DNA of 64,000 bases from Trametes villosa. Taxonomy: Eukaryota; Basidiomycota; Agaricomycetes; Polyporales; Polyporaceae. Positions within the stretch are counted from its first letter, which is position 1. Every line of letters begins with the position of its first letter. Where the stretch lies: contig PUDQ02000132.1 of the NCBI GenBank assembly GCA_002964805.2, forward strand, positions 23,296 through 87,295, written 5' to 3'. Under the pieces are notes generated by a model that was given only the letters and a program-made list of their open reading frames with translations, was not told the DNA's origin and searched no databases. The position numbers and the translations under genes were made by a program. Positions 1-64,000 of this stretch are shown one piece after another.

Positions 1-478
1 ATTCCTACTCTTACATACTTCACACACTCCCAGGCGGCGCTGACTATGCACCTCCTAGTTGCACACCAGCTCTTTCCGCTACGCCCGTCCGTCTAAATCT
101 GGCGAAGACACCTCGCTGGAGAAGTAAGTGCCAGCTAGTCGGGATTAGCGCCCCAACCACTCTAATACTGCGGAGCTGGATATTTCGTGATCGTATGGTA
201 TGCTCCGCATGCACTGCCTTTCGTCGGAGAGTAGCCGCGTTTACTACCAGCCAGAGACGGATTCTTGTCTCCGCGACCGCCGTCCAGTTGACAGCTCCGG
301 GCCTGGGAAACCTTGGTGGCACAGCATACTGCGCCTTGCCCACGAGCGCCGCCTCCACACAGGCACGAGGACACCAGGGTGAGCCCCATATATACGGCTC
401 TATGCTCTCTGTACGCGTATCTCCCTAATATCTCTCCTATTCCCCGTTAAAACAGGTCCACAGATCACCGAGTCCTCT
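1..478. promoter_or_regulatory. 5' flank of HET-A, duplicated upstream of A''
   Basis: No gene is seen here. Part of this stretch (about 300-400) resembles 44,120-44,210, upstream of the decayed A'' copy. Shared blocks include the text around 'actgcgcc' followed by 'cacgagcgccg'. It is therefore the upstream region of a duplicated unit and presumably holds the HET-A promoter. No clear TATA box decides the start. Confidence 0.4.
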
Positions 479-2664
479 ATGGGCGCCCGTGCTTCTCGCG
501 CTCTCTGTTTTTCTGCGGATCGCAGCGACAGGCATTCCAGGCCGCCTAGACCACCGAACATATGCCAGCACTGCTGGGACGGTCCCTACGCTGCACACCT
601 GGGATTCTTCGACGAGCCGATGGAGGAAGTCTACGACTACGTGGGAGGCCAGCTCGTCGGAGGATACCGGTACTGGCTCTCGTACATGCACCTGGCGGAC
701 AATTGGCGCCGGTGTGTCTGGTGCCGGTTCTTGTACGAGATGCCTACCGTGAAGGCGACCTGCGACTCCATATCCGAGCTTTGGCCGTATGGGTACGATA
801 AGGAGTCGCAGATCGCGGTAGGAAGCGGCAGAGCAGCCGGCTCTCCCAAAGATACCCAGATGCTCATCGTCAGCGTCGACGGGGTCCTGGAGTTCCAGGG
901 ATATGTACATACCGCGGCAGGTCAGTGGCCGTTCCGGTGCTGTGATATCCGCGTTGACATAGACCAACAGCCAACCCCGCGGCCCAGTATATCGTCGCGC
1001 GAAGCCCCATCCTCAACGTGCGGTCTCCGCGCGCGTTCTCCCTTGTGCAGAAGTGCCTCGAGAACTGTGCGCATGGACATGAGCGCTGCATCAAGATATC
1101 CGAGTCCTCCGCCCCCCTCCCCACACGCGTAGTCGACTGCTCCGACCCTCAGAATCCGCGTCTCTGCCAGACCGGTCGCCTCCGCGGCAGATACTTGGCC
1201 CTCAGCTACGTGTGGGGGGAGGCCCAGCCCCACCAAACGACCTCGTACAACGTAGCCGCATACGAACGCGGCATCGACCTCGCGGTTCTGCCCGCGACCA
1301 TCCGGGATGCGATCTACGTCACGCGCGCGCTCGGGTTCCGGTACCTCTGGGCGGATAGCTTGTGCATCATCCAAGATTCGGGCGAGGACCAGCGACATGA
1401 AATTGGCCGCATGCACCTCATTTATAGGCATGCGTACCTCACGATCATAGCCGCCAGTGCGCGGCGGGTCAGCGAGGGCTTCCTCCAGACTCGGCCGCCA
1501 GGGTCGCGCGACGTTCGCCTGCCATTTCTTGCTCCCCCTTCCTCCGGCGCTTCAGCACCCGTCGACGAAGACGACGCCGTGCCGGCCATGCGGCGCGAAC
1601 TGGGCGCGGTGCGCGTCCGTCCGACATACACGAGCGCTGACGGGGCCATACCTAGCTATAGCCAGGCAACAGAGCCTATCAGCGCGCGGGGCTGGTGCTT
1701 GCAGGAATACCTGATGTCTCCGCGCGCGGTCATCTTCACGTCCGAGACGGTCCAGTTCCGGTGCCAGACGGAGACGCGAAACGTCGGCGACGCCTTCTAC
1801 GACCCCGCGTCGGAGGCGCGGCTGCCCGACGTGCTCTTCCTCCCGAACCCGCCGCCTGTCGAGCGCGGGTCCGACCAGTGGCACGACGTGTACAGGAGGT
1901 GGTGCGCGGTCGTGGTCGACTACAGCCAGCGCGCGGTGGGGAAGCCGTCGGACAAGCTCGTTGCGTGCGGCGCGATCGCCGAGGCGTTCCAGCGCGTCCT
2001 GCGCACGGACTACCTCGCCGGCCTATGGCGCGCCACGTTACTTCAAGACCTGCTCTGGCGGAGAGACTGGGACGCGTCCTCCGCCCGCCCGGCGGCGTAC
2101 CGCGCGCCTTCGTGGTCGTGGGCAGCGTTCGACGGGAGAGTCTGGATGCTGGGGCGCAACTACCCGCGGGCGATCGCTCTCGCGGAGGTGGTCTATTGCG
2201 GGGTCGTGCTCAAGGATTGTGAACTCCGCTTTGGCGAGGTGACGGGTGGCTCGCTCGTCCTGCGCGCGACGGTGATCCGATGCACGCTCCGTATACGCCT
2301 CAGCGAGAACAGGCACGAGCTCTTGCTGCCCTCCATCCAGGTCACGCAGTCCAAGCGAGGAGCGGCTAGCGGCTTGGGCAGCGTAGTGCCCGTGCTCGAT
2401 AGGGAGCTCACCGACGGCGGGTGGGCGTCCGTGGACAGCAAGGCCGACGCCGCGATCCGGGCTACATGGCTCGTCCCGCTGCTGCGGACGGACTTGGAGC
2501 GCCCTACGAGGGTAGGAGGTCTCGTCGTCACACAGATGACATCTGGCCGTGAGGCAGAGGGGACAGGCAGGAGGGTCTTTCGTCGGGTTGGGATGTTCTA
2601 CATCCGTGACTGGGACGCGCTGCGGGCGTACGGAGTACCCCCGGTCGAGATCGAGCTCGTATGA
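479..2664 (+). CDS. HET-A: HET-domain protein, two exons, intact
   Basis: Predicted 711-residue protein from 479-920 joined to 971-2664, with a 50-base GT-AG intron in phase 1. It belongs to the fungal heterokaryon-incompatibility (HET) family, whose members trigger cell death on non-self recognition; here that role is inferred. Seen in order: C-x2-C-W (ICQHCW, about residue 29), CVWC (about 80), the junction TAA|NPAAQY, the HET core opening with YLALSYVWGEAQPH (about 222) and continuing RYLWADSLCIIQDS, GWCLQEYLMSPR, DYLAGLW, and the C-terminal PSWSWAAFDG (about 527). No NACHT, WD40 or transmembrane segment is visible. The intron is needed to bring in the ANPAAQYIVAR block conserved in all paralogs. 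The ATG at 479 is the first in frame before the CxxCW motif. It is first of three same-strand paralogs, 280 bases before HET-B. Confidence 0.88.
921..970 (+). other. HET-A intron (50 bases)
   Basis: Starts GTCAGT after the codons for T-A-A and ends CAG at 970. The phase-1 position matches the introns of HET-B, HET-C, HET-C', B'' and HET-E, which all split the same codon just before D/N-P-A-A. An earlier AG at 962 would put the downstream frame out of register. Confidence 0.8.
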
Positions 2665-2944
2665 GCGGGGTCCCCTTCCCGGCGGCGCTCGTTCTTGATA
2701 CCGGCTGCAGAGCTCGTACCCTTCTTCCGATTTGCATCGCGAACGGAGCATGAAATGGCGCGTGGACGCGCGCGGTACCGTTATACGCCCGCGGGAACTC
2801 CCTGCGCGGAGCTGTTCGTGTTGTGCCACTGACAGATGAGGCGGTGTGGCTGCGCGCCTGTACTGGTACAAGAAGGCCCGGCGCTCGACGACAGCCTCTG
2901 TTACCCCCGCTCCTGCGTCGTGCACCTCCTCCACGCTCGATCCC

Positions 2945-5134
2945 ATGGATTCACGCGCCGGCGACAGGGACATCTTGCCGCCTAGGCCTTCTGCAGTCTG
3001 TGCCACCTGCTGGAGAGGCCCCTTCGCCGCGCATCTTGGCATCTTTCATCTTCCCGTCTCTCTGAGGCATGTCCGCGGGGAAGAGTCGTGTTACGAGGGG
3101 GGCTACACGTACTCCACCTCTAGATCGCGGGTGAAGTGTGCTGCTGCCGGTGGCTGCGCTTGGTGCAAGCTTCTACGGGTGCAAATCCTGGCGCGCGAGA
3201 GAAACCAGCATTTCATCCACCGAGCGGAATTGCGATCGCCTGGGCAGGCGCGAGTGCGGGTTGGACTAAGAGAGGTGTACGGTACCCCAGCAGACACATT
3301 GGCAATCGAAGTGCTATGGAACAACGCTTTCCTCTTCGAGGCCGTCGTGCAGACCTCCGCAGGTACGTTGGCCCCGGTACATGTAACACCTCCCTTGCTG
3401 ACGGTGAGACAAATAGACGATCCCGCCGCGCCCTATGTCGTTGCTCGGCACCCTGTCCTTGACGTGGGCTCTCCGCGTGCACTCGACCTCGCGAAGATAC
3501 TCGTTGAAGAATGCGTACACGGGCACGAGAAATGCGCTGCAATTGCGCCACCGGCAGATGTTCGCCTTCCCACCCGCCTCGTCGACTGCGGCGACCCGGT
3601 TCGTCCTCGACTCGTCTTTACAGAGGGCACGCGGGGCCGCTACTTAGCCCTCAGCTACGTCTGGGGCGAGCCACAGCCTCACCGGACCACCACGTCCAAC
3701 ATCTCCACCCACACCCACGGAATCGACGCCGCCCTCCTCCCACAGAGTATTCGCGATGCCATCTGCGTTACTCACGCTCTAGGGCTCCGGTATCTTTGGG
3801 TAGACAGTCTGTGCATTGTCCAAGACAGCGACGAAGACAAAGTACACGAGATTGGGTACATGCACCTGATCTACCGCTATGCGTACTTGACTATCATCGC
3901 CGCCTGCGCCCGGACGGTCGGCGAGGGCTTCCTGCAGAAACGCCCGGAAGAGGCAGTCATCCGCGTAGCTCTTCCCTTCCGGTGTCCTCAACGTCGTCCA
4001 GCCGATGGGAGTCTTGCCCTGTTGCAGGTTGGCGAAGTGCTGGTTTCGCTTACCGAAGTCAGCTCAGGGCCTGTACGCACCGGCGAGCCTGTCGATGGGC
4101 GTGGGTGGTGTCTGCAAGAGTTCGCCATGTCTCCTCGGAAGCTGATCTTCACGTCGAAAACACTCCTGTATCGGTGCCAGAAGGTGTCGCGACATATCGG
4201 CAACTCCTTCCACAACCATATGGGCCGAAACTCGCCGCTTCCAAACATCCTCTTTCGCTCACCTCCCCCGCGTGTACCACAAGAATCGAAGGAATGGTCT
4301 TCCGTACACACCGTTTGGTGTGAGCTCGTGGCTGAGTACACCGGCCGCACGCTCGGCCGATCTCTAGACAAACTCGTAGCGTGTGGCGCTTTGGCGGAGG
4401 CTTTTCACTCTGTTCTGCGAACGGATTATCTGGCAGGACTCTGGCGCCGAACCCTCCTGGGCGACTTGCTGTGGTACAGGTCCGACGACGGACTACGTCG
4501 CTCATCGGAGTTCCGAGCACCTTCTTGGTCTTGGGCCGCCATAGACGGGGAGGTTTCGATGCATTGGCTGACATTTCCGCGGCCGGAAGCGACAGCAATG
4601 GCGGACGTCGTCCGGTGTGACATTGTCCTCAAGAACGCGGAGCTACCATTCGGCGAAGTGACGGGCGGGTCCTTGGTCCTGCGCGCCGCTTTGATACGGT
4701 GCGAGGCCCGCATCCGCGGCGCCGAGCAGTGGGGCGATGACATCCTCCTGCCGTCCGGGTGGTGTAAACGATACTCAGGAGACAGTGCCAGTGCATCAGC
4801 AAACGAAAGCCAATACGCCTCGCAGGATGTAAGGCCTCCCGGGTGGTTCCAGCTCGACCGGTACACCGATGCTCAAGACGAGGCGGCCACGGCGCGCGAG
4901 TGCTACCTCGTTCCGCTCATACGACGGGTTCCATCGCAGCCGGACGATCGGCGGGCCTCTGACGCGCAGGGCATCATCGTGTCACCCATCGAAGCTCACC
5001 CCTCCAGCTCGGGCATCGCGAACATTGGCACGCGAGTGTATCGCCGGATCGGTGCCTTCCGTGCGGATTCTTGGGATACGGTGTGGCAGGCAGACTACGA
5101 GTCTCTCACTTCCGAGGAGATCGAAATAATATGA
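2945..5134 (+). CDS. HET-B: HET-domain protein, two exons, intact
   Basis: Predicted 711 residues from 2945-3362 joined to 3417-5134. The frame is open from 2846, but I chose the ATG at 2945 (context ccATGG). It gives MDSRAGD just before the conserved LPPRPSAVCATCW, as MDS starts HET-C and B''. Seen: CATCW (about 18), CAWC (about 70), HET core YLALSYVWGEPQPHRTT (about 214), RYLWVDSLCIVQDSDEDK, GWCLQEFAMSPR, DYLAGLW, PSWSWAAIDG (about 508) and the tail YRRIGAFR. The 54-base intron is a multiple of three without a stop, so an unspliced message would code for an 18-residue insertion. The decayed B'' at 45.7 kb is the same gene type. A role in allorecognition cell death is inferred from the family. 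Confidence 0.88.
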   Translation: MDSRAGDRDILPPRPSAVCATCWRGPFAAHLGIFHLPVSLRHVRGEESCYEGGYTYSTSRSRVKCAAAGGCAWCKLLRVQILARERNQHFIHRAELRSPGQARVRVGLREVYGTPADTLAIEVLWNNAFLFEAVVQTSAGTLAPVHVTPPLLTVRQIDDPAAPYVVARHPVLDVGSPRALDLAKILVEECVHGHEKCAAIAPPADVRLPTRLVDCGDPVRPRLVFTEGTRGRYLALSYVWGEPQPHRTTTSNISTHTHGIDAALLPQSIRDAICVTHALGLRYLWVDSLCIVQDSDEDKVHEIGYMHLIYRYAYLTIIAACARTVGEGFLQKRPEEAVIRVALPFRCPQRRPADGSLALLQVGEVLVSLTEVSSGPVRTGEPVDGRGWCLQEFAMSPRKLIFTSKTLLYRCQKVSRHIGNSFHNHMGRNSPLPNILFRSPPPRVPQESKEWSSVHTVWCELVAEYTGRTLGRSLDKLVACGALAEAFHSVLRTDYLAGLWRRTLLGDLLWYRSDDGLRRSSEFRAPSWSWAAIDGEVSMHWLTFPRPEATAMADVVRCDIVLKNAELPFGEVTGGSLVLRAALIRCEARIRGAEQWGDDILLPSGWCKRYSGDSASASANESQYASQDVRPPGWFQLDRYTDAQDEAATARECYLVPLIRRVPSQPDDRRASDAQGIIVSPIEAHPSSSGIANIGTRVYRRIGAFRADSWDTVWQADYESLTSEEIEII
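3363..3416 (+). other. HET-B intron (54 bases, in frame, no stop)
   Basis: GTACGT...AAATAG, phase 1. Splicing joins TSA to DDPAAPY, the sequence found in all paralogs. Because the length is divisible by three and the frame stays open, retention would not truncate the protein. Confidence 0.75.
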
Positions 5135-6274
5135 CTGCACTCCTCTCAACGGCTCATGGTATGTGTCAAGCCGCTTTGTATGTATTCTCCACTGAGCCGC
5201 GTATGATTCCTGGTCTGTTCTAGGACGCGCGTGTGGTATATTCACTTCAAAGGTCACGCGGCGCTGATGCACGCACTTCCCGCACATATTCCTTGCACTA
5301 TCTCCTCCTAAATACGGCACATTCGAACGACTGGCATCGGTATGTCCAGGGTTCACGAGATATCGACGCTCCATGCGCGAGATACGTGCGCTCGCGAGTG
5401 CACGCAGCCGCGTCTCGAGTGTACGAAGGAACACTGCACCTAGTGGCCTGTACCTGTGTACTTCTAGAGGCGGAAACACGGTGGGCGCTGAGTCGGAGGA
5501 AGCAGCGGTTGCAGAACAAGCGCGAAGTGGTGCGAGTAAGTGGGGGGATGCGAGCGCTCTACAATATACATCTCAACGTCAGGGAGCGCGAGAGCCAATC
5601 CATGCAGTCAGGGTACTTACGCGCGAATGGGGAGTCTGACTTGATGGTGAATGTGAGGCGCGCGTGGGCGACAAGTTGTGCTTGTTCCGCAACTATCACC
5701 GGTCAGGTCCTCGAACCACTGGGCCTTCTCGCCGCAACCGACTCAGGCGGATTGGGACTCACTTCTCAGGCTTTTGTCTTCGCTGGGTCTTTGCTGACAT
5801 GATAACATCTTGGATCCTCGCTGCGTGGCACAAAACGCGGGCCGTTGTTTGCGGCGACCTACCTAGAGTGCCTACTTCTGAGTCCCGCCGATGACCCATT
5901 GCTTTGCTTGCATACGGCTCGTAGCTCTCAGTACCCCTCCATTACGCTTCATTACCTCGCCTGCTCATAAGTAGATACACCCTGCACTCAGCGCGGTAAA
6001 GGCGTGTGGATCATATCTGAGTCCCGGGCCGGCGGCCGGGCCCCTAGTAGATCTTTGGCCAGGTCCACACCACGCCCTCTCCTCGTTTCCTGGCGTCTTC
6101 GCACGGGCCCATCGTACCACTGCTTTTCTACGGTAGGTTTTCTGGTTCTGTGTTCACGACGAAATTCGGCCAAATTGTGCTCGGACGCCCCCTCCACCCA
6201 AAGTTCAATCCCTTTCGCCGCCCCTTCCACTCCCGCCTCCGCTGCCCGGTCCGACCCCGCTGCGGTACTTTCTC
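5135..6274 (+). promoter_or_regulatory. Intergenic region and HET-C upstream block, duplicated at 13.8-14.4 kb
   Basis: About 1.1 kb without a convincing gene. From about 5,740 it runs parallel to 13,888-14,434 upstream of the C' copy (for example 'cggattgg', 'tttgctgg', 'cttggatcc', then 'gtgctcggacg' near 6,180 and 14,355). The duplication thus carried the upstream region with the gene. The retained blocks are the best candidates for HET-C promoter elements. Confidence 0.5.
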
Positions 6275-8371
6275 ATGGACTCCAGTCCCGATCCAGCACT
6301 CTCTCCCTCTGGTTGTCCTGCGACCGAGGACGCGCTGCCGCCTAGGCCTCCCTCTGTTTGCCAGAGCTGCTGGACGGGTCCCATCGCGGCGTACAGCCGA
6401 CTGCTATACCGCTACGCTTCGACGCCGGGTGACGAAGACCCGGACATTCCCCAACAAGATTGGTCGTACTCCACGTCACCGAAGAAGCTAAAGGAAAGTG
6501 CCGCCACGGGCTGCGTGCTGTGCGTCGCCCTCTGCCAGAAGCGCTTTTCGCCCGTCAGGGAGACGACAGATCAGGCTTCAAGCTGGGAACGCCCGATCAC
6601 AGTAACACTCTCCCTCTTTGCATCCCGCCCCCCAGGCACGCTACAGATTGAACCGACACTCGATATAGATGTTGACAGCAGCGGCTGGCCGTCTGAGTGG
6701 GCTCTGCAAACCCCCGCAGGTGTGTTTGTTTCACTCACACATAATGGCCGGGCATGTTGAACTGACTCTCCCGTTGTTCGTGAAGATGATCCAGCCGCGC
6801 CTTACGTCCGAGCGCGGACTCCTGTCCTAGACGTCCGGTCTTCACGCGCGTTTTCGCTCGCGAAAGCGCGCATTCGCGAGTGCGCCAGGGACCACGCGAT
6901 ATGCTCTAAGATCTCGCCATTCCCCAATGCCACGGGGCGCCTTCCTACGCGCGTTGTCGACTGCACCGACCCCGCACATCCACGCCTGGTGTCAACCGAA
7001 GGAAAGATCGGCACGTATGTCGCGCTGAGCTATGTCTGGGGCGAAGCACAACCACATCAGACCACCACAGCCAACATCGCCACCAGGTACTCGGCTGGGA
7101 TGGACGCCACGCTCCTCCCTCCAACTATCCGCCACGCGATTCACTCCTCGCGCGCGCTCGGCTTCAAATATCTCTGGGTGGATAGTCTGTGTATTGTTCA
7201 AGACTCGAGCGAGGACAAGATACACGAGGTCGGGCGCATGCACCTCGTGTATCGGTACGCGTTCGTGACAATCGACGCCGCTAGCGCAAGTCGGGTCGGC
7301 AAGGGCTTCCTCCAGGAGCGGCCGGAACCTCCTGGTATTACTCTTCCGTTCATCTGCCCTCCAGATCCTACACGTCAAGGTTGTCAGCGATTGATCGGGA
7401 GCGTTCGCCTCGCCGCACAGAAGTCGAGGATGTGCGAGCCCGATTATACCACTGGCATGCGCGGCTGGTGTCTACAGGAATACTTGATGTCCCCGAGATC
7501 GCTCATCTTCACAACGGACACGGTATGGTTCAGATGCCAAACCGCCTGCACCAACGTCCTCGGCACGATGTACTACATCCTCAGCGGCACCCTAGGCCCG
7601 GGGGACAATCGGCGGCTGCCCGTCACACTCTTCCACCCGGATCCACCTCTCGCAAAGCACGGCTCGGACGCATGGCGTGAGCTACACCATGCGTGGTGGA
7701 GGATCGTTGAAGACTACACCCAGCGCGCTCTCAGCGAGCCGTCGGACAAGCTCGTCGCCTGCGGCGCGGTCGCGGCGGTGTTCCACTGTGGGCTGCGCTC
7801 GGACTATCTCGCGGGCTTGTGGCGCGGGCCTGCACTCCTTCTGGACTTGCTCTGGCAGAACGCCTCCATCAACCCCTTGTTTACAGTTCGCCCGAAGACC
7901 TACCGTGCGCCGTCGTGGTCATGGGCCGCTGTCGATGGGCAGGTCACGGCGAACTTAGTGCTAAACATCGTGTCGCCCACCACCGTTGCGGAAGTGCTCG
8001 ACTGCGGAGTCGAACTCAAGGATCCAGAGCTCCCGTTTGGCCAGGTAGCGAGCGGGTTCGTCGTCCTGCGAGCAGCGCTGGTACGGTGTACACCGCGGCG
8101 GTACGACGCCCTGCGACTCGACACCAGGTTGGATGAAGATGCTGCTCGGAGCGGCCGTGCGTGGCTTATCCCCATCTTGACGTTCGACAAACGCTCTTGG
8201 TTGGGGACAATCTCTGGTGTAGTTGGCCTTGTCGTGATGATCGCCGGACGGGATAAGACAGGATCTCAGGACGGACACAGCAAGGTCTACAGGCGGATTG
8301 GAGTGTTTTCCGAGGACTCCCCACGGGATGCTTGGCAGCTGAAGCCCCTTGTCAAGATCACCCTCGTATGA
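6275..8371 (+). CDS. HET-C: HET-domain protein, two exons, intact
   Basis: Predicted 676 residues from 6275-6719 joined to 6786-8371 (66-base phase-1 intron, GTGTGT...GAAG). Seen in order: ATEDALPPRPPSVCQSCW (about 28), CVLC (about 79), junction D-DPAAPYVRAR, LPTRVVDCTDP, HET core YVALSYVWGEAQPHQTT (about 225), KYLWVDSLCIVQDSSEDK, GWCLQEYLMSPR, DYLAGLW, PSWSWAAVDG (about 523) and YRRIGVF near the end. Without the intron the long downstream frame has no ATG, so the N-terminal exon is required. The start at 6275 (MDSSPD) matches MDSDTD in C'. This is the parent-type gene of the copy split by the 24 kb insertion. HET family membership is clear; the partner recognised is unknown. Confidence 0.88.
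6720..6785 (+). other. HET-C intron (66 bases)
   Basis: GTGTGTTTG to GAAG, phase 1. It is nearly the same sequence as the 64-base intron at 39,047-39,110 in C', which supports both boundaries. Confidence 0.8.
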
Positions 8372-11300
8372 GCTCAGTACATCTGCATTGTATTCAATTT
8401 TAAACCTCGACCGCCGATGAAAGATTACGCGCAGTGAGCAGCTTGATGCATAGCATATATATTTGGGTGCGAGGCAAGATGCCGGGTCAACAAGGAAAAC
8501 TCTAGCACCTCGTCATCAGAACATCTCGCTGTCTTTGTGCCAACGCGAGCGCATGCAGGCGATGCTGATGTGCTGGTGCGCTGCGCAAGAACTGAGACCT
8601 CGTCAGAACCCGCGTACCGAACGACCCGCGCACGGAGCGTTCTCCACGCGCGTCGATACAGCCGAGCCGCTGTCGCCGTGCTTGCGACGGACGGATGAGG
8701 CCCTAACCTTTTCATCCGCACCCAAATGAGAGACGGGTGAGCCTTGCGGGCAGCGCCCCGTGCGCTCGTGTGTGCATAGGCGGAGAGTGAGACTGCGTCA
8801 CCGCCGGCTGCATGCTCGCGGGTGATGTGAGGGCGATACGCTGATGACGTGCGCGCTCCTCCGCTGGGCATAGGAGCGGTGAGCTCCAGGACTTCGCGCA
8901 AACGCTTGCGGCACTCACCCATCCCGTCTCGGGCTCGCGGTCCGGGTTGTTTCGACTACGCCGATGTATACCGAATGCAAGTCCGCAACGGTGCACCTGG
9001 CCCGCTGGGCGCGCTGACCATGTGTCACCAGCAGACAGAGGAGAAGTGGGCGCGTAGAGGGCGCGGCGCGTGCTTCTGTATGGTCGCGTGTGCTCCGGGC
9101 GCAGCACGGGGCGGCCCCAGCTCGTCCGGGCGCATGGCGGTGTTGCGCGATGCCTGGCCCGGCCGCGAGCGCGCGGTGAGAGGGTCCCCGCCGTACTCCT
9201 CGTCCTCGTCCACGTCCGCTCCCGCAGCCGTGCGCCATTGCCAGAGGGCCCCGCGCGTCTCACACGAGAGACGTGCGCCAAGGGCGCAGACGCAGGGTCC
9301 GTGGAGGCCGGCGAGCCCGGTAAGAACCTCGGCCCCGCCCGGCAGGTCGTGTTTTAGCTAGACACGGTTGTGCGCAGCTGGATTCGATTGGTCGGGAGAG
9401 GGCGCAGGGCTGCTAGAACCAGACGACGGGGGTTGTAGAGCCGGGAAGTACCACATGAAGCCGCAGCGAGGCTGTACGTGCTAGGCAGCGTGTGTAGAGG
9501 GGGAGAGGGCACTGTGTGTAGCGAGGGCGTGGAAGACCAGGGACGTAGACATGCTGCTAGGGAAAAGCAGGCCAGGTATGACGCTCGCTTGGGAGATTGT
9601 ACAGCCGGTATGGGAAATGGGGTCGCACTGGGCCAACGCAGGCCAGGAAACGCCTTGCTCCTCCGTGAGTAATACTCTGTCACCCGACTGTAGGGCGCGG
9701 CAATGACAAAGGAGCCCGGGCCCGTGACTACCCCAGTGAAGTGTCAGTGAGAATATATTCACGAAACGTCCTGCACCACGTACCCCTAGGTCATCTTACG
9801 AGTGTTAGCTACTGCAGGAAAGTGTGCGCAATACTTCGGTGAAGCCGAATCCGTGTCAGCGCGGTACGATAGGATTGGGTTGAGGTGCCGGTGTGAACTC
9901 GTACGATGGGATACTGCCGTCTCGTGCGGAAGTTCAGTGCTCGATGCACTCCTCTTAGTAGACTGGTGTTGGTATCTGAGCAAAAGCTATAGCAGGTAAT
10001 GAGGACTGAATGGACCAGGTCGGGACGAGCATCGCTGACCGTCTTTGGGACAATGTCTGGGACGACGGGGATGCGCAATTCTTGTCTCCAGGCCTAGCAC
10101 GCTTCGGAAGCGAGCGCACAGAGAGCACGGCTTCCGGAAGCTTGACTCGGACCCACGCTCGTAGTCGTCACTCTATCCGTGCGCTGCAGGCGGTCCGCGC
10201 GTGCTCCAAGAAAGACTGTAAGCTATGTACGACCTTGGGATGAGCTCGAGGTTGGTGGATTGTTGAGAGCCTAGGCAACCCCGGGTGCTGGAAAGCGGTT
10301 AAAAGGTAAAGCGGCGGGAGACTTCTAGGATTCATTGATATTCTATCCTTGAACAAGCTCCAGTTATAGACCAGCTGGTAGAGAAAGCGTTGCAAGAAGA
10401 GAGCAGATTAAGGAGGGTTGGAGCTCGAGGAGAGACGAGCTTGCAAGTTTAATTAAAGCGCCGATTTGCGCGAGTGAGTGACGTCATCCGCGCACTGGCG
10501 CGCGCTCTGCCTGCTCTGCTCTTCCACCACGATCAACTCGTAGGCCCGTCTTACAGCTGCAACCGCCGTCGCGTTCAGAGAGACTGCAGGCACACACACC
10601 GTTTGATGTGGGCAGCTGGCGACAGCTCCAGCCAGGGCAGGTCAACTTGAACAGTCATCGTGCACTGCGAATATCCTCCGTACGCGTACGTCCTACTCAT
10701 CCTCCCGCTCCGAACTCTAATGTACGCCCTTGAGGACAGGTCAGCTTAATAGACTGCACAGAGCACAACCTTGGCGCGGAAAGAGCGTGCCATTCAAGGC
10801 CCAGGCCTTTACAGCTGATGGGGGACGGGCGGGCTCGCATGCATCATGACGCGCTGTGGGATGCTCATCTCAGCGGCTACCGACTAGGAAACGTTCGCGG
10901 TTCAACGCAAAACTGTGCAAGATAATATCCGAGTCGCGAATGCGAAGGAAGCCGTCGTAGGCGTCAACGCCGACCGTACGCGTGATTCACTCGACGCACC
11001 CACCTCGGACGCATCGGACGGGGCGACGTGTATCAAGAGCCTGACGTGCGTATAGGTCTCCGATCTCCCCCCTTACCTTAGTAGACGGCTGTAGAGCACT
11101 ACTTGTAGATACAATATAACTATTGGAACTCAAAAAAAAGACGTGCGTATAGGTGCGTGAATGCGGTAGCTGCTGTCCCGGGTCCTCATGCTTCTCGGAG
11201 TTGTGCACACTCACAGAGGACCCCGCGGTGCCGCGGAGTGCCAGCGTCCGAGCCGCGCAAGGAGGAACCATCGAGTTCGGAGCCTCGCGTTCGCTAGCTC

Positions 11301-11699
11301 GAGCCTCACTCAGCACTGGACCCTACACGAGCGTGCCCTTTCGCCGTCCTTTCTCCGACTACTTGCACGCGCGGCGGCATGAGCGCCCCGCCGTGGTACA
11401 GATCTCAGAACCCCGCCCGCTCCGCTCAATACCGCCACCCGCCCAGGCTACCGCCCCGCAGCTCGAAGTCGTTCTCGCGCCCGAGTCCTCGCCCGCTTGC
11501 GCCTTGGATTACCCACTACACCGCGGTTCCCTACGAGGTTCCCACCCCTCGTTCTATCTGGCGTGTTTTCACTACTGTGACGCCCAGTCGGGTCCGTAGA
11601 GCACCTCGTGCTTTACATAGTGCGCTTCACACAGAGACGGGAAGGTGAGTTATTCCCGCTAAGCTACATCGGCTGGATATAGCTCACTCTGTTTGCCCT
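8372..11699. repeat. Duplicated spacer after HET-C (copy 1), no gene recognised
   Basis: About 3.3 kb without a convincing gene on either strand. It is collinear with 40,658-43,850 after C'. Shared landmarks in the same order include 'gagctcagtacatct' just after both stop codons, 'gagtgacgtcatccgcgcac' at about 10,473 and 42,772, 'ccaccacgatcaactcg' at about 10,525 and 42,817, and 'gtgcgtgaatgcggtagctg' at about 11,152 and 43,262. Frames between the copies are broken by indels, so conservation does not look like coding constraint. It could hold regulatory DNA, a noncoding RNA or an old dead gene. Confidence 0.65.
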
Positions 11700-12355
11700 G
11701 CAAGCCTTCAGGCCTCGGCTTCTACGCCTCTGCTGGACCGATCGCCGTCACGGCAGATACCTGACCCTCAGCTACGTGTGGGGCGAGTCTCAACCCCACC
11801 AAACGACCTCGCACAACGTATCCTCATACGACTGCGGCATCGATCTCGCGTGTCTCGTCTCCACATCCAAGAGGCTCCAGTCTCCGTGCCAGACGGAGGC
11901 GCAGAACGGCGGTGATGCGTTCTACGACCCGGCGTCGGACTTGGAGGCGCAGCTCCCCGACTTGATCTCCCTCCCTGGTCCTCCGCCTGTCGGGCGCAAT
12001 TACCGACGAGTGGGGCGATGTGCACAGGAGGTGGTGCGCGATCGCGATGGCGTTCCAGCGCATCCTCCGCACGGACTTTCGCGCGCGCGCTTGTGGCGTG
12101 CCACTCTGATTCAAGATTCGCTCTGGCGGAGCGACTGGGACACCCCTTCGACCTGCCCCGCGGCGTTCCTCGCGTCTTCGTGGTCGTGGGCGACGTTCGA
12201 CGAGAGAGTATGTATGCTGGGTCGCAAGCCTTACCCGCGGGCGATCGCTCCAGATCTCGTTCTATGCGCGCAACTGGATCGGACGGCGAGAAACTCGTAC
12301 TCCTTCGTGGTGGTGGGGGGAATGGATGCCAGTCGAGCACTGATTGACTCCGGTG
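11700..12355 (+). pseudogene. HET-A' remnant (internally deleted)
   Basis: A remnant of a HET-A gene. It keeps RYLTLSYVWGESQPHQTT and the YDCGIDLA stretch, then jumps to the block that follows GWCLQEY in HET-A (CQTEAQNGGDAFYDPAS), a shortened linker, LWRATLIQDSLWRSDWD and a PSWSWA-like SSWSWATFDER. The N-terminal exon, most of the HET core, and the C-terminal third are missing. Sequence identity to HET-A is high in the retained blocks. At about 12,350 it abuts an unrelated truncated gene on the other strand. Confidence 0.75.
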
Positions 12356-13230
12356 AGCTCGCCTTCTGCGGCCGGTGCTCGTCCACCAGCAGCCCCGCCC
12401 GCTTGAACGCCTCCACGATCACGTCTGGCCAACACATATCCAATATGTCCTCAGCCGCTATGTCCTTCTGAGCGCGGGCGGTGTACTCACCTGCGACGCG
12501 TCGCAGCCGCTTCGCGCTCTCGCCCTTGGGCGAAGGGCCGACCCACATCACGTTCGCCCGCTCCTGGGTGCCCCGCTCTGGCTTCATGATGTCCATCCTG
12601 TCTAGTTTCACGCTCAGTTTCTCTCCACCCAGGATCTTCAGGACGCGCGGCCTCAGCTCTTCCAATACGGCCTTGGCTGCATCGAGCGTCCGCGGTCTGT
12701 CTGGAGAGTCTGCGCCGCCGTCTAGCGACATCACACCCAGTGTGAAGTGCAGCCGCCGCGGAGGAATGACAATCGTCGCGTCCAGCCCCGGAATCGCTGG
12801 ATTCGACGCGAGGAGCGCGCTGGTGAACGCGTTCATCGTCTCGCGCAGCTCGGCGTTGTGGCCCTATACATCTGCTGGTCAGAGGTGCCCTCGCTGCGCG
12901 GTATATGCTGTAACGTACGATGGGCAGCGCAATGACTACATTTACCCCTCAGTCCTACACCGATCCCCGGAACGTTTGTGGACACTCACAGTGCGTCAAA
13001 CGCGGTTTAGGAGCCCTGTTTCTTCGAGACTCCACGGTCATTGTCGACGCACCGCCTGGCGCGGGCAAATCGATCGCCACACCCCTCCCTCGCGTGAGGC
13101 CCCGGCACCCTGCCGCGACCACCACCCCGACCGCGCTCTCGTCCTCTTCCGCGACCCCAACCACGTCCGCGCCCCCCGCGCGTCTCGCCTCCAGGAAACC
13201 CAGAGGGCATCTGCTCTGCCGCATGGTTGC
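12356..13230 (-). pseudogene. Truncated AKAP7/2H-phosphoesterase-like gene
   Basis: The minus strand reads GHNAELRETMNAFTSALL, then IPPRRLHFTLGVMSLD, then LDRMDIMKPE, RANVMWVG and VIVEAFKRAGLLVDEHRPQK. This matches the AKAP7-type 2'-5' RNA ligase-like (2H phosphoesterase) family of basidiomycetes. The first catalytic H-x-T motif is present (HFT). The second, expected just after the DEHRP region, is absent because the frame runs into antisense HET-A' sequence at about 12,350. An upstream piece (PRLTH at about 12,995) suggests another exon, but the FLSIPL link is missing. Broken at both ends; probably nonfunctional. Family call moderate. Confidence 0.55.
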
Positions 13231-13579
13231 TCATTCCATCGTGTCCAAACGGTACGCCTGCGCGGTTGTGCGTGTGTATCTGCGCGCTGACTCCTTGTCC
13301 GTGTAGGAGGCGTGCGGTGAACAGTACGCGTGCGAATGGGGTGCGGAAGGACGTTGCTGCAGCTGCAGAGACGGCGTTGTGGAGCATGGCAAGCTCAGGC
13401 GCGGGCGTCCCCGCCTCGAGCTTTGCGGAGTCCGGACGTCGGGCCGTTCCTCCGCCGATGTGGCGGATGCAGGAGAACATGAGGGTGAGCTTTGTCTACC
13501 ACGCTTGATTTCGACCGTACTCACCACAGCTCATCGATCCCTTCGTCCGGCCTTCACACTACCGTCCATTCTGCCCTTC
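13231..13579. other. Unassigned stretch between AKAP7-like and HET fragments
   Basis: The minus strand carries a proline/serine/arginine-rich open frame that may be the decayed N-terminal exon of the AKAP7-like gene. Nothing else is recognised. Confidence 0.25.
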
Positions 13580-13791
13580 GCGCGCACAGGGACACGCTCG
13601 CCTCCGCCGCCGCACGCGCTCATGGTCCCGATAACGACCCCCATCCCCTCCTTTCACCGCGCTCGCCTCCCGCCGACGAAGACACACTACCGCCCAGACC
13701 CACCTCACTCTGCGAGACGTGTGGAGAGCTCGCCACTTCGCCGCACAGTCTGATCTCCTGTGCGACAATGATCCCAGAACTCGCTATCTAA
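13580..13791 (+). pseudogene. HET gene N-terminal fragment
   Basis: The frame reads SPPADEDTLPPRPTSLCETC, the same opening as HET-C (ATEDALPPRPPSVCQSC) and HET-E. It diverges after the C-x2-C and stops at 13,791 without the second C-x-[WL]-C motif, intron or HET core. It is a fragment of a further array member. Confidence 0.6.
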
Positions 13792-13799
13792 CAGGAGAG

Positions 13800-14434
13800 G
13801 ACCCTGAGGACACTGTTGGGCCACCTCGGCGATAAACCATCACCTCGGATTCTCGAACTACTGCCAGGTCTCATTCTCGTCTCAAACAACTCAGACGGAT
13901 TGGAACTCACTATGCACTTCTCGGGCTTTCGTCTTTGCTGGGCATTTGCTGGAATGGTGATATCAATTTCTTGGATCCCCAAACCTCTGCACTTCGCCGA
14001 GTGACGCAACGCGTGTGCTGCTGTATGCGGGGGCCTTCCTCTAGTACCTTAACTGCGTACTTCTGAGTAAAGGTGAGCCCTTGCTTTGCTTTCATGCCAC
14101 TCGTGTATCTGGATACCCCTCCATTACGTTTCGTTGCCTCGAGGCTCGCCCACTCATAGATACTCCCGGCACTCAGCGCTCACCGCTCACCGCGGTAACG
14201 GCGGGCACTTATATAATATCCGGCCTGGATCTCTGGCCGTGTCCACACAGCGCCGTCCGCCCGCTCGTTTCCAGGCGTCTTTGCACGCGCCTGTCGTACT
14301 GTTATTTTAGGGTAAGTTCTGTCTTTCTTAACGCCGAAATGATGCCAAAGTGTGCTCGGACGTCCCCTCCACTCTCTTCTCCTTCTCTTTCTCCTTCCCC
14401 TTCCGCCGCCTCGCCTCCGCTGTGGTACTTTCTT
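13800..14434 (+). promoter_or_regulatory. Upstream region of HET-C', duplicate of HET-C upstream region
   Basis: Runs parallel to 5,740-6,274. Similarity continues to the ATG at 14,435, so the C' copy still has its upstream region. Confidence 0.5.
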
Positions 14435-14807
14435 ATGGACTCCGATACCGACCCAGCACACTCGCCCTCTGGTTGTCCGGCGACCGAGGACGCGCTGCCG
14501 CCTAGGCCTCCCTCCGTTTGCCAGAGCTGCTGGACAGGTCCCGTCGCGGCGTACAGCCAGCTGTTATACCGCGACGCTTTGACTCCGCCGGGTGACAAAG
14601 ACTGTACCAGACAACACTGGTCTTACTCCACTTCACTGAAGAAGCTAAAGAAAGGCGCCGCCACGGGCTGCGTATGGTGCAAGGCCGTCTCCCAGCAGAA
14701 CTTTTCGTGCAGCAGGAAGATGGTAGATTGGGTTTGGGAACGCCCAATCAAGGTCAAACTCGAGCTCTTCTCATTCAAGTTTCTCCGGGACTCGGAGGCG
14801 TCCACCT
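14435..14807 (+). pseudogene. HET-C' exon 1, 5' part (gene interrupted by 24 kb element)
   Basis: ATG at 14,435 gives MDSDTDPAHSPSGCP, nearly the HET-C start, followed by CQSCW and CVWC. The frame is open to 14,807, where the terminal inverted repeat of the large insertion begins. The rest of exon 1 resumes at 38,966. The two parts (373 + 81 bases) total 454, which leaves one base over, exactly the phase needed for the conserved phase-1 intron. The gene therefore has no lesion other than the insertion. Confidence 0.85.
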
Positions 14808-14832
14808 CATCAGCAATCTGCGCAAGTGTCTT
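14808..14832 (+). repeat. Left terminal inverted repeat of the 24 kb element
   Basis: Starts CATCAGCAATCTGCG. The reverse complement of 38,939-38,963 is the same except one base (C versus A at the 11th position). Confidence 0.85.
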
Positions 14833-15200
14833 ACAGGTCTTGGTCTGACCATGATGTCTGGTTAGTGTCTTCCAATAGTCTTTGTCTGATTTTACTGTCT
14901 TGGTCTGTTGAGGGTGGTCTTGGGGACATCAGACACTGTACTTATGAAAATGACATGTGTCTTGCCATCAGAATTTGGTCTTGAGTCAAGCTGTTATCTC
15001 TTACATCAGCATTTTCCGGGGCCTCCTGAATATGTCCTTAGGCCTCCTTGTTTCCTTTCTGGCACTATTTAAGGTCGTAATGCGAATAAGGAGCACAAGG
15101 CAGTGTTTGAGCTCGACCGATCGGATCACTCAGGCGGTCAGAGCGCAATCAGGCCGTAAGGAGTCCGAAGCATAAGGAACTTAAGGGGAGAAAGCCCGCC
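14833..15200. repeat. Left subterminal repeat zone
   Basis: Dense short words GTCTTG, GTCTGA and TGTCTT between 14,833 and 14,990, then 'caggcggtcag' and 'ggccgtaagg' words around 15,130-15,160. The right end has the same two classes of word in mirror order (GTCTTG words at 38,720-38,938; 'cgtaaggcggtcag' in reverse complement near 37,715). Such subterminal arrays are typical transposase-binding zones of large DNA transposons (inference). Confidence 0.55.
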
Positions 15201-15360
15201 AGGCTCGCCACTAGGTGTGCTACAGGCAATATAGCGGTCAGAGATTCATCCCTCGATTCCCAGCTATCGGTGTCAGTGTGCTCAGAGTCATCTATGTGCA
15301 AAGCAACGTGGTTGCCGGCGGCGACAAATCAAATCTGGCACTCCCCTCCGCTCAGCCTCT

Positions 15361-15702
15361 CTACCAGAGAGTCAACGATGAAATGCCCGCCTGAAAAGCT
15401 GCGGACAAGGCGAAATCGTACCGTACCGACATGTAGCGGCAGTCCTTTCGACTTGCTCCCAGGGACGTCAAGCTCGGGACATGGATGACGAAGATGTCCT
15501 CGCCGTTGAAGGACACCGTGACCGTTACCGCCAGCGTCAGCCACAGCTCGTCCTTGAGCGGTGGTGGGCGCATGACCCAGTCGCAATGCCGGCCGTTGGA
15601 TGAGTCCAGTAGCCCGAGCTGTCGACCGTCGAATGGCTCGACCCGCTGCCACGTTTGTTTGTTTGAGGGCAGAGAGCTCTGCGACCCGTCTACCCACGTC
15701 AA
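15361..15702 (-). CDS. Possible coding fragment, unknown
   Basis: Open frame of about 113 codons beginning near TWVDGSQSS, with a hydrophobic beta-rich stretch (DELWLTLAVTVTVSFNG, DIFVIHVPSLTSL). Its composition is more protein-like than neighbouring frames. It ends soon after AAFQAGISSLTLW, and a downstream frame on the same strand (GGHFIVDSLVERLSGGE) could be a continuation after a short intron or frameshift. No family recognised. May be a dying cargo gene. Confidence 0.3.
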   Translation of the reverse strand: MTWVDGSQSSLPSNKQTWQRVEPFDGRQLGLLDSSNGRHCDWVMRPPPLKDELWLTLAVTVTVSFNGEDIFVIHVPSLTSLGASRKDCRYMSVRYDFALSAAFQAGISSLTLW

Positions 15703-17565
15703 CGTCAGGAGTAGCAGTGGTGGCTACTACGGGCGATGGTGGTACGCGCTAGGCTAGCTCGCGCTGCGCGAGCGCATCAGCTACTGCATCGTCAGCGTCA
15801 GCATTGGGCTCGCGGCCCACGAGGAGTCAGACTGGTCGTACTGAGCCGCGAGGCGTGTTGAGCTGAACTTGCTGCGCAGCGTCGGCTGGCTGCGCGCCAG
15901 GATCGAAGCTTGTGTCGGACGCGGCGAAGCTGGCAGTTAACTGTGCCGCCGCCGGGCGAGCGGATGCTGGGGGCTGGAAGCCGCTCATATTGCTAGAGAG
16001 GAGAGGAGAGCCGGTATGCCTGCTGTTCCGAGCACTCTGTGGGTAAGGTAAGTCCGACAGCCGTTGCTGCCCCATTCCAGGGGTGCCCCCACACCCAGAA
16101 TGCGCGCCCGTTGGCGGGTAATCCTCGTAATCGTCCTCTGAGTCCATCTCGAACCCGTCGTGCGCGGGGTAGCCCAAGGGCCCTCCCTGCGCGAAGCCGT
16201 TGCTAAACTGGCCGTTCGCGAACGACGGCCAGACAGCGTGCTCCTCGCTCGCGTACAGACGGCGCACGCTGCGCAAGCCGTTGATCGTGGCCGAGAAGGG
16301 GACAGCGCCGGAGGAGTAGCCGCTCGACTGCGACTCGGAGAGCATTGAGCTGCGCTGCGGCGCAAACAAGCTGTACGCAGGGTCAGCACCCACTTACCGC
16401 CTTCGCGCGCATTGTATCTCTGCGCTGATGATCCGCCTATGTAGGGTTCCTACGGCCCCTCCGCCTCCGCCTGCGGCGCCCGAGTAGCGGCTCTCGCTGC
16501 ACTTCGAGATCTGCTGCGCGGCGCACGCCCATGCGATGCGTCCTCACACGCACTGCTCCGGTCGCTGCCCGCAGCTTGCACGTGGGTTGTGGGCGCACCG
16601 GCAGTGTCCATGGGTGGCGGGCCCTCATGGAGAGTGCGGGTACGGTTGTGGGCACGGCGCGGAGGTCGGATGTCGGACGCGTTGGACGCGTCGGTCGACG
16701 GGACGATGCCTAGTATTGGATAGTCCATACGCGAGGGCGGCAGGTGCGACGGTCCATCCACGAGCGTTGGGATTCGGCATGCCGCAGGTGCACATGAGCG
16801 AACACCTCGAGCACCGCGTCCTCGTTGGATGCGAACCCGGTGCCACACTCGCGGACGGCGGCGGCGGCGTGCAAGCGCTGTTAGAGCACATTCGCGTATC
16901 CGTCGAATTGCTTTGAGGCAAGGAAACCGTCGAGCGTGCCCTGGCTCTCAAGCCCGACTGCGCCGAGCGGGACTCTGCCTTGGGGGACGCAGGGTAACGA
17001 AGTTCTGAAGAGGTGGAGATGCGTGGATACTGACATCTACGGGCGGAATGGGTGGACCGTAACGCGACTGTGCAAAGACACATAACCTACAATCAGCTAG
17101 TCTACGCCTAAGAGACCCGGATTGAAGAGAGGCTTACGCATTCTGTCGCACGGAGGGGAGCCGCACTTCAGATGAACCCGTCCAGAGTTACGACGCGCTC
17201 GCCATGTGCGCCGAGGTGCCCCTTCCGGCAGCTGCTAGCAATAGGCATCATGAGGGCGTGCGGACCACCGCCTGCTGCGGGGGCGCGGCCACAGGAGACA
17301 TCGCTGTCATCGGCATGGAAGAGAAGGCAATGTCGGAGCTATCAAAGGGGATGTTAGTGAAGGGGTTTGTGGATATTTGAGTTGTACTCAGCGATGATGG
17401 CAGGATGTGGGACGGCAAGGTCCGTGACGGTGCTTCGGACACTGGGCGACAATTACGCCGTAACCCTGAGCGGCCAAGGCTCACCACAGGGAATTCCTAG
17501 ACGATCCCGGGCCCGCGTTTGCATCAGATACTACGCTATGGCCACCCGAGATGCAACCGTGAGCG
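15703..17565 (-). other. Possible multi-exon gene remnant, unknown
   Basis: The minus strand has a serine/proline-rich frame from about 16,350 to 15,827 (SSMLSESQSSGYSSG, then DSEDDYEDYPPTGAHSG). A possible 43-base intron sits just upstream (gtaagt...gccgcag, about 16,396-16,354). Further upstream pieces at 16,450-16,920 change frame repeatedly. No start, no family, and no consistent exon chain could be established. It may be a cargo gene truncated when the 17.57 kb element inserted. Confidence 0.25.
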
Positions 17566-19053
17566 ATCATCAGGAAACCCCCCACCAAGCCATTGCAGCC
17601 AGCCAAACTCTATAGTGCATTATAGTCCCCATTGCACTACGTAGTTTCCCCCTGCACAATGTAGAGCAATATTGAGCCCCCCCCCTCTAAAGTCTAACAA
17701 AATCATTATAGAACACTACCTACATACATACCAGGACCGTCCGGACCTCGAGCCATGTTCAGCATGCCAACTGGCGTGCTGTAGATGGTCCGAGAGACAC
17801 GATGAATACGGGCGCATAATTGAAGTAAACAGGCGCCAGCCGCGCTTGTCGCGCCGGAGAAATCCGCGGGCATGGGCCGGGGGACCGAACGGGCGCTTGG
17901 AGATCGCCTATCGCCACGTCAGCCATTTTCGCAGCGCGCGCTCCTTGCCTTTCCTCCTTACTCTATAACGATCTTGCTCCTGACTCTGCTCGGTTTGCTC
18001 CTTGCTCATTCGCGTCCTCCTGGTCATCTGGATCGTCTCTGGGGCCCTTAATAAGCTCAGTATCGGCTCGTATATCAGGTCATCACCGTCCGGCTGGAGT
18101 CTTTCTGCCAGCAAGCACTAGGCTCGGAGCCGGGCAGCCCTCGTTCTGGGTGGACTCCCCCCTCCCCCATCGGCTACAAGAACCTTGGAGAGGTCTAGGA
18201 CTGCACTGGATATGCGGCTCAGGGCTCGCTGCGATGCTCTGGGAGGTTAGCCACCCCGCATAGGTACGTACACCTTGTTTGATGGCTGCCACGCGTGCGT
18301 CCCCTCTGCGGCTTCTCCAGCAGAAGGCGGACAGAAGCTGCGTCGAGCCACGCGGCCTTCGTTACTCGCATCACGACGCGCCGCCACGCACGCGTATGCA
18401 TCCAGCTCTCGAGTCTCCCTCCTGCTCTCTGATGTGTTCGTACACGCGGCTCCCGACAATCGACTGACTTGCGGCCCCCTTGTGCTCTGCTCGGGCTTCT
18501 CAGGTCTTCGGCACTCTTCCCGCTTCTAGCTTGGGCTCTTCTTGTCTCGATGTATCCCGCTTATGGCTCGGCTTCCGGTCTCTTGCTCACTCTGTCCCTT
18601 GTACGCTCGGTCTGTTCTGTGTTGGTGCTTTCGTGTTTCTTGTCGACTGCCATCGCCTCGTTCTCTGTTCTCAGACTGTACTGCCTATCTGGGAAATGCC
18701 CTTGTACCTCTGCCAGTCTCGGGTGCTCGGTATCTCATGTTTCTGCGCTCTGAGTCAGCCTGGCGCTCCTCCCGTCTCGTACCACCGCCAACCTGTTATG
18801 TACTGCATGTATATTTGTTATAGCTGTTAATATAAACCGTTCTTTACCTTGATCCACACGTCCCGAGCATGAATTGCAGGCTGTATTGCGTGAGCAGTAG
18901 GCCTGAATAAGGCGCAATATATAGTGCAATAGTGTGCTATAGAAGTGATGCGCGGTGCTATGTAGTGCTACATAAAGGGGGAGTCGCAATGGTGCAATGG
19001 CGCCTATGTAGACTCCATTGCACCATATTGCAACCGGGGGGTTTCCTGATGAT
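17566..19053. mobile_element. 1.5 kb inverted-repeat DNA element (non-autonomous)
   Basis: Perfect 18-base terminal inverted repeats ATCATCAGGAAACCCCCC at 17,566-17,583 and 19,036-19,053. They are flanked by GCG on both sides (17,563-17,565 and 19,054-19,056), a 3-base target duplication. Near both ends there are related words around 'ccattgca' and 'atagtgca'. No transposase frame lies inside, so it must be mobilised in trans. It is nested in the 24 kb element and lies 22 bases from the LTR element. Confidence 0.7.
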
Positions 19054-19429
19054 GCGAGTTGTTGGCGGCGGATACTGTCGGAAACTGGTGCACTGAGTCG
19101 AGCAGATATCGAGCAGATATCGGGCAGCAAGCAAGCAGACTAGCAAGCAAGTGGGTAGAGCAGTAGATAGCGGTACAAAGAGAGCCTGTAGCTACAGCAC
19201 AGCAGCGAGCTGGCACCCAGGGGAGGACCCCAGACACCGTGGCCCCCAGAACCCCGAGTGAGGGCAGAGGCGCCCCACACTCCGTCCAACACTCCCACTC
19301 GCCGAAAGACCACAACGAGGGGAGTCCACAAATGCGCAAGCAAACAAACAAAAAACGAACCGTGAAGTCCAACGTCCGCACGTGCTCCCACTGACCCTGC
19401 ACAACCTCCCACTGAACTCCAACGGACTC

Positions 19430-20578
19430 CTACGCCTGAATGCGCTTGACGAGGGCGCGACGTTCTTGCGCGGTGCCGACGAAGTTCGGGAGGAGGGCAG
19501 CAGAGAAGGACTCGCCTGAGTCGCTGTCCGAGCCAAGGGCGGCACCAGCCATTGCGTCGCTGAGGTTGTCGTCGCTGGGGAGACCGAGGGATGCATGGAA
19601 GGCCTTCTTGCTGGCACGTCGCGCCCGGGCGAGCTTGTCCCTGATGTCGTCTGGCATGTCGAACATGCAGTGGCGAGCGAGGTGACCACGTCGACCACAG
19701 CGGTGGCAGTCGCGGATGGGATCCCTGGGGTTGAGCCAAGAGAACGACTGGTCATCCGTACCAGAGGACGACTGACCGCCATGATCGGTGTCCGACTCGG
19801 AACGCGCGGGACTAGGGGAATGACGACGCGTCTTCTTCGGCTTCCTGTCCTTCCCCTTCCCCTTCCCCTTCCCGCCAGTGTAGAGTGCGGATGGCGCACC
19901 ACCCGCGCCCTCGGCCTGCTCATCGAGCTTCTCGACGTTCTCATGCTCGGTGAGGAGACTGCGGAGTTCGTCGAGAGTCGGGTCCGAGGTGCGGGTAGTG
20001 AGGAGGTTGCGCACAAGTCGCCACTGGGGGTGGGAGGTGTCGAGGTGCATGATGATGGAGTCGACAACATCGACGGAGGGGGGAGTGTGGCCAAGGGCGG
20101 TGAGGGACTCACTGGCGTGGACGATCGCCTGCACGTAGTCGCCGATAGGCTTCGTGGAGTCGTGCACCGGGTTGTATAGTGCACGCTTGAGCTCAAAGCG
20201 GCGGGAGCGGGTGTCCTTCTCGTAGACCCCCTTCAGGCTCGACCAGATGGTCGCAACGGGGGTGCCCTTCTTGATGTGGGCGGACTTGAGGGTGACGTCC
20301 TTGACCGTGCGCCAGAGGAACAAGAACGCGAGGTTCTCGATGACGTCCCAGGCCTTGATGTCCGCATCGCGGGAGGCAACGGCCGTGTCGGGGGAGGGAC
20401 GGACAGACTCGCCTGTGAAATGGGCCCAGACCCGTTCATCCACCGTGTACATCGACATCTCCACCTCCGTCGAGAACGTCGCCCAGTTGTTGCCATCGAG
20501 CTGGCTGGTAGGGGGGAAGTTGGAGATCGCGTTGGTGACGATGATCTTGACCTTGGAGAGATCGGTAGGGGTCGTCAT
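19430..20578 (-). CDS. Gag-like protein of the LTR element
   Basis: 382 residues from the ATG at 20,578 (MTTPTDLSKVKII); the frame is open upstream to 20,692. The N-terminal half has the Copia gag layout: LDGNNWATFSTEVEM, AWDVIENLAFLFLW, then a region with TIWSSLKGVYEKD and PIGDYVQAIVHASESL. A CCHC zinc knuckle (CHRCGRRGHLARHC) lies near the C-terminus after a basic KGKGKGKDRKPKK stretch. Gag packages element RNA in a cytoplasmic virus-like particle. The frame ends 138 bases before the 3' LTR. Confidence 0.85.
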   Translation of the reverse strand: MTTPTDLSKVKIIVTNAISNFPPTSQLDGNNWATFSTEVEMSMYTVDERVWAHFTGESVRPSPDTAVASRDADIKAWDVIENLAFLFLWRTVKDVTLKSAHIKKGTPVATIWSSLKGVYEKDTRSRRFELKRALYNPVHDSTKPIGDYVQAIVHASESLTALGHTPPSVDVVDSIIMHLDTSHPQWRLVRNLLTTRTSDPTLDELRSLLTEHENVEKLDEQAEGAGGAPSALYTGGKGKGKGKDRKPKKTRRHSPSPARSESDTDHGGQSSSGTDDQSFSWLNPRDPIRDCHRCGRRGHLARHCMFDMPDDIRDKLARARRASKKAFHASLGLPSDDNLSDAMAGAALGSDSDSGESFSAALLPNFVGTAQERRALVKRIQA

Positions 20579-20850
20579 GGTCGATGAGGCAGGGGGGACG
20601 GCGTGAAATGGGGATAGGCGCTGGTAGGTGGTTGTGCTACCAAATATGGTAGTGCAACGCGATGCCGTGCGCCCAAAAAGGAAGTGCAACACAAAGAGTG
20701 GGGGATGAGCTCAGTTAAAGGACTGAGTTTGAGAATGATCAAGGAGTGAAGCACAGTGTTGCTGAAGGGACGTGGAGGAAAGCAAAGCAGTGGAAAAGAG
20801 TGGAAAATGAAGACAGCACCAGTTGTTGAGCTTTGGGTTTAATCCAGCGT

Positions 20851-20866
20851 GGCAGGGCTCATAACC
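20851..20866 (-). promoter_or_regulatory. Primer-binding site, initiator-Met half-tRNA type
   Basis: On the minus strand, directly next to the 5' LTR, the sequence is GGTTATGAGCCCTGCC. Its complement contains GGGCTCATAACC, the anticodon arm of eukaryotic initiator tRNA-Met, so the primer is the cleaved 5' half of that tRNA, as in Drosophila copia and yeast Ty5. The same 16 bases occur at 56,070-56,085. Confidence 0.8.
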
Positions 20867-21087
20867 TGTCGGAAACTGGTGCACTGAGTCGAGCAGATAT
20901 CGAGCAGATATCGGGCAGCAAGCAAGCAGACTAGCAAGCAAGTGGGTAGAGCAGTAGATAGCGGTACAAAGAGAGCCTGTAGCTACAGCACAGCAGCGAG
21001 CTGGCACCCAGGGGAGGACCCCAGACACCGTGGCCCCCAGAACCCCGAGTGAGGGCAGAGGCGCCCCACACTCCGTCCAACAGATAC

Positions 21088-22319
21088 CCCCCATGTCTAT
21101 ATCCTGTGATGTCCAGAAAGCTCTGCGGGTATATCAGACGCAGCGCAGTTAGTCGATGAGCTCGCACATGTGAACGGGGCGACTCACTGTACTGTAAGTG
21201 TTCGCCGGGGAGTGCAAAATACGAGAAGCCTGACATTTTCACTCCTCCTGGGCGAGCCCTGAAGGCCTGACTCACCGCTGGCCCTCTTCTGAAACCGTTC
21301 ATTGAAACAGTCGGGCTACCACATTTAAAGACCGGGCTTTCAACCGTGGTTAATCCGCGGCGAGTGCCAGAAGCTTTCAAGCCGTGTACTTACGATTCCG
21401 ACAGAAAGCGGCTTGTTGTCGAGACCATTGAAACTGAGAGGCGAGCTTAGGGAGTAAGGCGGCCGACGCTACAGAGCAGGAGGTACGCAGCGACGCCATA
21501 GCCAAGTTAGAGAGCGATCAAGGCGTAGCGCATCCGCAGTGGTTCCCCGCAGCCGACAAAAGCATCGCAAGTCATGTGGAATAGGAATGTATCCAGTTTT
21601 GACTCACCTACCGTGGATCAAATGGATGGAATGTCAGAGAGGTACAGCAGTGATGCCAGCGAGAAATTCTGCAATGTACAAACGATGATTCTCACCTCCA
21701 ACTCGAACAGGCGTCGATCATCATAGACCTCTGTGGCTGACTATCTCTGGAATTACGGTAGGACCGTGAGTCTTCTGGTCTGCGCCACGAGAAGAGTCTG
21801 GTGTTCCCTAGGAGCGGTGAAACACTCAATGGTTACCGTGCGTGGCAGGAACCACGATTGGGCTGTAGCCTACGTTGTGCTGCCGCGAGGACCTCGCCTT
21901 TCTCTCAGTAGCACTGCAGTGAACATCAGTACGGTTCTGCCATGCGATTGGGCCGCTGCTAACTGACCAGATGCCATCCTCTGCGGCCGGGGACGCGCCA
22001 CGTAGCATGATGGCGGAAGGAGAACGCGGTAGACGCCAGTGACGGCGGAGACGCACAAGATCCCCTCCGCCTCGGGACCTTGCCTCATCCGATGGAGAGC
22101 GGCTCAACCAAGTCGGGCGGCATTCACATTTGCTTCATGGGTGCATAGTTGAGGCGGGATGCTCGATTTACAGACGGTGGATGTGGGTGCGGAAAGGGTA
22201 CATAGGTATTCTACAAATTCAGCGCGCTCAGATTCCTGTGGTACCGACTCAGACCAGGTACAAGTGAACTGAATATCACGGGCGATGCAGGAAATAGTAC
22301 GTATTGAGCGCAAAGTTAT
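21088..22319. other. Element interior without recognised gene
   Basis: Between the LTR element and the transposase stop codon I see only short frames. It presumably includes the transposase 3' untranslated region. Confidence 0.4.
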
Positions 22320-25300
22320 CTACACGTTGTGATGAGGGGCGGGAACATGGTGGAGTAGCTCGAAGGAGTGGTGGTCAGCGTACTTGTTCACATAGAACGT
22401 GGAGAACTTATCCAGTGCTTCCTCGCTTTTCAGGGTCTCCGATACGTCGCTGCCGAGACTTGACCCAATCAGATGCGCCGCGCGAACGATGTTGTTGAGG
22501 TGTATGACGGAAAGGAGAGGGGTGCGTCCGCGGCCCGGCGGTCGGAGGTAGGAGGGCTCGACGGTCCACATTCCCGTATCTTCGTCAACTTCGTCATGCG
22601 TCCTCCGAAACCAGTGAACCACCGCGCAGGGATAGCGCCGCCGTCTGTATGTGAATGCGAAGAACAGGCGGACGCGAGCCACCTCCATGCCGGAGAGACC
22701 TGGGGCGCCGTTTGCCTTGTTCACGAAGACACAATCGAAGCGCGGGCAGCGTCCCCTCCACGAGGGGTTCGCTCGGATTATCTCCCGGTGCATGCCGCCT
22801 ATCCCGCATGGGTCGCTTGGCGCATAGAATGTCGATGCGGCGGAGTAGTAGGCTGTCAATGGCTCGTCCTCGAAGTGGGGGCATGCGTCGAGAGGCAAGG
22901 ATGCTCCGCTCAAGGCTCCTACCTGGCCGCGATTGAGCTCATGGTAGAGGAAGCGTCGGATGTGTGCGAGAAGGTTGGGTACCGCGAACGCCGTGCTGAG
23001 TTCCTCAACTGTGCTGCCATGAGTCCGTTCTGATTATGCGCCGTCAGATGGCGACCGGGACAGTCTACAGCATCATCATGCTCACGAGGGGTTGTTGCCA
23101 TTGAAGTATACGCCATGACGGTAGGACCCGAGACTGCGCCATCGTCATCAGCAGTCCCAGGGCGCCCCGCTAAGGGGTTCCTCTTCTTCCTGCTTTTCTT
23201 CGCGTGGCGCTTGGCTTCCTCGCGACGTTCCGGGTCTTTTATCGAGTCAATGTCAGCAGCTAGTTTCACGGGTCCTGTATTGTCGTTGCGAGGGGCTCAC
23301 CTAGCATCATGATAGCAGCGTTGAGGCAACTGCCGTGCATCATCCCTCGATCGGTGAAGTCGACTCGAGCAGCCGCCAACTTGTCCAGGCGTTGATTCGT
23401 CATAAGCATCTGTCCAAGTGCTTCGTAGCGGCTTGAGCGGCGCCACGGCTCCTTGACAGCCTTAATATGCTTGGATTCTGTGATAGACGAGCACAGGCCG
23501 TTCGGGGAGCCGAAGTCCCAAATACGATCAACGTAATGGACGCGCGAGTGTTGTCGGGGTAGGGCGAATCCCTCTGAGCGGACCCCGCTGGTGCGGAAGA
23601 ACTCACGGCAATCCGAGAACTGCTGGAGGGCTGCTTCCATCTGCGCGATAGTCTCTTCAGTGTGAGAGTCGCGCCTCACGAGGTAGCAGAACTCTAAGAA
23701 GCTCTTGATCGACTTGACTATGTCAGGAGGGAGAAGGCCGTCGATTGCCGGGAGATAGACCTGTAAAAATTGTCGTGAGGATCGTCAATACCACTAGCCG
23801 ACACGAGAGTAGCCTTTGCAAGTAGTACCTTCATCAACGCCTTCGAATCATCGCCGGTCCACTGTTTGAATCCACGCCCCTCGTGGAAGTGGCGAAGCTT
23901 GGAGAAAGGAGGCACGGTCGCGATGCTTTCCCGGTGCAAGCTATATGAGAACACTTGGACTACATGCGTGCAGAATAACGTACCGCCGGTCAATCTGAGC
24001 TAGAATTTTCGCCGCACCGACATCACCGTGTTCTTGCTTGAGGTATTGCTCGACCCAGGTTACTAGGTGGTCTTTGAACGTTCCCTTAATGAGCTGATGT
24101 AGTATGTCGGGAGCAAGTAGCTCATGTATGTCGGCGCGGGGAAAGTTGTTAGTGAACGGCTGAGGCAAGGGTAGGATGAGTACTGCGTCGCATTGAAGCG
24201 TGCTTCAGAGTCTATTCTAACATACCACAACGTCACCAACAATGCCATACTGCTCCCAGAGCTCGCCGAGCTCAAACTGCTGGACTAGATACTCCGTATG
24301 GTCCCTGCTCCTCGAAAGGCCTCCCCCGTGCTCGATATCGTGCTTCTCCAGCATGCAGCTAAAGGTGCATCAAGAACTGCGATGTAGAACAGTAGATGTA
24401 GCCCGACTTACATTGGGCACCACCCTTGGACGATGCACGCGAGCAGCGCCTGCTCGGGATAATCCGCGATGTACGGTCCGAGCCCGTAGATGACCTTGCG
24501 GAAATGACCGTCCCCGCAACGCACCACGTCCGGCTTCTCCATCCACGGCCGCAGCGGTTGCAGAATACGGCTGAGCGACGTATGGAACAATTGTCGACGA
24601 AACTTGCGGAAACTTGCGTCGTTCGCATCGCGCTTGTTGGCTGAAGAGCCGGTCAATAATCACGGCTGCAAACTTGAGATTGAAAACATATCACTGACTC
24701 TTGGGTATGGCTAGAAAGCCGATCAGGGCTACGGCGTTTCTGTGGGCTCGTCGGACGCCGTTGTGAACGTTCCCGATTGAGCAGTATACGGGGTAATATT
24801 CGTTCTGGCCGGTGGCCACCGAAACCGTGGTCTTATCGCTCCCCAGTATGACGGGAACGAAGGAGGAGTTCTGTGCCGCAGGATCCTCGCTGATGATGTT
24901 CTGTTACACAAATTTTAGCGTGCTCAGCGCGTCTCCCACCGAATGAACACGTACCGCCTGGCGCCAAGCCCATTCGCCGCCCATGAAGTCCTGCAACCTA
25001 CGTTTCGAGTTGTGGTCGAACTCGCGGAAGGGCGCGAAGTCAATCTCGTCTTTGAAATCGGGGTTCTCTATCATACGCCGTACGACGGCGCGAGGGTCCC
25101 GGTAGAAGACGCTGTGTTTGTCGGTCATCCAGGGCGGGGCACCCGAGGCTGGGAGCTCGCCGCTGTACGAGAGCGTGAAACTCTCCCATTTCACGTCGCC
25201 GAGAGGGATGTTGTCGATGGTTTTGTATAGGTCCTCTTGCCCTCGAAAAGGTGGTGAACCGCCATGCTTCAGGAGTGTTGCAGCCCACAGCTCGAGGAGC

Positions 25301-26557
25301 TCGTTGATGTTCCCGGCCGGCATTTGCTCCTTTCTGTACAGGAGATCAGCTAGCTCGAAGGAGACCCTATCCTCGAACGGAGCCCAGTCATCCACACCCT
25401 GTTCCGCAGGAGGCGGCGGAGGCGGAGACCCTGCCGGTAGCGTCTCTCCGTCGGAATTGCAAGGCCTCCCTATGTATGTCAACAGGTAGTTGAGCCTGCG
25501 GCGCGAAGCGGTGTTGTACAAGTATGTCCCACCGTTAATGACAGGGTGCACGTCCCTGCGCCTTGGTTTGCTCCCGCTGGTATGCTGCAGTGAGGGGATA
25601 TCCTCGTTCCGTCTGCGGTGGTCTGATGCTCCCCCGCCTGAGCCTGTGGGCGAAGCAGTGGGCGACTCATAAGCAAGAGGGGATGTTGGGTGCTCGTCGG
25701 ACCCATTGTGCAGCGAGGACGGCGGAGTGGGAGTCCGCAACGGGGCTTCTCCGCGTTGGTGCAGATCGTGTAGAGCTACGCCAAACGGTCAGTCTCGGAG
25801 CATCAAAATGCATACGTGAGGGAACAGACCGGCGGGATTCCCCTTGGCGGCGCTGTCGTACGCTTCGCCTTCTTCCGGCGCACCGTAGTCCAGATCGCCA
25901 GGGTCATAGTAGTAGTCGGGGTCTTCAAAGTCGGTGTCGGTGTCCGAGTCGGAGCTGCTCGAATCCGAGGAGGTGTCCGAGTCGGAGCTGCTTGAATCCG
26001 AGTGAGTGTCGTCGTTGGAGCTGATTTCGGCATGAGCATCGGCGTCGCCACGCGGCTCCATGTCGTCATCTGCGTCAGAGAGATGGTCTGTGTCGCTGTC
26101 GTTCATGTGGGAGTCGATGTCGCCAGATGCGCGAGCCTCGCCTCCGTGGTGAGAAACGCTCCTGTCGATACTCATGCGCTCGTCCCCAGCGTTGTCCGGA
26201 GCGGGGTCGTGTCCAGACTGCTGAATAGAGGGATGTAAGAGTCAGCCCTTCGTAATACCATGACGTTGGTATCGGGCGTGCCGCGGCATAGCATACCTCC
26301 AAGTTCTGACCGCAGTCGGCTGCGGAACCCTCGCCCTCATCGCCCGAGGTCGGGTCAAGCGGTGGAAGATCAGCATCAAACTCGCCGGCGTTGTTCAGAG
26401 GTTCCGAGTCGAGGACAGGGTCCGGAGGTTCTTGGACGGCGTCGTCCAACTCGACGGCGGGCTCCCACCCCGGATGCCAGCGTCGCATATGCTGAGTTAG
26501 GCCCGTCTTGTTCTTCAAATGGCGGTTGCATCCGGGTACCTCGCACCGTAGAGACAT
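22320..26557 (-). CDS. Plavaka-type transposase, multi-exon
   Basis: About ten exons on the minus strand. Exon 1 (26,557-26,297) has a C2H2 finger (CEVPGCNRHLKNKTGLTQHM..H). Exon 2 is acidic/serine-rich. Exon 3 (to about 24,950) carries DWAPFEDRVSFELADLLYRKEQM, LELWAATLLKHGG and APPWMTDKHSVFYRDPRAVVRRM. Then follow FVPVILGSDKTTVSVATGQNEYYP, FRKFRRQLFHTSLSRIL, VIYGLGPYIADYPEQALLAC, FPRADIHELLAPDILHQLIK, FKQWTGDDSKALMKV, GLCSSITESKHIKAVKEPWRRS and a C-terminal domain ending at 22,320. These are hallmarks of the Plavaka group (CACTA-related) of Agaricomycetes. By analogy with CACTA enzymes, D in GSDKT, D in APDILHQ and E in ITESKH are candidate catalytic residues (inference). No stop was found in the exons. 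One junction (about 25.8 kb) needs a GTCTGT donor to keep phase. Confidence 0.8.
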
Positions 26558-27083
26558 GATTGGCGATGAGGAAGAGTGGGAACGCTGTGTAGTTTAGGAA
26601 TGCGCAGGTTTGGGGCTCAAGCTCGATGGCGAGAGAGAAGGGCATCCCTCAGAATATATAGCAGCTGGGAATGCGGTGATTTAAAGGTTCTCAGACACAA
26701 ACTGGACGCAGGAAGGCGTACATTCAACTCCACAGAACACGCTTGTGTGAGCCGCTTGGCAGGCTCCTTGCGAAGCCGCAGTGGAGTGCCCATTTGTGAC
26801 TACACCGTGCCCCGAAACGATGCATACGGAGGGGACCAAAGGCCGAGTAACGCATGTGCGGCGCGCAACGTTGACGTTCGTCCAGCCTTGCGCGGTGCAC
26901 GCTGCCGCGGCGACACCCAACGTAACTGGCATCCGAATACTCGAAGCACTCACCACGTTGAAGACGGACCGCGAGCACGTTTTCGAAGGTTGTAGAGAGT
27001 TCGAAGGTGTGTATTGCGCTGTCACTAGTCCATAATGGGGAGGTCGATTGCGATTGCGTACGCCTGAGGCGCAGCAGAGACCC

Positions 27084-28925
27084 TCAGTTCGCAAGGTTCT
27101 GAAGTTCGGGCCACTTGCTAAACGAGTCTAGACCACGACACCACCGCTCCTCTCCAGTCTGCCCGTACATCGCCCCTGAGGCGAGGAAGGCCTTCTCAGT
27201 CCTAAAACCGCATTCGACGAACAGGAAAAGCCCGCCTGCCGAATATTGAGTGACCGAGAAGCGGCTTTCGTGCGGCTGCACCGCGGTGTTGGAGTGTGCT
27301 AGGAGAGCGGAGGGGATGAGGATGGTGGATCCTGGAGGGAATTCGACGATCATCTCTAGCTCCCAGAGAATGAGGTGCCCGCCGCGCGTGTGATCGAAGG
27401 AGCCCAGGGCGGTGACTGCGCACATGCCTGCGGCGCGATTTTGGAAATCCGTGTGTTTGAATGTCTTGGTTCGGGGTCCCATATTGAACGTTACGCTCCC
27501 GAAGACAGATTTCTTGAAGTTGCGCCGCAGGCCGGGGTTCCAATGCAGCAAGGCACTCAGGTTCTCCGCGTATTCGCCGTGCAGCTTGGGCGCGAACAAG
27601 CGGAACGCGCCTGCATGCCATGAGTACAGAAGCAAGACGGTGAAGCGGGGGAGCAACTTGCCATTCCCGAACCCCGCGATTCTCCGGATAGCGTGGTTTG
27701 CGAGGAGCATATCGACAACCCGCTGTTCACTCTGTAGAAGGTTCCGATTGCACGGCACCTAACGGGCGGGTCCAGACGTTAGCATTACGAATGAGAACTG
27801 AGACGCTTCTACGGTCACTCGCCGTTTGGCCTCTGCCGTAAGAAATCCCCGCAGCAATCACGCTGAACTTGCCCCGCCGGTGCGTCGTCTCCTCACACTC
27901 TTGCCCTAACCGGGTGCGGGCTTGTTCTAGAGCAGCGCAGGCGTTCTGCATGAGAGCGGACCACCCCTTGTCTCTGGGGGCGCCCGCCAACACCCCTATC
28001 ACCCGGTTCTCTCGATCCAGGATGACGTGGGGGGTACTGCTGGGGGTTAGATTCATCCGAGGATCAGACATCACACGACGCACCTTCCATCCCACTCTAT
28101 ATATTGGAATCCGAGCTCCCGCGCCTCCTCTATGGTCAATGTCGTGCCGTCTACTCTGGAGGACTGCGGTCGACTCCCAATGAAACCCGACGGCGCGGCA
28201 GAGACGAGTCCTCCTGAAGTGTTCCTATAAGAGGAACCGCCGCCGTCCCCCTTGAGTCCGAGAACGAGCGATGTCTTTATAGGGACAGCGTCGCTCAGTC
28301 GGGAGAGAGCGACTTGCTTGGGTGCACTCGAGGCTTGGGGCCCTGCCTGAACCTGTTGATCCCTCCAGGCACGACGACGCTCCTTGTAGCGCCGCTTGCT
28401 GCGCTCATCCTTGGTCTCCTTTCGACCAGGGCCTGGCGTCACCAGCGGCGGGCCTCTTTCCCAAGTCCCATGTGCGGGCGTGATTCTGCCTGCTTCCGCA
28501 GCGCACGCGCCCTCTGTGTGGTCCGCGGCGGCAGAACCGACGTCTAGAGCAGACGCGACGGGAGAATCGCGCCGAGGAAATTTGGTGGGAGTGGGACGTG
28601 GGGAGAGCGATCCTCTTGGGTGTTTTTCTGACGCGGGGCGCGAGAGGAGTGCGTCTGTGGAGGGTTCAGCACCAACGGAACGGGAGTGCGTTGGATTCGC
28701 GTGTTGGAGGATGCAGGGGGTGGGCACGGCGACGCTTGCGCCAGCACCGCGCTCGGGGTGCTTGTCGAGGCTGGTGTACGAGGCGGAGGAGATCGCCGAG
28801 GACGCGGTCGAATTAGCATGCAGGGAGGGGTAGCACTGGCGTTCGGCCGGGTAGAGTGGGGTGCACTCGCCCCCGCTGTTACAAGGGGAGGCGGGCGCGC
28901 CGTCGTCGTCTCCAACCCCACGCAT
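27084..28925 (-). CDS. TET/JBP-like 2-oxoglutarate/Fe(II) dioxygenase
   Basis: Predicted 559 residues from four exons on the minus strand: 28,925-28,084, 28,036-27,823, 27,758-27,662 and 27,610-27,084. TET/JBP enzymes oxidise 5-methylcytosine or thymine in DNA using 2-oxoglutarate and Fe(II). Seen: a basic linker (KDERSKRRYKERRRAWRDQ), ILDRENRVIGVLAGAP, RRGKFSVIAAGISYG, IRRIAGFG and the metal site H-x-D (KHTDFQN, about residues 437-439). Then come GGHLILWELEMIVEFPPGS, the second H (LLAHSNT, about 490), an R for 2-oxoglutarate (HESRFSVTQY) and a C-terminal RWCRGLDSFSKWPEL. All catalytic positions are present. Introns 2 and 3 begin GC rather than GT. The frame stays open upstream of the ATG to about 29,030, so the start is uncertain. 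It lies 0.5 kb upstream of the transposase gene, same strand. Confidence 0.78.
27611..27661 (-). other. Second GC-AG intron in the TET/JBP-like gene
   Basis: Donor GCAAGT, acceptor GCATGCAG; 51 bases, phase 1. Removal joins IAGFGN to GAFRLFAPKL, which fits the family. Retention would add 17 in-frame residues. Confidence 0.55.
27759..27822 (-). other. GC-AG intron in the TET/JBP-like gene
   Basis: Donor GCGAGT, branch-like gctaac, acceptor GTTAG; 64 bases, phase 0. The only nearby GT donor (one base into the next codon) gives a frame that stops at once. Confidence 0.55.
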
Positions 28926-30122
28926 GAAGTCCTCGTCTGCGCGCTGTTCCGCCCGCTCTAGAAGGAGCCGCGTGTTGAAGGACAGGGGGGCGCCGAGCGC
29001 AACGACGCCATCGCCCCCGTTACATAGGAGGAAGTTCCTGCGTGAACGTGTCTTATGACACGGATGCTGTCAGTCCTTTCCTTTACCACGCAGGGAGGAC
29101 TTACCGCTCGAAAGGGAGCGTCTGGCGCCGCCGGATGTGCGGCTAAACGTTCGGAAATGGTTTTTATTGTGAGCGCTATGATTTCGCACGGAAGACGCAG
29201 ACGTGCATGATCAACAGATGGCCGGGTCCCAGGGTCGGGTCCGCGAGCCACACCTGCCGATCCATGCGAGTGCTTGAGTGCAAGGTAAACGAACTCACGT
29301 TTGGAGTGGCGTCGGGCCCGAGGGGCGTGCTTGCCCATAGCAGTTGCTGCGTGTGCTGTAGGGACTGCATCGGCGCGCGTTCGTCAGGATATAACCCGTA
29401 AATGCGCCTCAAGGAAGATTCCTTGCAGGCACGCAAAACGTATGGAGATTACGCACTTGCTAGAGCTATCCAACAGGCGCCGTGACGATGCCTTCTGTGA
29501 GCTGTGGGCGCGGCGGCCGTGAACTAGAAGGGAAGATCAGCGGATGACGTACACTGAAGCGAGAAGAGATGTAGGGGGAGGGAGATGTAGGGGGAGGGAG
29601 TTCCTTTGCATTACATGCGGTTTCCGAGGTCGGATCCCAGCGCTGCAAGCCACAAACCCCGTCCGCGGGTCAAGCTGAGAGGCCCACTAACCGCGAGCAG
29701 CCCGGCTTGAAACAAAGACAGCCAAAAACGGGTACTGGTGCGCGAGCTTCTAGCTGAGTGAGCGTTGAGGGCGCGCGCGGTGTTGGTTGGGTGATAAGGG
29801 GGGAGTGATTCTACGCGCCCGTGTTGAGTTCGCGACATTCCGGCGTGCCGTGCCCACAGGGCCAAACACAGGCGAATGGGCGCTTATCCCTTTATGGCCG
29901 TGGTCAAGCCCCACCGTGAGCCTCTCCTCCTATAGGAAACAGCATACGGCGGCGCAATGCTTACCGTCTCAAGCGGGCTGCTGCTGCATCCCTATTCATC
30001 CCCGCGAGCGCCCAACACGTTGTCGGTACTTACGGCGTCACCGTAAGGCGCGCTTCAATTGGGAAGGCTTCGTGCCACAGTGGCAGACCGGCGCCCCGCA
30101 ATTCGCTACCCGTGCCACGTAG
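28926..30122. other. Intergenic region between TET/JBP-like and repeat-protein genes
   Basis: The first 100 bases or so on the minus strand stay open in frame with the TET/JBP-like gene (ALGAPLSFNTRLLLERAEQ) behind a possible acceptor near 29,035, so an extra 5' exon may exist. A short direct duplication 'gatgtagggggaggga' lies at about 29,568-29,600. Nothing else recognised. Confidence 0.4.
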
Positions 30123-30129
30123 TATAAAA
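30123..30129 (+). promoter_or_regulatory. TATA box
   Basis: TATAAAA, 67 bases upstream of the ATG at 30,196. A pyrimidine-rich run follows at 30,131-30,141. Its position rules out the earlier in-frame start at 30,112. Confidence 0.6.
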
Positions 30130-30195
30130 TCCTCTCTCTCCAGATCAATCCTCGCTCACACCTTCAAGTTTTCCCCCATCCTCACGCAAAGCAGG

Positions 30196-31756
30196 ATGCC
30201 CCAGCCCCCTGATATGTCCGTCGCCGAGTCGACGCTCGTCGCTTCGGACGGGCCAGTGTCCACCCCCGAGCCCTCCGTGCCCCAGGCTTCCGCCTCCGAG
30301 CCTCTCGTCGCCGCCGAGTCGACGCTCGTCGCTTCGGATGGGCCAGTTTCCGCCTCTGAGCCATCCGTGCCCGAGACTTCCGCCCCCGAGCCTCTCGTCG
30401 CCTTGGACGGGCCAGGTTCCGCCTCCGAGCCCTCCGTGCCCGAGGCTTCCGCCCCCGAGCCTCTCGTCGCCTTGGACGGGCCAGTTTCCGCCTCCGAGCC
30501 TGTCGTTGCCCCCGAGGCTCTTGTCGCCACTGGAGCCCTCGTCGCCCCCAAGCCTCTCGTCGCCGCTGAGCCCCTCGCCGACGCCGAGCCGACGCTTGTC
30601 GCTTCGGGCGGGCCAGTGTCCACCCCCGAGCCCTCCGTGCCCCAGGCTTCCGCCTCCGAGCCTCTCGTCGCCGCCGCGTCGGTGCTCGTCGCTTCGGATG
30701 GGCCAGTTTCCGCCTCCGAGCCTGTCGTTGCCCCGGAGCCTGTCGTTGCCCCGAAGCCTGTCGTTGCCCCCGAGCCTCTTGTTGCCGCTGGAGCCCTCGT
30801 TGCCCCCGAGCCTCTCGTCGCCACTGAGCCCCTCGCCGATGCCGAGCCCACGATCGTCGCCTCGGACGGGCCAGTGTCCACCACCGAGCCCTCCGTGCCC
30901 CAGGCTTCCGCTCCCGAGCCTCTCGTTGCTCCCCAGCCTCTCGTCTCCGCCGAGACGACGCTCGCCGCCTCGGACGGGCCTGGTTCTCTCCCGGACCAAT
31001 CTTCGGACACAGAGATGGACGACGCCACTGCGCCACCGGATGCGCCCGCTCCGACCCCGCCTACCCAGCAATCTACCCCGCCGAGAAAGCGTCGTCGTCG
31101 ACGGACCTCCTCCCCTGTCACGCGCGAGGCCATTGACGCAGCTCGCGAGAGAGTGCGGGAGAGGAGCATATGCCTAGGGTGGTACACTGCGCAGGACCTT
31201 CAGTGCCGCTTTGCGTTCTATGGGACGACGGAATACATCGCCCTGCAGGAGGAGATTGCGTATCGGAAGGAGCGTGAAGCCCGTGCTAGTGAGTCTCAAG
31301 GTGTCTGTTGTGCAGGACAATACTGACCTTGATCGTGCAGGGGAGAAGGCGAAGGCGGCGGGAGGGGAAGTCAAGAAGGAGGTCGACCTCGACGGTCCTA
31401 CCGAGTCCGACACCGAGTCCGAGTACGAGGTCGAGTTGAGGGCGCGCCGCGCCAAACGGCAAGCCACAGAAAACGCGGTACTCAACACCGATACTGCGAC
31501 GATGGGTGAGGCCGCCTCGGAGGCGGGCCCATCCAGCAAGGTTGACAAGGACTCGCTGGACGTCCAAGGTGCGCCGGGTTCCTCAGGCGAGGCCCGTCAC
31601 GGCACGGCGTCGCCTACCGAGGACGACGTAGTTGCGCCTTACCCTTCGGTATGTATCATTGCATCGTATTCATCTCGAGCTCGACAAACTCATGGTCAGG
31701 ACTTAGGATATGTCCGCGGCTTCCGTCGCCCCGTCCTGTGGCGAAGCGGGCCTTAG
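30196..31756 (+). CDS. Repeat-rich protein with basic nuclear-type motif, unknown function
   Basis: Starts MPQPPDMSV at 30,196, the first ATG after the TATA box. Exon 1 ends at 31,288; a 52-base phase-1 intron follows (31,289-31,340). A second 51-base intron is likely (gtatgtatc...ggtcag, 31,651-31,701). About 270 residues are an imperfect repeat of units such as LVASDGPVS, EPSVPQAS and EPLVAPEPL, acidic and proline-rich. Next comes a basic cluster (PRKRRRRRTSSP), a short globular-looking part (CLGWYTAQDLQCRFAFYGT) and an acidic/basic tail starting EKAKAAGGEVKKEVDLDG. The basic cluster suggests a nuclear location (inference). No family recognised. It lies in the 24 kb element and may be cargo. 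Confidence 0.6.
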
Positions 31757-32347
31757 TACCCAAACGGAGTCGCTCTGAAGGTGCCCGCCTCTAACAGCGC
31801 CGGCAGGGCCTTTCCGCTCCCCTGTGAGTATATGCCTCGATGCTGCCGCGGCCCGCACGGCTTTGCTAACGTACTACTCAAGGCTTCCGAAGTATCTTGA
31901 AATGCTGCAGTTAAATCGCCCCTTTCCCTCGTCTTGTCGCCGTCTTTACGTCTTGATGTACATACAAAAACGCTTGATATTCAATCAGTGCTAGGCTCGA
32001 GTTCACGTATTCCGCGCATAATACAGGCAATGTACTTCACTGTCAGCCGGGGTGGTGGAAACTCAAGACATGCATTCATGTGCCAGGAGCAGTTGATGCT
32101 CGTTGTGCGATATACAAGCAAGATAAGGTACTCGATGCTACTTTTGGACCGCCGCCGCCATACCTACGAGACCCAGAAGGGGCACATTTGTCGCCCTCTC
32201 GAGCCTGCCGACGCTCGAGCCCCATCAACTTGAAGCCCTCCCCCTCTGTTGATACCGTCGATTCGAACAGAGTCGTCTGCCGCGAGAAAGCATAGCCGTT
32301 AAACTCAGGCTCTTCAGAACGCGAGGATCAGGATACTTGCTCACCTG
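31757..32347. other. Gap between repeat-protein and F-box-type genes
   Basis: Convergent gene ends. I see nothing that looks coding or structured beyond likely 3' untranslated regions. Confidence 0.4.
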
Positions 32348-34013
32348 CTAGCCTAGCATCACTATCCAGGGTCCGAGGACGACGGCGTAAGAAGGGAGGT
32401 CAGGGAATGCCCGGCAGAGCAGCACCACAATCGCCTGTCTGGTGACGCCGTGCGCGAAGTAGATGCGATGGACTACCAGGCTCTGAAGCTTGCACTGCTG
32501 GATAGTGGGAAGTGTATACCCGATGAGACTTGTGGGGCATTCGACCGCGGGGAGACTAAGATGGATGAGCAAGGGGCAGAGCTGTACAATACGAGGGAGC
32601 AACGCCATGGTGATGCCGCAGGTCCGCGGTCCCGGGGTGAAAGAGAGGTCGAGGGCCTCGAGGAATGGCCAGGCTGCGCAGAGGGCGAGGAGATCCTTGT
32701 CTCCGAACGCGATGAGGAGGTGGGGAAGATTGATGTTCACAGACGTGAGGTTTTCGAGGCCGATGAGCGAGGATACAAAGGTACCGAACGCCTTCGGATG
32801 GGTGTACCACGCGACTCGAAGGGATACAATACTGACGGAGCGGAGGGTTTGCGCGAAGAGTGGAGTGGTCGCCTCGAAACTGGAGAACAGGGTGCAACTC
32901 CCTTGGATGGCGGAGAAGGCGACGTCCGTGAGCTGCTTGAAGGTGGGCGGGGAAGTGCTCTCGACCCAGCGGCCTTCATCTGCGGAAACAGTGAGCAGGC
33001 CTCCGATTTGCAAAGAGCTAAGTCAGGCTTACCGTTCTTGACGAGGAGTTGGACCGGGATGCGATGGAGGTACCGAAAATACGCCGTGCAGCTCGACTGC
33101 TTGTCCTGAAGAGCGCGGCCACGAGAGGCTATTCTGAAGTCGGAAAGCGATGGGCAGAGGAGGGCGGTCGTCGCGAGGAACCGCTCAGTCCAGTGCGAGA
33201 AGGCTATCCCGCCGTTCGTCTGGTCCTGGAAGGTGATTACTCCAATTTGCAGCGACTCAAGCGTGGGGCTGAGCAGGTACAGAAGGGTATCGTTGCCCAC
33301 CGGGCCTTGGTCCCACATAAGTCGTTGCAGACAGCAAAGAAGCGGGGAGCTGTCCGGGATGAGGGAGGAGAAGAAGGGAAGGAGGCCGAAGTTGTCGAAG
33401 AGAGTGCCGCTTAGATCCGCAGACTTGACCAGGCTGGCGTAGTACAAGAAGCGACCGTAGAAGTCGACGCTTTGAGTGACTCGGTTCACCAAGTCCACAA
33501 TCTCGTCGCTTCTGTAGTCGGAAACGCGTTAGAGGCCGTCAGGAAAGAGCTTCGAATGAGGACGTACTTTTCGGAGTGCTTGAGCACCCTGGCCACCTTT
33601 TCCAGGGGACCGATGGCCGGCGCCTTATCGAGGATGTTCATCAAGTGCCCTAAGCCAGGATTGTCGGCGCACTCGCTCCAAAGGATCGGTGCAGCCACCA
33701 GAAAGAACGTCTTGGTCACGCGCAGATAGTTCGTGAGGTCGTGGCGGTCTTTGATGTCGTAGGTGTCGCGGCGGAACTTGCTGAGGATCTGGAAGACGAA
33801 GTCGTCGCAGTTGAGCACGCGGCGCGCCGACGTTTCTTCTTCGCTTGTGAGCGGAGAGTCGAGCGCCATTGGTTTCGACTCGGGGTCGACGATAATAGCC
33901 GGATGCTGGGTGTTGGTAGTAGCAGGCGGAGGCGGCGCGAAGTAGTACACCCGAGCCACAGCGTCGCGTTTAAAACGCGTGATATGGAACATATGCTCTT
34001 CGTATGCAGACAT
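32348..34013 (-). CDS. F-box/leucine-rich-type protein
   Basis: Minus strand. Exon 1 runs from the ATG at 34,013 (or 33,869) to 33,568; exon 2 33,511-33,033; exon 3 32,979-32,348. Introns are 56 and 53 bases and both keep phase. Near the N-terminus, VLNCDDFVFQILSKFRRD followed by LRVTKTFFLVAAPILWSEC fits the degenerate F-box common in basidiomycetes. The remainder is rich in leucine repeats (LSGTLFDNFGLLPFF, TLESLQIGVITF, LENLTSVNINLPHLL, FLEALDLSFTPG, LLIHLSLPAVECP). Such proteins usually recruit targets to SCF ubiquitin ligases (family knowledge; target unknown). The start between the two ATGs is undecided. Intact frame, located in the 24 kb element. Confidence 0.65.
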
Positions 34014-34398
34014 TCTGCCGTTAATAGCTCGCTTGTTAGCGGACGTCCTTTCGCGAATGCAATTGGCTGACCTTGCGAGGCGAGCCACGGATTCTGCGCA
34101 GGGTGAGGATAGATGTTGGCGGGGGATGAACTCGACAGCGAGGGGAAGAGTGCAAGGTAGGGGAGAGAACTTTGACGTGGTGCCACGATGAGCACGCTGC
34201 ACGCCCCCGGGCGATTGGGACTCCTCCTCCTGGGAAAGCCCGTCGATCCGAAAGGATATTGCGTTTCTCTATGAACGTACAAGGATCAAAACAATAAGCG
34301 CCGTGTAGATTTTAGTCCGGCATGCCCGGGGACGGGCGAGAATTTCAACCTCCACCCCGTCGCAGAACCCACCGCCAACTTCCCCTCGACTCTCTACA

Positions 34399-37030
34399 AT
34401 GCGCCGCGTCACTCGCTCCAGCAACTCAAACGCCCACCCCGGGAGGGTGGATGCTCCTCGTGAGCGTCGGTCTAAGGAACAGATGACCGCGGACGAGAAT
34501 GCCAAAGAAGCCGCGAAGGCGGGTAAGGAGAAGGCCAAAAAGAGAAAGGAGGAGGGTGTCGCAGAGATCGAGATCGGCATGAAAGAGAAAGAACAACGCC
34601 TTCGTGAGCTTCGAGTTCTGCATTCAAAACCTGGAAAAGCTTACCTCAATGCGACCTCGACCCGTCCGGAAACCTTGGGGGAGGCAGCGGTGGGTTCTGC
34701 TCCGCGCGCCAAGCGGAAGCAACAGGCGCTCGTCGAGGAGGCGGTCAAGAAACCGTCTAAAGCTCGCAAGAAGTCTCGCGAGGACGACATGCAGGTGTCT
34801 GGGGAAGACGAGCCCCCGACGCCTGCTCCGGTTGCCCAGCCTTCGTCGTCGGACCTCAGCGAGCTTGATGGCGACGCCGTCGAGGACGTCCCCGACGCCG
34901 GAGCGACTGCGCCGGATGACGAGGAAGACGACGGGACGCCGACGCGGCCAAGGAAGAGGAGCAAGAAGGCAGACAAAGTTCCGCTGAGGGCGAATGTGGC
35001 GGCAGCGAAGAAGCGGCTCGCCACCGACGATCCTCTGTCGGTGGCGGAGACAGAGCGTCCCGCCGCAAGCCTTAGCACAGCCACTGCGCGACCGTGAGTG
35101 CCGCCGACTCGCTCACTCGTTCACCCACTCACCTCACCGATCGCTCCCACCGCGACCGTGCCTTGGGAACCGTAGTCGCGTGTCTGCTTGGGCCATGCGT
35201 GCTGCCGACGCCGGCTTGCTCACCCCGACAGCCAACAAGGTTCAGCCTCTCTCTCACGCCGCGCTTCGCACCGCAGCAGTCCCCGCAACGCCTTTCATGC
35301 ACGACCCCTCCGACGGAAAAAGCTCGAAGGGTAAGGATGGTAAGAAGGGAGAAAAGCCCAAGGCTAGACCGAGGGGTACCAAGGCCGGTGAACAAGCGGG
35401 AAAAGCACCCAAAACGGCGCAACCGCGCGACTCCGGCTCCATCAAAGTCAAGCGCGAGCCCGTGAGCGACAGCGGAGAGATGGAGGAAGGAGGCTTCGGC
35501 AAGACCGACGACGAGTCCGCAGAGGCCACTGCCGCGCGGGACAGCCCAGTCAAGAACGGTGTGCGTCTCACGAGCGCGGTATGGGAGGGAAGGTATCTCT
35601 ACTGGCGCCTGCTGACCTCGCTTCACGTTGTACCTCTAGGGCATAGTGAAGACTGAGGAAGTCGACCTTGCCACACCCGGAAAACCCAAGAAGCCGCGCG
35701 GGAAGGCGGGCTCAAAGCCGACAGCCTCAAGGAAGATCTCGAACCCGAAGGGACGGTCTTCTGCCAGCAACGGGACGTCGCGGGATCAGGTACGCCTCAC
35801 TATTTCTCCCCTTCCATCGTTTTTCTCGTCGCCAACTGCATTGTTTGAAGGCGATTGAGTTAGATTCGGACGACGACAAGGCCAGCGCCACCACTGGCAC
35901 CACGAAGGCGCGAACCACGGTGCCCAAGACGTCGGTCAAAAATTCGGACCTTCCAGCCGGCGTTCACGAACACAATTTGTGGAGGAATAGGTTCCTTCCG
36001 ACGTTTCTCAAGGCCGTTGGAGCTTCCAAGGATCCTTGGAACCTGACTGACAAGCAGATCGTCCAGCTGCTCCAGTACTCCTGGGACGCCGTCTACGGCA
36101 ACTCCTCGGAGGCCCTCGCGTCATATATCGTGACGGCGGACGACAGCGTCCATGCCATTGTACGTGCTCATCCGTATATCTGCAATGAATGATACTCATC
36201 CCTCACAGGCTACCCAGCGCATGTACGAGTGGCGCAGCTCGTTCGGGAGCGCCGCAATGCGGAGTTATGAGGCCTTCTTCAATAGTTACCCCGCCGAGTT
36301 TCCCGACAACGAGTCACGCCAGGACTTCTGTACACAGATTTTACAGGGCGGTCGCCTGTTCTACGAGGAACCGGAAGGCACTGGAAAAGAGGTACGTGGC
36401 CATGCGTCGTCTCATTTCCGTCACCGCTTGCGTTAACAGCCCGGGTTGTGTCAGGGGCTCTATCGCTCCCCGTTCGTCCTCGCCGGGATGGTAGCTCACA
36501 TCGACGCCATCCAGAGCGCTGTGAACATCCCCGACCTCTACGTTACCCAGAAGGATGAGTACCCTTACGCCGCAATTGGGCTGTCCGGAGCTGCGGTAAG
36601 TTTCCTTGCTACCCTGGCCGTCTAGCCCGGATGCTCCCGAACTGCCGTTGACCTTCGACTAGGCCCATCGCGCTGCCTTGATCTGGCACCTCAAGAAGGT
36701 CGAGATAGACGAGAAAGGCAATGCGGTGATCATCAAGGTCCTCAACCGCGCCACCGGGAAATGGAGTACCAAGGAGACCGACTTCAGCCACGCGAACTTC
36801 AGCGAGAAGACGCTCCAGTGCATGAAGTCGGCCAAGAGGCTCTCGCCCGCGGACATCGACGAGATCGTCACGGCCGCGTATCGCATGGCGCAGCTCCCGC
36901 CGCCTACTGCCGCCGTTGGAGTCCCCACGGCGCTCGCCGTCCCTTTCGACTTCGACTTCGGTGACCTTACCCAGGTGCGTCACGGGTTTCTTTCGCATTG
37001 AGGCGCGTCTGACTATCATCACAGGACTAA
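34399..37030 (+). CDS. Eight-exon gene of unknown function, 732 residues
   Basis: Exons 34,399-35,093, 35,176-35,578, 35,640-35,789, 35,851-36,159, 36,209-36,391, 36,455-36,595, 36,663-36,974 and 37,025-37,030. All junctions are GT-AG and all phases agree, so the gene is intact. The N-terminal 400 residues are low-complexity and charged: a coiled-coil-like basic stretch (EAAKAGKEKAKKRKEEG), KKPSKARKKSRED, an acidic DDEEDDGTPTRPRKRSKK, and KSSKGKDGKKGEKPK. The C-terminal 300 residues look globular: LWRNRFLPTFLKAVGAS, IVQLLQYSWDAVYG, QRMYEWRSSFGSAAMRSYEAF, DFCTQILQGGRLFYEEP and AHRAALIWHLKKVE. I do not recognise the domain with confidence; similar charged-plus-globular proteins occur near transposons in Agaricomycetes. 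The last exon holds only one codon and the stop. Confidence 0.7.
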
Positions 37031-37470
37031 GTGGGGGCACTGCCGTCCAATATCCGTATGCTCACTGTATTATCTTCCTAACCGACTACACGCTGCATTG
37101 GCTGACCTCGACTTCCTCATTCATGCAGATTGCTCTTGTATCCGAGGAACATACACTCTCGGCGCCGCATATCTTGATCGCCTACGTTCCAGTATTATAT
37201 TCCCGACACCATCCTCCCTGCATCATCCCGTTTGCGCTTCTCGGTATCTCCTATGATTGTTCTTGTCCGATCCCCTCGTATACACGCATACCGCCTATCC
37301 CGTAATCGCCGCTTAGCTGTATACTCCATTACCGCCTTGAACCGCCCTTTCGTCCTGTATGACCCAAGCCACTGTCCGGCCTCACACCGCCCTTGTATAT
37401 CGACCCCCTCCTTATCAATTGCTGATTTCTCTGTATTCTCTTCTTACGTCCTTGGGCCGTCTGATTCCCT
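37031..37470. other. 3' flank of the eight-exon gene
   Basis: No gene seen; pyrimidine-rich and leading into the minisatellite. Confidence 0.3.
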
Positions 37471-37607
37471 GTTCGACTGTCCGCCCCCCTGTTCGACTGT
37501 CCGCCCCCCTGTTCGACTGTCCGCCCCCCTGTTCGACTGTCCGCCCCCCTGTTCGACTGTCCGCCCCCCTGTTCGACTGTCCGCCCCCCTGTTCGACTGT
37601 CCGCCCC
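37471..37607. repeat. 20-base minisatellite, seven copies
   Basis: Unit GTTCGACTGTCCGCCCCCCT repeated head to tail, starting at 37,471, 37,491, 37,511, 37,531, 37,551, 37,571 and 37,591. The last copy is altered (CCGCCCCACG). Confidence 0.95.
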
Positions 37608-38520
37608 ACGCCGCCTGACAGCCTTGTGAATTGACTCAGTCCTGATCGTCTTACCGAGACCTTGTCAGCCAGCATTCGAGCCGTTTGGCCTTAACTTCTA
37701 GGAGAGCTGACCGCCTTACGACCAATGCCCTGATCACCTTACAACGTTCTTATAACTTCCTTGGAGCACCCGGGAGACAGCAGCCCACAATCACAACTCC
37801 TCCAAGGCGAAACAGCAGTAAGAAGACAAGGAAATAAGAGCCTGGTAAGCGCGCAGTACAGGCTTTGACAATAAATAAGAGCAGAGACTGCCTTACAGCC
37901 TTGTGATACCCTTACGGCCTTACAAAAGGGGATAAGGAAGAATAAGGAGACCCGGGAAAATGCTGATGTACAAGCAAGCCTTATACTTTCTGAGTAAGCA
38001 CGTGTCTTCCCAGTAAGAAGAGTGTCTTAACACCAGACAGGGCCTGAAAAGACCAAGGACAGCAATTATGCCTGATACTTCAAAGATGTATCTGCTTATC
38101 ATCATGTTTATATTATCTAGCCAATAGTGAATAAGCAGCATGTCCCAGCCTGGGATGTAATATTACATGTAACTGATGTGAGATTTGAATGAGTACTAAT
38201 ATCTAATGACTCCTGCTCTATGAAAACATGTCAATCATTTTTAAACTTCTTGGTGCATACAGTTTCCCTAGTGCTATAGTGATTCAAGTGCATGCCTTTA
38301 TTGGCTTACATTCAGTTCATACTTGAGTCAATATTCCTTAAACTGGGAGAGTGTTAGGGCCCTAAGAACTGAGCTGATGGTATTATATGACATAGGGAAG
38401 GTATTAGAACACAGAATAAACACATCTATTGGTAGGCTGTTGACCATCTGACACTAGCATATGCATGAAAAGAGAAGTATTAGGGAGCATAATATATTAC
38501 CCCACACCAGCTACCCTAGC
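37608..38520. other. AT-rich right arm of the element
   Basis: Noticeably more AT-rich than the HET array; no gene. It carries words such as 'ccttacgacc' and 'gccttac' that mirror 'ggccgtaagg' at the left end of the element. Confidence 0.4.
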
Positions 38521-38700
38521 AAGGTGCTATGGTGCAGTGGCAAACCGTGCCCGGAAGAGACATGCTGAGTCCGTGAGGTCAGTGGTTCAACTCCCGGAAA
38601 TGGCAAATTGTGGGTGTCCCTATGAATCCTTCCTGAAGGATGGGAGATAGGATGATTGCATAGAACAGTGTCTAAATATGAGATAAAATTTTTTATTGCT
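38521..38700 (+). mobile_element. tRNA-like SINE candidate
   Basis: Has RNA polymerase III internal promoter boxes: an A-box-like TGGTGCAGTGG at 38,530-38,540 and a B-box-like GGTTCAACTCC at 38,584-38,594, which fits GWTCRANNC. A T-run follows (TTTTTT at about 38,688). The spacing (about 54 bases) suits a tRNA with a long variable arm, but no full cloverleaf forms by eye. It is therefore a tRNA-derived element, not a working tRNA gene. Confidence 0.45.
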
Positions 38701-38719
38701 TCTATTGTGCAAAATTGAT

Positions 38720-38938
38720 ACCCCTCTTGGTCTTGTACAGGTGTCTGATTGAGGTCTTGCATCTGTCTTAAGAAGAGCTTGGTCAAGACACCCTGTTCTT
38801 GCAGCAGACCTGTCAGACCAAATGGTCTTCTGTAAGACCAAGTGTCCCTGTCAAGAACTGGGGCCTAACTTGCACAAGACCAGATGTCTTGGTCTGATAA
38901 TATGTCTTGAGTGTCTTATGCTCTTCATCAAGACACTC
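38720..38938. repeat. Right subterminal repeat zone of the 24 kb element
   Basis: Many copies of GTCTTG/CAAGAC, AAGACA and GTCTGA on both strands, matching the left zone at 14,833-14,990. Confidence 0.6.
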
Positions 38939-38963
38939 AAGACACTTGCGCATATTGCTGATG
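38939..38963 (-). repeat. Right terminal inverted repeat of the 24 kb element
   Basis: Reads AAGACACTTGCGCATATTGC then TGATG; inverse of 14,808-14,832 with one mismatch. Followed by CT, the putative target duplication. Confidence 0.85.
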
Positions 38964-38965
38964 CT

Positions 38966-40657
38966 CGCCATGGGATGGAGTCCAAGTACTCGATACAACG
39001 GTCTTCAGCGCCAAGCTGTTTAGGCGGTATCTATACACCGCCGCAGGTGTGTTTGTTTCACTCATCTGATCGCCGGGCATGTCGAACTGACTTTCCCCTT
39101 TTTTGTGAAGATGATCCAGCCGCGCCCTACGTCCCAGCGCGGGGTCCTGTTCTAGGTTTGCGGTCGCCACGCGCGTTCTCCCTCGCAAGGGCACGCATCA
39201 ACGAGTGCACGCATAACCACGCGGTCTGCTCTGAGATCTCGCCATTCCGGGATTCGCGCCTTCCGACACGCGTCGTCGACTGCACCGACCCCGACCATCC
39301 CCATCTGGCGTCAACCGCCGGGAAGCTCGGCATGTATGTCACACTCAGCTATGTATGGGGCGAAGCACAACCGCACCAAACCACGAGAGCCAATATCGCT
39401 GCCTACTCAACTGGGATCGACGCCATTTGCCTCCCTCAAACCATCTGCGACGCAATTTACTGCACGCACGCGCTCGGATTCCAGTACCTCTGGGTGGACA
39501 GCCTCTGCATCGTACAAGACTCGGACGAGGACAAGCTGCACGAGCTCGGACACATGCATCTCGTGTATCGGTACGCATTCGTGACGATCGACGCCGCCAG
39601 TGCGGAGCGGGTTCGTGACGGCTTCCTCCAGGAGCGGCCGGACCCGCCTTACACCACTCTCCCGTTTATATGCCCGCCAGGTCCGGAGGAACAGCGACCC
39701 ATCGGAACCGTGCACCTCTCCACGGACCTCAAAAACATGCGCCCGGCCGAGCCCACCACTGGCACACGGGGCTGGTGTCTGCAGGAATCCCTGTTGTCCC
39801 CGAGGTTGCTCATCTTCATGCAGGGAACTGTTCAGTTCCGGTGCCAAACCTCCTCAACGCACGTCCTCTGCGCGTTCCTCTTTCCCTCCTGCTCCCCGCT
39901 TGAGGATCGGTGGCTACCCCCCGCAGTTTTGTATCCGGACCCGCCTCCCGCAGAGCACAACTCGGACACATATCGCGAGCTGCACAGCGCGTGGTGGGGG
40001 ATCGTCGAGGACTACACCCGGCGTGCTCTCGGGGAGCCATCGGACAAGCTCGTCGCCTGCGGCGCGATCGCGGCGGTGTTGTCCCGCGGGCTGCGCTCGG
40101 ACTATCTCGCGGGCTTGTGGCGCGGGCCTACACTTCTCCTGGACCTGCTCTGGATGAACGCCTCTATCGGTGCCTCTTTACTCCGCCCGAAAACCTTTCG
40201 TGCACCATCGTGGTCGTGGGCCGCTGTCGATGGGCAGGTTACGATGCGGCAAATCTCGGAACCCACCGCCGTTGCTGAAGTGCTGGACTGCCAAGTCGAA
40301 CTCAAGGATCAGAAGCTTCCGTTTGGCCAGGTAGCGAGCGGATTCCTCGTCCTGTGTGCGGCGTTGGTACCGTGCACACCGCCGCTGTTCGGCGCCCTGA
40401 AACTCGACACCAGGTTGGATGAACCTGCTGCTCGAAGCGGCCGTACGTGGCTTGTCCCCATCTTGTCGTTCGTTCTTACGTCTTCAGAACAGACAGCCTT
40501 TACTGTGACTGGCCTTGTCGTCATGCTCGTCGGACAGAACAAACCAGGATCTCATAATGGACACGAAAAGGTCTACAGGCGGATCGGGGTGTTTACCGAC
40601 TACTTCTCAAGGAATGACTGGCGGCGGATGCCCCTCGTCAGGATCACACTGGTATGA
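38966..40657 (+). pseudogene. HET-C' exon 1 end, intron and exon 2 (gene interrupted)
   Basis: Continues C' after the insertion. 38,966-39,046 is the end of exon 1 (reads PWDGVQVL, ending YLYTAAG). The intron is 39,047-39,110, almost the HET-C intron. Exon 2 (39,111-40,657) begins DPAAPYVPARGPVLG and contains YVTLSYVWGEAQPHQTT, QYLWVDSLCIVQDSDEDK, GWCLQESLLSPR, DYLAGLW, PSWSWAAVDG and VYRRIGVF. Joined to 14,435-14,807 it would encode about 666 residues without any other lesion. Transcription of the 5' and 3' parts separately is possible, but neither part alone has a complete HET core with its N-terminal motifs. Confidence 0.85.
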
Positions 40658-43600
40658 GCTCAGTACATCTACATTGCATTCGGTTCTGTACGTCCACGTC
40701 GATAGAAATTGCGCGCCATGAGGAGCCTGAAGCATAGCATACAGACTTTGGGGCGAGGCAGAGATGTTAGATCAAGAAGGAACAATTGAGCACCTTGCCA
40801 TCACGATGCCTTGCTGCTTTCGTGCCAAACCGAGTGCATGCAGGCGGGGCTGATGTGCTGGTGCGCTGCATGAGACTTTGTCAGTACCCCCGCACCGAAC
40901 GAGCCACGCACGAAGTGTTCTGCACACACATCGATACAGTGGCGCCGCTGTCGCCGTGCTTGCAATGGGCGAACGCGGCACCTTCCTTGGGGGTGGCGCC
41001 CCGCGGGCTCGGGGGTGCACGGGCGGGGAGTGCGACTGCGATACAGGCAACTGCATGCTCGCGGGGGATACGAAGGCGATATGTTGAGGGCGTGCGCGCT
41101 CCTCCACTGGGCACAGGAGCGGCAAAGTTGGGACGCCACGCCCCCGGGACTGCAGAACGTCACGCCATCGCCTGCGGTACTCACCTGTCTCGTCTGGGGC
41201 TCGCGATCCAGATGAGTCCCGAGTACGCCGATGTGTACGAAACGCGAGTGCACGAGAATGCACGTGGCCGCTGGGGCGCACCGCCAAGCGGCGCGTTGAC
41301 GATGTGTCGCAAACAGACAAAGGAGAGGCGGGCGTGTAGAGGGGGCGACGTGGTCACGCGTGCTGCGAGCGCAGCGCAGGACGGTCCCAGCCCGTCCGGC
41401 CGCATGGCGGTGTTGCGCGATTCATGGCCCCGGTGCGAGCGCGCGTTGACAGTGTCCTCGCCGTACTCCGAGTCCCCGTCCGCTCCCGCGGCCGTGCGCC
41501 ACTACCAGAGGCCCCAGCGCGTTTCATGCAGGAGATGTGTGCCAAGCGCGCATAGGAAGGGACCACAGAAGCCGGAGAGCCCGATGAGAACATGGGCGCC
41601 GCCCGACGGGTCGTGCTTCAGCTGCACACGCTCGCGCGCTGCTGGACCCAGTTGATCGGGAGCGGACGCAGGACTGCTGGAACCAGGCGGCGGTGGTCGC
41701 AGAATGGACAGTACTGCACGAAGCTGAGGCGAGGCTGGACGTACTCGGCGGCGTCCCCATCGGGCGAGAAGGCACTGTTTGTAGCGAGAGCGTGCAAGCC
41801 CAGGACGGTGGACATGTTGAGGCTCGTCCGTGGGGGAGAGTGTGAAGCCGGTGTGTGGAATGGAGTCAACTGGGGCCAGTGCGGGACAGGAAACGCCTAG
41901 TTCCGTGAACGACCTGCTTTTAATTGACTGCAGGGTGCGGCACTCTAATGACAGATCCCGCGGTCGTCCCAATGTAGCGTCAGTGAGAATCTCTGCACGG
42001 AACATCCTGCACCACGTACCTCCGGGCCATCGCCACAACATGTGTCGCGAGTATCGAATGTCAATCTCTACGCAGGAAGTGCATTGAGTATGACGTTCGG
42101 AAGGATTCCAAGTGGTTAGCCACTGCACTGAGGTGTGGGCAATACTTCAGCGAGGCTGAATCCGTCTCAGCGCGATAGGATAGGATTAGGTTGGGGCGGT
42201 GTGGATGCGTACCGCTTGGTGACGGAAAGGGCTTACTGCTGTCTCGCGCGGAGGCCCCATGTTTGCTGCTTTGCTCTTGGTAGATTGATCCTATTATTTA
42301 TGCATCAGACATAGCAGGAAGAAACGAGTGAATATAGCACGTCGCAATGAGCATGGCTCACCGTCTTCGTGCCAATGTCTGGCGCGACGAGAATGCGCGA
42401 TTCTTGAATCTAAGCCCGGCGCGCTGAAGCGAGCGCACACAAGGCCCAGCTTCCGGAGTCACAACCCAAGCTCTTAATCGCCGCTCTATTCGTGTGCTGC
42501 AGACGATCTGTGCATGCTTCAAGAAAGGCCCCAGGCGATGTACGAGCTCGGGATGACTAGTACTCGGTTGGTGGATCGTTGAGAGCCTGGGCGACAAGTC
42601 AGGGCGCTGGAAAGCGGATACCCGGTGAAGCGGCAGGAGACTAGTAGTGTTCTATCCTTGAGCAAGATCCAGTTATTTATCAGCTAGTAGAGAAAGCGTT
42701 GCAAGTAGAGAGAAGATTGGAGGAGAGACGAGCCTTCAAGTTGCAGCTTTAAGCGCCGACTTGCGCGCGTGAGTGACGTCATCCGCGCACTGGCGCGCTC
42801 CGAGTCTCTGCTCTTCCACCACGATCAACTCGCAGGCTCGTCTTCCAGCTGCATCCGCTGTTGCGTCCAGAGAGACTGCAGGCACTCGCACCGCTCGATG
42901 CTAACTAGCGACAGCTCCAGCCGGGGCAGGTCAACGTGAAGCTCGAACAGTCATCTTGCACTGCGAACATCCTCCGTACGTCCTACTCATCCTCTGAACT
43001 CGAGTGTACCCACTTGAGGACAAGTCATTTGACAGGTAGCATACTAAAACACAACTTTGGCGCAGCAAGAGCGTACCGTTTACGGCCGATAGCCACTAGA
43101 AAACGTTCGCGGTTCAATGCAAAAACTGTGCACGAGGAGATCGCGAATGCGAAGGAAGCGCTCGTAGACGTTAACGACTGTATGCATCTGCTTCAATCGA
43201 CGCGCCCACATCGAACGCATCGGAGGGGGCGACGTTTATCGAGAGTCTGACGTGAGTACAGGTGCGTGAATGCGGTAGCTGCCGTCCCGGGTCCTCATGC
43301 TTTTCGGACATCAACACACTCACAGAGGACCCCGTGGCGCTGCGAAGTGCGAGCGTTCGAGTCGCGCAAGGAGGGACCATCGAGTTCCGAGCCTCGCGTT
43401 TGCTAGCTCGAGCCTCACTCAGCCCGGGTACCTACACGAACGTGCCCCTTTGCCGTTCGCCCTTCGACTACTTGCACGCGCGATGTCATGGGTTTCCCGC
43501 CGTGTTACAAATATCGAACCCTGCCTATTCTGTTCGATCACGTCACCCACGCAGGCTACCGCCCCGCAGCTCGAAGGCGTTCTCGCGCCAGGCCGCGCTT

Positions 43601-43850
43601 GAATTCACCTTAGATTCGCCGCTACGCCGCCGTTCCCTACGAGGTGCAGTGCCTACTCCCGTTCTATTTGGCGTGGTCATAGTGCTCTGGCGACCGTACG
43701 GGCCTGCAGAACAATTCGTCCTTTCCATCATGCGCTTCACGCCGACACTTGGAGGTGGGTCATTCTTGCTGAGCTCTCTCGGCTGGATCCAGCTCACTCT
43801 GCTCGTCCTGCACGCCGTCCCCCGGTTTACAAGGTAGAATAAGAGTTCAT
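40658..43850. repeat. Duplicated spacer after HET-C' (copy 2), no gene recognised
   Basis: Collinear with 8,372-11,699. The minus strand at 41,870-41,630 has an open stretch (MSTVLGLHALATNSAFSP) whose copy-1 counterpart near 9,555 is disrupted by indels, so if coding it is decayed in copy 1. Confidence 0.6.
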
Positions 43851-44109
43851 TCACGTATGGCCACTGGCACACAGCCCGGGGCTTCACACTATGATTGCTC
43901 GCTTCTCGGAACTCATCCGCGTCCGCGGCGGCGCAGCGGTAAGAACTGCGCTGCGGGATCATCTCCCCAACCGGCCATCGGCGCAAACATCGCGTGGTAA
44001 TATAGTACGTCCCGCACGCACTGGCTGTCTCGATGCGGGCGCATTCACCACCGTACAGGGAACGATTATCACCTCCATGGCCATCGTCGAGCTGTCGTCT
44101 CCGATGTGT

Positions 44110-45434
44110 CTCGGGAGAGTCCGGGCCCGGGGGACCTCATACTGCGCCCTGTCCACGAGCGCCGGCTCCACACTGGCGCGAGCACACCGGTGCGGGCCCC
44201 AAATATACAACTTCGGGTTCTTCGACGAGCCGGTGCAGGAAGTCTGCGACGACATGGGCGGCCAGCTCGCCGGAGGATACCGGTTTTTGCTATGCAACGG
44301 CAGGTAAGTGGTCGCCTGCATGCCCATTTCTCTGAAATGATACACGTTAACAGGCAATCTCGCGGCGTCGTGCATCATCGCGCGAAGCCCCGTCCTAGAC
44401 GTGCGGTCTCCGCGCGCGTTTTCCCTTGTACAAGGGTGTCTCGAGACTCAAGAGCTGTGCGCGCGGGCACGAGCGCTGCATCAAGATCTCGAAGTCGTCC
44501 ACCCCCCTCCTCTTCATGCGCGTCGTCGACTGCTCCGACCCTCTGAATCCGTGCCTCCGCCGAGCCGATTGCCGCCGCGGAAGATACCTCGCCCTCAGCT
44601 ACGTGTGGGGCGAGCCCCAGCCCCACCAAACGACGTCGCGCAATGTATCTGCATACGAACGCGGCATCGACCTCGCGCTTCTGCCCGCGACCATCCGGGA
44701 TGCGATCTACGTCACACACGCGCTCAAGTTCCGGTACCTCTGGGCGGATAGCCTGTGTATCATCCAGGACTCGGGCGAGGACCAGCGACACGAAATAGGA
44801 CGCATGCATCTCATCTATAGGCATGCGCACCTCACGATCATAGCCGCCAGTGCGCGGCGGGTCAGCGAGGGCTTCCTCCAGACTCGGCCTGCAGAGTCGC
44901 GCGATGTTCGCCTTCCTTTTCTTTCTCCCCCGTTCTCCTCCGCTCACACACTCGATCTCGAATTCGACAACACCAGGCGAGCCACGCCAGGCGAACTGGG
45001 CCAGGTGCGCGTCCATCCGACATACACGAGCGCCGACGGGGCTATAGCCAGCTACAGCCAGGCGATGGAGCCTATCAGCGCGCGGGGTTGGTGCTTGCAG
45101 GAGTACCTCATGTCCCCGCGCGTGCTCATCTTCACGTCGGAAACGCTCCAGTTTCGGTGCCAAACGGAGACGCGGAATGTCGGCGACGCGTTCTATGACC
45201 CGACCGCGGAGGCGCGACGCGGCGATCAAAGCTACATGGCTCGTTCCGCTTTTGCGGACGGACTTGGAGCGTCCTGCGAGGGTGGGAGGTATCGTCGTAA
45301 CACGCATGACGTTCGGCCGTGAGGCGGAGGGGACAGGTAGGAGGGTTTTTCGGCGGGTGGGGATGTTCTACACCCGTGACTGGGACGCGCTGCGGGCTTA
45401 CGGAGTACCTGCGGTCGAGATCGAGCTCGTATGA
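44110..45434 (+). pseudogene. HET-A'' remnant (frameshift and internal deletion)
   Basis: Exon 1 keeps only FFDEPVQEVCDDMGGQLAGG before a donor-like gtaagt. Exon 2 keeps IARSPVLDVRSPRAFSLVQG; then about seven extra bases near 44,445 shift the frame. The HET core (YLALSYVWGEPQPHQTT, RYLWADSLCIIQDSGED, GWCLQEYLMSPR) is intact in the shifted frame. At about 45,215 the sequence jumps from DPTAEAR to AAIKATWLVPLL, deleting the DYLAGLW and PSWSW region. The end (VFRRVGMFYTRDWD) matches HET-A closely. Confidence 0.8.
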
Positions 45435-45730
45435 ACGGCGCTCCCTTCGTGCTCGTTCTTTCTACCGCCCGAGAAGCACGACGTCGTCGCCCGATCAACA
45501 TCAAGACGGTCCTAGGCTTCAGAGTATGAGGTGGCGCATGGATCCGCGTGGATCCGATGCACGTCCGCAGGAGACTGGCATGCCCTGCCTCCGATAGATA
45601 AGGCGGTGTTACCGAGCGCCTTAAGTGGTACAAGGAGTCAACATCCCCTCGACGATCGCCTCTGTTCCCTCTCTTCCTTGTCGTATCAGCTCTTACCCCT
45701 AAGCACTCGTCGTCTCCTAAACTCGACCTC

Positions 45731-47935
45731 ATGGACTCTCATTGCGACAGCAGCACCTTGCCGCCCAAGCCTTCTTCGGTCTGTGCCGCTTGCTGGAGGG
45801 GCCCTTTCGCTGCGCACTTCGGCGTCTTCCATCTTCCTCTCACACAGAAGCGTTCCGAAGGCACAGGTCCTCATTTCGAAGGAGGTTACACGTAGTTGAC
45901 CTCCAGATCGCGGGTGAAGCGTGCCGCCGCCGCTGGCTGCGCGTGGTGCAAGCTTCTACGGGCACGAATACTGTCGCGGGAGAGGAACCCGGGATATAGC
46001 CACCGGGCCGAACTGCGTTCTCCTGGCAAGGCGCGGGTCAGAGTCGGGTTGACGATGGTGTTTGGTACACCAGAAGACACAGTCGCAATCGAAGTGCTAT
46101 GGAACAACGTAGGTCTCTTCGAGGCGGTCCTACAGACATCTGCAGGTACGTAAACTCCACAATCTCATATACCACATTCCGATCTAATGCTTAGTCTACC
46201 AGACGATCCCGCGGCGCCGTATGTTTGCACACGACACTGCGTCCTTGACGTCGGCTCCCCACACGCACTTGAGCTCGCGCGGATGGCCATCGACGAATGC
46301 GTGCACGGGCACGAGAGGTGCGCCGAAATCTCGCCCCCTTCGGACGTTCGCCTCCCCACGCGTCTCGTCGACTGCAGCAACCCGAGTCATCCCCGCCTCG
46401 TTCTGACAGAACGCAAACGCGGTCGCTATCTTGCACTCAGCTACGTATGGGGCGAACCGCAACCCCATCGGACCACCACATCCAACCTCTCCGCCTACAC
46501 CCGCGGGATCGACGCATCTCGCCTCCCTCAGACTATCCGCGACGCCGTGTTCGTTACGCATGCTCTCGGACTGCGGTATCTATGGGTGGATAGTCTGTGC
46601 ATCGTCCAGGACAGCGACGAGGACAAAGTGCACGAGATCAGTTATATGCATCTGATCTACCGTCATGCGTACCTCACCATCGTCGCTGCCTCTTCCCGGA
46701 CGGTCAACGAGGGCTTCCTCCAGAAACGCTCAAAAGAGGACGTCATCGAAGTGACCCTTCCGTTCCAGTGTCCTCCTCAACGTAGCTCAGCCGAGGAGGG
46801 TGTCGCGCCAGTAGACGTGCGGCGCGTCGGCCAGGTGCTTATATCTCTATCGGAAATGAGCTCTTGGCCTGTACGTACCGGGGAACCCATCGACGAGCGG
46901 GGGTGGTGTCTACAGGAATTCGCGATGTCTCCACGGAAACTCAACTTCACGTCGAAAACTCTCCAGTATACCTGCCAGGAAAGCGCACGATCGGTGGACA
47001 ACTCCTTTCTCAGCCGTCGGGGTTACACCTCAATAGCATTTCCCAACATCCTCTTTTCCTCACTGCCGCCACCTTTAGCGCAGGAGTCGAAGGAATGGCA
47101 CAACGTACACGCAGCTTGGTGTCTGACCGTCACTGAATACACCGGCCGTACCCTAGGACGATATTCGGACAAGCTCGTAGCGTGTGGCGCACTGGCAGAG
47201 GCCTTCCACCGTGTGTTGCGTACGGACTATCTTGCGGGACTATGGCGCCGAACTCTCCTGGGAGACTTGCTTTGGGAGCACGATTACCCCGAGTATCCGC
47301 TTCTCCGACGCTCGATGGAGTACCGGGCGCCATCGTGGTCTTGGGCCGCTGTCGATGGGGAGGTTGTTATGCGCTGGCTAACGTTTCCACAGCCGGACGC
47401 AACCGCCCTGGCGGAAGTACTTCACTGCGAAGTTACACTTAAGAATGCGGAGCTTCCGTTCTCCGAGGTGACGGGCGGGTCTTTGGTCTTGCGCGCCGCC
47501 TTGACAGCCTGTCAGGCGCAGGTCTGCTGGGATGAACGGTACGATGAGGTTTGGCTGCCGTTTGGTAAGTGCAACCGATTCTCGTGACGCGGTGCGTATG
47601 CTCACTAAGACTATACCGCCGCGATAGGTGCGACACTTCCGGGGTTGTTTCGGCTCGACCGCTACGCAGATGATGAAGACGAGGCGGCGGTGCGCGATTG
47701 CTATCTCGTCCCGCTTGTACGAACGGCTCCATCGCGGCCACTACTTCACGGCCTGCAGGACCCGTACGCGCAAGGGATCATCGTGGCGCTCGCAGACACT
47801 TTCTCTACTCCGGGCATCGCGAACACAAACGGATGCACATATCACCGGATTGGCTCCTTTCGTGCATATTGCTGGGATACGGCGTGGCAAGACAACTACG
47901 ACACGCTCCCCCGGGAGGAGATCGAGATCGTATGA
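45731..47935 (+). pseudogene. HET-B'': HET-B paralog with one nonsense codon
   Basis: Three exons: 45,731-46,145, 46,203-47,564 and 47,628-47,935; the second intron (63 bases) is absent from HET-B. All phases agree, and the product would be about 694 residues with CAACW, CAWC, YLALSYVWGEPQPHRTT, RYLWVDSLCIVQDSDEDK, GWCLQEFAMSPR, DYLAGLW and PSWSWAAVDG. A single TAG at 45,893-45,895 (GGYT-stop, where HET-B has GGYTY) ends the frame after about 54 codons. A one-base change from TAC explains it. Function could survive only by readthrough, downstream initiation or a base-call error. Confidence 0.8.
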
Positions 47936-48148
47936 CAGCACTCCCTTTAGTGGTACGTCTTCATCTCCTTCATCCGTCTGCTCTGCTGACTGGCATGTTG
48001 CGAACATTATAGAAGGGTCGTCTGCGATGTCCGCGCCGCGCTCCGGCACGCCCGATGTCGCATCCCCGACTGTGGGCAAGGCGGTACCAAGTCTCCCAGA
48101 CCGAAGACACCGTAGTACAATCACGCCAGTGTAGCTAATGTGTACTTT

Positions 48149-49492
48149 AGACGACCCCGTGGCACCGGATATTGTCGCTCGGGCCTCGGCGTACAGTACG
48201 TCTAGATCAACAGCCTGTGCATTGTCCAGGACTCGGACGCGGACAAACGAAACGAAATCGGGGGCATGCATCAGGTGTACCGCTACGCACATCTCACCAT
48301 CATCGTTGCCAGCGCCCGGACCGTCAACGAGGGCTTCCTCCAGGCTCGGAGTGCTCCGCCGTATGACATCGCCGTTCCATTCATTTGCACCGCCGGTCTG
48401 CGCACGCGGTTCTCCCTCAACACGCGCCGAAAACCTAGACACGAGCCTGCGGTGGGCAAGGTACATATTTGCCTACGCTGGGTCCACACCGACGCCGAAT
48501 CACCGCAGTGGAACTGCTACGACCTCGCCAAGGAGCCGATCAGCGGGTGCGCGTGGAGCATGCAGGAGTACTACATGTCTCCGCGCGCACTCATTTTTAC
48601 CTCCGAATCACTCCAGTATCGCTGCCAGGTTACGACGCAGACCGTCGGCGGCGCGTTCTACTACGCGGGCGACGAGCCGCGCCTCCCCGACCTCCTCTTC
48701 CGCCCGTCCGCGGCGCCCGCCATTCCGCACGGCTCCACGCGCGGTGGGTGGGACATGTACGCGCAGCGGGGCGCGGTCGTGGAGGACTACATGGCGTCGG
48801 ACAAGCTCCCCGTGTGCGCCGCGATTGCGGAGGCGTTCGCGCGCGTCCTGCGCTCGGACTACCTCGCGGGCCTGTGGCGCCACACCTTGCTGCAAGACCT
48901 CCTGTGGTATAGCCACCACGACACGAGCGTCGTCCACGTCGCGCCCTATCGCGCGCCGTCCTGGTCCTGGGCGGCCGTCAAGGGGAGAGGTCGTGGTGTG
49001 GGGACGGCACTACTCCAAGGGGATATCGATGTGTCCTGCAGCGGAGGTCGTCCGGTCCGAGGTTACGCTCAAGGACACCGCCCTCTCCTTTGGACGGCTC
49101 GCCGGCGCGTGCCTCGTCCTTCGCGCGATGCTGATCCCGTGCGACTTGCGGCGGCGGGAGCGCGACGGGCTCGTGCACGACCTCGAGTTCAAACTGTGGA
49201 CTTCCCAAAGCCAGTCAGTAGTGCTCGGAGACCGCGTTAATACCGCGATGTCCCGGAAACGCGACGGGGAAGTAGCCATGCAGACGGGGGGATATCTGCA
49301 GCGTGGCTCGTGCCGCTCATGCGCGACCATGGGGCGGAGAGCGCGCATGGCCTTCTCGTCGTGCACGTTGACTCACCGGAGGACACCTCGACAGATGTTA
49401 GGACGGTCTACCGGCGGATCGGGACATTCGACCTCTGTCTCAAATGGGAAGCGTTGCAAGGCGATGTGCTGGAGGAGGTCGAGATCGTCTAA
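48149..49492 (+). pseudogene. HET-D remnant (core deletion, stop, frameshifts)
   Basis: Begins DDPVAPDIVARASAY, the exon-2 start of the family. It jumps past the whole YVWGE core to INSLCIVQDSDADK, with a TAG at the join (about 48,202). It continues YRYAHLTIIVASARTVNEGFLQ, MQEYYMSPR, DYLAGLWRHTLLQDLLWYS and PSWSWAAVKG. A frameshift near 48,985 follows, then EVVVWGRHYSKG, LVLRAMLIPCDLRRRE, another shift near 49,300 and YRRIGTFDLCLKWEALQG. Sequence type differs from A, B, C and E but is close to the inverted fragment at 54.9-55.5 kb. Confidence 0.75.
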
Positions 49493-51776
49493 TGCACGTT
49501 GCACCTCCCAGTGTGCCTCTGTGGTGTGCCGCCACGGTCGATCGTCGCTGGAGGGCCTTCAGACTGATTTGACATGAGGATGTATTGAGAATTACCGCTA
49601 GAATACGCATACGACTTGTCAGGTATTGACGACGCGGAGCGGGGAGAAACCAGGGGTCAGAGTCGTCGCGGTCATAGTGTCGCGGGCCAGCAACTTTCGC
49701 CGACGCGTCGCGTGCTGCACTGCGAGAAGCGCTGTGCTACATCTCCATGAAGCGGGAGTTCGTCAAGTTTGCGATCCGCTGGGCGGAACCAGGTATCTCA
49801 GAGACCGAGAACTGTCGAGCCGCCGTCGCGAGGTTTGGAGCCGGGTGCGAGGTTTCGGGGCTGCAGAAGGGAGCTGCCGCGGCGACCGCGTCGACGTGAG
49901 AGGGTGTGTATAACCAGGAGAGGCGCGGAGGACCCAGCAACGCTCGGGCGCGTCGCCGCCACTAGAAGAAGTGCGCACACTGAGGAGCCGACGGGCGGGT
50001 GTGCGCACGGAGGACGGTCGAGTCGGAGGCCGAACGTCACGGAGCTTCACCGAGGCGGCTGTTAGGTCTGCAGCGCGCGAAGGTGAGAATATTAGATGCT
50101 CATCGGCGAAACGGCACGTACCGGTACGAGCCGACCACAGAATGAGTGTGCTCCGATGATGCCGCGTCGGGGGCGCGACGAGCGAGAACACGAGCGTATA
50201 CGAGGCACGCCGCGCTGCCACGTAGGATGGGAGGCGGATAGCCCTGACGAGAATGAGGAGCGGCCTGGCCGCCTCGCGTCGCAGAATGCATCCTTCGCGG
50301 ACAGGTCGCGCAAGGGACCCTGCGCCGTGAGCGCGCGGCACTCGCCCGTGCCCCCGTGCGCATCCTTGTCCGCGACGCGCGTCGGCGAGCAGTACGAGCA
50401 CGAGCAGGTCGCTTCGAGGTCACAGCGATACTTATACTCCACTTGCGGCCGCGCGCTGCTACCTGATGTACCTGCGCGGACGTGTGGCAAAGAGGTCGAT
50501 GGAGAGGTCGATGGAGTCGGCGAGCCTGATGAGCATCCCCAGGCCGATTGGAGGAGTGCTTATGTGCGGGCAGCGCGGCCCTGCCGGCGGAACCGGCCAC
50601 GCGACGGCGTCCGCAGACGACGGGAAGGAGAGGCTCGTAGAGAGTGTGACGTAACCCTGTACGGCAAATGTTCCCGGTGGCGTCAGTCTGGGAGAGAGTG
50701 ATGAACGGAACTTGGGGTACCGGGTCTAGATGTGCCGCCGTTTCCTAGGGAAGACCTATAGAAGCCGATTACGAGTTCATGCAAAAAAATAGCCTGGCTC
50801 TCTACGAGCGATCTTGCAGGAATATAGGGTGCCTAGCGTGGAGGGCGCGACTGGATCATCCAGATCGGGACGCGGTCGATATTCGAATGCGAGAGAGTTG
50901 TAGCACGGACAATTCATTAGCAGCATAAATGCAGCCCGAATGCGCATACTGTCACTTACAGGAGCTGTTGCGCGTCTGCGGAGGAGTCTGAGGGCGCAAG
51001 ACATGCTGAGTGATCTCTGCTTTTTCGCTCTCAGCAGCCTCGGGATAGCTGAAAGTGAAGACCTGTGGCGCGTCAAGACCGCTGGATGAAGGACCTTTGC
51101 GATAAGCGTAACTCACCAGCTGGACTATTCCTCTCTCAAATCCTGGGGGTTGAAGAGAGCACACATTAGTTTCACCTTCCGGTTTGATAGGCTATATACT
51201 ACCACTCGGACCTGCGCGGACCGCGAGATGCATAGGATCATTGATGTGCTGCCGTTCTCCTGTTCCGAGCTCGCCTGTGTGTGGCCTTGGTCTCGAGTAA
51301 CCTCTACGAATAATAGCCGTTACTTGCCTCCCGGAGGGGATATGCTTCACCTGTTGTCCGGGTAAGGCGACAGCTTCTCAAGTTGACTAGTCCGGTGGCT
51401 GCAAGCGGCGGCGGGGGCGCCGTGCAGCGGCTCGAGCTAGTACTGCTGTGACTGACATATTGATAGAGGTTATGACAAAGGCTAGATTTAGCATGCATGG
51501 AGGCGTCCATACAGATAGACAAGCAGTGAAAGCACCTCGTGCGCAGGAGATGAGAGCCGTGGTTATTAAGCGCCAGCTCGCCCGAGTCGCCCGAGTGAGT
51601 GAGAATGACGTCAGCGACGCAAAGACCGCCAACGCGGTCGGGCGCTCCCACTTTGGCCTCGTCTTCCCGGAGCACATCTGTGTGTAGTTTTGTCCACCCA
51701 TCCACCCACGTCGCCTCCTGCTGGCATCCTAACCCCTATTTCCTCAATTCGCACTCGTGTACTAGCACTCGACACA
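49493..51776. other. 2.3 kb without recognised gene
   Basis: Only short arginine-rich frames typical of GC-rich DNA on both strands. No repeat, RNA gene or HET fragment identified. Confidence 0.4.
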
Positions 51777-53965
51777 ATGCTTCCATGGAAAACAACACAG
51801 CGCCCCGCAGTACTCATCTTGCCATCCAGTCATGCTGACGAAGGCATACTACCGCCAAGGCCTCCCACTGTTTGCCAGACCTGCTGGGAAGGGCCCATCG
51901 CGTGGTATAGTCGTGTATCATACCCTGTTGCGAATCCTGAGAGTGTCCGTTTCGACTGGAACGTCGGCCGGAAATTAAGCACGTCGATCTGGTCCACATC
52001 GGTCCTCAAGGCGCGACGAGGGAATCCTGCAGGCTGTGTGTGGTGCAGCTTGTTTCAGAACGTCCTCCATGACATACTCAAGCTCCCGCAGGAAAATGAA
52101 GGACCAGAACAGTACGAATTGCGAACTACTAGTAAAGACAAGAAGTGTCCGTACGAAGGTGCCGCCGTGAAGTTCAAGCTGACAGTCCTGCCGTCAAGAT
52201 CTAGAGAACTGGGTTATCTGCTCAACGTGATGCTTCTCGGGAAACCTCATGAACATTACCCTGCTGGTACGGTTTCCTTTTATTTTCACACCGCCGCGGG
52301 TGAGTCAGTATAACTAACACCCCTTCGTTGGATATCCTGACCTGAATCTGTTACTCTCGAGCAGATGATCCCGCAGCGCGCTATATCATCCCACGCAGCC
52401 CCCTTCGGGATGTCGGATCCTCTCGCGCTCTCTCCCTAGCAAGATCCCTCATTAGCGACTGTGTTTGCGGCCACGACAAATGCGCCCAGATCTCGCCATC
52501 CTCTAACAAATACCTCCCCACCCGCCTAATCGAGTGCACCGACCCGAACACCCCTCGCCTGGCCTCTACCGTCAACGGACGGTATGGAAGATACATTACA
52601 CTCAGCTACGTGTGGGGCGAGGCGCAACCGCATCAGACCACGAAGGCCAACGTTGCCGCCTACTCCAGTGGGATCGACGTTCGTCTCCTCCCTCAAACCA
52701 TCCGCGACGCCATCTACGTCACTCGCACGCTCGGTTTCCAGTACCTCTGGGTGGACAGCCTCTGCATCATCCAGGACTCGGACGAAGACAAGGCTCATGA
52801 GCTCGGGCGGATGCATCTCGTTTACCGCCACTCATGCATCACCATCATCGCAGCGAGCGCGGAACGGGCCAGCGACGGGTTCCTCCAGGAACGACCGGCA
52901 ACGCCGCCCGTCGCCACTCTCCCTTTCATCTGTCCGCGCCCGCGTCCAGGTGAAGAGCAGCTCATAGGCACCGTGCATCTCAACCACTCTCGCACCTTTG
53001 TGCCGCGGACGGATCCTATCGACCAACGCGGCTGGTGCCTTCAGGAGCAGCTTTTGGCTCCGCGCGTGCTCATATTCAACTCGGAGACGCTCGAATTCAA
53101 TTGCCACACGGCCTTTCGACTCGTCGGCGGCGCACCCAATCCGCGGAACGACCTTTTGTCGTCCCCGGGGTCCACGCAACGGCTACCCTCCGAGCTTCTT
53201 CTCCCGGAGACGCCCCCCGACGAGTTCGACGCGACGAGAGCCGACAAGATGTCGCGCGTTTGGTGGAGGGTCGTGGAGAGCTACACCGAGCGCACCATCA
53301 GCAACCCGTCCGACAAACTCGTCGCCTGTGGGGCGATCGCAGAGGCGTTCGGCCGCGTACTGGGCCCGCCCTCGGAGTACCTCGCGGGCTTGTGGCGTTT
53401 CGCGCTCTTGGCCGGGCTCATGTGGATGGAGGACCGCTGTGCATGGCCTGGGGATCTGGCGAGCACAAGGCGACTCTCGCGCTCGCCGGTCTATCTGGCA
53501 CCGACGTGGTCGTGGGCGTCCGTCACCGGGCCGGTGTACTACAAGAACTTCGACCCGCTCTCGGACGAAACACTTGCGGAGGTGGTGGAGTGCAACATCG
53601 TGCTCAAGGACCCCAAGTTGCCTTTTGGACAGGTGGTGGGCGGACACCTGGTCATTCGCGCGCCCGTTCTCGCGCTTCCGCTGTCGACTCGGACATCCGC
53701 GTCAAGCGTCGAGTGGGAGCTCCGCATCGACGATCCCCGAGATGAGGAGATCGTGGAACAGGGCGGCGCAGAGGCGGTTGCGCTCCTGGTTCATGCCGCT
53801 TCTTACCACGGCCTCGTGGTTGCACGCGCAGACTCGGCGGACTCGGACGGGCCAACGTCGTCCCCGGGCAGGAGGGTATACCGAAGACTCGGCGTCTTCT
53901 GGACTTGGGACGATGAAGTGCTGCACGGCCCTGAGATACCACGCACGGAGCTGGTGTTGGTGTGA
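51777..53965 (+). CDS. HET-E: HET-domain protein, two exons, intact
   Basis: Predicted 707 residues from 51,777-52,299 joined to 52,365-53,965 (65-base phase-1 intron, GTGAGT...GAGCAG, at the family position FHTAA|DDPAAR). The ATG at 51,777 is the first in frame. Seen: LPPRPPTVCQTCW (about 45), CVWC (about 90), LPTRLIECTDP, HET core YITLSYVWGEAQPHQTT (about 250), QYLWVDSLCIIQDSDEDK, GWCLQEQLLAPR, YLAGLWRFALLAGL, PTWSWASVTG (about 553) and VYRRLGVFW. It is the most divergent intact member and the only one not represented by a second copy here. HET role as for the other members. Confidence 0.87.
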
Positions 53966-54892
53966 ACTGAGCTCCCAGGCGCCGACCCTCGGCTGCCTAC
54001 GTCCTTGCTCTCGCTCTCCTTCGTACATATTTTTTTCGGTGCATGCATAGTAAGGCAACCTAACTCGCTCCTTACCTTCTGGCTGACATATCGGCCCCGC
54101 ATCCATTCAGCACGCCGGTGACGCACTCGCCCTCAGCACGCCCGCACGGCGCACGCAAGCATGCCTCGTCTCCCCGTCCTTAGGCTCACCATGCCCCTGA
54201 AAGGCTCTACACTACCGGTACGTCTCTCCACTACTCTTCCTCCCGAGGCGATCGCTGACACGCCGCTCTAGGCTTCATAGTGTCGCTTGACGCGCGCACT
54301 TAGCACGCTTGGGACTCCGTGACCGAACGGCGCGCCATTTGCTCAAGAACGCGGTCGCATGCGAGGCGGGTCGCGAAGGCGTCCAGAAATCACGGTGTCT
54401 TCCGCGCCCCGTGTCTCGCGGCGTCTTTGGCGGAATGTCGTAGTCAGCGCACGCGACGGATGGCATGATCGTATCCGTGCGGGGATGTACCGCGTAGGCC
54501 CGCGGTCGTAGGCGTCGATGCAAGCAATAATTAATAGACGGTTGGCGGTCCATGTAGGCCTTCTTGCTGAGAACGTCCCCCGATTGCACCCTGCGCCACA
54601 GTGCCTGTCGACTCTTATCGCCGGGCTGGGTAGATTAGGGGCTGTTCCCCGCTGTTGAGTGTATGGTGTAACGTACGAGCGAAAGTGTAACAACTATCGA
54701 ACTAGGCCTCAGCTTTGCTCTCGTCTAGCAGGCCCGTCAATAGACTCGAGTCGTTGTACGTACACACTGCCATACGTCCGCTCTGGTGGTGTCTCTTAAT
54801 ACATTGTCGTTACCAGACGACTTCACGGTCCTCCGTACGACGATCGACCGTGGCAGCATCACACAGCGGCACATTCGAAGGCGCAGCGTGCA
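53966..54892. other. Region between HET-E and inverted HET-D fragment
   Basis: No gene recognised on either strand. Confidence 0.4.
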
Positions 54893-55526
54893 TCAGATGA
54901 GCTCGACCTCCTCGCGCGCCTCGCCTTGCAGATCTTCCCACTTGAGGAAGAGGTCGAACGTACCGACCCGCCGATAGACCGTCCTACCCTCCACCCAGCT
55001 GTTCTCCGCCAACTCGGCACGCACGACGACGAGGCCGTGCACCGTCTCCGGCACATGGCCCCGCACGAGCGGAACGAGCCATGCAGAAAAAGTACCCGCG
55101 TCCGCGGTGCTGTCGACGAGCCTAAGCCGCGCCTCTGACACAACCGGTCCGTCGCGCTTTAAGGGGGCCTCGACGTGGTCTTCGGGGACGCCCTGCGAGG
55201 CCGTCTGGCTTTTGGGGGACGCCAGCTTGAACAGGAGGTCGTGGACGAGCGCGTCGTGCTCCCGCCGCCGCAAGTAGCACGGGATCAGCATCGCGCGCAG
55301 GACGAGAGACGCGCCCACGAGCCGTCCGAAGGGGAGCGCGGCGTCCTGGAGCGCGACCTCGCACCGGACGACCTCCGCTGCGGCGGACGTACCCTTGGAG
55401 TAGTGACGCCCCCACACGACAACCTTCCCCTCGACGGCCGCCCAAGACCAGGATGGCGCGCGATAGGGTGCGACGTGGACGACGCTCGTGTCGGGGTGGC
55501 TGTACCAGAGGAGGTCTTGCAGCAAG
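54893..55526 (-). pseudogene. HET-D' 3' fragment, inverted
   Basis: The minus strand reads LLQDLLWYSHPDTSVVHVAP, then PSWSWAAVEGKVVVWGRHYS, SLVLRAMLIPCYLRRRE and YRRVGTFDLFLKWEDLQG to a stop at 54,893. It is the C-terminal third of a D-type gene, without the frameshifts of the 48-49.5 kb copy. It breaks off exactly at 55,526, where a putative LTR starts with TG. Only fragment in the array on the minus strand. Confidence 0.75.
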
Positions 55527-56069
55527 TGTTGTGGGTAGCGGGGCGTTGCGGCAAGGCCGAACGCACCGCGAGGCGCGTACGTTGCAGCGCGGGCTGGACG
55601 TCGCGCCGCGAAGGCAAAAGCGCTCGCAGCATCGGCTGGAGGGCTTGGGGCGGTAGGCGCGTGGGCGCAGGTCTCGGACCGGGGTGTGAAGTCGGCGCGG
55701 GGCGCCGACTTATGTTTGTTCTTATTTCATTCGACTCTCATTCGCTGGGCGGAGGCGGGCGCGAGCGGGAGCTTGCGCTCGTCCCGCCACTCCTTGTTTG
55801 TATCTGTTTGTACCGAAAACTGGGCGAGCTCGCGCGAGCTCGCCCGGGCTCACCTCACACGTTCATTGCATACCGTGTGAGGTGAGTAGGCTTCCAGTCT
55901 CATCCCGTAGCTTTAGTACTGACATCATGGCGCAGATCCCATCTGAGACCGCGCCTTAGGTTAGCACATCAATCTGACACGTTCATTGCATACCGTGTGA
56001 GATCCCATCTGAGACCGCGCCTTAGATCTAGTCGCTCCCCACCCGCTCGACGCTTCCATAACCTTAAAA
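55527..56069 (+). repeat. Putative 5' LTR of the Copia element
   Basis: Bounded on the left by the broken HET-D' fragment and on the right by the primer-binding site. It starts TGTTGTGGG. It contains a perfect 24-base palindrome at 55,822-55,845 (GGGCGAGCTCGC and its complement) and internal direct repeats ('acgttcattgcataccgtgt' at about 55,859 and 55,979; 'gatcccatctgagaccgcgc' at about 55,936 and 56,001). The right edge ends in AAAA rather than the usual CA, and no 3' LTR is present to confirm the limits. Confidence 0.45.
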
Positions 56070-56085
56070 GGTTATGAGCCCTGCC
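56070..56085 (+). promoter_or_regulatory. Primer-binding site, initiator-Met half-tRNA type
   Basis: GGTTATGAGCCCTGCC, identical to the site of the gag-only element (reverse complement at 20,851-20,866). Just upstream lies CATAACCTTAAAA, so CATAACC and GGTTATG form a small hairpin across the LTR edge. Confidence 0.75.
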
Positions 56086-56115
56086 TTCCAACAATAGGCA
56101 TCGCAACATCAGAAC

Positions 56116-59100
56116 ATGTCGAACGACACATCCATCAATTCCTCGAAGTACAGCGTCCCCAAGCTGGCTTCCGATGGATCGAACTGGATCACGTATCGGG
56201 AGCGAATGAAGGTCGTTCAGACCGCGAAGGGATTCATGCCGCACATCAGGGGAACCGCTCGTAAGCCCCTCTACCCCCCCCCTATCGACCGCGCGTTGCC
56301 GTACCAAGCCGGCGGAACCGCTCCGGCGTCAGCCCCAAGCGCTACCGACACCGAGGAGACGTCGACCCCGTCCGGCGATCAGCAGACCCAGACGACCGGC
56401 GCGCGCGCACCGAAGACATCGGAACGCGAGCAAGTCCCCATGGACGAGTACTCGCACCTCACCGATGAGCAGTACGCGGACCTGGTCGACAAGCTCGATG
56501 CGAAGTACTCGGCCTGGGAGACCAAGGAGGCGGGCGCGCGGGCTCTCATTTACGAGACCCTTAGCGACGATCTCTTCATAGAGGTCCAGTCTCAGCCGAC
56601 AGCGAAGGCTCTGTGGGAGGCGGTGGTCGCCTCCTGCGAGAACAAATCGCTGATGTACTCGAACGCGATCAGGACCCGCCTCCAGAACACTCGCTGCCCG
56701 GAAGGGGGCGACGTGCGCGCGCATCTGGCGCTACTCATGCGGGAGAGACAAAACCTCGCGGCGGTCGGCACCCGCCTAGGCGACTCGGAGTTCGCCGCTA
56801 TCATCACCAACAGCCTCCCCGAGTCGTACTTCGGGCGAGTACAGACGATCGTCGACATCTCCAGCATCGCAGGACACACAATCCCGATCGAGTTCTTGGT
56901 GAACACGCTCAACGAGGAGTACGATCGGCGGGCCATCAACAAGGCCACAGAGGTCGCGCTCGCCACAGCCGCGGCGGCCGCGCCAGGAGCGCGCTCGATG
57001 ATCGAGTGCTACAACTGCCACGGGCGAGGACACATCGCGCGCAACTGCCGCCGCAAGGGCGGAGGGAAGGAGGGCCAGTGGCCTAAGGGACGGGACGGCG
57101 ACGCGAACCAGGGCGCGAACGCGAACGCACAGGCGAACGCGAACGCGGCTACGGAACAGCACCACGGCTTCGTCGCACTCGGCAACACCGTCGCGCAGGC
57201 ACTCGCGGCGGCACCCGGATCGTACGTCGACGTCTTCGACAGCGGCGCGAGCATCCACATCTCGCCGTACCGCGAACGCTTCGTGACGTTCCGCGAGCTC
57301 ACGCCGCCGCGCCCCATCACCGCGGCCAACGGAGACGAGTTCCTGGCCACGGGACAAGGCGACGTCGAGATCTGTGTCCCGAACGGGACGTCATCTCGCA
57401 TGCTCACGCTCCGCAACGTCCTCTACTCGCCCTCGGTCGCCTTCGCCCTCATCTCGATCCGGAAGGCCGACGAGGGCGGATACACCACAGTCTTTGAGCA
57501 CGGCGAGTGCAAGATTGTCGATCGCACCACCAAGGCCAGCATTGCGCGCATCCCAATCACGGCAGGGCTGTACCAAGTCGTCAGCCAATACGTCGAGACG
57601 TACGCGTCCGCCGCCGCCACTGCGCTGAGCGCGAACTCGCGCCCGGGCGGAAAGCGCGTCCTCAAGGTCACGCCCTTCGGACTCCACCGTTGCCTCACAC
57701 ACATCTCCCTTCGGGCCGCGCGCGACCTCGTCAAGGACGGTCGCGTCGCCGGCGTTGAGCTACTCGAGGGGCCGGTAGACCAGACGTGCGACGTCTGCAT
57801 CCAGGCCAAAATCACACGAAAGGCCATCCCTGACGAGGCACACGGGGCTCCGCACGACATCCCTGTCGAGGAATACGGCGACAAGCTCCACTCGGATTCG
57901 TGGGATTCCGGCGACGTCTCACTCGGCGGGAACGTGAAGTCAGCACTGTTCGTTGACGAGCGCACGCGGCTGCACCATGGATACCCGGTGAAGTCCGTCG
58001 CACAGCTGGAGAACGCGTACAAGGAACTCGAGGCCGCCATCCTCACGCAGACGGGGAACCAGGTCAAGTGGCTACATAGCGACAACGGCGGCGAGTTCAT
58101 CGGGCTCAAGCCGCACCTCGCATCGCGAGGAACCCACTGGAGCGCATCCGTGCCGCACACGCCCGAGCAAAACGGCGTCGCAGAACGCGCGCACCGCGTG
58201 CACCGCGAGCGCGTCAGCGCGATGTTGCTCGACGCGAAGCTTCCGAAGACACTCTGGGCGCACGCGTACAAGCACTCGGTGTACGTGCACAACCGCACCG
58301 GGCACTCGGCACTCAATGGCATGACACCGTACGAAGCGCGCTTCGGGAGCGTACCGGACATCCGCCACCTGCGACCATGGGGCGCGCACGTCTGGGTGCG
58401 GCAGGAGAACACTCGCAAGCTCGATGCGAAAGGCGTCGCCGCGCGCTTCGTCGGGTTCAGCGAGAACCACCGCGACGGCATCTACGTCTACTGGCCCCAG
58501 AAGCGCAACGTCACCGTCGCACGCAACTTCGTCTGGGCCGAAGACGTGGAGCAACGCGCGGGCGTCCCGAGCGAGGGGGCGAGGAGCGAGGCTAGCGAGT
58601 CGGAGAGCGAGGGGGCGAGGAGCGAGGCTAGCGAGTCGGAGAGCGAGGGGGCGAGGAGCGAGGCTAGCGAGTCGGAGAGCGAGGCAGAGCTTGACGCCAA
58701 CGCTCAGGACGCACCGCACGTGAGCGGCGAGGATGCGACGCGCGACGATGCGCAGGACGAGGGGGCGACGCACGACAATGTGCAGGACGAGGGGGCGACG
58801 CGCGACGGTGCGCAGGACGAGGGGGCGGAGAATGTGGAGGACGAAGGCGAGAAGGGCAACACTGGCGACGCACAAGACGAGGACGAGGCAGAAGGTGCAC
58901 CCGACCCGCAAGACGAGCAGCTCGGCAACGAGGAGATCGCGCAGGCACCACCCGAGCCACTCCTTGGACGAGGACATCGCGTCAAGAAGCCGTCGCCGTA
59001 TGCGCGGCGCCTCCTCCAAGGCGAGGGCACGACAGACGGATCCGCGCACAGCAAGCGAAAGTACCCGCGCGGTCTCGTACCCGGGGAAATCATGGGCGCG

Positions 59101-60210
59101 TTGAGCGCATTGGCTACGCCGCTCGAGAGCGACGACACGGTGGAAGGTACGCCCAGTATCCCTGACATATCTAAGGACTGGTGGGCGACAGCGCATGCGC
59201 TTGTCGCCCAGACGGGAGGAGATCCGCTCAGTGGTGACCCTACCTCACTGCGGGAAGCGCAGGAAGCTCCTGACTGGCCGCAGTGGGAAAAGGCCATCAC
59301 TGTCGAGATGGAGAACCTCCGTGCGCACGGCACGTACGACCTAGTCGTGCGGCCCACGAACGCGCACGTCATTGGAAGTCGGTTAGTCTTTCATCGGAAG
59401 CGCGACGCCAATGGCGCAGTCAAGCAGTGCAAGGTGCGAGTGGTTGCGCAGGGGTTCAGTCAGATCCCCGGCGTCGACTACAATGAGACCTTTGCTCCAG
59501 TCGCCAAGTCGAGTTCCCTACGGCTCATGATTGCGCTTGCGGCCCGCTTCGGCTGGCCGCTGATCCAGTTGGATGTCAAAAGCGCGTATCTGAACGGGGA
59601 TCTTGACGAGGAGATATACATGCGGCAGCCTCCTGGCACAGCTGCGCGGGGAGAAGAGGACCTGGTGTGCCGGCTGCGGAAGTCCCTCTATGGACTGAAG
59701 CAGGCCGGCCGCGAATGGTACAAGACGTATCGAGCGGCGATGACCGAACTTGGGTTCGAGCGCAGCGAGTCCGACCACGCGTGCTTTTGGCAGCGCGACG
59801 GCGCGTCCCTGGCCATGGTCGGCACCATCGTCGACGACATGCTTGTCACGGGCACACCCGACCTCGTCGAACGGTTCCGGGGCGGAATCAAGAGGCACTT
59901 CACTGTGACCGACGCGGGAGAGGTCTCTTGGTTGCTGGGGATCGAGGTCGTACGCGACTCCGACGCTGGGACAGTCCGACTCGCGCAACGCTCGGCCATC
60001 GACACAGTTGTCCGCGCGATGAGCCTCGAGGGCGCGAAGGCGGCGAGCACTCCGATCGCCGTTGGCGGTGTGCTCGACAAGACTCAGTGCCCGACAACCG
60101 CGCACGCCATCGCCGACATGTCTGGAGTCCCGTACCGCGAAGGTATCGGGATGTGCATGTATCTCGCCGTGACGACCCGCCCGGACATCGCGTATGCTGT
60201 ACACCGCCTC
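56116..60210 (+). pseudogene. Copia Gag-Pol, truncated in reverse transcriptase/RNase H
   Basis: Single open frame from MSNDTSINSS. Gag first, with a CCHC knuckle (CYNCHGRGHIARNC, about residue 298). Protease VFDSGAS (about 375). Integrase zinc-binding HHCC starting LHRCLTH (about 524), then the catalytic D in HSDSWD (about 594), D in HSDNGGEF (656) and E in NGVAERAH (690). A low-complexity linker of tandem EGARSEASESES units comes next. Reverse transcriptase has LDVKSAYLNGD (about 1153) and TIVDDM (about 1240). The Copia sequence stops after RPDIAYAVHRL at 60,210; RNase H and the 3' LTR are missing, and the frame runs on by chance through telomeric sequence to 60,414. Otherwise no stop, so the truncation is recent. 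Confidence 0.88.
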
Positions 60211-60228
60211 TTAGGGTTAGGGTTAGGG
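60211..60228 (+). repeat. Three TTAGGG telomeric units at the Copia breakpoint
   Basis: (TTAGGG)x3 directly after the last Copia codon. The G-rich strand reads left to right, so a telomere here would have capped the chromosome arm to its left. Confidence 0.85.
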
Positions 60229-60780
60229 AGGAGGAGCACACCGAGCGAAGCGAGGTGTGCGACGACGACGACGAGTGGTAGTCGAACTAGGACGACAGGG
60301 GATGGAGATCATTCCATCCCGCCCTGTTTCGACTTTATAGGGTCTCATCAGGTCCTGTACAGTTCATCCGATAGAGTTCACCCGGCATCACGGCCGGAAC
60401 TACGGCCTCTGTGATGCGTGATAACGCTTACATGAAGTATCCGGCATCTTTGATGCCGGTCCGATGGCAACGGGAACTTTCCCATTGACATAGGTCTGAT
60501 TACTAAAGCTCGGCCCGTCGTCACACACCTCGGCCCGGCGAGGTAATACGTATGACGATGCACTACTTATGTAAGCGATCACTTGATCGCTCACATGATC
60601 CCTTGTACCCAAAGAAGGAGGTACGTGAACGGTTTACTTTCTGGGCTATGCCCCATACGGACAGGCGCGTCTAATTAAAGAGACGCCTGGACTTAGGGCG
60701 CTTCTTGGTGTTCACACGGTTTGCATAGACCGTGCTAAAGAAGCGCCTACCTCATCACGTGAATCTAACCGCATACCTTG
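60229..60780. other. Subtelomere-like sequence, no gene
   Basis: Contains small inverted repeats (GCACACC...GGTGTGC at 60,237-60,261; further hairpins around 60,660-60,690 and 60,710-60,745). No coding feature. Confidence 0.4.
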
Positions 60781-60788
60781 TGCCGCCG

Positions 60789-60925
60789 GTTAGGGTTCGG
60801 TTAGGGTTCGGGTTCGGTTAGGGTTTGGGTTAGGGTTCGGGTTAGCTATAAAAGCGTAATCAGTTACCGCATATACTACCGACTAAGGTAGTGGAAGTAA
60901 ACGTACGGTTAGGGTTCGGGTTAGA
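60789..60925 (+). repeat. Degenerate telomeric tracts
   Basis: Mixtures of GGTTAGGGTTCGG and TTAGGGTTTGGG at 60,789-60,846 and again at 60,906-60,922, same orientation as the TTAGGG at 60,211. Confidence 0.75.
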
Positions 60926-60999
60926 AAGCCTTACACGTCCCGGTGAGCGGGCCGTACGTTTGCTAAAGCGTTAGCTGGGTGAGCCTATCTATATAACAC

Positions 61000-62300
61000 C
61001 TGCAGGATGCGCATCCTGCGCGTGCCCTTTGCGTGCCCCCGTGCGTGCCTCGCGTTTTATGGGACAACTGCTGGGCCGATTGCCTAGCTGTCTTCAAAGT
61101 ATATTAGCTCCATATTAGGGCTACAGAACACAACTTGTTTCATGTCAATAGGTGCAGCGGTTGTGTCACAATCGGGGGCACGTGCCTGCGTGCCCCCGTA
61201 TTTGCTGCGTGCCCTTTGCGTGCCCCCTGGATTGTGGCACAACCGCTGGACCGATTGCTTAGCTGTCTTCAAAGTATGTTAGGGATACATAAGGGCTACA
61301 TATAGCAACTTGGTTCACGACAATATCTGCTTTCATCGTCCCACAATTGGGGGCACGTGTGCGCATGTCCCCTGCGTGCCCCCATTTTGGCTGCGTGCCC
61401 CTGGATTGTGGACCAACCATCTGGCCTATCGCTTAGCTGTCTTCAAAGTATGTTAGGGATACATCAAGGCTACACACAGCAACTTACTTCATGCTGATAA
61501 CTGCCTCCATCGTCCCACAATCGGGGGCACGTGTGCACATGCCCCTTGCATGCCCCCACTTTGGCTGCGTGCCCCCTGCGTGCCCCCTGGATTGTGAGCC
61601 GAGTATTGAGCCAATTGCTTAGCTGTCTTCAAAGTATATTGGGCCGACATATGGACCACCCAACACAAGTCATTTGCAGGTCATATGTGCATTGGTTGTC
61701 TTACAATCGGGGGCACGTACCGGCATGCCCCTGCGTGCCCCCTGCGTGCCCCCTGGATTGTGACAGAACCACTTGGCCGATTGCTTAGCTGTCTTCAAAG
61801 TATATTAGGTTCATATGAAGGCTACAGAATACAACTTTTTTCGTGTCAATTGGTGCAGTCATTGTCCCACAATCGGGGGCACGTACCTGTGTGCCCCTTG
61901 CGTGCCCTTTGCGTGCCCCCATGCGTGCCTCGCGTTTCATGGGACAACTGCTAAGCCGATCGCTTAGCTGTCTTCAAAGTATATTAGCTCCATATCAGGG
62001 CTACAGAATGCATCTTGTTTCGTGTTCATAGGTGCAGCGGTTGTGTCACAATCGGGGGCACGTGCCTGCGTGCCCCCGTATTAGCTGCGTGCCCTTTGCG
62101 TGCCCCCTGGATTGTGGCCCAACCACTCGACCAATCACTTAGCTGTCTTCAAAGTATGTTAGGGCGACATCAGGGCTACACACAGCAGTTTATTTTATGC
62201 TGATAGCTGCCTCCATCGTCTCACAATCGGGGGCACGTACAGACATGCCCCTTGCGTGCCCCCTGCGTGCCCTCTACCTGCCTCTTCTTATATGGGCAAC
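61000..62300. repeat. 175-base tandem satellite, seven copies
   Basis: The landmark AGCTGTCTTCAAAGTAT recurs at 61,086, 61,261, 61,435, 61,621, 61,787, 61,966 and 62,141, spacing 166-186. Each unit also has GGGCTACA or a near match, a 'ttcatg/ttcgtg' block, 'caatcgggggcacgt' and runs of 'tgcgtgcccc'. A degenerate eighth start may lie near 62,325. Unit size is near one nucleosome repeat. No gene. Confidence 0.9.
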
Positions 62301-62419
62301 TGGTCATGGTCAAGGGTCTATATAATAGCTGATCAATCAGCCTTCAAAATGCACTCACTTTCATGATTTTATATCTTGCTAGCCTACAGCAACGACGAGC
62401 AAGCCTTAAGCAAGAGGTG

Positions 62420-62970
62420 ACGTGACCATTGAGGGCAATCTGTCCTCACCTGTCACAGAGAGGTGACGGTCCACAAGAATCTTGTGGACCGTCACCCCCC
62501 TGTTACCAGTGACGTGACCAGAATCGAGCGAGGGTCGATGTGAGTCACAACTTGTGACTCACATAGAGCAAGGGTGGATGTGAGTCACAGGTCATGTGCT
62601 TCCTGTCACAGGGGAGTGACAGTCCACAAGATTCTTGTGGACCGTCACCCCTGTGTGACAACCTGTGACTGACCCTGCCTGGCAGGAAGGGTCAGTCACA
62701 TCACCTGTCATGTTTGTGACACTTGAGGGCAATCTGCCCTCAATGGTCACATCACACCTGATCAGATGATGTCATTGAGGCTCAAGTGATCTGATGATGC
62801 CATCAGACATCATGTGATCAGCTTGTGTCACTTTTTGTGACCATTGAGGGCAATCTGCCCTCAAGTGTCACATCACACCTGATCTGATGATGCCATCAGA
62901 CATCATGTGATCAGCTTGTGTCACTTTCTGTGACACTTGAGGGCAATCTGCCCTCAATGGTCACAACCTG
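62420..62970. repeat. Palindrome-rich (foldback) block
   Basis: Successive hairpins: 62,462-62,496 (17-base arms around one base, GGTGACGGTCCACAAGA), 62,622-62,642 (GTCCACAAGA arms) inside wider arms at about 62,603-62,661, and TTGAGGGCA-ATC-TGCCCTCAA at 62,723-62,743, 62,844-62,864 and 62,937-62,957. There are also TGTGAGTCACA arms near 62,540-62,565. The last three hairpins alternate in orientation of their flanks. It could be the subterminal region of a DNA transposon whose gene starts at 63,104. Confidence 0.75.
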
Positions 62971-63103
62971 TGATATTAGTCAGGTGGCTACTTATTTGCT
63001 TATATTTGGCTACTATACAGACTAAGCTTCTATTGAACTCTAATCTTACCTCTCTTATCCTCTTACCACCACCATCTAACCCCAGCCCATTGCTTGCTTC
63101 AGA

Positions 63104-63708
63104 ATGACTCAAACCTGCCCCCTCTGCTCTAAGGCCTACAATGGCCAAAAAAATAAACATGAAAGGCTCTGCTCCCACTATATGTTCTCTGTTCATCATC
63201 ATCCTATCTCAAAGACTGGCCCCCTTATTCCCATTGAAAGAAATAATAAAAACCACATCATCTGCAGATGCATCAAGGCTGGCAAGCTGTGCAACAAGCA
63301 GCCAGCCAACTACAACAGCCTCATGGATCACCTGAGGAAAATGGGGAATGTGACTTGGCAGGTAAGCTTCTTCTTCAACCTCACTGTCTATTATATTCTG
63401 AAGGCTTAATAAAATAATCTAGCTACCTCAGTCTGCCCCTGCCCCTGCTCCTGCCTCTGGCCTGGCTGTGATCCCTGAGGATCCTTCTGCCCCTGGCACT
63501 CCTATTGTGAGTCTGATATTCATATAAATATTCTGGTGGCTCAAATATTATATAGCCTTCAAGGCCTTCTACTCCCCAGACCCCTCCCCACTCCCCTAGG
63601 CCCATGTCAGTGGTTAATAGCCCTGGCCAGGCCTCCAACACCTCCAGGATGTCTGTGGACCCCCCTGCTGTCCTGGCTCCTCCTCCTGGGCTTGGCCTAT
63701 CTATATAA
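63104..63708 (+). CDS. Small three-exon zinc-finger-like protein, probably a truncated transposon gene
   Basis: Exons 63,104-63,361, 63,423-63,506 and 63,556-63,708, all phase 0 with GT-AG introns of 61 and 49 bases, giving 164 residues. The N-terminus MTQTCPLCSKAY...KHERLC is a C-x2-C-x-H-x-C type finger, followed by a second cysteine/histidine-rich part (CRCIKAGKLCNKQP, MDHLRKMGN) and a proline-rich tail. Codon use and base composition are more AT-rich than the HET genes. The frame ends where satellite DNA begins at about 63,720, so the gene may be cut short. Family not recognised; N-terminal fingers like this often open transposases of this fungal group. Confidence 0.45.
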
Positions 63709-63720
63709 TACTGGACACTG

Positions 63721-64000
63721 ACGTCAGTGGCCGGGTACAAGCTGGGTACAAGCTGGGTACAAGCCGAGTATTTGGGCCGTAGCGCGACAACGAGGGCACG
63801 TAGACCCTTGTACCCGGGTGTTTTCCGATAGCCCTGGATCGTGGCTACAATATGCATCCGGTTTCATGATCATACGTGCTCTGGTGCACCGGCAATGGCC
63901 TCGTACCCGCCGGGTACGAGCGTAACTAAGTGGGTACAAGGTGGGTACGAGGCTGTAGCGCAGCAACCAGTGCCGCTAGACCCTTGTACCCGGGTGTTTT
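63721..64000. repeat. Second, diverged satellite with 176-base period
   Basis: 'agacccttgtacccgggtgt' at about 63,802 recurs at about 63,978, with 'gggtacaag' runs between. It shares the order GGCTACA, then TTTCATG, then GTGC with the 175-base satellite, so the two are probably related families. Runs off the window edge. Confidence 0.7.

Follow-up and report, generated by a model that had tools for sequence, protein, structure and literature searches.

A HET-domain gene of Trametes villosa interrupted in exon 1 by a short PlavakaB-type element that carries a TET+ transposon and, within this, an LTR element

This study focused on a 64,000-nucleotide stretch of the Trametes villosa genome (C129:23296-87295, hereafter the window), and related sequences were sought across the whole assembly of 46.7 Mb and 140 contigs. 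The window lies in an array of HET-domain genes with repeated neighbouring modules, and further HET-domain frames of the same array occur on both strands, at 2840-5134, 6761-8371, 46154-47587 and 52346-53965 of the window and in C129:4000-20000. One paralogue, D (C129:7285-8107, reverse strand), looks truncated. An open copia-type gag-pol frame of 1,438 amino acids (RVT_2, integrase and gag) is found at 56098-60414. One HET gene, here called C', is present in two widely separated pieces, and the features of this region, with two paralogues used for comparison, are as follows (window positions unless a contig is named).

14435-14807, forward: HET gene C' exon 1, left part (124 codons and one base), an open frame matching paralogues A, B and D
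14806-14807, forward: CT, left-hand copy of the outer element's target duplication, within the gene
14808-15003, forward: outer non-autonomous element, left part, with terminal inverted repeat (TIR) CATCAGCAATCTGCGCAAGTGTCTT; 92-97% identical to the left ends of six short copies
15002-15003, forward: TA, left-hand copy of the inner element's target duplication
15004-37968, reverse (for the transposase and TET-like genes): inner TET+ PlavakaB-type transposon, 22,965 bp, with TIR CATCAGCATTTTCC and a TA duplication; two-ended relatives on C3 and C127
19076-21082, reverse: LTR element with identical LTRs of 216 bp (19076-19291 and 20867-21082) and target duplication GATAC
19433-20710, reverse: copia-type gag open reading frame of the LTR element (PF14223, E 3e-14)
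22320-26557, reverse: Plavaka transposase gene, modelled with 10 exons, at least one further C-terminal intron lying outside the model; spliced frame open for 1,033 residues
27084-28925, reverse: TET/JBP-like 2-oxoglutarate/Fe dioxygenase gene, with start and introns placed by eye
37467-37607, no strand assigned: 20-bp tandem array of 7.1 copies, close to the inner element's right end
37969-38963, forward: outer element, right part with TIR, starting with the right-hand TA copy; the equivalent sequence is joined to the left part in 6/6 siblings
38964-38965, forward: CT, right-hand copy of the outer element's target duplication
38966-39046, forward: HET gene C' exon 1, right part
39047-39110, forward: HET gene C' intron, 64 nt, corresponding in position to the introns of paralogues A and B (66 and 69 nt)
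39111-40657, forward: HET gene C' exon 2, containing the complete HET domain (PF06985)
Window, from about 6050: paralogue A, intact exon 1, same contig
C129:17485-18064 and 17177-17424, reverse: paralogue B, intact exon 1, same contig

When 14435-14807, 38966-39046 and 39111-40657 were joined, the product was a frame of 666 codons and a terminal stop, without internal stops, reading ..EAST|SPWDG.. at the joint. A preliminary description of this DNA had proposed exact ends for the insert, a restored frame of about 666 codons and no other lesion, and each of these points was confirmed: the left exon stops at 14807, the insert spans 14808-38963, the gene resumes at 38966, and no second lesion was seen in rejoined C'. 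The HET domain was recognised by profile search in exon 2 (PF06985, E 4.1e-25, residues 124-274 of translated 38966-40657), and the rejoined protein is 62.5% and 61.9% identical to paralogues A and B, respectively, along residues 1-666. Exon 1 is unbroken in A and B and in the N-terminal part of D, and 71 of the 120 homologues listed (from 615 matches among public proteins) align across the joint as one protein, their alignments starting no later than residue 90 and reaching at least residue 165. Given the unbroken paralogues and these spanning homologues, the two halves are one gene; the preliminary description had considered that they might be separate genes in relatives, and in relatives there is one gene. 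Among the matches listed, the best named homologues come from Trametes and Lenzites, the best of them from Trametes versicolor (46% identity over 94% of the query).

The gene is broken after 14807 by 24,156 bases (14808-38963) with ends CATCAGCA...TGCTGATG and a duplicated CT. These ends form an inverted repeat of 35 nt, 86% complementary, which was the sole inverted pair of at least 30 nt reported in 13500-41000 (seed 14). Both ends of the insert (14808-15005 and up to 38963) match the same six places in the genome, which measure 1.17-1.51 kb end to end, and in 6/6 of these siblings the match to 14808-15005 passes straight into the match to 37969 onward, so that the equivalent of 14808-15003 is followed immediately by that of 37971 onward. 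With 15004-37968 and one TA removed, the window copy aligned to the six siblings over 1,189 bases with no gap at the joint and 82-94% identity, giving an outer element (14808-15003 plus 37969-38963) of about 1.19 kb. Two of the siblings (C61:27149-28657 and C3:3002836-3004290) also contain additional DNA of about 0.3 kb, located elsewhere than at the joint.

Two-base duplications flank all seven outer copies with both ends, a count that excludes two partial matches (on C32 and C102): CT in the window, where the preliminary reading of a 2-base CT duplication proved correct (14806-14807 and 38964-38965), and CT, CA, CA, CT, CA and AG in the others. The chance of finding such duplications in 7/7 copies is about 4e-9, taking 1/16 for each and assuming independence. 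With up to one mismatch tolerated, the genome contains 17 instances of the end motif, including the two in the window, and the reversed control gave 0; outside the window it forms six pairs, all short, and three ends are unpaired. The outer element has no transposase gene of its own, and its ends, 2-bp duplications and copies elsewhere (7/7 with both ends) are those of a non-autonomous PlavakaB-type element. A search of a plasmid collection with the outer left end returned no match, as expected for a fungus. A further outer-type end at C10:546021, alignable over 35-40 bases only, has Plavaka transposase matches about 1.2 kb away, at C10:547224-548024, and C10:546021-548024 may possibly represent an autonomous partner of the short elements.

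A second element is enclosed within the outer one. Its ends are CATCAGCATTTTCC..GGAAAATGCTGATG, with TA on either side, and the genome contains 11 copies of the 14-base end, the two in the window included (reversed control, 0). Relatives with both ends were found at C3:2090853-2114495 and C127:5621-26362, both containing DNA matches to the transposase and TET-like regions. Target duplications of 2 bp were present in 3/3 of these two-ended elements, TA in the window, TT on C3 and AT on C127, a count from which elements on C17, C60, C102 and C113 and a repeated end at C127:37806 were left out. That repeated end shares an identical 25-base flank with the end at C127:5621, 32 kb away and near the end of a 38 kb contig, possibly through assembly redundancy or duplication. 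PlavakaB has been defined by CATCA..TGATG ends and duplications of 2 or 3 bp (Kojima 2025, PMC12730594), and the inner element has both, its ends following this pattern and its TA duplication and those of its relatives (TT, AT) being of 2 bp. Judged from ends, duplications and transposase domain, it is best classed as PlavakaB-type. Near its right end, the tandem array at 37467-37607 consists of about seven perfect 20-bp units.

The spliced transposase model, obtained by a search over splice sites and checked for an open frame only, matched PF18759 within its first 928 residues over the full profile (447.2 bits, positions 1-325 of 325), and its C-terminal end was deduced from the open frame 22323-23033. 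Scans of further open frames in the inner element gave no Pfam domain, apart from a weak C2H2 match that belongs to the transposase. The second gene gave only a weak match to PF12851 (18.5 bits, below the cut-off of 34.9). A structural model, built on an alignment of 38 rows (the window frame and 37 of the 120 proteins listed), reached a pLDDT of 85.1 and a pTM of 0.80, and its best solved matches were the fungal TET enzyme CcTet (E 9.4e-08, TMq 0.48) and then NgTET1 (E 3.3e-05), both with moderate TM-scores (TMq only 0.46-0.49 and rmsd 6-9 to CcTet). H102, D104, H155 and R166, presumably the iron and 2-oxoglutarate ligands, are invariant in 38/38 rows. The predicted dioxygenase thus combines a modelled TET/JBP fold with the conserved residues. 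The gene model requires GC-donor introns (two by eye), and residues 31-46, a low-confidence stretch, correspond to a presumed intron that the modelled frame still contains.

The third element, of 2.0 kb, lies within the inner transposon and is of copia type, having LTRs that begin with TG and end with CA, a 5-bp duplication (GATAC on both sides) and a copia gag. A full-length match, 99% identical, is present at C45:124029-126036. The gag frame of 426 amino acids, the only frame scanned, fills most of the 1,575-bp internal part and leaves no room for pol, so the element is regarded as a non-autonomous derivative.

The insert is, then, made up of three nested elements, and the structure shows that a HET-domain gene within an array of HET paralogues has been inactivated by a 1.19 kb non-autonomous PlavakaB-type element in exon 1, with CT duplicated. 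Since the start and upstream side of C' lie on the left piece and the entire HET domain on the right, a full-length HET protein should be impossible from this copy. Nested insertion is very probably the overall explanation of the disrupted gene: the short element would have entered HET exon 1, duplicating CT; a 22,965-bp, autonomous-looking TET+ PlavakaB-type transposon would have inserted within it, duplicating TA; and the TET+ transposon would have received a gag-only copia-type LTR element of 2.0 kb. Because the three layers have exact ends, three junctions can be tested by PCR or read mapping.

Nesting alone gives no order of events relative to the HET insertion, and the inner transposon could have inserted into a short element at another site, from which the resulting 24 kb composite would have moved as a unit into the HET gene, possibly by means of its own Plavaka transposase. 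This is unlikely, even though the outer TIRs are intact, both element types begin CATCAGCA and make 2-bp duplications, and the inner element would supply a transposase; no second copy of the composite was found, all other outer copies with both ends being short, and the inner and outer TIRs diverge after their first 8 bases. Six long matches to the transposase region in the genome are 72-75% identical, and at this level no close or recent sibling of the inner element was found in the assembly. With the best long matches only this similar, recent mobility of the inner element is unsupported.

Whether the right half of the gene still works was also considered. A transcript starting in the outer element might give a HET protein altered at its 5' end and with a complete HET domain, which lies wholly in exon 2; with the intron retained, a frame is open from 38753, in the transposon, through the whole domain to 40657. 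This seems improbable, as such a frame may be open by chance, and the protein would lack the first 124 residues, which paralogues A and B both have. The stretch that carries the exon 2 frame into the end of the outer transposon is 38753-39112.

The age of the HET insertion was approached through the condition of the gene. Pairwise dN/dS was 0.49 for C' against A, 0.52 for C' against B and 0.48 for A against B, values that do not isolate the C' branch but suggest that, over most of its history, C' evolved under the same kind of constraint as its relatives. For a neutral HET gene of this length, 68.8 nonsense changes would be expected per unit of divergence; C' has none, which limits the divergence to at most about 0.044 substitutions per site, a figure that falls to about 0.011 under an assumed rate of 0.1 frameshifting indel per substitution. 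The terminal branch of the outer copy, 0.040, corresponds to about 2.75 nonsense changes in a neutral HET gene, which means that either most of the divergence of the outer copy predates the insertion or the gene was lucky. As this branch is near or above these bounds, much of that divergence probably predates the insertion. The preliminary view of the insertion as young agrees with the lack of a second lesion and the paralogue-like dN/dS, for which reasons it is probably fairly young, although its age is not precise.

No second haplotype or empty allele, in the sense of a near-identical copy of the locus, was found in the single assembly searched, by a method that skips very common words and scores only the best candidates, so that absence is not proven. 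Apart from self-matches, the left part of the HET gene and the flanks 8400-14000 and 41000-46900 had no long match above 85% identity in the assembly; matches of 89-94% were short, at 51-316 bases. The frame is predicted to be restored only if everything between the outer ends is excised precisely and a single CT stays behind, and the expected joint of an empty allele is ..CCACCTCGCC... If other strains carry such an allele, they would provide a natural pair of knock-out and intact alleles for the function of a basidiomycete HET-domain gene, and the main use of the disrupted locus is as a clean, testable candidate polymorphism.

The HET-domain family includes some genes for self/non-self recognition. 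In Podospora anserina, 5 of 125 HET-domain genes have a role in allorecognition, according to a review (PMC10197012). It can be imagined that the nested transposon acts as a reversible switch, with precise excision, possibly by a resident PlavakaB transposase and with the TET-like enzyme lifting methylation, restoring a HET gene in some nuclei, so that on and off recognition alleles segregate; this is considered highly improbable. In Marasmius oreades, insertions and excisions of hAT families have been reported, along with a Plavaka-related deletion that did not appear excision-like (PMC9674265). In the accessible portions of the open-licence literature on HET genes and transposons, no description of a Plavaka element in a HET gene was found.

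The simplest reading of the locus, and that of the preliminary description, was the insertion of one 24 kb transposon in a single event, since one outer TIR pair with a CT duplication encloses all 24,156 bases. It did not survive the comparison with the six siblings of 1.17-1.51 kb, which are gapless through the internal joint, unbroken exactly where the window copy has a second TIR pair and a TA duplication, and the inner ends match independent elements of 20.7 and 23.6 kb on C127 and C3; the single-transposon model was rejected as extremely improbable. Non-autonomous elements often arise by internal deletion, and this common origin might suggest that the short elements are derived from a 24 kb parent, yet the breakpoint would then coincide with the complete TIRs and TA duplication of another element type, and the siblings have a single dinucleotide at that site (TA in 5/6, TG on C61), leaving this derivation almost no likelihood. 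That the two HET halves, which do stand as separate open frames in the window, are separate genes is practically inconceivable and was rejected, in view of the one-piece exon 1 of paralogues A and B and of the N-terminal part of D, and of the 71 of 120 listed homologues that align through the joint.

Three nested elements in one gene remain the preferred explanation, and each layer can be compared with a known system. HET-domain genes of polypores (Trametes, Lenzites, Pilatotrama) encode PF06985 proteins of similar length to C', but unlike them this copy is interrupted. The outer element, like short non-autonomous CACTA/Plavaka-type elements in general, has TIRs, 2-bp target duplications and several short copies, and is distinguished by its specific TIR, TGCGCAAGTGTCTT. 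The LTR element resembles other gag-only copia-type elements in its TG..CA LTRs, 5-bp duplication and copia-type gag, with nothing unusual beyond its small size.

For the inner element the comparison is with the TET+ families of Kojima 2025 (PMC12730594), according to which every TET+ Plavaka is a PlavakaB. TET+ Plavaka elements were reconstructed there from Agaricus bisporus and Gymnopus confluens, two species of Agaricales, while in Polyporales only TET+ Kyakuja was characterised; an association of Plavaka with TET had earlier been implied in Trametes versicolor and Fomitopsis pinicola, and no TET+ Plavaka family was found in these (PMC12730594). A Plavaka domain is already present in a protein of Trametes sanguinea (P0153) that aligns with the TET-like query. 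With this protein and the association earlier implied in T. versicolor, TET+ Plavaka in polypores is new mainly in the form of whole, bounded elements. The present genome holds at least three predicted TET+ PlavakaB-type elements (in the window, on C3 and on C127), which would extend full-length elements of this kind to a Trametes genome, beyond the two Agaricales species of origin. The TET-like enzyme of TET+ elements has been proposed to counter host methylation (Kojima 2025, PMC12730594), and by analogy the predicted enzyme of the inner element probably counters host DNA methylation of the transposon. The inner element is like the TET+ PlavakaB described by Kojima 2025 in its CATCA..TGATG ends, duplications of 2-3 bp, Plavaka transposase and TET/JBP-like dioxygenase, and differs from the reconstructed elements in its polypore host, its length of 22,965 bp and the LTR insertion it carries.
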